Shown: piece by piece, positions 1-26,900 of the stretch | How positions within the stretch are numbered: the stretch's first letter is position 1 | How the letters are laid out: the number at the start of each line of letters is the position of its first letter | Program-made: the position numbers and the translations under genes | From: a virus | Reading direction: 5' to 3' (one strand) | Virus record (IMG/VR): IMGVR_UViG_3300042866_001699 | Coordinates: 1 to 26,900 of that record | DNA: 26,900 bases | The notes under the pieces: model-generated | Databases searched by the model: none | What the model was told of the DNA's origin: nothing | The model's input: the letters and a program-made list of their open reading frames with translations, nothing else

Positions 1-403
1 GCGAAAATCCTAAATCCTCGATGCGCCTGCGTTGATCCATTCGGGTTTCCTCGAGCGCTGAGGTTGCACGGCGGCGCACGTCGGGCAATGCACCAACCGC
101 GCCAATTCCCATCGTCGCAGCGCCGAGCGCAAGCCCCGCGGCGCCCAGGCCAAGCCCGAGCCCGCCCATAGCGCCGACCTGAGCGAGCCCGCCGAGCATT
201 CCTAAGCCCTTGCCACCGACGCCAAATTGACCGAGCGCACCTTGCGTACGCATCGCCGATTCGCCGAAACTCTTGAGTTTCTTGTTGGTCGTTTCGGCCG
301 CCGCGTTGAGGCGGTTAAGCTCGCGCCGCGCGGAATCTGTCGCGGCTTGCAAGCCCTTTGAGTCGCCGGTAATGGCAATATTGACGCGTGAGATTTTAGC
401 CAA
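1..403 (-). CDS. Tail tape measure protein, 5' part (cut by window start)
   Basis: This is the N-terminal 134 residues of the tape measure protein, whose 3' end lies outside the window. The intact homologue is at 15,699-16,418. The start is a TTG preceded by a strong ribosome-binding site (AAGGAGG, six bases upstream), and the gene overlaps the end of the gp10-like gene by eight bases. The N-terminal 60 residues are a polar amphipathic helix, followed by a Gly/Ala-rich hydrophobic stretch, the usual tape measure pattern. The protein sets tail length and is threaded through the tube during assembly. The assignment rests on this composition and on its position after the tail chaperone, not on a recognised domain. 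Confidence 0.75.
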   Translation of the reverse strand, partial: MAKISRVNIAITGDSKGLQAATDSARRELNRLNAAAETTNKKLKSFGESAMRTQGALGQFGVGGKGLGMLGGLAQVGAMGGLGLGLGAAGLALGAATMGIGAVGALPDVRRRATSALEETRMDQRRRIEDLGFS

Positions 404-977
404 GGCCCGCCTCCTTTATCGCTTTCTCAACTTCGGGCTTGACGAATCGCACGGCCGCGGCGCTCAATGGCGCTCGGTATTTCTTAATCCAGTTTCTTGG
501 TTGCGATTGGCCGACCACGCGGAAGTTGAGCGCTCGGCCGCGCTCGCCGCGCTGCTTCAACAGGATTCTCTCTTGCTGTGACGTCGCGCGTTTAATCGCG
601 TGGCCGTTCTCAAGCCATCCAAGGTACCAGTGAGGCGTTAGGTAACTGCCGTCGATGCGCTTGACGCCGACGCCGATCCACGTCACAAGACCCTTGCTGT
701 AGCCCTTGACCTTTGTAATCACCGACCAATTGAGGTGCACGTTTGGACGCACGGCACCGCGTACGCGCTCGGTTGCTTTGGTCTTTCCGAACGGTGCCGT
801 GGCCTCGAGCGCTTTCTTGGTGAACTTGCCCCACTTGGTGAAGCCGCGGCGCATGGCGTTGCGCGCGGCCTTCTCACTGAGCTGCAACAGGCGATGGTTG
901 ATTTGCTCGAGCGCTTTCGCGTCGATTTCGCATCCAACTGCAAACGTCTTGCTTTTGAAATTTGGAAGCGATGTCAT
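396..977 (-). CDS. HK97 gp10-like tail component (193 aa)
   Basis: The N-terminal half has the look of the HK97 gp10 family: a helix-rich start, an Arg/Lys-rich segment containing MRRGFTKWGKFTKKALEAT, then the motif APFGKT, and further on a W-x-G strand and a HWYLGWLENG segment near residue 118. Family members act in tail completion or the head-tail joint. In most HK97-like genomes this gene lies between the head-closure and tail-terminator genes; here it lies between the tail chaperone and the tape measure. Its first 104 bases overlap the -1 frame extension of the chaperone. The ATG at 975-977 was chosen because both copies share it and the protein aligns from there. Confidence 0.75.
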   Translation of the reverse strand: MTSLPNFKSKTFAVGCEIDAKALEQINHRLLQLSEKAARNAMRRGFTKWGKFTKKALEATAPFGKTKATERVRGAVRPNVHLNWSVITKVKGYSKGLVTWIGVGVKRIDGSYLTPHWYLGWLENGHAIKRATSQQERILLKQRGERGRALNFRVVGQSQPRNWIKKYRAPLSAAAVRFVKPEVEKAIKEAGLG

Positions 978-1107
978 GGGAGAAAGCCTTGTGCCCTCGA
1001 AGGGCGAGAAACACGGCGAGCGGCGTATCTAGTTGCACCTTCAATTCCGCCGCACTCAGGATTTCGCGTGCGGCGCTGGCAAGTCCAAGCCCTCCAGGTA
1101 GAGCGGC
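874..1107 (-). CDS. -1 frame extension of the tail assembly chaperone (T domain)
   Basis: This frame is open from just after a TGA at 1,108-1,110 to a TGA at 874-876, in the -1 frame relative to the chaperone gene. It has no convincing start of its own. Slippage somewhere between 1,059 and 1,107 would give a fusion of about 164 aa, like the G/GT pair of lambda. The two copies differ at 982, 985, 1006 and 1024 in the part that overlaps no other gene, and all four changes are silent third-position changes in this frame (Leu, Ala, Phe and Thr codons kept). No canonical X-XXY-YYZ slippery heptamer is visible. A separately initiated gene is the alternative. Confidence 0.6.
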   Translation of the reverse strand, partial: AALPGGLGLASAAREILSAAELKVQLDTPLAVFLALRGHKAFSHDIASKFQKQDVCSWMRNRRESARANQPSPVAAQ

Positions 1108-1367
1108 TCAATCAATCGAGCGAGGCGCATCACCATCGGTGCATTGCAGATTTCCTTGACGTACTCAATCGACTTGAATGCCTGGCGGCCGTTCTCGTCA
1201 AGTACGTGCTGCCACACGTACCACGCGGGCATAAACTCGCCGCGAGATTCTGCGTCTTGCGCTGCGATGAAATGCGCGACAGTCGGCCGCGACAGCGAAA
1301 CCTCCCTGCCGTCGAACTGCACGACAGCAGGGCGGGAGAGAAAGGCGTCAACGATTGATGGGCTCAT
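1056..1367 (-). CDS. Tail assembly chaperone, G-like (103 aa)
   Basis: This 103-aa protein lies between the tail tube gene and the tape measure, the invariant place of the G-type tail assembly chaperone in siphophages. Its start is coupled to the tube gene stop by an ATGA overlap. The composition (acidic and helical, with a segment reading DAESRGEFMPAWYVWQHVL in the middle) suits a small cytoplasmic chaperone that coats the tape measure before tube polymerisation. The frame after its stop continues in -1 as a conserved extension (see 874-1107), which supports the call. No domain was recognised with certainty; the assignment rests mostly on position and on the frameshift architecture. Confidence 0.65.
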   Translation of the reverse strand: MSPSIVDAFLSRPAVVQFDGREVSLSRPTVAHFIAAQDAESRGEFMPAWYVWQHVLDENGRQAFKSIEYVKEICNAPMVMRLARLIEPLYLEGLDLPAPHAKS

Positions 1368-1747
1368 TCGGTAATCGTAATGGCGTTTTGGGAGAACAGA
1401 AGCGTGGCCGTTAACCGCGCGACATCATTCGGTGCAACGCTAAGCGATGCCTCCTGCACGAATGCCTTGCCTTTGATCGAGTGGCCCGATGCCCAAATGA
1501 CCTCCGCCTCGTTGATAATTGTGCCGCCCGAAATGCCAGTGAGTATGTTGGCGTTATTGCTTGCCGAATCGTAAAACACCTCAATTTGCACAGTGCCTTC
1601 GAGGAAGCCCTGCACGTGGTGCTTGTGCGTGTCGCCGATCGCGGTGACGTCAATTTGCTGACGCGTGACCGAGATAGTCGCGGCGCTGACGTCAGCGATT
1701 GTGTTTGAGCCTAACTTGACGCTTGCTGCGGTGGTGGGTGATGGCAT
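1364..1747 (-). CDS. Major tail tube protein (127 aa)
   Basis: A 127-aa protein rich in Thr, Ser, Val and Ile in alternating strands. Its N-terminal block (VKLGSNTIADVSAATISV) leads into TRQQIDVTAIGDTHKHHVQG, matching the first strands and the T-x-x-G loop common in small siphophage tail tube proteins. The middle contains a G-x-V-Q-I-E-V-F-Y-D strand. The tube subunit polymerises as stacked hexameric rings around the tape measure. Its start overlaps the stop of the tail-terminator gene by one base (TAATG), so the two are translated together. The copy-2 version at 17,379 differs at a handful of residues. Confidence 0.8.
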   Translation of the reverse strand: MPSPTTAASVKLGSNTIADVSAATISVTRQQIDVTAIGDTHKHHVQGFLEGTVQIEVFYDSASNNANILTGISGGTIINEAEVIWASGHSIKGKAFVQEASLSVAPNDVARLTATLLFSQNAITITE

Positions 1748-2130
1748 TAGGGGCCGTCCTGATAGATTGTGAATTGACTCGTGACGATGTACAGGCCCGC
1801 CTCATCGCCGTTCTCGGCGACGGGCTCTTGCACGGTTCCGTACTGGGTGCAAATGACAGTCGCGCCCGCGAGGAGTCCGACGTTGTTGCGGATCTCATCG
1901 TCGAGCGTCGTGGCTGCGCTCACGTCGTCACTGATGGCGTTAAACGTGACGTCATAGGCAGATAGCGTGTTTTGATTTCCGAGCGCGACACGCGTGCCCG
2001 ATTGAATCTCAAACGTCATCGCTGGCAGCGTCGAAGTTTGCAAGCGTGTGCCGTAGTACACGCGCCGCCCCGCGGTCGTTTGTGACTCAAGCGTGCTCAT
2101 GATATCGCTAATGAGGGACGTGGCGCTCAT
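1747..2130 (-). CDS. Tail terminator / tail completion protein, DUF3168-like (127 aa)
   Basis: This 127-aa protein sits between the head-closure and tail tube genes. It has the size and pattern of the DUF3168/gpU-like tail terminator family: an N-terminal helix, then strands VYYGTRLQTSTLPAMTFEI and YDVTFNAISDDVSAATTLDD followed by a helix, and a closing strand LYIVTSQFTIYQD. These proteins form a ring that stops tube polymerisation and joins the tail to the head. The start codon overlaps the upstream stop by ATGA. The function is inferred from family resemblance and gene order; both agree. Confidence 0.75.
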   Translation of the reverse strand: MSATSLISDIMSTLESQTTAGRRVYYGTRLQTSTLPAMTFEIQSGTRVALGNQNTLSAYDVTFNAISDDVSAATTLDDEIRNNVGLLAGATVICTQYGTVQEPVAENGDEAGLYIVTSQFTIYQDGP

Positions 2131-2462
2131 GCGATTTCAGTGCAGTCAATGACTGCAACCCTCCGCCGTTGATCCATGTCGCGGATGCCGTTAATACGCA
2201 GCACTTTTGTGCCGTACTGCAAGCGATCGATCGCGGTGACGGTCAACCGCGCAATATTCGGCCAACGCGTACGAATTTCATACGCGCCAACCACAGCCAC
2301 GCCGTCACCGTATGACGTTTCCACTGGCGCCGATTCGCGCACGTCGCAAACGATTGTGCCAACGTTGGTGAACGTCGTAACGCGGCGGCCGAGCGAGTCG
2401 GGGCTATTGCCAGACGCGCGTAGCACAATCAATCGGAAACGCGTGAGGCCCGATGAGATCAT
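2127..2462 (-). CDS. Head closure / head-tail adaptor protein (111 aa)
   Basis: A small beta-rich protein of 111 aa resembling the phage head-tail adaptor family (SPP1 gp16 / HK97 gp7-like). It opens with a helix, then strands around TTFTNVGTIVCDVRESAP, a loop containing TSYGDGVAVVGAYEIRTRW, and a final LRINGIRDMDQRRRVAVIDC segment. The pattern 'xxINGIRDxDxRRR' close to the C-terminus is characteristic of this family. These proteins close the head after packaging and receive the tail. The gene is translationally coupled to its neighbours by ATGA overlaps on both sides. Confidence 0.78.
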   Translation of the reverse strand: MISSGLTRFRLIVLRASGNSPDSLGRRVTTFTNVGTIVCDVRESAPVETSYGDGVAVVGAYEIRTRWPNIARLTVTAIDRLQYGTKVLRINGIRDMDQRRRVAVIDCTEIA

Positions 2463-2977
2463 CGGAAAGGCCCTCGCACTCGCAGGTGCTCAAGCATAAA
2501 CTGAGCGCCGAGCGGCACTACCGACAGCGCGACGGGCTGCGCAGCTTCGGGGTTGTTGTAGTACAGGCCGACCAACGAAACGATGGCTTGCACCACCTCG
2601 TTTGGTTCGGTCGAGTAGCCGCCGACATACGTGACGGTTGCGAGCGTGCCCTCTTTTATCGCGGGCTCGTCAAGGAACTCGAGCGCTGCAAGATCCTGCG
2701 ACAAGTCCACCCAGTAATCGGTACCGCTCGTCATCGTCACCGTTGAGCCGCCAGTGCTCGTGTACGTCACCGACGTGAGCGATACGTATGGTTGCACCGC
2801 GAACACCGTGCGCTTCCAATCTCGCAAGTACATCGTGCGCGACGATTGGGTGAGCGACAAGCCCGTGTAGCGCTCGACCCACGACGTAGCGACACCGATG
2901 AGCCGGGTAAGCTCGGTGTCATCGTCGCTGTAGTCGATCTTCAGCGCCGTTTTAACGGTTGCAAGTGTTACAGCCAT
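2459..2977 (-). CDS. Head-tail connector protein, gp6-like (172 aa)
   Basis: This 172-aa protein follows the capsid gene and fits the gp6/phiE125 gp8-like connector family. It begins with the usual helix TLATVKTALKIDYSDDDTEL, followed by LIGVATSWVERYTGLSL, then a central strand-rich insertion, and ends with a helical segment PNEVVQAIVSLVGLYYNNPE. The family forms a ring attached beneath the portal. The ATG at 2975-2977 has no clear Shine-Dalgarno sequence, and the upstream space is occupied by a strong GC hairpin (2984-3009). Translation may therefore depend on coupling or on opening of that hairpin. Confidence 0.85.
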   Translation of the reverse strand: MAVTLATVKTALKIDYSDDDTELTRLIGVATSWVERYTGLSLTQSSRTMYLRDWKRTVFAVQPYVSLTSVTYTSTGGSTVTMTSGTDYWVDLSQDLAALEFLDEPAIKEGTLATVTYVGGYSTEPNEVVQAIVSLVGLYYNNPEAAQPVALSVVPLGAQFMLEHLRVRGPFR

Positions 2978-2983
2978 GAAACC

Positions 2984-3009
2984 CGCGCTAGGGGTTTCCC
3001 CCCAGCGCG
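2984..3009 (-). terminator. GC-rich hairpin after the capsid gene (possible attenuator)
   Basis: CGCGCT at 2984-2989 pairs with AGCGCG at 3004-3009, and GGGG at 2991-2994 pairs with CCCC at 3000-3003, leaving a loop of five bases. It lies in the 51-base gap between the capsid stop and the connector start. Copy 2 keeps the structure at 18,998-19,023 with a changed sequence and a one-base length change. There is no U-tract beyond a short TTT, so it may be an RNA-stabilising or attenuating structure and not a full terminator. Confidence 0.5.
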
Positions 3010-3028
3010 AGCGAAAGGTAAGAAATGT

Positions 3029-4306
3029 TTAGCAGGTGATCGCAGCGAACGCCGAAGCATTCATAATGTGCGAATCGGTTCGTGCGTACGTGTAGAGAGT
3101 GACCTGGTGAGTGCTCGCCGCCGAGTACGGGTCAACAAGCGAGGTCATTCCGGTGCGGTCGAAAATTTCAAAGTAGTTGAAATCGCCGACCACTGCAAAC
3201 ACGTTGTTGTTTGTTGTTGCTGTGCGTACGTACTGACCAACGCTATACGGCACACCGTAAAGCAAGCCCGGAGCGCCGCCGACCATCGTGCCAGCGTTCG
3301 ATTGTGCTTGCGTCCAGATGTATTCGGTAGAGCCGCTCGTTACGACGCTGTTCTTCAACTTGCGAGCGACGCGCACGAACGTATCAGAGAGAAGCCAACG
3401 GAACCGCGGCGAGTTGCGGTACTGCGGCGCGACAAGGTGCACCGTATCGATGACGTTGTCGGCGGTCACAGTGGTGACGGCGAGGCCTCCAAGGTCAGTC
3501 ACCTGAGAAAGCGCCACCAGCGCGGTGTTCATCGCCGAACCGGCGACCCCTTCCGGTTGGCTCGATCCGGTGCCGATGGTGTACGCCTCTTCCATTTTGA
3601 GCGCCATCGAAAGGCCGATGCGGCTTGCAACCCAATCGAGGCCACTTCCGATGCCACCTTGGCCGATCGCGTCTTCAATGAACTCTTGGCTCATCTGAGT
3701 CGCGCACACGTACTTGTACGGCACCACCGAAATGGCTGTGCCGAAGGTTGGATCGCTTGCGCTGATCGAATTTGCTTCTGTCACGAGCGCCGTGGTAGGA
3801 AGGTTGCCCTCAACAGTGATCGTGCGCTTCGAGTCGATCGAAGACACGGGGGCGATCGAGCGCAGCACGTTCGCCTGGTACATCTTCTCAACAATGCGGC
3901 GTTCCATGTCAGTCGGAATGCCGGCGCCAGTGGAGCCCGTTGAGAGCGCGCGCATTTCTGCGGCGTCGCCACGCGCGACAGCGTGAAGCCAACGCTTCGC
4001 GTACTCAGGGCTTGCAAGATCGTGCTTGACGTCTGCACGTGCGACCACGCCGCGGAACTGCGGTTGCGAGCGTTCCTCTTCAAGTTGCTTCAAGCGCTCT
4101 TGCGCTGCCCGAAGCGCCAAGCGGTCTTGGTTCATGCGCTCGACGGCGTCCAGGTCGGCGTCGATACGCGCGATCTTCTCACGCTCTTCGCCGCTGCCGC
4201 GGATCTCAACGTGGTGCGTCTTTGCACCAGTGCGAGCGGCGAACGAGTCGAGGGTCTTGCGGTACTCGTGAACGGTGTTTTCGAGGTTGGTCAACTCTTC
4301 AGACAT
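3029..4306 (-). CDS. Major capsid protein, HK97 fold (425 aa)
   Basis: This 425-aa protein follows the protease gene. It has the two-part layout of an HK97-type capsid precursor. About 115 N-terminal residues are charged and helical (coiled coil around residues 45-85), which is the delta/scaffold segment expected to be removed by the protease. The body then follows, with features such as RRIVEKMYQANVLRSIAPV, a 'SQEFIEDA' helix and a C-terminal strand block ending near AFAAITC. The ATG at 4304-4306 gives the same 425-aa length in both copies and overlaps the protease stop by eight bases; a longer upstream frame exists but is out of keeping with copy 2. Subunits form the icosahedral shell. Confidence 0.9.
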   Translation of the reverse strand: MSEELTNLENTVHEYRKTLDSFAARTGAKTHHVEIRGSGEEREKIARIDADLDAVERMNQDRLALRAAQERLKQLEEERSQPQFRGVVARADVKHDLASPEYAKRWLHAVARGDAAEMRALSTGSTGAGIPTDMERRIVEKMYQANVLRSIAPVSSIDSKRTITVEGNLPTTALVTEANSISASDPTFGTAISVVPYKYVCATQMSQEFIEDAIGQGGIGSGLDWVASRIGLSMALKMEEAYTIGTGSSQPEGVAGSAMNTALVALSQVTDLGGLAVTTVTADNVIDTVHLVAPQYRNSPRFRWLLSDTFVRVARKLKNSVVTSGSTEYIWTQAQSNAGTMVGGAPGLLYGVPYSVGQYVRTATTNNNVFAVVGDFNYFEIFDRTGMTSLVDPYSAASTHQVTLYTYARTDSHIMNASAFAAITC

Positions 4307-4856
4307 GGTTCTGCATCCTGTGCTTGTGGATTTCGAGCCGCAGACGGGCGGCCTCCGTTGCAGCCGCGGACACGCTCCGCAGGCTCGAATTGGTCTTGTC
4401 GCCGTAGGCAGCGTCAACCACTACGCTCAACTCAACGAGTCGAGCCGCGGTCACGGTGCGTTCAGTGCGTCGCGGGTTCCACTCGTCGCGATCGACGTAG
4501 AAACCGAACGACATTTCGCCGCTTAGGTCGCCGCGTTCAAGCAGCGCACGCACGTCGTTGCCGACGCTCGTCTCGGCGAGATTCGCGGTGAACCGCACCC
4601 CGCTCGCAGTGTCGTTGAGCGTCAGCGTGCCGCTGCGCGTGCGAGCAAGCAACGCGCTCGCGTTGTGGTTGAAGAGCAGTTTGATGTCAGCGCCGGCGAG
4701 GTCGCCGAAAGCGCCACGCGAGATGCGCTCTTTGAACTGCGGGTTGAATGGTTCGGAAATCTCACGCGACCACTTGCCGTACGGGATCGCGAGCCCTGAA
4801 AGCGTGCGGCCGGCTGGCGCACCGATGGTGACGCTGCGACGTTCAAGCGAAGTCAT
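4299..4856 (-). CDS. Prohead maturation protease, HK97 gp4 / U35 family (185 aa)
   Basis: A 185-aa serine protease of the HK97 prohead type. The N-terminal LSGLAIPYGKWS block and the ISRGAFGD segment are family signatures. The probable catalytic residues are His64 in LLFNHN, Ser116 in GEMSFGF, and Glu142 in RLVELSVV, in the spacing seen for HK97 gp4. The protease is packaged inside the prohead and removes the capsid delta domain, then degrades itself. The gene overlaps the portal gene by 14 bases upstream and the capsid gene by eight bases downstream, the standard portal-protease-capsid order. Confidence 0.92.
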   Translation of the reverse strand: MTSLERRSVTIGAPAGRTLSGLAIPYGKWSREISEPFNPQFKERISRGAFGDLAGADIKLLFNHNASALLARTRSGTLTLNDTASGVRFTANLAETSVGNDVRALLERGDLSGEMSFGFYVDRDEWNPRRTERTVTAARLVELSVVVDAAYGDKTNSSLRSVSAAATEAARLRLEIHKHRMQNHV

Positions 4857-6000
4857 CTACGCTCCCTGCGCTCGTGTCGCTTCCGAGGTTGGTAGTGCCG
4901 CCGCCCGCGCCCATGTTCTTGGCGAGGATTGGATCGTCGAGCCCGTCGAGCGGCGCAAGGTTCAGGTACTCACGTGCTTCGTTTCGCGTGATTACTCCGG
5001 ACTCGACGCCCGTGCGAAGCGCCGCCATTTGCTCGGCGAGCGACGGCCGAGAGATCATGTCAGCGTCAAACGTCGCCGAACCAAACGGCGCAAGCTTCGC
5101 GACGATTTCGGCCGACCACGTCGAGAACCAGTGCTGCAAGCACGCGTCCACGTACATGCGAGACAGCCACTCCATCGAGCCGTAGGCGTTTGCACTGTGC
5201 TCGCTCAGGTACGACGTCGGCACGCCGTAGATACGCGATACGTCCTCGACGCTGTAACGACGCGCGGCCGAGATTCCGGAATCATCGAGCGTGCTGCTAA
5301 TACGCTCGACTTTCATACCTTCAGAAAGCACCAACGGTTTGCCCGCATTCGCGGCGCCCGCGTGGTGCTTCATGTAATCCTCGAGCACCATTTGACGTGC
5401 AGGGGCGCCCATCGGCCCGGGCGACACGATGGCAATCTTTGGGTTGCCAGCGTTCTTCATCACTTCCAGTTGCGCTTGCTCTTGCGATGCGAGCACGCTG
5501 AGCGACGTGCGGCACAATCGCACTGGCGACTCGCCCCACAACCCGTCAAGCCCGATGGCTCGAAGGTGCAGCATTGATGACATCGGAACATCACCGTAGA
5601 GCCGCGTCTTGTAGACCGGCTCGGGCTTTGTGAGATCGAGCGTTACGCTTTCGATATCGAGCGGCAACAACTCAAGCAACTCACCACCGAGGGTGCGGTT
5701 AATCACGGCGAACGCGTTGCCGTATAGCAGCGCTTGCATCGTGAGCGATCGGCGAAACTCAAAGCCATTCTGCCAGCGGTTCGGTTGCTGAAGTAGAGCG
5801 TTCGCGGTGCGCTCGCTTACGTCGAGCGGTACGCGTGCAACGTCGTTGGCGATGAGCGAGGCTGCGCGGTAGACGGGCGTATATGCGAGCGCCGTGCCTG
5901 GCGTGATCGTGGGCATGCCCACCGAGTCGAAACTCGTGGGAAGGAGAACGCCGTGCGTTCCCCAGTGGCCGAGCCATCGTTGCAACAGTCCACGCAGCAT
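4843..6000 (-). CDS. Portal protein, HK97 family (385 aa)
   Basis: This protein has the phage portal pattern: YTPVYRAASLIANDVARVPL near residue 40, LLYGNAFAVINR near residue 90, a long central region, and the IYGVPTSYLSEHS motif near residue 260 that contacts the wing/stem. It forms the dodecameric ring at the capsid vertex through which DNA enters and leaves. The ATG at 5998-6000 was chosen because it gives the same 385 aa as copy 2. In copy 1 an in-frame ATG at 6031-6033 adds 11 residues and has a better ribosome-binding site (AGGTG), but copy 2 has no start codon there. Confidence 0.92.
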   Translation of the reverse strand: MLRGLLQRWLGHWGTHGVLLPTSFDSVGMPTITPGTALAYTPVYRAASLIANDVARVPLDVSERTANALLQQPNRWQNGFEFRRSLTMQALLYGNAFAVINRTLGGELLELLPLDIESVTLDLTKPEPVYKTRLYGDVPMSSMLHLRAIGLDGLWGESPVRLCRTSLSVLASQEQAQLEVMKNAGNPKIAIVSPGPMGAPARQMVLEDYMKHHAGAANAGKPLVLSEGMKVERISSTLDDSGISAARRYSVEDVSRIYGVPTSYLSEHSANAYGSMEWLSRMYVDACLQHWFSTWSAEIVAKLAPFGSATFDADMISRPSLAEQMAALRTGVESGVITRNEAREYLNLAPLDGLDDPILAKNMGAGGGTTNLGSDTSAGSVDDFA

Positions 6001-6045
6001 GTGGGTATTTGGTGGGCTGCGCTCGTGCAGCATTACACCTAAACG

Positions 6046-7725
6046 CTATTGTTTGAAATATTCTTCTGCTTCTTCGTCGTACACGCTGCGCTTCGCGCCG
6101 CCCCAAACGTGCGTCGCAATGATGGACGCCACAAGCGGATCAATGGCACAGAATTCCCGCGACTTAATTGGTCGAATGTTTCCATTCTGATCGCGCTTAG
6201 CGTGCGCGTCGGCACACGCACGGCGCAAGATCGGGTCATCGCCGATCACGAGCCGCGAGCCCGCCCATAGGTTTTGGAACAGGTTGCATCCCGGCCCGAA
6301 CGTGGCGATACCCATGCGGTACACCACCAGCGGCACGCCGTCGGTTTGCAGTTGCTCGGCGAGATACTTCGAGCCCCACGCGTCGTAGCCGACGGCCTTG
6401 ACGTCAAACTCGTCGCGCAGGGCGAGGATTTGCGCCCGCACCGAGTCGTAGTCGATTTCGCGCCCTGGCGTGAGCGTTATCTTGCCATCAGAAGCCCACG
6501 ATCGGATCGGGTAGCGGTAGTCCAGTTCGCGCTGGGCGACCTCGGCCCGAGGCCACCAGTAGTGACCGCGGAGCGCCACGCGGCCGTTGTCGAGCGGCAC
6601 GGCCACGACCATAGCCGTCATGTCGAGCGACTTGGAAAGGTCGAGGCCCACCCACGCGGGCTTTCCTTTGAGGGCTTCCCAATCGACTTTCTGACCGCCT
6701 GGCCACAACGACATATCGAGCCATCCGCCCGTGTTCTCGTCACACCTGGCGGCGTGGTAGCGGGCGAATTCGCCCCGCCCCATCGCGCTGCGCTTCATCG
6801 TGTTCCAAGATCGCTTCAGGCTTACAAGGTCGGGTTGGCCGTGTTCGAGGCCCGGGTTTGCTTTCACCCAGGTTGATTCATCCTCGAGCGGGTCGGTCGG
6901 GTCGAGCCCGTACAGCATCGGCAGCACGGTGTCATCCTCGAGCTCACCGCTCAGGATTGCTTCGCCCTGCTTGACCAGTTCTGCGTAGTGGTTCTCGGGG
7001 TTGCTGCCTGGCGTGGTGATGATGACGCCGGTGGATTCGCGGCGCTTGGCGCCGGTGGTCAGCAGTTTGGTGAGGAAGCGGCCTTTAAACTCGGCCGCCT
7101 CGTCGGCGATCCACAGCGATGGGTTTAGGCCGTCAAGCGATCGCTCAAGCGCTGGCAGTGCGGTCATTTGACAGTCATGCTCGAGGCGGAGCACGGCATG
7201 TGCTCGGGCGATGAGCGTGGGGTCGCCTAGGCGGTGCGCCATCGTTCGCGCGGTGTCGAGACAGATTTCGGCTTGCTCCTCGTTGTTGGCGATGACGTGC
7301 ACGCGGCGGCCTTCGCCCGCGAGGAGGTCGAAGAGGGCTAGGCCAGCCATCAAAGTCGTTTTGCCGTTGCCGCGAGCGACTTGCACCATTGCTAGGCGGC
7401 AGCGCCGTCGGCCGTCAGGCAAGCGCCACCCGACGATGTTGGCGAGAACCCACAGTTGCCACGGGTGCAGCTCGAAGGGTTTGCCGGAATCCTCGCCGAC
7501 CAGGTTGAGCGAGCGGAAATGAGCGGCGACGGCGTCGACTTCAGGCCACGACATGACGAGGTCGGAGCGCTCAAGGTCGCGCCGGAAGCGCTGCGCCGCG
7601 GCGTAGATCCAACGTCCGGCGGGGGTGCGGCCGTCAATCACGGCATTGACGTAGGCAAGCACCGCAGAACGCGCACAAGTTACGTCCGAGGCGGTGTGAT
7701 TCCGTACATGGGGGGCATTAGCCAA
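6046..7725 (-). CDS. terL: Large terminase subunit, HK97-type TerL (559 aa)
   Basis: The packaging motor: an ATPase that drives DNA into the prohead and a nuclease that cuts concatemers. The Walker A motif ARGNGKTT is at about residues 117-124 and the Walker B LWIADEAAE has Asp208-Glu209. The C-terminal nuclease begins with VGLDLSKSLDMTAM near residue 365, continues with VGYDAWGSKYLAEQL, and a last acidic residue falls in CAIDPLVAS. The start is a TTG at 7723-7725 preceded by a run of seven G, identical in both copies; no in-frame ATG lies nearby. No small terminase gene is recognisable. The gene directly follows an HNH nuclease, as in HK97-like packaging modules. The stop is TAG. Confidence 0.95.
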   Translation of the reverse strand: MANAPHVRNHTASDVTCARSAVLAYVNAVIDGRTPAGRWIYAAAQRFRRDLERSDLVMSWPEVDAVAAHFRSLNLVGEDSGKPFELHPWQLWVLANIVGWRLPDGRRRCRLAMVQVARGNGKTTLMAGLALFDLLAGEGRRVHVIANNEEQAEICLDTARTMAHRLGDPTLIARAHAVLRLEHDCQMTALPALERSLDGLNPSLWIADEAAEFKGRFLTKLLTTGAKRRESTGVIITTPGSNPENHYAELVKQGEAILSGELEDDTVLPMLYGLDPTDPLEDESTWVKANPGLEHGQPDLVSLKRSWNTMKRSAMGRGEFARYHAARCDENTGGWLDMSLWPGGQKVDWEALKGKPAWVGLDLSKSLDMTAMVVAVPLDNGRVALRGHYWWPRAEVAQRELDYRYPIRSWASDGKITLTPGREIDYDSVRAQILALRDEFDVKAVGYDAWGSKYLAEQLQTDGVPLVVYRMGIATFGPGCNLFQNLWAGSRLVIGDDPILRRACADAHAKRDQNGNIRPIKSREFCAIDPLVASIIATHVWGGAKRSVYDEEAEEYFKQ

Positions 7726-7760
7726 AACTTACCCCCCCGTTCGAGCGCAAAATGTGCATA

Positions 7761-7780
7761 TGTGGATAACTTGTGGATAA
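7761..7780 (-). other. Two perfect tandem DnaA boxes (candidate replication origin)
   Basis: On the minus strand the nonamer TTATCCACA, the classical bacterial DnaA box, occurs twice (7772-7780 and 7761-7769) as a direct repeat with an 11-bp period, close to one helical turn. The pair fills the start of the 56-bp gap between the HNH and terminase genes and is identical in copy 2 (23,775-23,794). The match to the DnaA consensus is seen directly; origin function is inferred. Iterons for a phage protein are an alternative. Confidence 0.55.
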
Positions 7781-7781
7781 C

Positions 7782-8051
7782 TCAATCGGACGCGTGGTGT
7801 GCCTTGTGGCAGCGCTTGCAGAGCGTTTCGAGGTTGCTCCAATCGTTCCAACGATGGGGCGCATGGGCACGCTGCACGATGTGGTGCACCTCCTCGCCAG
7901 CGAGCCCGCATCGGTTGCAGGCAGGGTGATGCATAAGCCAGTGGCGCCGAATGCGCTGCCAGTTGCCACCGCTGAAGCCTGCGACATGATCGGCCTCAAA
8001 GCGCCTCGCGTTGGGAATCTGTGGCTTCGGGTCGAATACTGGTATTCCCAC
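7782..8051 (-). CDS. HNH endonuclease (89 aa)
   Basis: A small zinc-binding HNH nuclease: Cys45 and Cys48, the His56-His57 pair in EEVHHIVQ, Asn73 in WSNLETLC, and Cys78 and Cys81 followed by His82. In HK97-like phages an HNH protein encoded beside the terminase assists the large subunit in cutting DNA ends, and the position here fits that role. The frame is open further upstream to an ATG at 8084, but the GTG at 8049-8051 has a good ribosome-binding site (GAGGAG, about seven bases before it) conserved in copy 2, so it is preferred. Either way the 5' end overlaps the end of the preceding nuclease gene (56 bases for the GTG start). Confidence 0.85.
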   Translation of the reverse strand: MGIPVFDPKPQIPNARRFEADHVAGFSGGNWQRIRRHWLMHHPACNRCGLAGEEVHHIVQRAHAPHRWNDWSNLETLCKRCHKAHHASD

Positions 8052-8379
8052 GTTGATACTCCTCGACAAAGCGTGGTAGGTCATCCAGGCGAATCATCAA
8101 TAGCCACGGACGGTGACTCGAGCGCATAAGCACGGCGCAGGTCTTCTTGCCACGGCTATCGGTAAGCGCTTGGTCGAGGAACGCGTACGGGTTCAGGCGC
8201 TCGACGCGCTTGACTTCCCACCAAACGTCCATTCGGTCACACACGACGTCGGGGTCTTTGTGTCCACCGAAACGGTTCGCGTACTGGGTGACTCGGCGAC
8301 AGTCGATACCGACTCTCGCTAGTACTTCGCAGGCTTCCAGTTCGCCCCTCTTACCTTTCTCGCGGCTCGATCGTGACAT
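7996..8379 (-). CDS. PD-(D/E)XK nuclease, Holliday-junction resolvase-like (127 aa)
   Basis: The N-terminus SSREKGKRGELEACEVLARVG resembles the helix of Hjc/Hjr-type resolvases, with a glutamate (Glu13 or Glu15) in the GE motif. It is followed by Asp44 in KDPDVVCD and by Glu55 and Lys57 in WWEVKRVERLN, completing the PD-(D/E)XK set. Such proteins resolve branched replication and recombination intermediates before packaging; the position among replication genes and just before the HNH-terminase pair agrees. The ATG at 8377-8379 has no clear ribosome-binding site and lies within degenerate DnaA-like boxes. An extended frame upstream in copy 1 is broken by a TGA in copy 2. Confidence 0.75.
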   Translation of the reverse strand: MSRSSREKGKRGELEACEVLARVGIDCRRVTQYANRFGGHKDPDVVCDRMDVWWEVKRVERLNPYAFLDQALTDSRGKKTCAVLMRSSHRPWLLMIRLDDLPRFVEEYQRGNTSIRPEATDSQREAL

Positions 8380-8397
8380 ATCCACAGGATATCCACA
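8378..8397 (+). other. Two degenerate DnaA-like boxes
   Basis: The nonamer ATATCCACA occurs at 8378-8386 and 8389-8397, again as a direct repeat of 11-bp period. It differs from the DnaA consensus at one position. The pair lies over the start codon of the resolvase-like gene, about 600 bp from the perfect pair, and is kept in copy 2 (24,392-24,411). Its opposite orientation to the perfect pair means the four boxes point toward each other or apart, depending on convention. Confidence 0.35.
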
Positions 8398-8443
8398 TTT
8401 AGCAGCGATGTCTACCAGTTCCTTTCCACTCGCAAGCGATAGT

Positions 8444-8476
8444 AGGAAAGCCACTGTGCAGCAGTGGCATTTTCCT
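8444..8476. other. Hairpin in the non-coding segment after the ATPase gene
   Basis: AGGAAAGCCACTG at 8444-8456 pairs with CAGTGGC at 8462-8468 and TTTCCT at 8471-8476, a 13-bp stem with a two-base bulge and a five-base loop. It has no U-tract on the minus strand. Copy 2 has an unrelated hairpin in the same place (24,453-24,484). The structure is seen directly; a role in replication or in RNA control is inference. The rest of the 143-base gap holds a TATATA-containing A+T stretch shared with copy 2 and a terminator candidate. Confidence 0.45.
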
Positions 8477-8498
8477 ATCTCTTTCTATATAGCGCAGG

Positions 8499-8528
8499 AA
8501 AAGAAAAGATCATTGACTCGCGTCAATG
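8499..8528 (-). terminator. Rho-independent terminator candidate at the end of the ATPase gene
   Basis: Read on the minus strand, CATTGAC, a GCGA tetraloop and GTCAATG (8528 down to 8511) form a seven-bp stem, followed by ATCTTTTCTTTT (8510-8499). The stop codon of the ATPase gene lies inside the stem. Copy 2 lacks this element, because the whole segment is different there. Confidence 0.45.
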
Positions 8529-9536
8529 CGGCGACACCTTGCGCACGACCATTTTCGGCCTACCACGTGGCATCACACGCTTAACTTCCTCGCAGATACC
8601 GAGCCGCAACGCCTCGCTGCAATGCCGCTCGGCTAGGTTCTTTGCAACCTTGTGACCACGCGCCCGCGTGACCACTTCGCCGCGTGTGCAATCTCCGTCG
8701 ATGAACGTTTCCACAAACTCGGCGAGCGAGATTTCAGACTTCGCGCCCTTGCTCGCTTTCTTTGCCGTCCATAGGTCGTCCAGGTCGAGCGATTCGTCAA
8801 CCGTCACAAACGGTGGGTTCAGGCGCAGCCCCACGGCCATCGGTCGGCGGCTCGAGCGGCACTCACCACGTAGCACCACGCAGCCTTCTTCCATGTGCCG
8901 CAGGAACGCGAGGTGCGTATCAGTCGCCCTGGCGATGGCCCCTGCGCCCGAGCCGACATCGGTGGTGGCCTTGTTGCTTTGATCGCCCTTCGAGCTGTGG
9001 TGCACGTTAATGATCGCGGCATTGCTGAACTCGGCGATGCGGTCGAGGTGGTTGTACACCCCGGTCATTTCGCCGTTGGCGTTCTCATCGACGCCGTTGA
9101 GGAATCGGTAGAAAGCGTCTAGGGCGATGACGTCGAACGCGCCGCGCCCTGCGGCCCGTAGCGTGGCCTCGACGTCCTCGAGGGTTGCCATCCGACCGCG
9201 CACGAATGCCACACGTACCCGCTCGTCAAACGTGGCCTTGTCCATGCCAAGCGCCTCTACCACGTTCGCCATGCGATTCTTTGCCGTCTCGGGGTGCAGT
9301 TCGTTGTCAACGAGCAATAACCTCGACTGGGTGCATTGGCGGCCCAGCCATGCGCCACCGCTCGCGAGCGCCGCGATGAGGTGGTACAGCATCCAAGTTT
9401 TGCCCGTCTTGCTGGCACCGATGAAGTTGCAGATTTCGCCCCTACGAAGCAGCCCGTCAACGACAAACGGGCGCATCGGCGGCACACCTTCGCCGATCGA
9501 TGGCGACGCAATTTCGAATGGTGTTGGCTCGCTCAA
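8523..9536 (-). CDS. RepA/AAA_25-type RecA-fold ATPase, probable replicative helicase (337 aa)
   Basis: The N-terminal two thirds is a RecA-fold ATPase like the hexameric helicase RepA of RSF1010. Walker A is GASKTGKT at residues 40-47, a probable catalytic Glu79 lies in LVDNELHPE, Walker B is FDVIALD at 134-140, and an INVHHSSKGD motif and GSGAGAIARATD follow. The last 85 or so residues look like a small DNA-binding (winged-helix-like) domain and differ almost completely from copy 2. It probably unwinds DNA at the origin using ATP. The TTG at 9534-9536 is preferred because GGAGG lies eight bases upstream, and the homologous position is ATG in copy 2; it overlaps the upstream stop (TTGA). A Sak4-like recombinase is an alternative. 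Confidence 0.8.
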   Translation of the reverse strand: MSEPTPFEIASPSIGEGVPPMRPFVVDGLLRRGEICNFIGASKTGKTWMLYHLIAALASGGAWLGRQCTQSRLLLVDNELHPETAKNRMANVVEALGMDKATFDERVRVAFVRGRMATLEDVEATLRAAGRGAFDVIALDAFYRFLNGVDENANGEMTGVYNHLDRIAEFSNAAIINVHHSSKGDQSNKATTDVGSGAGAIARATDTHLAFLRHMEEGCVVLRGECRSSRRPMAVGLRLNPPFVTVDESLDLDDLWTAKKASKGAKSEISLAEFVETFIDGDCTRGEVVTRARGHKVAKNLAERHCSEALRLGICEEVKRVMPRGRPKMVVRKVSPH

Positions 9537-10117
9537 TTTGTGTACCTCCAAAACGGTGTCGCGCGATACACGACTCGCCGCTCTTCAGGAAAGCCCGCGG
9601 GAAATCGCTCGGTCGGCCTGGGATCCCAGTCCTCGGGTAACTCTGCGCACAGTCTTGCGCAATGGTCGGCCAACTCGAGGAACTCGCCAACTTCCTCCCC
9701 TGCCAGCGCTGCGAAAGCGGCCGAGGTTGACCCAAGCGCCGTTCCGCAGATAAGCGGCCAATCGCCGATTCGGTCGCGCATGTAGCCCTCAAAGACACGC
9801 CAGGCGGCCGTGTGGGGCTTCCACGTCAGCCCCGAGCGAAACACCGCTAGTTCGCTCTCGGTCATCCGACGGGCTTCCCTGCGGCGTTCAAAGTCAACCC
9901 ATGTCTTGACCTTTTGGCAAGCCGTCGATATTTGGCGCACGTTGACATGGCGGTAGTACTGAGCAACCTGCCACGCCGCGTGCTCAAACTTAAAGTTTTT
10001 GCGCGTACCACCTATGGAAATCCACGATTTCAATTTGTCGCGCATTTTGGCGGCCAAATTAAAGTGTTGCGCCGTCGGTTCCTTCGGCGGCGGTTCCTGC
10101 CAATATTTAGCGTCCAT
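9533..10117 (-). CDS. Unknown early protein (194 aa), fast-diverging
   Basis: I do not recognise this protein. It is soluble and mostly helical, with a basic segment in the middle (VDFERRREARRMTESEL) and a conserved run LCAELPEDWDPR near the C-terminus. Only the first few residues and the C-terminal half match the copy-2 homologue well; overall identity is perhaps half by eye, far below neighbouring genes. Its place directly before the ATPase, with a TTGA/ATGA coupled junction, suggests a replication accessory role such as helicase loader or primer factor, but no motif supports a specific function. The ATG at 10,115-10,117 has GGAGG eight bases upstream and follows a terminator hairpin closely. 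Confidence 0.75.
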   Translation of the reverse strand: MDAKYWQEPPPKEPTAQHFNLAAKMRDKLKSWISIGGTRKNFKFEHAAWQVAQYYRHVNVRQISTACQKVKTWVDFERRREARRMTESELAVFRSGLTWKPHTAAWRVFEGYMRDRIGDWPLICGTALGSTSAAFAALAGEEVGEFLELADHCARLCAELPEDWDPRPTERFPAGFPEERRVVYRATPFWRYTN

Positions 10118-10132
10118 GCGTATTGCCTCCGT

Positions 10133-10170
10133 AAAAAGCACAAGCCCCACGCGGGTGCACGTGGGGCTTG
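10133..10170 (-). terminator. Rho-independent terminator just before the unknown/ATPase operon
   Basis: An 11-bp perfect stem (CAAGCCCCACG at 10,141-10,151 with its complement at 10,160-10,170) has an eight-base loop and is followed on the minus strand by TGC and five T (10,137-10,133). It lies between the SSB-like gene and the next gene. Seven bases or fewer separate the T-run from that gene's GGAGG, so terminator and ribosome-binding site are almost fused. It is fully conserved in copy 2. Confidence 0.8.
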
Positions 10171-10211
10171 CTCAAGGAGCCACGCGGAGAGGCAGCCGCG
10201 AGGGGAATGGT

Positions 10212-10649
10212 TTAGAACGGGATCTCGTCAGACTCGGCGAGCGAGGTCGGGAACGGTACCCGCTTTAGGTCGGCTCGGCTGACCACCGTGATGGCATTCA
10301 CAATGTGTTTGTCTTTCCACGGCTTTAGGACGATCTGCACACGGTCGCCCTTACCGAGCGGGTCGACGGCTTCGGCGGCTTTCAGGTCGTACCAATCCCA
10401 ATATTCCTTCTGAAGGTTGCCCGCTTGGTTCCACTCGACACCGATGCGGGCTCGAGGTGTGCCCGCCTTGGTCGTGCCCACTTCCCAGTAGCACACCGTC
10501 CCATCGCGGAAAGAGAGCCGTGCGTCGGCCGTAGCGGCGTCGGGCTTTACGGGCGCTCCTTGGCCCTGCGCGACGGGCGCGGGCTTCTGCGAGGCTTCTA
10601 GGCGGTTCAGAATGGCGCGAATTTCGGCCAGTGCTTCAATCGATGTCAT
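10212..10649 (-). CDS. SSB-like single-stranded DNA-binding protein (145 aa)
   Basis: The protein ends in acidic residues followed by DEIPF, nearly the same as the DDIPF tip that bacterial SSB uses to recruit repair and replication proteins. Before it lies a strand-rich region (residues 50-130, including GDRVQIVLKPWKDKHIVNAI) that could be an OB-fold, and a short helical N-terminus with a Pro/Gln-rich linker. It probably coats single-stranded DNA during replication and recombination. The ATG at 10,647-10,649 has GGAGG nine bases upstream and lies 14 bases inside the annealing-protein gene. The OB-fold is inferred; the tail motif is seen directly. Confidence 0.65.
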   Translation of the reverse strand: MTSIEALAEIRAILNRLEASQKPAPVAQGQGAPVKPDAATADARLSFRDGTVCYWEVGTTKAGTPRARIGVEWNQAGNLQKEYWDWYDLKAAEAVDPLGKGDRVQIVLKPWKDKHIVNAITVVSRADLKRVPFPTSLAESDEIPF

Positions 10650-11106
10650 TTGGCATTTCCTCCGCAGTAACTGTGGCGACTCGGTCGCCCATGAGTGCGA
10701 ACAAATGGCCGCAGCACAGTCGAAGCGCCCGCCCAGCGGCACGGGTCGAGGCCATCGCTCGGCGGGCGAACTGGGGGCGCGAGCCCCACGGCTTTTCATC
10801 ATCGGTCACGATGCCTGAGCCGCGCCCGATCACGACGCCGGTCGAGCGGTCGAGGATTTCGGCGGTCGCTTCCCAACCCTTAATCCCATCAGCCTCAAAG
10901 CGCTTGACCTCGACTTCCTTGACCGCGTAGCCGCAGCCGGAAGCCAGGGCAGTGGCTCCGGCGACTTGCACGTACCGCTTGCCTTGCAACTCGATTGAAA
11001 ACGTACGCACGATGTAGGGGCCCATTTCGCGGGCTACGGTGGCCTCGAATCGAGCCCGACTAAGCGGCGTCGGCTCGATTGATACTGGCACGATGTCGGT
11101 GGTCAT
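10636..11106 (-). CDS. Putative single-strand annealing protein (156 aa)
   Basis: The middle of this protein has strands (YVQVAGATALASGCGYAV and a WEATAEILDRSTG segment) and then a helix reading ARRAMASTRAAGRALRLCCG. The last resembles the 'A-x-T-R/K-A-x-x-R-A-L' helix of Erf/Rad52-type annealing proteins and related phage recombination proteins. Together with the adjoining SSB-like gene this is a familiar annealing protein-SSB pairing used for recombination-dependent replication or repair. The start is coupled by ATGA to the upstream gene. The family call is tentative because I see only this helix and the context; other DNA-binding families cannot be excluded. Confidence 0.45.
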   Translation of the reverse strand: MTTDIVPVSIEPTPLSRARFEATVAREMGPYIVRTFSIELQGKRYVQVAGATALASGCGYAVKEVEVKRFEADGIKGWEATAEILDRSTGVVIGRGSGIVTDDEKPWGSRPQFARRAMASTRAAGRALRLCCGHLFALMGDRVATVTAEEMPNDID

Positions 11107-11381
11107 TCGGTCTTCCCTTCCGTTGGTGTGGTCTTGGCAAAGAGCGCCGCCTCGAGCGCTCGAATCCGAGCCGCGCCCGCGCGTAGCGCTTGCGCAAGTT
11201 TCCGATCGGCCGCCTCGTTGACCTGGGCGTAGTAGTACAACGCATCGGCCTCATCGTCGGCGTCTTTGGTGCGTTTTGCCGTCGGTAGCACGGCATGGTG
11301 AAACGCGTAGGTGTGTTGGTAGACGTCGCTACCTTGCCGCCAGTTCTCGTCCCGTTGTTGTTGGGTTGTTTGGCCGCTCAT
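11103..11381 (-). CDS. Unknown early protein, helical (92 aa)
   Basis: A small charged protein not recognised as a known family. The first 45 residues are polar with an aromatic cluster (VYQHTYAFHHAVL), and the rest is an Ala/Arg/Glu-rich helix (LAQALRAGAARIRALEAAL) likely to form a coiled coil. It lies between a 23-residue membrane peptide and the putative annealing protein, with ATGA overlaps on both sides, so it belongs to the early operon. Its ATG has GGAGG eight bases upstream. It occurs once in the window because the second copy ends before this point. Confidence 0.7.
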   Translation of the reverse strand: MSGQTTQQQRDENWRQGSDVYQHTYAFHHAVLPTAKRTKDADDEADALYYYAQVNEAADRKLAQALRAGAARIRALEAALFAKTTPTEGKTE

Positions 11382-11449
11382 TTCGAATCCCTCCAATCGA
11401 CGGCGCCGGCGAGCGCTGCGAACACGAGTACAAATAGAGCCCAAGTCAT
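11378..11449 (-). CDS. Tiny membrane peptide (23 aa)
   Basis: A 24-codon frame fills exactly the gap between the ribbon-helix-helix gene and the 92-aa gene. Its ATG overlaps the preceding stop (ATGA) and its TGA overlaps the following start (ATGA). A GAGGT ribosome-binding site lies six bases upstream. The peptide MTWALFVLVFAALAGAVDW followed by RDSK is one hydrophobic membrane span with a charged end. Coupling at both ends and the sensible composition support real translation. The function is unknown; superinfection or regulatory peptides are possible, but nothing shows this. Confidence 0.55.
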   Translation of the reverse strand: MTWALFVLVFAALAGAVDWRDSK

Positions 11450-11637
11450 CCGCGCACCTCGATCGTTTGGCCCTTGCGCTCTTCGCGGCGTAGGTAGAGT
11501 TCAATGGCACGGCGAGCGTGCGCGGCGAGCGGCTTGCCGTCCTTCTCGGCCAGCGCACGCAACCGCGCGTACTGCTCGAGCTTGACCCATACGGGTTGCC
11601 CCTTGAGGCGTTCTTTCGGTGTTTCGTTACCTTCCAA
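11446..11637 (-). CDS. Ribbon-helix-helix (CopG/Arc-like) regulator (63 aa)
   Basis: The segment QPVWVKLEQYARLRALAEKD followed by GKPLAAHARRAIELYLRRE matches the ribbon-helix-helix fold: one beta strand (VWVKL), a first helix, a turn with GKP, and a second helix. These proteins bind DNA as dimers through the strand and usually repress their own promoter. It is the first gene of the early operon and the only recognisable regulator in the genome. The TTG start has AGGAG seven bases upstream. A promoter candidate lies 39 bases before the gene, and it could be the target of autorepression. Confidence 0.75.
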   Translation of the reverse strand: MEGNETPKERLKGQPVWVKLEQYARLRALAEKDGKPLAAHARRAIELYLRREERKGQTIEVRG

Positions 11638-11675
11638 GTTGTGACTCCTGCGGCTCGGCCGCTGTTGAGGTATTG

Positions 11676-11704
11676 ACGTTAAACCTGTTTCGGCGTTTCG
11701 TCAA
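11676..11704 (-). promoter_or_regulatory. Candidate sigma-70 promoter for the early operon
   Basis: On the minus strand TTGACG (11,704-11,699) and TAACGT (11,681-11,676) are separated by 17 bases. The -35 is a good match and the -10 a weak one. It lies at the 3' end of the 94-aa gene and before the regulator gene, where an early promoter is expected. An imperfect inverted repeat (AGGT...ACCT, 11,668-11,686) covers the -10 and might be an operator. Copy 2 does not reach this point, so there is no comparative support. Confidence 0.3.
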
Positions 11705-11963
11705 TGCCCGCATTAGCCGAACTCGGAAATTTCTCATTCAGCGCTTGCCGACGCTGAGCGCAGCCGCCGCAGTTGCCGAGCACGGTACGCACGACTTGGT
11801 GCACCCCAGTAGCCGAAAGCACCGTGTGCACTCGGTCGCCGAGCCCACGCGCTTTCCCTTTGTAGTGCTCACAACCGCGGCAAGTCATCGGTGCAACGTG
11901 CTGCCCGTTGGTAGGCGCCGCAGAATTTGTGCACACCGCAAGTTGGAGAAAGTCGCATTTCAT
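11679..11963 (-). CDS. Cysteine-containing small protein, possible zinc binder (94 aa)
   Basis: Not recognised as a named family. It begins MKCDFLQLAVC, then has a CRGCEHYKGK block near residue 30, and a GNCGGCAQRRQALNEKF block near residue 70. The two C-x-x-C pairs suggest a zinc-binding fold, and the second, followed by a basic 'QRRQALN' helix, recurs in small phage proteins near the end of structural operons. The start ATG overlaps the stop of the 356-aa gene (ATGA), so the longer in-phase upstream frame is rejected. It is the last gene before the early promoter candidate. Confidence 0.65.
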   Translation of the reverse strand: MKCDFLQLAVCTNSAAPTNGQHVAPMTCRGCEHYKGKARGLGDRVHTVLSATGVHQVVRTVLGNCGGCAQRRQALNEKFPSSANAGIDETPKQV

Positions 11964-13030
11964 GCAATCGTTACCGTGAGTGTTTGCGTCACGACATCTT
12001 GGTATGAAACAGTCCACGGGCATTCGATCGCGCTGAGGGATCCGCCGCACTCCTCGTAGTACAGGCAGGACGCAGGTGATGCACTTATGCTCGACACCTT
12101 GCCCGTTTCGCACACGCCGTTGGGTAGACCGTCACACGAAATGAGCGGGAAACAGGTGCTCTGCGTGCTGTAGACGATGTCGGGCCCGCTTGCGGTCGAC
12201 GGCACACACCATCGGCAGGTGTCTTGATCGTGCACGGGGTTCGCCCATGTGTCAACCGCAGGACAACCACACTTTCCGCTGAAGATCATGTGGGGTATGT
12301 ATTGCACCGACGGTTCCGATACCACGCTCGCGGTGTTTTGGCAGAACGCGTACGTCGTGACCGTGCGAGTGTCTGAGCCCGAAAGAAACGTACCATCGCA
12401 CCCCTGCGGGCTCGGCCCAGCGGGCGTAAACGAAATTGTTGGCCGCGCGCAGCCGCACACCACGCAGCAGTGGTACGCGATCGCTTGCATAAAGCCAACT
12501 GGCGGCGTCGGCATACAGCATGGCGGTTGATTGTCGGAACCTTGTCCAGTGATCCCGTTAATGATTCGCGGGGTTCCGACGTAGGTGTCCTTCGACAACA
12601 ACCCAAAGAAAGTCGCATCAACTGGCCGACACTCGCAGTAGTTGCTAGCAGGCGTGCACGCGCCGCACGCCGCGACCCATGCGGGGTTCGTTTCGCCGCA
12701 GGAATCGTCTTCGCACCAAACTTGAATATCTTTCGCTTGCCAAAAAAAGTCTTCGCGCACGTAACTCACGCGCGCTTGCTGGCAGTAAAAGCGTTTCTGT
12801 GGCGTGAGAAACTCGGCGTCGCAGTTGTTGCCGTGCTCGAGGAATGTTCCAACGCTTTCGATGGTGTACGTATAGGTCGCGAGTGTGCAGTTCTGCCCAG
12901 TGGAATACTGGCGCACGATAGAGCCCGTGTACGTAAACGTGATGGAATTTGGCTTCACGAACGTCGCGCAGTTCTGCATATCGCAGCAGTCGATCGCAGC
13001 ATCGCAACAGCACCAACGGTGGTTACTCAT
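11960..13030 (-). CDS. Cysteine-rich unknown protein (356 aa, about 33 Cys)
   Basis: About 9% of residues are cysteine, spread along the whole length, many in pairs or C-x-C arrangements (WCCCD at the N-terminus, then AYHCCVVCGC, CGCP, CRWC and CNYCEC-like spacings). Between them lie Thr/Ser-rich strand-forming stretches such as NSITFTYTGSIVRQYS and a closing TVSYQDVVTQTLTVTIA. There is no signal peptide or membrane span. It sits after the tail and small membrane protein genes, where receptor-binding or virion decoration proteins are often found. A metal-binding or disulfide-rich virion surface protein is possible, but I cannot name a function. The start overlaps the lipoprotein-like gene by eight bases. 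Confidence 0.75.
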   Translation of the reverse strand: MSNHRWCCCDAAIDCCDMQNCATFVKPNSITFTYTGSIVRQYSTGQNCTLATYTYTIESVGTFLEHGNNCDAEFLTPQKRFYCQQARVSYVREDFFWQAKDIQVWCEDDSCGETNPAWVAACGACTPASNYCECRPVDATFFGLLSKDTYVGTPRIINGITGQGSDNQPPCCMPTPPVGFMQAIAYHCCVVCGCARPTISFTPAGPSPQGCDGTFLSGSDTRTVTTYAFCQNTASVVSEPSVQYIPHMIFSGKCGCPAVDTWANPVHDQDTCRWCVPSTASGPDIVYSTQSTCFPLISCDGLPNGVCETGKVSSISASPASCLYYEECGGSLSAIECPWTVSYQDVVTQTLTVTIA

Positions 13031-13295
13031 CGTTGACCCAATCGTATTTTACGACCGTTTGACCTTCGAGCTCGGCGGCGTCGATCCACCCGACCTCCAC
13101 CATGTCTTCTCCGTCAAGCATCGCCACGCGTACGCTTCCCTTCGCTTCGATGATTAGCATCGGGCTGTCGGGTGCGCGAACGTATTGCGGCCCGCACGCG
13201 TTCAGCGACGCGAGCGCCGCCACCCACAACGCGTACCACGCGAGCCGCTGAAAGCCACTTGACCAACGAATCAATGACCGCGCGTACCAACTCAT
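13023..13295 (-). CDS. Small lipoprotein-like membrane protein (90 aa)
   Basis: A basic N-terminus (residues 1-17) is followed by a hydrophobic stretch RLAWYALWVAALASLNAC that ends at Cys34, with LNAC as an imperfect lipobox. The remaining 56 residues are soluble and acidic. This is the layout of an exported lipoprotein. It follows a small two-span protein and a membrane/coiled-coil protein, so a role as outer-membrane spanin in lysis is possible, although the mature part lacks the proline-rich look of typical Rz1 proteins. Alternatives are a virion or superinfection protein. Confidence 0.6.
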   Translation of the reverse strand: MSWYARSLIRWSSGFQRLAWYALWVAALASLNACGPQYVRAPDSPMLIIEAKGSVRVAMLDGEDMVEVGWIDAAELEGQTVVKYDWVNDE

Positions 13296-13298
13296 AGA

Positions 13299-13493
13299 TC
13301 ACTTCGCGCCTGCTTGCTCGCTGCTGACTTTGTTGTCACGCGCGGCGAGCAACCCGATGCCAGCCATGACAGCGGCACCGACGGCACCCCAATCAGGCAA
13401 GGTAAGCGGGTCGGCGTCGAACAAAGCGGCGAGAGCGGTGCCAACAGCGGCAACGATTGCAGCGATACCCGCGGTAGTAGTTCTCCAACTCAC
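13299..13493 (-). CDS. Small two-span membrane protein, holin candidate (64 aa)
   Basis: Two hydrophobic segments are visible: TTTAGIAAIVAAVGTALAAL (residues 5-24) and WGAVGAAVMAGIGLLAA (35-51), separated by an acidic loop and followed by the polar tail RDNKVSSEQAGAK. Size, topology and place among small membrane genes fit a class II holin, which would permeabilise the inner membrane at lysis. Similar short proteins ending in 'ARDN-x-V-(T/S)-SEQ' occur in many phages, usually unnamed. The start is GTG, overlapping the previous stop (GTGA), with AGGGGG upstream. No endolysin gene lies next to it. Confidence 0.6.
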   Translation of the reverse strand: MSWRTTTAGIAAIVAAVGTALAALFDADPLTLPDWGAVGAAVMAGIGLLAARDNKVSSEQAGAK

Positions 13494-13657
13494 TTAGTCC
13501 CCCTGAGGCGTTCCACCTCGGCTTCAAGATATCTCACGCGCTCGCTCAGCATCGCGATGGTCTCGCGAAGGCTGGCGATCGTGCCATGCAACCACGCGCT
13601 TGCCGTCAACACGGCGACGAATGGCGCTACGAGTTGTGCAAGTTCCGGGAATGTCAT
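13490..13657 (-). CDS. Small membrane-anchored coiled-coil protein, spanin-like (55 aa)
   Basis: The first 25 residues contain one hydrophobic span (LAQLVAPFVAVLTASAWLHG), and the remaining 30 form a heptad-rich helix (SLRETIAMLSERVRYLEAEV). This 'one span plus coiled coil' layout recalls inner-membrane spanins (Rz), although it is shorter than most. With the adjacent two-span protein and lipoprotein it could form a compact lysis set. The ATG at 13,655-13,657 with GGAAGG upstream is preferred to a longer frame that would run 73 bases back into the preceding structural gene. Confidence 0.6.
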   Translation of the reverse strand: MTFPELAQLVAPFVAVLTASAWLHGTIASLRETIAMLSERVRYLEAEVERLRGTK

Positions 13658-13658
13658 T

Positions 13659-13970
13659 TCAGTTGCCTTCCGGCCCCTCATCGCTAGGCGAAACGCTGAA
13701 GACAAAGAACGATTGACTGCTTGTGCCACTTGCTCGAACGGTAATTGTGTTGTAGTTCACCACTCCAAGAGAATGGCGGCCACCATCCAAAAGAAACCAT
13801 CCGGAGTCCTCAGTGCTTTGTCCTGCGGTGCAAGTACCAACGCGGAACGCTGAGACTGCACTGATGATGACTTCGCGCATGGGTTCAACGCCAGCGGGAA
13901 GCGCTGGCAACGCAACCCAATTTCCGCTGCGTGCGTTCATTGCGACAACGTCTGCAAATACTGCACCCAT
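13659..13970 (-). CDS. Small structural protein, paralogue A (103 aa)
   Basis: This protein is a clear paralogue of the gene just before it (13,970-14,320). Shared blocks are the W-x-x-LPALPAGV-x-PMR segment near residue 20, an AFRVG segment, a LG-x-VNYN-x-ITVR segment near residue 70, and a C-terminal V-x-S-x-S with GP-x-G. The proteins are strand-rich with no membrane span. Their place among tail genes suggests minor virion proteins such as tail tip or head decoration, but no known family was recognised. The start overlaps the upstream stop (TAATG). Confidence 0.7.
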   Translation of the reverse strand: MGAVFADVVAMNARSGNWVALPALPAGVEPMREVIISAVSAFRVGTCTAGQSTEDSGWFLLDGGRHSLGVVNYNTITVRASGTSSQSFFVFSVSPSDEGPEGN

Positions 13971-14320
13971 TACGACACCCCCTTGGGGCCCTGTTCCATT
14001 GCGGAAAAAGACAGTACATAAATGTACCCATTATCGTCGGTTGTTCCGCCGTTTCGACGCACGGTAATGGCGTTGTAGTTCACAATCCCAAGATCCATAG
14101 ATCCCGCAGTATCAACATAGAAATTGGTTACGTCCGATGTTGAACCAGCCGCAGCACTTCCAACGCGGAACGCAACAGCAGCGCGAGCCGAAGTAGTATC
14201 AGAAGCCTTTAGAATGACCCGCCGCATGGGGTCAACGCCTGCGGGAAGCGCTGGCAATGATTTCCACTGGTTTGACGTTCCACCGTCGTTGATGAGTTGT
14301 GGTGTATGGAATATCGGCAT
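13970..14320 (-). CDS. Small structural protein, paralogue B (116 aa)
   Basis: Paralogue of the following gene, with the same order of blocks (W-x-SLPALPAGVDPMR, AFRVG, LGIVNYNAITVR, and GP-x-G at the end). It has a few extra residues in its N-terminus and a longer loop around residue 70. The ATG at 14,318-14,320 has GAGG six bases upstream and is preferred to a TTG four codons earlier. The predicted fold is beta-rich. The pair presumably arose by tandem duplication; the two have diverged to roughly 40% identity by eye, so the event is old. Confidence 0.7.
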   Translation of the reverse strand: MPIFHTPQLINDGGTSNQWKSLPALPAGVDPMRRVILKASDTTSARAAVAFRVGSAAAGSTSDVTNFYVDTAGSMDLGIVNYNAITVRRNGGTTDDNGYIYVLSFSAMEQGPKGVS

Positions 14321-14328
14321 AGGAAACC

Positions 14329-14775
14329 TCAACAGGTGCCGTCGATTGCGTTTTCAACGGCAAAGAGCCAAATCGGTGAGCCGTCAACGCGACGGCCTGG
14401 GTAAAGCAGTACATACATTCCAACGGCCACGGGCTTCACTTGAAATCCCGCGGGCACGTTTGCCGGGTCGATGTTCGGCCCGATGAACGTCGTGGTGTTG
14501 GCGGCCTCATTCGTGTTGAGAGCTTCGCCGTAATACCACGCTTCCGATGCGGGCACCTCGAAGATGTAGCGGTTGGTGCTGCCGATGTTTGCTTGTGTCC
14601 AGGTGTACAACCATCGGTTGACTTCCGGCGATGGGAGCGCAGTCGCGCCCGTGATCTTTCCGAGAATAAAGGGCACCGTGTCGAGCTGCGTACGCGCCCG
14701 CGATTCTGACGGCAACGCCGCGGCCATCTGTGCCGTGTTCGTCGCCGCCACGCGTTGTGAGTGCGTTTGAATCAT
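14329..14775 (-). CDS. Unknown virion-region protein (148 aa)
   Basis: A 148-aa soluble protein. After a polar helical N-terminus come strands such as VNRWLYTWTQANIGSTNRYI, a WYYGEALNTNEAANTT segment and a late strand VKPVAVGMYVLLYPGRRVDG. Tryptophan- and tyrosine-rich strands with N-x-x-E loops are common in minor tail or baseplate-like proteins, but I recognise no family. Its start overlaps the 307-aa gene by ATGA, so it belongs to the tail operon. Confidence 0.65.
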   Translation of the reverse strand: MIQTHSQRVAATNTAQMAAALPSESRARTQLDTVPFILGKITGATALPSPEVNRWLYTWTQANIGSTNRYIFEVPASEAWYYGEALNTNEAANTTTFIGPNIDPANVPAGFQVKPVAVGMYVLLYPGRRVDGSPIWLFAVENAIDGTC

Positions 14776-15695
14776 GGGTAACTAATGAAAGACCCTTCCT
14801 TGGCGATAGCGGCAGCCACGGTCGCATCACTCGAAAGGTCATAGATAGCACCGAAGTTTGCTGTGCTGCGCACAAGCGACTTCCACGTAACCACGTTCGC
14901 TGCGCCGTTGGAATCAAGCGCAGCTTTTCCCCATACGTCGGTCTTTGGTTGCTGCTCGCAGCCGAACCACAAGTCCCATTTCAGGTTGAAGGTTGCGCGA
15001 TAGTACTCATCGCGGATCGGCGTCACGCTCGCACTTTCGATGTAGACCTGATTAGACGAGCCCCATTGGTTGAACGCTGCGTTATTCCACTTGCCGCGCA
15101 GTGTGTCGATTCGGTCATACACGGTGACAAGGGTTCGGCTCGAGTTGAAGCCAGAAACGTCCGTGATGAGCGAAATACGGACACTCATTTGCGGGATAAG
15201 CGCCTGAATCGGCTTACCCGCGTAATCGACTTTTGTGCCACCGATATCGGTGGTGGTGTTGAGGTCTGCGCTCGGTTGCGTAGTAAATGATGGCGAGCGA
15301 TACATAAGCACGCTGCGCGGAGTCGCGTCGAAGTCAACTTCAACGGGCAGTTGCAACTTGCTCAGGCCAGTTGCCACGTTCCACGTGTAGAGTTGGTCGT
15401 ACTTCGCGGTCACGTCGAACACGCTTGACTCGGTGTTTGGCACTGGCGTCGCCGACACCGTGCGTAAGCGCATCATGCCCATGCGCTCGGTCAGCACCAT
15501 CGTGGTGCGCAACGATGAAAGCGGTGCACCAAACGCACCGAGCACGAGCGCCAACTGTGTGGCGTTTTCAACGTCCACCGTGCCATCCATCGTGACGCGG
15601 CGCACGACGGTATACGTCGATGCCTGCGACGGCCCGCCCTCGCTGAAGTTGTGAGCGGTGATCGCGCTGCGGGAAATGGCGGTTGCTGCTGGCAT
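14772..15695 (-). CDS. Presumed tail protein downstream of the tape measure (307 aa)
   Basis: The gene immediately after the tape measure in siphophages usually encodes the distal tail protein or a tail-tip component, and this 307-aa protein occupies that place. It is strand-rich, with segments such as STYTVVRRVTMDGTVDVENA, FDVTAKYDQLYTWNVATGL and YRATFNLKWDLWFGCEQQ; the last is followed by a helical C-terminus. I do not recognise a Dit fold from sequence alone. The ATG at 15,693-15,695 lies three bases after the tape measure stop. Confidence 0.7.
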   Translation of the reverse strand: MPAATAISRSAITAHNFSEGGPSQASTYTVVRRVTMDGTVDVENATQLALVLGAFGAPLSSLRTTMVLTERMGMMRLRTVSATPVPNTESSVFDVTAKYDQLYTWNVATGLSKLQLPVEVDFDATPRSVLMYRSPSFTTQPSADLNTTTDIGGTKVDYAGKPIQALIPQMSVRISLITDVSGFNSSRTLVTVYDRIDTLRGKWNNAAFNQWGSSNQVYIESASVTPIRDEYYRATFNLKWDLWFGCEQQPKTDVWGKAALDSNGAANVVTWKSLVRSTANFGAIYDLSSDATVAAAIAKEGSFISYP

Positions 15696-15698
15696 GGG

Positions 15699-16418
15699 TT
15701 ACTTGCTCATCCATCGCAGGATATCCATCGTCCATGATGGCATTTGATTCATGAGCCCGATTGCACGATTCGCATCCTGCATTGCATCGCCGCTCATCAT
15801 TTGTGATCGGCCGAGCGCACCGGCTTCCGCGAGCGATGCGCCGCCGAGCAATGCGCCAAGTTCGGTGGCAACTGCTTTCGGCACCTCATTAATCATGACC
15901 TCCGCAAGCGATCCGCCCTGGGTAGCAAGGCCCTGCGAGAACGCTTGGCCGATGCCCATAGCCCCGCCTGGTGTTGATAGTGGCGCACGTGCTGCGATTT
16001 GCTCGGCAATCATGCGCGAAAATCCTAAATCCTCGATGCGCCTGCGTTGATCCATTCGGGTTTCCTCGAGCGCTGAGGTTGCACGGCGGCGCACGTCGGG
16101 CAATGCACCAACGGCTCCGATACCCATCGTCGCAGCACCGAGCGCAAGCCCCGCGGCGCCCAGTCCAAGCCCGAGCCCGCCCATAGCGCCGACCTGAGCG
16201 AGCCCGCCGAGCATTCCTAAGCCCTTGCCACCGACGCCGAATTGACCGAGCGCACCTTGGGTGCGCATCGCCGATTCGCCGAAACTCTTGAGTTTCTTGT
16301 TGGTGCTTTCGGCCGCCGCGTTGAGTCGGTTGAGTTCGCGCCGCGCGGAATCGGTCGCGGCTTGCAAGCCCTTTGAGTCGCCGGTAATGGCGATATTGAC
16401 GCGTGAGATTTTAGCCAA
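15699..16418 (-). CDS. Tail tape measure protein, unusually short (239 aa)
   Basis: The N-terminus (MAKISRVNIAITGDSKGLQ followed by an Arg/Lys/Glu-rich helix to residue 55) is the usual opening of phage tape measure proteins. A Gly/Ala/Leu-rich hydrophobic segment (residues 70-105) follows, and then amphipathic helices. At about 0.15 nm per residue, 239 residues predict a tail near 35 nm, much shorter than typical siphophages. The start is TTG with AAGGAGG six bases upstream, overlapping the gp10-like stop by eight bases. There is no lytic or peptidase domain. A different short tail protein is possible but less likely. Confidence 0.75.
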   Translation of the reverse strand: MAKISRVNIAITGDSKGLQAATDSARRELNRLNAAAESTNKKLKSFGESAMRTQGALGQFGVGGKGLGMLGGLAQVGAMGGLGLGLGAAGLALGAATMGIGAVGALPDVRRRATSALEETRMDQRRRIEDLGFSRMIAEQIAARAPLSTPGGAMGIGQAFSQGLATQGGSLAEVMINEVPKAVATELGALLGGASLAEAGALGRSQMMSGDAMQDANRAIGLMNQMPSWTMDILRWMSK

Positions 16419-16992
16419 GGCCCGCCTCCTTTATCGCTTTCTCAACTTCGGGCTCGACGAATCGCACGGCCGCGGCGCTCAGTGGCGCTCGGTATTTCTT
16501 GATCCAGTTGCGTGGTTGCGATTGGCCGACCACGCGGAAGTTGAGCGCTCGGCCGCGCTCGCCGCGCTGCTTCAACAGGATTCTCTCCTGCTGTGACGTC
16601 GCGCGTTTGATCGCGTGGCCGTTTTCAAGCCATCCAAGGTACCAGTGAGGCGTCAGGTAACTGCCGTCGATGCGCTTGACGCCGACACCGATCCAAGTAA
16701 CCAAGCCCTTGCTATAGCCCTTGACCTTTGTAATCACCGACCACTTGAGGTGCACGTTTGGACGCACGGCCCCGCGCACGCGCTCGGTTGCTTTCGTCTT
16801 GCCAAATGGCGCCGTGGCTTCGAGTGCTTTCTTGGTGAACTTGCCCCACTTAGTAAACCCGCGGCGCATCGCGTTTCGCGCGTCTTTCTCACTGAGTTGC
16901 AACAGGCGATGGTTGATTTGCTCGAGCGCTTTCGCGTCTATTTCGCATCCAACCGCAAACGTCTTGCTTTTGAAATTTGGAAGCGATGTCAT
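16411..16992 (-). CDS. HK97 gp10-like tail component, copy 2 (193 aa)
   Basis: Homologue of the gene at 396-977, differing at about five residues (for example the Asp in SEKDARNAM and Lys in VHLKWSV). All blocks described for copy 1 are kept, including the MRRGFTKWGKF segment and HWYLGWLENG. It is followed by the intact tape measure gene, with which it overlaps by eight bases. A longer frame from 17,022 exists only in this copy; the ATG at 16,990-16,992 is shared by both and is used here. Confidence 0.75.
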   Translation of the reverse strand: MTSLPNFKSKTFAVGCEIDAKALEQINHRLLQLSEKDARNAMRRGFTKWGKFTKKALEATAPFGKTKATERVRGAVRPNVHLKWSVITKVKGYSKGLVTWIGVGVKRIDGSYLTPHWYLGWLENGHAIKRATSQQERILLKQRGERGRALNFRVVGQSQPRNWIKKYRAPLSAAAVRFVEPEVEKAIKEAGLG

Positions 16993-17122
16993 GGGAAAAG
17001 GCCTTGTGCCCTCGAAGGGCAAGAAACACGGCGAGCGGGGTATCTAGTTGCACCTTCAATTCCGCCGCACTCAGGATTTCGCGTGCGGCGCTGGCAAGTC
17101 CAAGCCCTCCAGGTAAAGCGGC
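16889..17122 (-). CDS. -1 frame extension of the tail assembly chaperone, copy 2
   Basis: Counterpart of 874-1107. The amino acid sequence (from REILSAAELKVQLDTPL to the QPSPVATQ end) differs from copy 1 at only two residues, both in the part that overlaps the gp10-like gene. In this copy the -1 frame is open even further upstream, because the TGA at 1108-1110 in copy 1 is CGA here. The limit given is the one set by copy 1. Fusion to the chaperone would again give about 164 aa. Confidence 0.6.
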   Translation of the reverse strand, partial: AALPGGLGLASAAREILSAAELKVQLDTPLAVFLALRGHKAFSHDIASKFQKQDVCGWMRNRRESARANQPSPVATQ

Positions 17123-17382
17123 TCGATCAGTCGAGCGAGTCGCATCACCATCGGTGCATTGCAGATTTCCTTCACGTACTCGATCGACTTGAATGCCTGG
17201 CGGCCGTTCTCGTCGAGCACGTGCTGCCACACGTACCACGCGGGCATGAACTCGCCGCGAGACTCGGCGTCTTGCGCTGCGATGAAATGCGCCACGGTCG
17301 GCCGCGACAGCGAAACCTCCCTGCTGTCGAACTGCACGACAGCAGGGCGGGAGAGAAAGGCGTCAACGATTGAAGGCGTCAT
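17071..17382 (-). CDS. Tail assembly chaperone, G-like, copy 2 (103 aa)
   Basis: Nearly identical to the 1056-1367 product: residue 2 is Thr for Ser and one residue near position 20 is Ser for Gly. It keeps the ATGA coupling to the tube gene and the same place before the gp10-like and tape measure genes. The last 17 codons, where slippage would occur, are almost unchanged between the copies, which suits a recoding site. The role is inferred from position, as for copy 1. Confidence 0.65.
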   Translation of the reverse strand: MTPSIVDAFLSRPAVVQFDSREVSLSRPTVAHFIAAQDAESRGEFMPAWYVWQHVLDENGRQAFKSIEYVKEICNAPMVMRLARLIEPLYLEGLDLPAPHAKS

Positions 17383-17762
17383 GGGGCCACTGTAATAGCG
17401 TTTTCGGAGAAGAGAAGCGTGGCGGTCAACCGTGCGACGTCATTCGGTGCAACGCTGAGCGATGCCTCCTGCACGTATGCCTTTCCCTTAATTGACTTGC
17501 CCGAAGCCCAAATTACCTCCGCCTCGTTGATAATTGAGCCGCCCGAAATGCCAGTGAGTATGTCGGCGTTATTGCTTGCCGAATCGTAAAACACCTCAAT
17601 TTGCACGGTGCCTTCTAGGAAGCCCTGCACGTGGTGCTTGTGCGTGTCGCCGATCGCGGTGACGTCAATTTGCTGACGCGTGACCGATACAGTCGCGGCG
17701 CTCACGTCAACGATGGTTGCGGAGCCCAATTTGACGCTTGCTGAGGTGGTGGGTGATGGCAT
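17379..17762 (-). CDS. Major tail tube protein, copy 2 (127 aa)
   Basis: Homologue of 1364-1747 with the same length. Changes cluster at the N-terminus (VKLGSATIVDVSAATVSV), around residue 95, and at the last residues (ITVAP instead of ITITE). The TRQQIDVTAIGDTHKHHVQG block and GTVQIEVFYDSASNNA strand are unchanged, as expected for the ring interface of a polymerising tube subunit. It is coupled to the terminator gene by a TAATG overlap. Confidence 0.8.
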   Translation of the reverse strand: MPSPTTSASVKLGSATIVDVSAATVSVTRQQIDVTAIGDTHKHHVQGFLEGTVQIEVFYDSASNNADILTGISGGSIINEAEVIWASGKSIKGKAYVQEASLSVAPNDVARLTATLLFSENAITVAP

Positions 17763-18145
17763 TAGGGGCCGTCCTGATAGATTGTGAATTGACTGGTGAC
17801 GATGTACAGGCCCGCCTCATCGCCGTTCTCGGCGACGGGTTCCTGCACGGTTCCGTACTGGGTACAAATGACAGTCGCGCCCGCAAGGAGTACGACGTTG
17901 TTGCGGATTTCATCGTCGAGCGTCGTAGCTGCGCTCACGTCGTCGCTGATCGCGTTAAACGTGACGTCATACGCAGACAGCGTGTTTTGATTTCCGAGCG
18001 CGACGCGCGTGCCCGATTGAATCTCAAACGTGATCGCGGGAAGCGTCGAAGTTTGCAAGCGTGTGCCGTAGTACACGCGCCGCCCCGCGGTCGTTTGCGA
18101 CTCGAGCGTGCTCATGATATCGCTGGTGAGTGAAGTGGCGCTCAT
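17762..18145 (-). CDS. Tail terminator / tail completion protein, DUF3168-like, copy 2 (127 aa)
   Basis: Homologue of 1747-2130; only three residues differ (Thr for Ile near residue 7, Ile for Met near residue 38, Val for Gly near residue 84). Very high conservation, compared with the capsid and tube proteins, indicates strong constraint at the head-tail joint. Overlaps with both neighbours are the same as in copy 1. Confidence 0.75.
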   Translation of the reverse strand: MSATSLTSDIMSTLESQTTAGRRVYYGTRLQTSTLPAITFEIQSGTRVALGNQNTLSAYDVTFNAISDDVSAATTLDDEIRNNVVLLAGATVICTQYGTVQEPVAENGDEAGLYIVTSQFTIYQDGP

Positions 18146-18477
18146 GCGATTTCGGTGCAGTCGATGACCGCTACCCTCCGCCTTTGGTCCATGTCGCGGA
18201 TGCCGTTAATGCGCAACACTTTGGTGCCGTACTGCAAGCGATCAATCGCGGTGACGGTCAACCGCGCGATGTTCGGCCAACGCGTACGAATTTCATACGC
18301 GCCAACTACCGCGACTCCGTCACCGTATGACGTTTCCACTGGCGCCGATTCGCGCACGTCGCAAACGATTGTTCCGACGTTGGTGAACGTCGTAGCGCGG
18401 CGGCCGAGCGAGTCGGGGTTATTGCCCGACGCGCGGAGCACGATCAAGCGAAAGCGCGTAAGGCCCGATGAGATCAT
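18142..18477 (-). CDS. Head closure / head-tail adaptor protein, copy 2 (111 aa)
   Basis: Homologue of 2127-2462 with two residue differences (Asn for Ser in SGNNPDS and Ala for Val in GRRATTF). The characteristic INGIRDMDQRRR segment near the C-terminus is identical. Many silent nucleotide differences separate the two copies here, so the protein is under purifying selection and the copies are not recent duplicates. Confidence 0.78.
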   Translation of the reverse strand: MISSGLTRFRLIVLRASGNNPDSLGRRATTFTNVGTIVCDVRESAPVETSYGDGVAVVGAYEIRTRWPNIARLTVTAIDRLQYGTKVLRINGIRDMDQRRRVAVIDCTEIA

Positions 18478-18992
18478 CGGAACGGCCCCCGCACTCGCAA
18501 GTGCTCAAGCATGAACTGAGCGCCGAGCGGCACGACCGACAGCGCGACGGGCTGAGCGGCTTCGGGGTTGTTGTAGTACAGGCCGACCAACGACACGATG
18601 GCCTGCACCACCTCATTCGGCTCGCTTGAGTAGCCGCCGACGTACGTGACGGTAGCGAGCGTGCCATCTTTCATCGCAGGCTCGTCAAGGAACTCGAGCG
18701 CTGCGAGATCCTGCGACAAGTCAACCCAGTAATCGGTGCCACTCGTCATCGTCACCGTTGAACCGCCGGTGCTCGTGTACGTCACCGACGTGAGCGATAC
18801 GTACGGCTGCACCGCGAACACCGTGCGCTTCCAATCTCGCAGGTACATCGTGCGTGACGATTGGGTAAGCGCCAAGCCCGTGTAGCGCTCGACCCACGAC
18901 GTAGCGACACTGATGAGCCGGGTCAGCTCGGTGTCATCGTCGCTGTAGTCGATCTTCAGCGCCGTTTTAACGGTTGCGAGTGTCACTGCCAT
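18474..18992 (-). CDS. Head-tail connector protein, gp6-like, copy 2 (172 aa)
   Basis: Homologue of 2459-2977, with about six changed residues (Ser for Gly near residue 28, Ala for Ser in TGLALTQ, MKDG for IKEG near residue 121, and Ser for Thr in GGYSSEP). The ATG at 18,990-18,992 again lacks a clear ribosome-binding site and follows the conserved GC hairpin. Confidence 0.85.
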   Translation of the reverse strand: MAVTLATVKTALKIDYSDDDTELTRLISVATSWVERYTGLALTQSSRTMYLRDWKRTVFAVQPYVSLTSVTYTSTGGSTVTMTSGTDYWVDLSQDLAALEFLDEPAMKDGTLATVTYVGGYSSEPNEVVQAIVSLVGLYYNNPEAAQPVALSVVPLGAQFMLEHLRVRGPFR

Positions 18993-18997
18993 AAACC

Positions 18998-19023
18998 CGC
19001 GCCGGGGGTTTCCCCCCAGCGCG
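18998..19023 (-). terminator. GC-rich hairpin after the capsid gene, copy 2
   Basis: CGCGC (18,998-19,002) pairs with GCGCG (19,019-19,023), and GGGGG (19,004-19,008) pairs with CCCCC just after a TTT loop. Compared with copy 1 the sequence changed, including one deleted base in the gap, but the stem is retained and its inner helix lengthened by one pair. This suggests the structure is selected. Confidence 0.5.
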
Positions 19024-19042
19024 AGCGAAAGGTAAGAAATGC

Positions 19043-20320
19043 TTAGCAGGTGATCGCAGCGAACGCCGAACCATTCATAATGTGCGAATCGGTGCGCGCG
19101 TAGGTGTAGAGGGTGACTTGGTGCGTGCTCGCCGCCGAGTACGGGTCAACGAGCGAAGTCATACCAGTGCGGTCGAAGATTTCAAAGTAGTTGAAATCTC
19201 CAACGACCGCAAAGATGTTGTTGTTGGAGGTAGCCGTACGAACGTATTGACCGATGCTGTACGGAACGCCGTAGAGCAAGCCGGGAGCGCCGCCGACCAT
19301 CGTGCCAGCGTTCGACGATGCTTGCGTCCAGATGTATTCCGTGGCGCCGTTAGTCGTCACGCTGTTTTTCAACTTGCGCGCGACGCGCACGAACGTGTCA
19401 GAGAGAAGCCAACGGAACCGCGGCGAGTTGCGGTACTGAGGCGCAACAAGGTGAACGGTATCAATGACGTTGTCGGCAGTCACAGTGGTGACGGCCAAGC
19501 CGCCAAGGTCAGTCACTTGAGAAAGCCCGGAAAGCGCAACCTGCGCAGCGGAGCCCGCAATGCCTTCGGGTTGGCTTGATCCGGTGCCGATGGTGTACGC
19601 TTCTTCCATTTTGAGCGCCATTGAAAGACCGATACGGCTTGCGACCCAATCGAGTCCGCTGCCGATGCCGCCTTGACCGATCGCATCTTCGATGAACTCT
19701 TGGCTCATCTGAGTCGCGCAAACGTACTTGTACGGAACCACGGAAATAGCCGTTCCAAACGATGGATCCGTGGCGCTGATTGCTCCTGCTTCCGCAACGA
19801 GCGCCGTTGTAGGAAGGCTGCCTTCAATCGTAATCGTACGCTTCGAGTCGATTGAAGACACCGGAGCGATCGAGCGCAACACGTTCGCCTGGTACATCTT
19901 CTCAACAATGCGGCGCTCCATGTCGGTCGGAATGCCAGCGCCCGTGGTGTTTGTAGCAAGCGCGCGCATTTCAGCGGCGTCGCCACGCGCGACCGCCTGA
20001 AGCCAACGCTTGGCGTACTCAGGGCTTGCGAGATCGTGCTTGACGTCGGCACGTGCGACCACGCCGCGGAATTGCGGCTGCGAGCGTTCTTCTTCAAGTT
20101 GCTTCAGGCGCTCTTGCGCAGCTCGAAGCGCGACGCGGTCTTGGTTCATGCGCTCGACGGCGTCAAGGTCAGCGTCAATACGCGCGATCTTCTCGCGCTC
20201 TTCTCCGCTTCCGCGGATTTCGACGTGGTGCGTCTTTGCACCAGTGCGAGCGGCGAACGAATCGAGGGTTTTGCGGTACTCGTGAACGGTGTTCTCAATG
20301 TTGTTCAGTTCGTCAGACAT
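19043..20320 (-). CDS. Major capsid protein, HK97 fold, copy 2 (425 aa)
   Basis: Homologue of 3029-4306 with identical length and about 30 substitutions. They cluster in three places: residues 110-120 at the probable end of the scaffold segment (LATNTTG for LSTGSTG), around residues 160-175 (VAEAGAISATDPSFG), and around residue 235 (GIAGSAAQVALSGLS). Such clusters may mark exposed loops. The start ATG overlaps the protease stop by eight bases, as in copy 1. Confidence 0.9.
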   Translation of the reverse strand: MSDELNNIENTVHEYRKTLDSFAARTGAKTHHVEIRGSGEEREKIARIDADLDAVERMNQDRVALRAAQERLKQLEEERSQPQFRGVVARADVKHDLASPEYAKRWLQAVARGDAAEMRALATNTTGAGIPTDMERRIVEKMYQANVLRSIAPVSSIDSKRTITIEGSLPTTALVAEAGAISATDPSFGTAISVVPYKYVCATQMSQEFIEDAIGQGGIGSGLDWVASRIGLSMALKMEEAYTIGTGSSQPEGIAGSAAQVALSGLSQVTDLGGLAVTTVTADNVIDTVHLVAPQYRNSPRFRWLLSDTFVRVARKLKNSVTTNGATEYIWTQASSNAGTMVGGAPGLLYGVPYSIGQYVRTATSNNNIFAVVGDFNYFEIFDRTGMTSLVDPYSAASTHQVTLYTYARTDSHIMNGSAFAAITC

Positions 20321-20870
20321 GGCTTGTCATCCTGTGCTTGTGAATCTCGAGCCGCAGCGCCGCGGCTTCAATGGCAGCCGCGGAAACACTCCGCAGGCTC
20401 GATGAGGTCTTGTCGCCGTAGGCAGCGTCAACCACTACGCTGAGCTCGACGAGCCGCGCGGCGGTAACGGTGCGTTCAGTGCGTCGCGGGTTCCACTCGT
20501 CGCGATCGACGTAGAAACCAAACGACATTTCGCCGCTCAAGTCGCCGCGCTCGAGCATCGCACGCACGTCGTTTCCGACGCTTGTTTCGGCGAGATCCGC
20601 AGTGAAGCGAAGCCCGCTCGCGGTATCGTTGAGCGTGAGCGTGCCGCTACGCGTGCGAGCGAGCAACGCGCTCGCGTTGTGGTTGAAGAGCAGTTTGATG
20701 TCAGCGCCTGCCAGGTCGCCAAATGCGCCGCGGGTGATTCGCTCACGAAACTGCGGGTTGAACGGCTCGGAGATTTCGCGGCTCCACTTGCCGTATGGAA
20801 TCGCGAGGCCCGACAACGTGCGGCCCGCTGGTGCGCCAATCGTGACGCTGCGACGTTCAAGCGAAGTCAT
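20313..20870 (-). CDS. Prohead maturation protease, HK97 gp4 / U35 family, copy 2 (185 aa)
   Basis: Homologue of 4299-4856. His64, Ser116 and Glu142 are all kept in LLFNHN, GEMSFGF and RLVELSVV. Differences include Arg-Glu-Arg-Ile-Thr for Lys-Glu-Arg-Ile-Ser near residue 44, Met for Leu near 105, and Ile-Glu-Ala-Ala-Ala near the end. A longer frame to 20,972 exists but overlaps the portal gene by over 100 bases; the ATG at 20,868-20,870 matches copy 1. Confidence 0.92.
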   Translation of the reverse strand: MTSLERRSVTIGAPAGRTLSGLAIPYGKWSREISEPFNPQFRERITRGAFGDLAGADIKLLFNHNASALLARTRSGTLTLNDTASGLRFTADLAETSVGNDVRAMLERGDLSGEMSFGFYVDRDEWNPRRTERTVTAARLVELSVVVDAAYGDKTSSSLRSVSAAAIEAAALRLEIHKHRMTSHV

Positions 20871-22014
20871 CGACGCTCCCCGCGCTAGTGTCAGCGCCGA
20901 TGTTGGTTTGACCGCCGCCCGTGCCCATGTTCTTCGCGAGGATCGGATCATCGAGCCCGTCAAGCGGCGCAAGGTTCAGGTACTCACGCGCTTCGTTGCG
21001 CGTGATGACGCCGGACTCGACGCCAGTGCGCAGCGCTGCCATTTGCTCGGCGAGCGACGGCCGAGAGATCATGTCAGCGTCAAACGTCGCCGAGCCGAAC
21101 GGCGCAAGTTTCGCAACGATCTCGGCCGCCCACGTGCTGAACCAGTGCTGCAAACACGCGTCCACGTACATGCGAGACAGCCATTCCATCGAGCCATAGG
21201 CGTTCGCGCTGTGCTCGCTCAGGTACGACGTCGGCACGCCATAGATGCGCGAAACGTCTTCGACGCTGTAACGACGCGCGGCCGAGATTCCGGAATCGTC
21301 GAGCGTGCTACTGATGCGCTCGACCTTCATGCCTTCTGCGAGCACAAGCGGCTTGCCGGCGTTCGCCGCACCGGCATGGTGCTTCATGTAGTCCTCAACC
21401 ACCATCTGTCGCGCGGGTGCGCCCATTGGGCCCTGTGCGACGATGGCAATCTTCGGGTTGCCCGCGTTCTTCATCACTTCGAGCTGCGCTTGCTCCTGCG
21501 ATGCAAGCACACTGAGCGACGTGCGGCACAATCGCACTGGCGATTCGCCCCACAAGCCATCGAGCCCGACGGCTCGAAGGTGCAGCATCGATGACATCGG
21601 CACGTCACCGTACAGCCGCGTTTTGTAGACCGGCTCAGGCTTCGTGAGATCGAGCGAAACGCTTTCGATGTCGAGCGGCAACAACTCAAGCAACTCGCCA
21701 CCGAGCGTGCGGTTGATCACGGCGAACGCGTTGCCGTATAGCAGCGCTTGCATCGTAAGCGAGCGGCGAAACTCAAAGCCATTCTGCCAGCGGTTCGGTT
21801 GCTGCAACAACGCGTTTGCAGTGCGCTCGCTCACGTCGAGCGGCACGCGTGCCACGTCGTTGGCGATGAGCGAAGCCGCGCGGTATACGGGCGTATATGC
21901 AAGCGCCGTGCCTGGCGTGATCGTGGGCATACCCACCGAGTCGAAACTCGTGGGAAGGAGAACGCCATGCGTTCCCCAGTGGCCGAGCCATCGTTGCAAC
22001 AGTCCGCGCAGCAT
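20857..22014 (-). CDS. Portal protein, HK97 family, copy 2 (385 aa)
   Basis: Homologue of 4843-6000; about a dozen residues differ, such as AQGPMG for SPGPMG near residue 207 and TGGGQTNIG near the end. The YGVPTSYLSEHS motif and the AYTPVYRAASLIANDV block are unchanged. The ATG at 22,012-22,014 is the only plausible start here, since the copy-1 alternative 11 codons upstream is not a start codon in this copy. No good ribosome-binding site precedes it, so the true start could be a rare codon further up. Confidence 0.92.
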   Translation of the reverse strand: MLRGLLQRWLGHWGTHGVLLPTSFDSVGMPTITPGTALAYTPVYRAASLIANDVARVPLDVSERTANALLQQPNRWQNGFEFRRSLTMQALLYGNAFAVINRTLGGELLELLPLDIESVSLDLTKPEPVYKTRLYGDVPMSSMLHLRAVGLDGLWGESPVRLCRTSLSVLASQEQAQLEVMKNAGNPKIAIVAQGPMGAPARQMVVEDYMKHHAGAANAGKPLVLAEGMKVERISSTLDDSGISAARRYSVEDVSRIYGVPTSYLSEHSANAYGSMEWLSRMYVDACLQHWFSTWAAEIVAKLAPFGSATFDADMISRPSLAEQMAALRTGVESGVITRNEAREYLNLAPLDGLDDPILAKNMGTGGGQTNIGADTSAGSVDDFA

Positions 22015-22059
22015 GTGCGTATTTGGTGGGCTGCGATTGCGCGGGATTGCACCTAAACG

Positions 22060-23739
22060 CTATTGTTTGAAATATTCTTCGGCTTCTTCGTCATACACGC
22101 TGCGCTTGGCGCCGCCCCACACGTGCGCGGCAATGATGGACGCCACGAGCGGATCAATCGCGCAGAATTCCCGCGACTTAATTGGCCGAATGTTTCCATT
22201 CTGATCGCGCTTGGCGTGCGCATCGGCACACGCGCGGCGCAAGATTGGATCATCACCGATCACTAGGCGCGAGCCCGCCCATAGGTTTTGGAATAGGTTG
22301 CATCCGGGCCCGAAGGTGGCGATGCCCATCCGGTACACCACGAGCGGCACGCCGTCGGCTTGCAGTTGTTCGGCCAAGTACTTCGAGCCCCACGCGTCGT
22401 AGCCGACGGCCTTAACGTCAAACTCGTCGCGCAGGGCGAGGATTTGCGCCCGCACCGAGTCGTAATCAATCTCGCGCCCTGGCGTGAGCGTGATCTTGCC
22501 ATCGGAAGCCCACGCGCGGATTGGGTAGCGGTAGTCGAGCTCACGCTGCGCGACGTCGGCCCGAGGCCACCAGTAGTGGCCGCGCAGCGCCACGCGGCCA
22601 TTGTCAAGCGGCACTGCCACAACCATAGCCGTCATATCGAGCGACTTGGAAAGGTCGAGGCCCACCCACGCGGGCTTTCCTTTCAGCGCTTCCCAGTCAA
22701 TGCGCTGCCCGCCCGGCCACAGCGACATATCAAGCCAGCCGCCCGTGTTCTCGTCACACCTAGCGGCGTGGTACCTGGCGAATTCGCCGCGCCCCATCGC
22801 CGAGCGTTTCATTGTGTTCCACGATCGCTTCAGGCTCACAAGGTCGGGTTGGCCGTGCTCGAGGCCAGGGTTAGCCTTCACCCACGTTGACTCATCCTCG
22901 AGCGGGTCGGTGGGATCGAGCCCGTACAGCATCGGCAACACCGTGTCATCGTCAAGTTCGCCGGACAGGATTGCTTCGCCCTGTTTGACGAGTTCGGCGT
23001 AGTGGTTCTCGGGGTTGCTGCCGGGGGTGGTGATGATTACGCCGGTGGATTCTCGGCGCTTGGCGCCGGTGGTTAACAACTTGGTCAAGAACCGGCCCTT
23101 GAACTCGGCCGCCTCATCAGCGATCCACAGCGATGGATTCAAGCCGTCAAGCGAGCGCTCGAGCGCTGGCAGTGCCGTCATTTGGCAATCCTGCTCAAGG
23201 CGTAGCACGGCGTGTGCTCGGGCGATCAAAGTTGGGTCACCGAGGCGCTGCGCCATTGTGCGGGCGGTGTCCAGGCAGATTTCTGCCTGCTCTTCGTTGT
23301 TGGCGATTACGTGCACGCGGCGGCCCTCGCCCGCGAGAAGGTCAAAGAGCGCAAGCCCGGCCATCAGCGTGGTCTTGCCGTTGCCGCGGGCGACCTGCAC
23401 CATTGCAAGTCGGCAGCGTCGACGGCCGTCGGGTAGTCGCCACCCGACGATGTTGGCGAGTACCCACAGTTGCCACGGGTGCAGCTCGAAGGGCTTGCCG
23501 GAATCTTCGCCGACCAGGTTGAGCGAGCGGAAGTGCTCGGCGACGCGCTCGACGTCAGGCCACGACATTACCAGGTCGGAGCGCTCGAGGTCGCGCCGGA
23601 AGCGCTGCGCCGCGGCGTAGACCCAACGTCCGGCGGGTGTACGGCCGTCAATGACGGCATTGACGTAGGCAAGCACCGCAGTACGCGTACAAGTTACGTC
23701 CGAGGCGGTGTGATTCCGTACATGGGGGGCATTAGCCAA
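22060..23739 (-). CDS. terL: Large terminase subunit, HK97-type TerL, copy 2 (559 aa)
   Basis: Homologue of 6046-7725 with about 16 changed residues of 559. Four lie between residues 62 and 68 (DVERVAEHF for EVDAVAAHF). Walker A (ARGNGKTT), Walker B (LWIADEAAE) and the nuclease motifs are identical. The TTG start and the run of G before it are the same as in copy 1, which supports this unusual start. The stop is TAG in both copies. Confidence 0.95.
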   Translation of the reverse strand: MANAPHVRNHTASDVTCTRTAVLAYVNAVIDGRTPAGRWVYAAAQRFRRDLERSDLVMSWPDVERVAEHFRSLNLVGEDSGKPFELHPWQLWVLANIVGWRLPDGRRRCRLAMVQVARGNGKTTLMAGLALFDLLAGEGRRVHVIANNEEQAEICLDTARTMAQRLGDPTLIARAHAVLRLEQDCQMTALPALERSLDGLNPSLWIADEAAEFKGRFLTKLLTTGAKRRESTGVIITTPGSNPENHYAELVKQGEAILSGELDDDTVLPMLYGLDPTDPLEDESTWVKANPGLEHGQPDLVSLKRSWNTMKRSAMGRGEFARYHAARCDENTGGWLDMSLWPGGQRIDWEALKGKPAWVGLDLSKSLDMTAMVVAVPLDNGRVALRGHYWWPRADVAQRELDYRYPIRAWASDGKITLTPGREIDYDSVRAQILALRDEFDVKAVGYDAWGSKYLAEQLQADGVPLVVYRMGIATFGPGCNLFQNLWAGSRLVIGDDPILRRACADAHAKRDQNGNIRPIKSREFCAIDPLVASIIAAHVWGGAKRSVYDEEAEEYFKQ

Positions 23740-23774
23740 AACTTACCCCCCCCATCGAGCGCAAAATGTGCATA

Positions 23775-23794
23775 TGTGGATAACTTGTGGATAA
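23775..23794 (-). other. Two perfect tandem DnaA boxes, copy 2
   Basis: TGTGGATAA on the plus strand (TTATCCACA on the minus) occurs at 23,775-23,783 and 23,786-23,794, with the same 11-bp period as in copy 1. The surrounding 56-bp gap differs from copy 1 by only about two bases. Confidence 0.55.
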
Positions 23795-23795
23795 C

Positions 23796-24065
23796 TCAAT
23801 CGGACGCGTGGTGTGCCTTGTGGCAGCGCTTGCACAGCGTTTCGAGGTTGCTCCAATCGTTCCATCGGTGTGGCGCGTGAGCACGTTGCACGATGTGGTG
23901 CACTTCCTCGCCGGCGAGCCCGCATCGGTTGCAGGCAGGGTGATGCATAAGCCAGTAGCGGCGAATGCGCTGCCAGTTGCCACCGCTGAAGCCTGCGACA
24001 TGGTCAGCTTCAAAGCGCCTCGCGTTGGGAATCTGTGGCCTCGGGTCGAAGACTGGTATTGCCAC
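23796..24065 (-). CDS. HNH endonuclease, copy 2 (89 aa)
   Basis: Homologue of 7782-8051 with all zinc-binding and catalytic residues kept (C-x-x-C, EEVHHIVQ, WSNLETLC, C-x-x-CH). Residue 37 is Tyr for His and residue 9 is Arg for Lys. The GTG at 24,063-24,065 with GAGGAG upstream is preferred; a nucleotide difference just before it changes Ile to Thr in the longer version, while all differences nearby are silent in the overlapping resolvase-like frame. Confidence 0.85.
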   Translation of the reverse strand: MAIPVFDPRPQIPNARRFEADHVAGFSGGNWQRIRRYWLMHHPACNRCGLAGEEVHHIVQRAHAPHRWNDWSNLETLCKRCHKAHHASD

Positions 24066-24393
24066 GTTGGTACTCCTCGACAAAGCGTGGTAAGTCATCC
24101 AGGCGAATCATCAGCAACCACGGCCGATGACTCGAGCGCATCAGCACCGCGCAAGTCTTCTTGCCACGGCTATCGGTAAGCGCCTGGTCGAGGAACGCGT
24201 AGGGGTTCAAGCGCTCGACGCGCTTGACTTCCCACCAAACGTCCATTCGGTCACACACAACGTCCGGGTCTTTGTGCCCTCCGAAGCGGTTTGCATACTG
24301 GGTGACTCGGCGACAGTCGATACCGACCCTCGCCAGTACCTCACAGGCTTCCAGTTCTCCACGCTTACCTTTCTCGCGGCTCGATCGTGACAT
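24010..24393 (-). CDS. PD-(D/E)XK nuclease, Holliday-junction resolvase-like, copy 2 (127 aa)
   Basis: Homologue of 7996-8379, identical but for one residue near the C-terminus (Leu for Ile in NTSLRPEAT), despite many silent base changes. The KDPDVVCD and WWEVKRVE motifs are intact. An in-frame TGA about 45 bases upstream of the ATG limits the 5' end here, which supports the start at 24,391-24,393. Strong purifying selection suggests the nuclease is essential. Confidence 0.78.
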   Translation of the reverse strand: MSRSSREKGKRGELEACEVLARVGIDCRRVTQYANRFGGHKDPDVVCDRMDVWWEVKRVERLNPYAFLDQALTDSRGKKTCAVLMRSSHRPWLLMIRLDDLPRFVEEYQRGNTSLRPEATDSQREAL

Positions 24394-24411
24394 ATCCACA
24401 AGATATCCACA
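24392..24411 (+). other. Two degenerate DnaA-like boxes, copy 2
   Basis: ATATCCACA occurs at 24,392-24,400 and 24,403-24,411, spaced as in copy 1 (8378-8397). A single base between the boxes differs. Just beyond them the two copies lose all similarity. Confidence 0.35.
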
Positions 24412-24452
24412 TTTAGCAGCGATGTCTACTGTTCATTTGTCGTACCCCTAAC

Positions 24453-24484
24453 CGACATCAAGCCCCTATCAGGCTTGATTGTCG
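24453..24484. other. Hairpin in the non-coding segment after the ATPase gene, copy 2
   Basis: CGACATCAAGCC (24,453-24,464) pairs with GGCTTGAT, a bulged T, and GTCG (24,472-24,484) around a seven-base loop. The sequence is unrelated to the copy-1 hairpin at 8444-8476, but the position in the gap is the same. There is no U-tract. The remainder of the 118-base gap contains a TATATA stretch also seen in copy 1. Confidence 0.45.
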
Positions 24485-24511
24485 TTGTACTCTTTATATA
24501 GGCAACCACAA

Positions 24512-25537
24512 TTACAATTCTCCCTTCACGACCCTCACAAGCACCTTACGACGGTTGCCCGCTTTGCCTGTGTCCTGTGCGACTTCCTTGACTTTGTTCG
24601 TCCTAATCGCCTCATCCGCCAACCATCGAGCGTGCGACTGGGTCACGCCCATTTCCTGCGCTTTCACGGTCAACACCGTCTTGCTGCTCGTGTTGTCGAC
24701 GACTTCGCGCACAAACTCATCCACGGTCATGGGCTGAGCCTTGTTCTTCTGCGCTGCTTTCTTCGCTGTCCATAGGTCATCTAGGTTCAAACTAGGGTCA
24801 ACCGTGACAAACGGCGGGTTGAGCGTCAGCCCCACGGCCATCGGTCGGCGGCTCGAGCGGCATTCACCGCGCAGCACCACGCAACCTTCTTCCATATGCC
24901 GTAGGAACGCCAGGTGCGTGTCCGTCGCCCTGGCGATGGCACCGGCGCCCGATCCGACGTCGGTGGTGGCTTTATTCGATTGGTCGCCCTTCGAGCTGTG
25001 GTGCACGTTGATGATCGCGGCACCGCTGAACTCGGCGATGCGGTCAAGGTGGTTGTAAACGCCCGTCATTTCGCCGTTCGCGTTCTCATCGACGCCATTG
25101 AGGAAGCGATAGAACGCGTCCAGGGCGATCACGTCGAATGCGCCCCGTCCGGCGGCCCGTAGCGTGGCCTCGACGTCCTCGAGGGTTGCCATGCGCCCGC
25201 GCACGAATGCCACGCGTACGCGCTCGTCAAAGAGCTCTTTTTTGATGCCGAGCGCCTCGACCACGTTGGCCATGCGGTTCTTGGCAGTCTCGGGGTGTAA
25301 CTCGTTGTCGACGAGCAATACCCGCGACTGGGTGCACTGGCGGCCCAGCCACGCGCCTCCGCTCGCGAGCGCCGCGATGAGGTGGTACAGCATCCAAGTC
25401 TTGCCCGTCTTGCTTGCACCGATGAAGTTGCAGATTTCGCCCCTGCGAAGCAGCCCGTCAACGACAAACGGGCGCATCGGCGGCACACCATCGCCGATCG
25501 AGGGCGAGGCGATTTCGAATGGTGTCGGCTCGCTCAT
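24512..25537 (-). CDS. RepA/AAA_25-type RecA-fold ATPase, copy 2 (341 aa)
   Basis: Homologue of 8523-9536. Residues 1-260 are close to copy 1, with the same Walker A (GASKTGKT), NELHPE, Walker B (FDVIALD) and NVHHSSKG motifs. After DDLWTAKKA the sequence is almost entirely different: about 80 residues running from QKNKAQPMTVDEFV to RKVLVRVVKGEL. They keep the helical outline of a small DNA-binding domain. This is a sharp domain swap. The ATG at 25,535-25,537 overlaps the upstream stop (ATGA) and follows a GAGG, so the longer frame from 25,630 is rejected. Confidence 0.8.
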   Translation of the reverse strand: MSEPTPFEIASPSIGDGVPPMRPFVVDGLLRRGEICNFIGASKTGKTWMLYHLIAALASGGAWLGRQCTQSRVLLVDNELHPETAKNRMANVVEALGIKKELFDERVRVAFVRGRMATLEDVEATLRAAGRGAFDVIALDAFYRFLNGVDENANGEMTGVYNHLDRIAEFSGAAIINVHHSSKGDQSNKATTDVGSGAGAIARATDTHLAFLRHMEEGCVVLRGECRSSRRPMAVGLTLNPPFVTVDPSLNLDDLWTAKKAAQKNKAQPMTVDEFVREVVDNTSSKTVLTVKAQEMGVTQSHARWLADEAIRTNKVKEVAQDTGKAGNRRKVLVRVVKGEL

Positions 25538-26091
25538 ACGATGTACCTCGCGAACGGTGAGCCGCGGTGCAGCACTTTCCAATCCTCGGAAATGTTCAGC
25601 CACAGGCGCTCGGTGTGCCGCGGATCCCAATCCTCGGGCAATTCAGCGCACAATCGCGCAGCGTGCTCGCACAGGTCAAGAAACTCTTGGGTGTCGTACC
25701 CAGCCATCGCCGCCATTGCTGCGTCATAGGCGCCGAGCGCACCCGCACAGACCAACTTCCACTCACCCTTCCTATCTCTCATGTAGCCCTCGAACGGGCG
25801 CCACGCGCCCATATGCGGCCGCCAATCGAGTGCCCTGCGGAATGCCGCCAGTTCACCCTCGCTCATGCGTTTGGCTTCTCGTCGGCGCTGGAACTCGACC
25901 AACACGCGTACCTGAGCACACAACCCGCTCACCTCGCTTGCACTCATTCCGTATTCAAGCCCCGCGTAATACGCAGCAAGTTCCCACGTGCACTGGTGCT
26001 CGCGTTTCGCGGCTTTGACCTTCTCGGGTAACTCAAACGCGAGCGCCGTCGGTTGCTGCGGCGGCTCGTCCATCCACAATTTAGCGTCCAT
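25534..26091 (-). CDS. Unknown early protein, divergent homologue (185 aa)
   Basis: Distant homologue of 9533-10,117, nine residues shorter. The first residues (MDAK-x-W), the central RRREA-(R/K)-RM-(T/S)-E-x-ELA-x-FR block, W-(K/R)-PH, FEGYMRDR and LCAELPEDWDPR are shared; the N-terminal third is otherwise different. It has no recognisable motif. The start ATG lies after the same terminator/ribosome-binding site arrangement as in copy 1. The rapid change compared with its neighbours may reflect exchange together with the ATPase C-terminus. Confidence 0.75.
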   Translation of the reverse strand: MDAKLWMDEPPQQPTALAFELPEKVKAAKREHQCTWELAAYYAGLEYGMSASEVSGLCAQVRVLVEFQRRREAKRMSEGELAAFRRALDWRPHMGAWRPFEGYMRDRKGEWKLVCAGALGAYDAAMAAMAGYDTQEFLDLCEHAARLCAELPEDWDPRHTERLWLNISEDWKVLHRGSPFARYIV

Positions 26092-26106
26092 GCGTAATAC
26101 CTCCGT

Positions 26107-26144
26107 AAAAAGCACAAGCCCCACGCGGGTGCACGTGGGGCTTG
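26107..26144 (-). terminator. Rho-independent terminator, copy 2
   Basis: The 11-bp stem (CAAGCCCCACG at 26,115-26,125 and its complement at 26,134-26,144), eight-base loop and five-T run (26,111-26,107) are identical to copy 1, even though the gene that follows is strongly diverged. Confidence 0.8.
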
Positions 26145-26184
26145 CTCAAGGAGCCACGCGGAGAGGCGGCCGCGCGGGGAATGG

Positions 26185-26622
26185 TCAGAATGGGATTTCG
26201 TCCGACTCGTCGACCGAGGTCGGGAAAGGTACACGCTTGAAGTCGGCTCGGCTGACCACTGTAATCGCATTTACGATGTGCTTATCTTTCCAGGGCTTCA
26301 GGACGATTTGGACGCGGTCGCCCTTACCGAGCGGGTCGACGGCTTCGGCCGCTTTCAGGTCGTACCAGTCCCAGTATTCCTTTTGGAGGTTGCCGGCTTG
26401 GTTCCACTCGATCCCGATGCGGGCTCGAGGGGTTCCGGCTTTTGTGGTGCCAACTTCCCAGTAGCACACCGTGCCATCGCGGAAAGAAAGCCTGGAATCG
26501 CCCGTAGCGGCGTCCGGCTTGATGGGCGCTCCTTGGCCCTGCGAAACGGGCGATGGCTTCTGCGAGGCTTCTAGGCGGCTCAGAATGGCGCGAATCTCGG
26601 CCAGTGCTTCAGTCGATGTCAT
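26185..26622 (-). CDS. SSB-like single-stranded DNA-binding protein, copy 2 (145 aa)
   Basis: Homologue of 10,212-10,649 with the same length and about 13 changes, mostly in the N-terminal linker (SPVSQGQGAPIKPDAATGDS). The acidic end DESDEIPF is intact, which supports its importance as a protein-docking tip. The start again lies 14 bases inside the preceding gene. Confidence 0.65.
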   Translation of the reverse strand: MTSTEALAEIRAILSRLEASQKPSPVSQGQGAPIKPDAATGDSRLSFRDGTVCYWEVGTTKAGTPRARIGIEWNQAGNLQKEYWDWYDLKAAEAVDPLGKGDRVQIVLKPWKDKHIVNAITVVSRADFKRVPFPTSVDESDEIPF

Positions 26623-26900
26623 TTGGCATTTCCTCCGCGGTAACTGTGGCGACTCGGTCGCCCATCAATGCAAACAAATGGCCGCAGCACAGGCGCAACG
26701 CCCGCCCTGCGGCACGGGTTGAGGCCATCGCTCGGCGGGCGAACTGGGGGCGACTGCCCCACGGCTTTTCATCATCGGTCACGATGCCCGAGCCGCGGCC
26801 TATCACGACGCCAGTGGATCGGTCGAGGATTTCGGCCGTGGCTTCCCATCCTTTGATGCCGTCGGCCTCGAAGCGCTTGACCTCGACTTCCTTGACCGCG
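26609..26900 (-). CDS. Putative single-strand annealing protein, 3' part (cut by window end)
   Basis: The C-terminal 96 residues of the homologue of 10,636-11,106; the 5' part lies beyond the window. The visible part is nearly identical in protein to copy 1, including the WGSRPQFARRAMASTRAAGRALRL-like region, split here as WGSRPQFARR and AMASTRAAGRALRLCCG. The frame stays open to the last base of the window, so no start should be placed inside it. Confidence 0.45.
   Translation of the reverse strand, partial: AVKEVEVKRFEADGIKGWEATAEILDRSTGVVIGRGSGIVTDDEKPWGSRPQFARRAMASTRAAGRALRLCCGHLFALMGDRVATVTAEEMPNDID

Follow-up and report, generated by a model that had tools for sequence, protein, structure and literature searches.

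A 26,900-bp viral record carries two diverged copies of a small siphovirus genome, probably joined head to tail by assembly

The window, that is, the whole stretch of DNA that was analysed, is the entire public IMG/VR record IMGVR_UViG_3300042866_001699 (26,900 bp), which is classed as linear. The following features were assigned.

1-16112: strain A, one complete unit of 16,015 bp followed by 97 bp that repeat its start exactly (1-97 = 16016-16112)
16016-16155: strain switch, 97 bp common to both copies and then 43 bp with alleles of neither copy 1 nor independent strain-B contigs
16156-26900: strain B, a partial unit; 10,732 of its 10,745 bases are those of IMGVR_UViG_3300034066_001305, ungapped
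1364-1747 (copy 1) and 17379-17762 (copy 2), minus: major tail protein (phrog_10528, 1.3e-6)
2459-2977 (copy 1) and 18474-18992 (copy 2), minus: head-tail connector (phrog_442, 1.2e-21; PF05135, 1.4e-9)
3029-4306 (copy 1) and 19043-20320 (copy 2), minus: HK97-type major capsid protein (PF05065, 2.4e-39; phrog_10, 2.6e-48); scores from the longer frame 3029-4417, start of copy 1 taken from copy 2
4299-4856 (copy 1) and within 20313-20972 (copy 2), minus: prohead protease, Peptidase_S78 (PF04586, 5.2e-31; phrog_80, 3.6e-34)
4843-6033 (copy 1) and 20857-22014 (copy 2), minus: portal protein (PF04860, 2.1e-63; phrog_12, 4.8e-72)
6046-7725, minus: large terminase subunit, copy 1 (phrog_9, 6.8e-113; PF20441, 9.7e-31; PF03354, 6e-16); the frame crosses cos and the start codon is putative
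22060-23739, minus: large terminase subunit, copy 2, with the length and frame of copy 1
7690-7698, minus: probable cos overhang, copy 1, reading CACACCGCC, a 9-nt 3' overhang
23704-23712, minus: probable cos overhang, copy 2, with the sequence and context of copy 1
7996-8454 (copy 1) and 24010-24399 (copy 2), minus: RusA-like or PDDEXK nuclease-like gene (phrog_244, 6.3e-14; PF24608 below the cutoff)
8523-9551 (copy 1) and 24512-25630 (copy 2), minus: AAA_25 replication ATPase of the primase/helicase type (PF13481, 5.8e-30; phrog_2597, 1.7e-40), with a swapped 3' end
9533-10150 (A-type) and 25534-26124 (B-type), minus: swapped module gene, each type occurring elsewhere in separate contigs that are single units
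14772-15695, minus: unnamed protein without a PHROG or Pfam match, encoded beside the tape-measure gene and containing a variable segment (~15015-15184)
15699-16418, minus: short tape-measure-like protein of 239 aa (weak match to phrog_13674, 1.3e-4), with the strain switch inside the gene; a second copy at 2-403 is cut by the contig start

Genes for the terminase, portal, S78 protease, HK97-fold capsid, connector, and major tail protein are present in this order on the minus strand. Judged from these genes and from the contig ends described below, each unit appears to be a small HK97-type cos siphovirus. Small siphoviruses such as the Arthrobacter phages of cluster AN (~15.5 kb) and the Rhodococcus phage RRH1 (14,270 bp) have been described (PMC5513430), and they are similar to the present units in genome size and in their siphovirus-type structural gene set, cluster AN being likened by description. 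Unlike these phages, the units have structural genes of which those tested gave no nucleotide match in the phage record collection, and their terminase and capsid were less than 60% identical to those of known phages, with the best matches at 26-29%.

Self-BLAST of the record gave three matches, all in direct orientation and with the order kept: 1-8425 with 16016-24438 (90.7% identity over 8,441 columns), 8751-9558 with 24753-25559 (88.2%), and 10069-10927 with 26043-26900 (89.0%). The homologous head-to-tail copies are 1-10,927 and 16,016-26,900, and the genes are repeated in order with a period of ~16,015 bp, which gives 1.68 units in the record. These results bear out the initial annotation, which had described two diverged ~16-kb copies joined head to tail. 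Its statement that the copies differ at many silent sites and at two swapped modules also proved correct. Of the 176 differences between the copies in the large terminase gene, 149 affect third codon positions, and 145 of the 161 changed codons are synonymous, so that both copies resemble functional genomes rather than decayed duplicates. The alignment of the copies is broken at two modules, ~8430-8750, where the AAA_25 ATPase gene has its 3' end, and ~9560-10068, in the bulk of the next gene, and identity in the alignment windows at both modules falls to 41-67%. Terminal redundancy of one genome was ruled out because the copies are ~9% different.

To place the two copies among related viruses, 125 terminase-bearing stretches of IMG/VR relatives were collected and 80 were kept. 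The long ones were 15-17 kb; those checked were single units, and the A-B junction was found in none of them. A single terminase gene per relative was found in the 18 relatives searched, and a single portal gene in the ten searched. One in-frame stop was counted inside each of the matches of L039 and L042 (terminase) and L030 (portal), which may represent early gene ends or frameshifts. Strain B was detected alone in IMGVR_UViG_3300034066_001305, a 17,339-bp contig whose two ends are identical over 1,163 bp, which gives a unit of 16,176 bp. Strain B is also present in other metagenomes (L003 and L016, both 99.8%). The nearest independent contigs of strain A matched it in pieces at 96-100% identity (L027, L091, L105, L083, and L092), and the closest contig changed from stretch to stretch. 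This patchwork may reflect natural recombination or further mixing during assembly. It had been proposed that contigs of each version closing as a circle of about 16 kb be looked for. Strain B closes in this way; for strain A, the A-type module variants were found in single-unit contigs, some of which span both physical ends. The suggestion that two related replicons coexist in one molecule is unsupported, strain B being a single closed unit elsewhere.

The position of the strain switch was determined by base-level comparison with the independent strain-B contig. The last mismatch of the record to strain B lies at 16155, and there is none across 16156-16972. Upstream of 16156, IMGVR_UViG_3300034066_001305 and the independent contig L104 agree with each other and differ from the record at dozens of sites in 15185-16155, which indicates that the usual left neighbour of this part of strain B is not the sequence found in the record. 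The switch was thus placed at 16,113-16,156, no later than 16156, and not at 10.9 kb. An alignment break at 15014-15185, where BLAST identity to strain B rises from 89% to 99%, was also considered as the switch and was rejected, since the base-level comparison revealed a variable gene segment there.

The switch coincides with the start of the contig. Positions 1-97 are identical to 16016-16112, and this is the sole run of at least 97 bp among 10,879 possible alignment start columns; at the local identity of 94%, the chance of such a run is ~0.25%. When strain A was compared with the whole strain-B circle, only two exact runs of at least 97 bp were detected (43-139 and 15652-15752), and the switch is at the first. 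The exact run at the contig start, together with the position of the switch, indicates that the start of the contig is the point at which the strains diverge. A length of 97 would presumably belong to a series of k values that starts at 27 and increases in steps of 10.

Since strain B occurs alone elsewhere as a single unit and the switch coincides with the contig start, the tandem is best read as a product of assembly from a natural population in which strains were mixed; the DNA of each strain would be real and the tandem arrangement would not. We assign this reading a probability of about 0.88. From the two copies, the single-unit strain B, the differing upstream sequence, and the coincidence of switch and start, all of which were observed, we infer a walk through the assembly graph. 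A short-read assembler would have circled the 16-kb genome of strain A once, returned to the stretch shared exactly at the k-mer level, left the strain A circle there, and continued for 10.8 kb into strain B. A walk of this kind leaves exactly such a pattern, whereas a real molecule has no reason to begin at the switch. Among the three explanations offered by the initial annotation, the assembler passing twice round a circular graph, which it had itself ranked as perhaps the likeliest, is accordingly the one favoured by the closed single unit of strain B and by the coincidence of switch and contig start.

Contigs in IMG/VR that repeat a genome have been called probable assembly artefacts by the authors of CheckV, who linked end repeats having a fixed, odd length to the k-mers that assemblers use (PMC8116208). 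As in those cases, the present contig is longer than one genome and holds the same genome more than once; unlike them, its copies are ~9% different and the second comes from another strain. The k-mer lengths named in that study are 55, 77, and 99, and the absence of 97 counts against the assembly reading. Two features of the record also count against it. The right contig end (26900) has no matching signature, with 30 identical bases only, and the 43-bp sequence at 16113-16155 belongs to neither strain, which suggests the involvement of a third strain or of a true recombinant. Judging from these bases, a third strain was likely present in the mix. Exact searches of viral contigs gave no match for the odd alleles of 16113-16155, and no match was found in viral contigs for the sequence immediately beyond the boundary of the unit; the exact bases there are thus neither confirmed nor contradicted by an independent contig.

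As described for Phables (PMC10563150), mixtures of phage strains are known to produce branching graphs, and chimeric contigs can result from repeats. The strain bubbles treated there resemble the present case in involving mosaic phage strains with shared stretches and branching graphs. The difference is that the walk here would have covered more than one round and so given a tandem, not one mosaic unit.

The ends of independent contigs allowed a packaging site to be located. Contigs from many metagenomes begin within the terminase frame, at 7689/7690, and others have their end at 7699, with the 9 nt between them absent (coinciding ends were found in L010-L014, L016-L022, L024-L026, L085, L088, L090, L092, and L096). 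L085, L088, and L096 (16,346, 17,180, and 16,639 bp) are single complete units running from cos end to cos end. In L005, L015, L084, L089, and L098, all or nearly all of the 9 nt are kept beside short tails that are not phage-like. These contig ends point to a probable cos site with the 9-nt 3' overhang CACACCGCC inside the terminase frame. The overhang was presumably removed by end repair in one library type and kept in another. In L098, positions 1-13 read GCTCTTCCGATCT directly before the genome end, apparently an Illumina adapter left in the public record.

The record itself runs unbroken through both cos sites (7690-7698 and 23704-23712), which indicates that part of the sampled DNA probably had its cos ends joined. 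This continuity would also be expected of a real mixed concatemer, in which strains A and B recombined at the shared stretch in a co-infected cell and the resulting head-to-tail A-B molecule was sequenced before it could be cleaved at cos for packaging. The relatives are strongly mosaic in contig comparisons, which indicates that recombination between strains is common and is in line with such an event. However, the start of a real molecule should be random relative to the crossover, yet the two positions agree to within ~140 bp out of 16 kb; a rare intermediate is not normally expected to beat monomers in assembly; and the A-B junction occurs in no other contig. We thus regard a mixed concatemer as unlikely.

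The head-to-tail arrangement, in which the modules of both copies follow the same order, would likewise be explained if related phages were present in one host as tandem prophages or as a stable double episome. Neither an integrase nor a host flank was seen among the annotated proteins that were scanned. When bacterial genomes were searched, one for each of 84,980 species, the terminase had no close relative by single-sequence search, and by alignment there were only matches of 32% and 38%. In addition, the relatives are free single units ending at cos. These findings argue against integrated or episomal tandems, which were among the possibilities listed initially and which we consider very improbable. 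A single larger phage genome with two diverged copies of every gene would agree with the record being one contig, but its relatives are single 15-17 kb units, several of them running from cos end to cos end, both halves match independent contigs piecewise, and near-identical single-unit contigs were found for strain B. It is scarcely credible that the record represents such a genome.

Since the tandem is almost certainly an assembly product, the finding is ordinary and serves mainly as a caution. The k-mer duplication score of the record is 1.12 at 15-mers by our own calculation, which is not that of CheckV, and given this score a k-mer duplicate filter would likely miss the record. Mixed-strain concatemers ~9% apart can thus escape duplicate filters that rely on shared k-mers, and virus catalogues that include them can list genomes that are too long and gene numbers that are too high. 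The analysis also yielded, usefully, a group of small siphoviruses whose contig ends reveal a probable cos site. Were the tandem real, it would represent strain-level recombination in a natural co-infected cell.

Several variable stretches were observed in the course of these comparisons. The segment 15015-15184 in the gene 14772-15695 is sharply bounded and ~170 bp long. L004, L010, L092, and L095 align on either side of it and not inside, and L083 and L091 match it at 100%. The segment looks like an exchanged domain in the protein adjoining the tape-measure gene. In the tape-measure-like gene, L091 carries an unrelated 440-bp segment (L091:3560-3998 against 15703-16140) and is 96-98% identical to strain A on either side. 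L092 is near strain A at 7699-15014 (96.6%), and at 15185-16155 it has the same differences from the record as the strain-B contig L004, a pattern suggestive of strong mosaicism, whether natural or made by assembly. Finally, a 45-bp stretch at 13867-13910 is 89% identical to 14214-14257. The two stretches lie in the neighbouring small genes 13659-13970 and 13970-14332, the proteins of which are similar, and these genes probably arose by local duplication.
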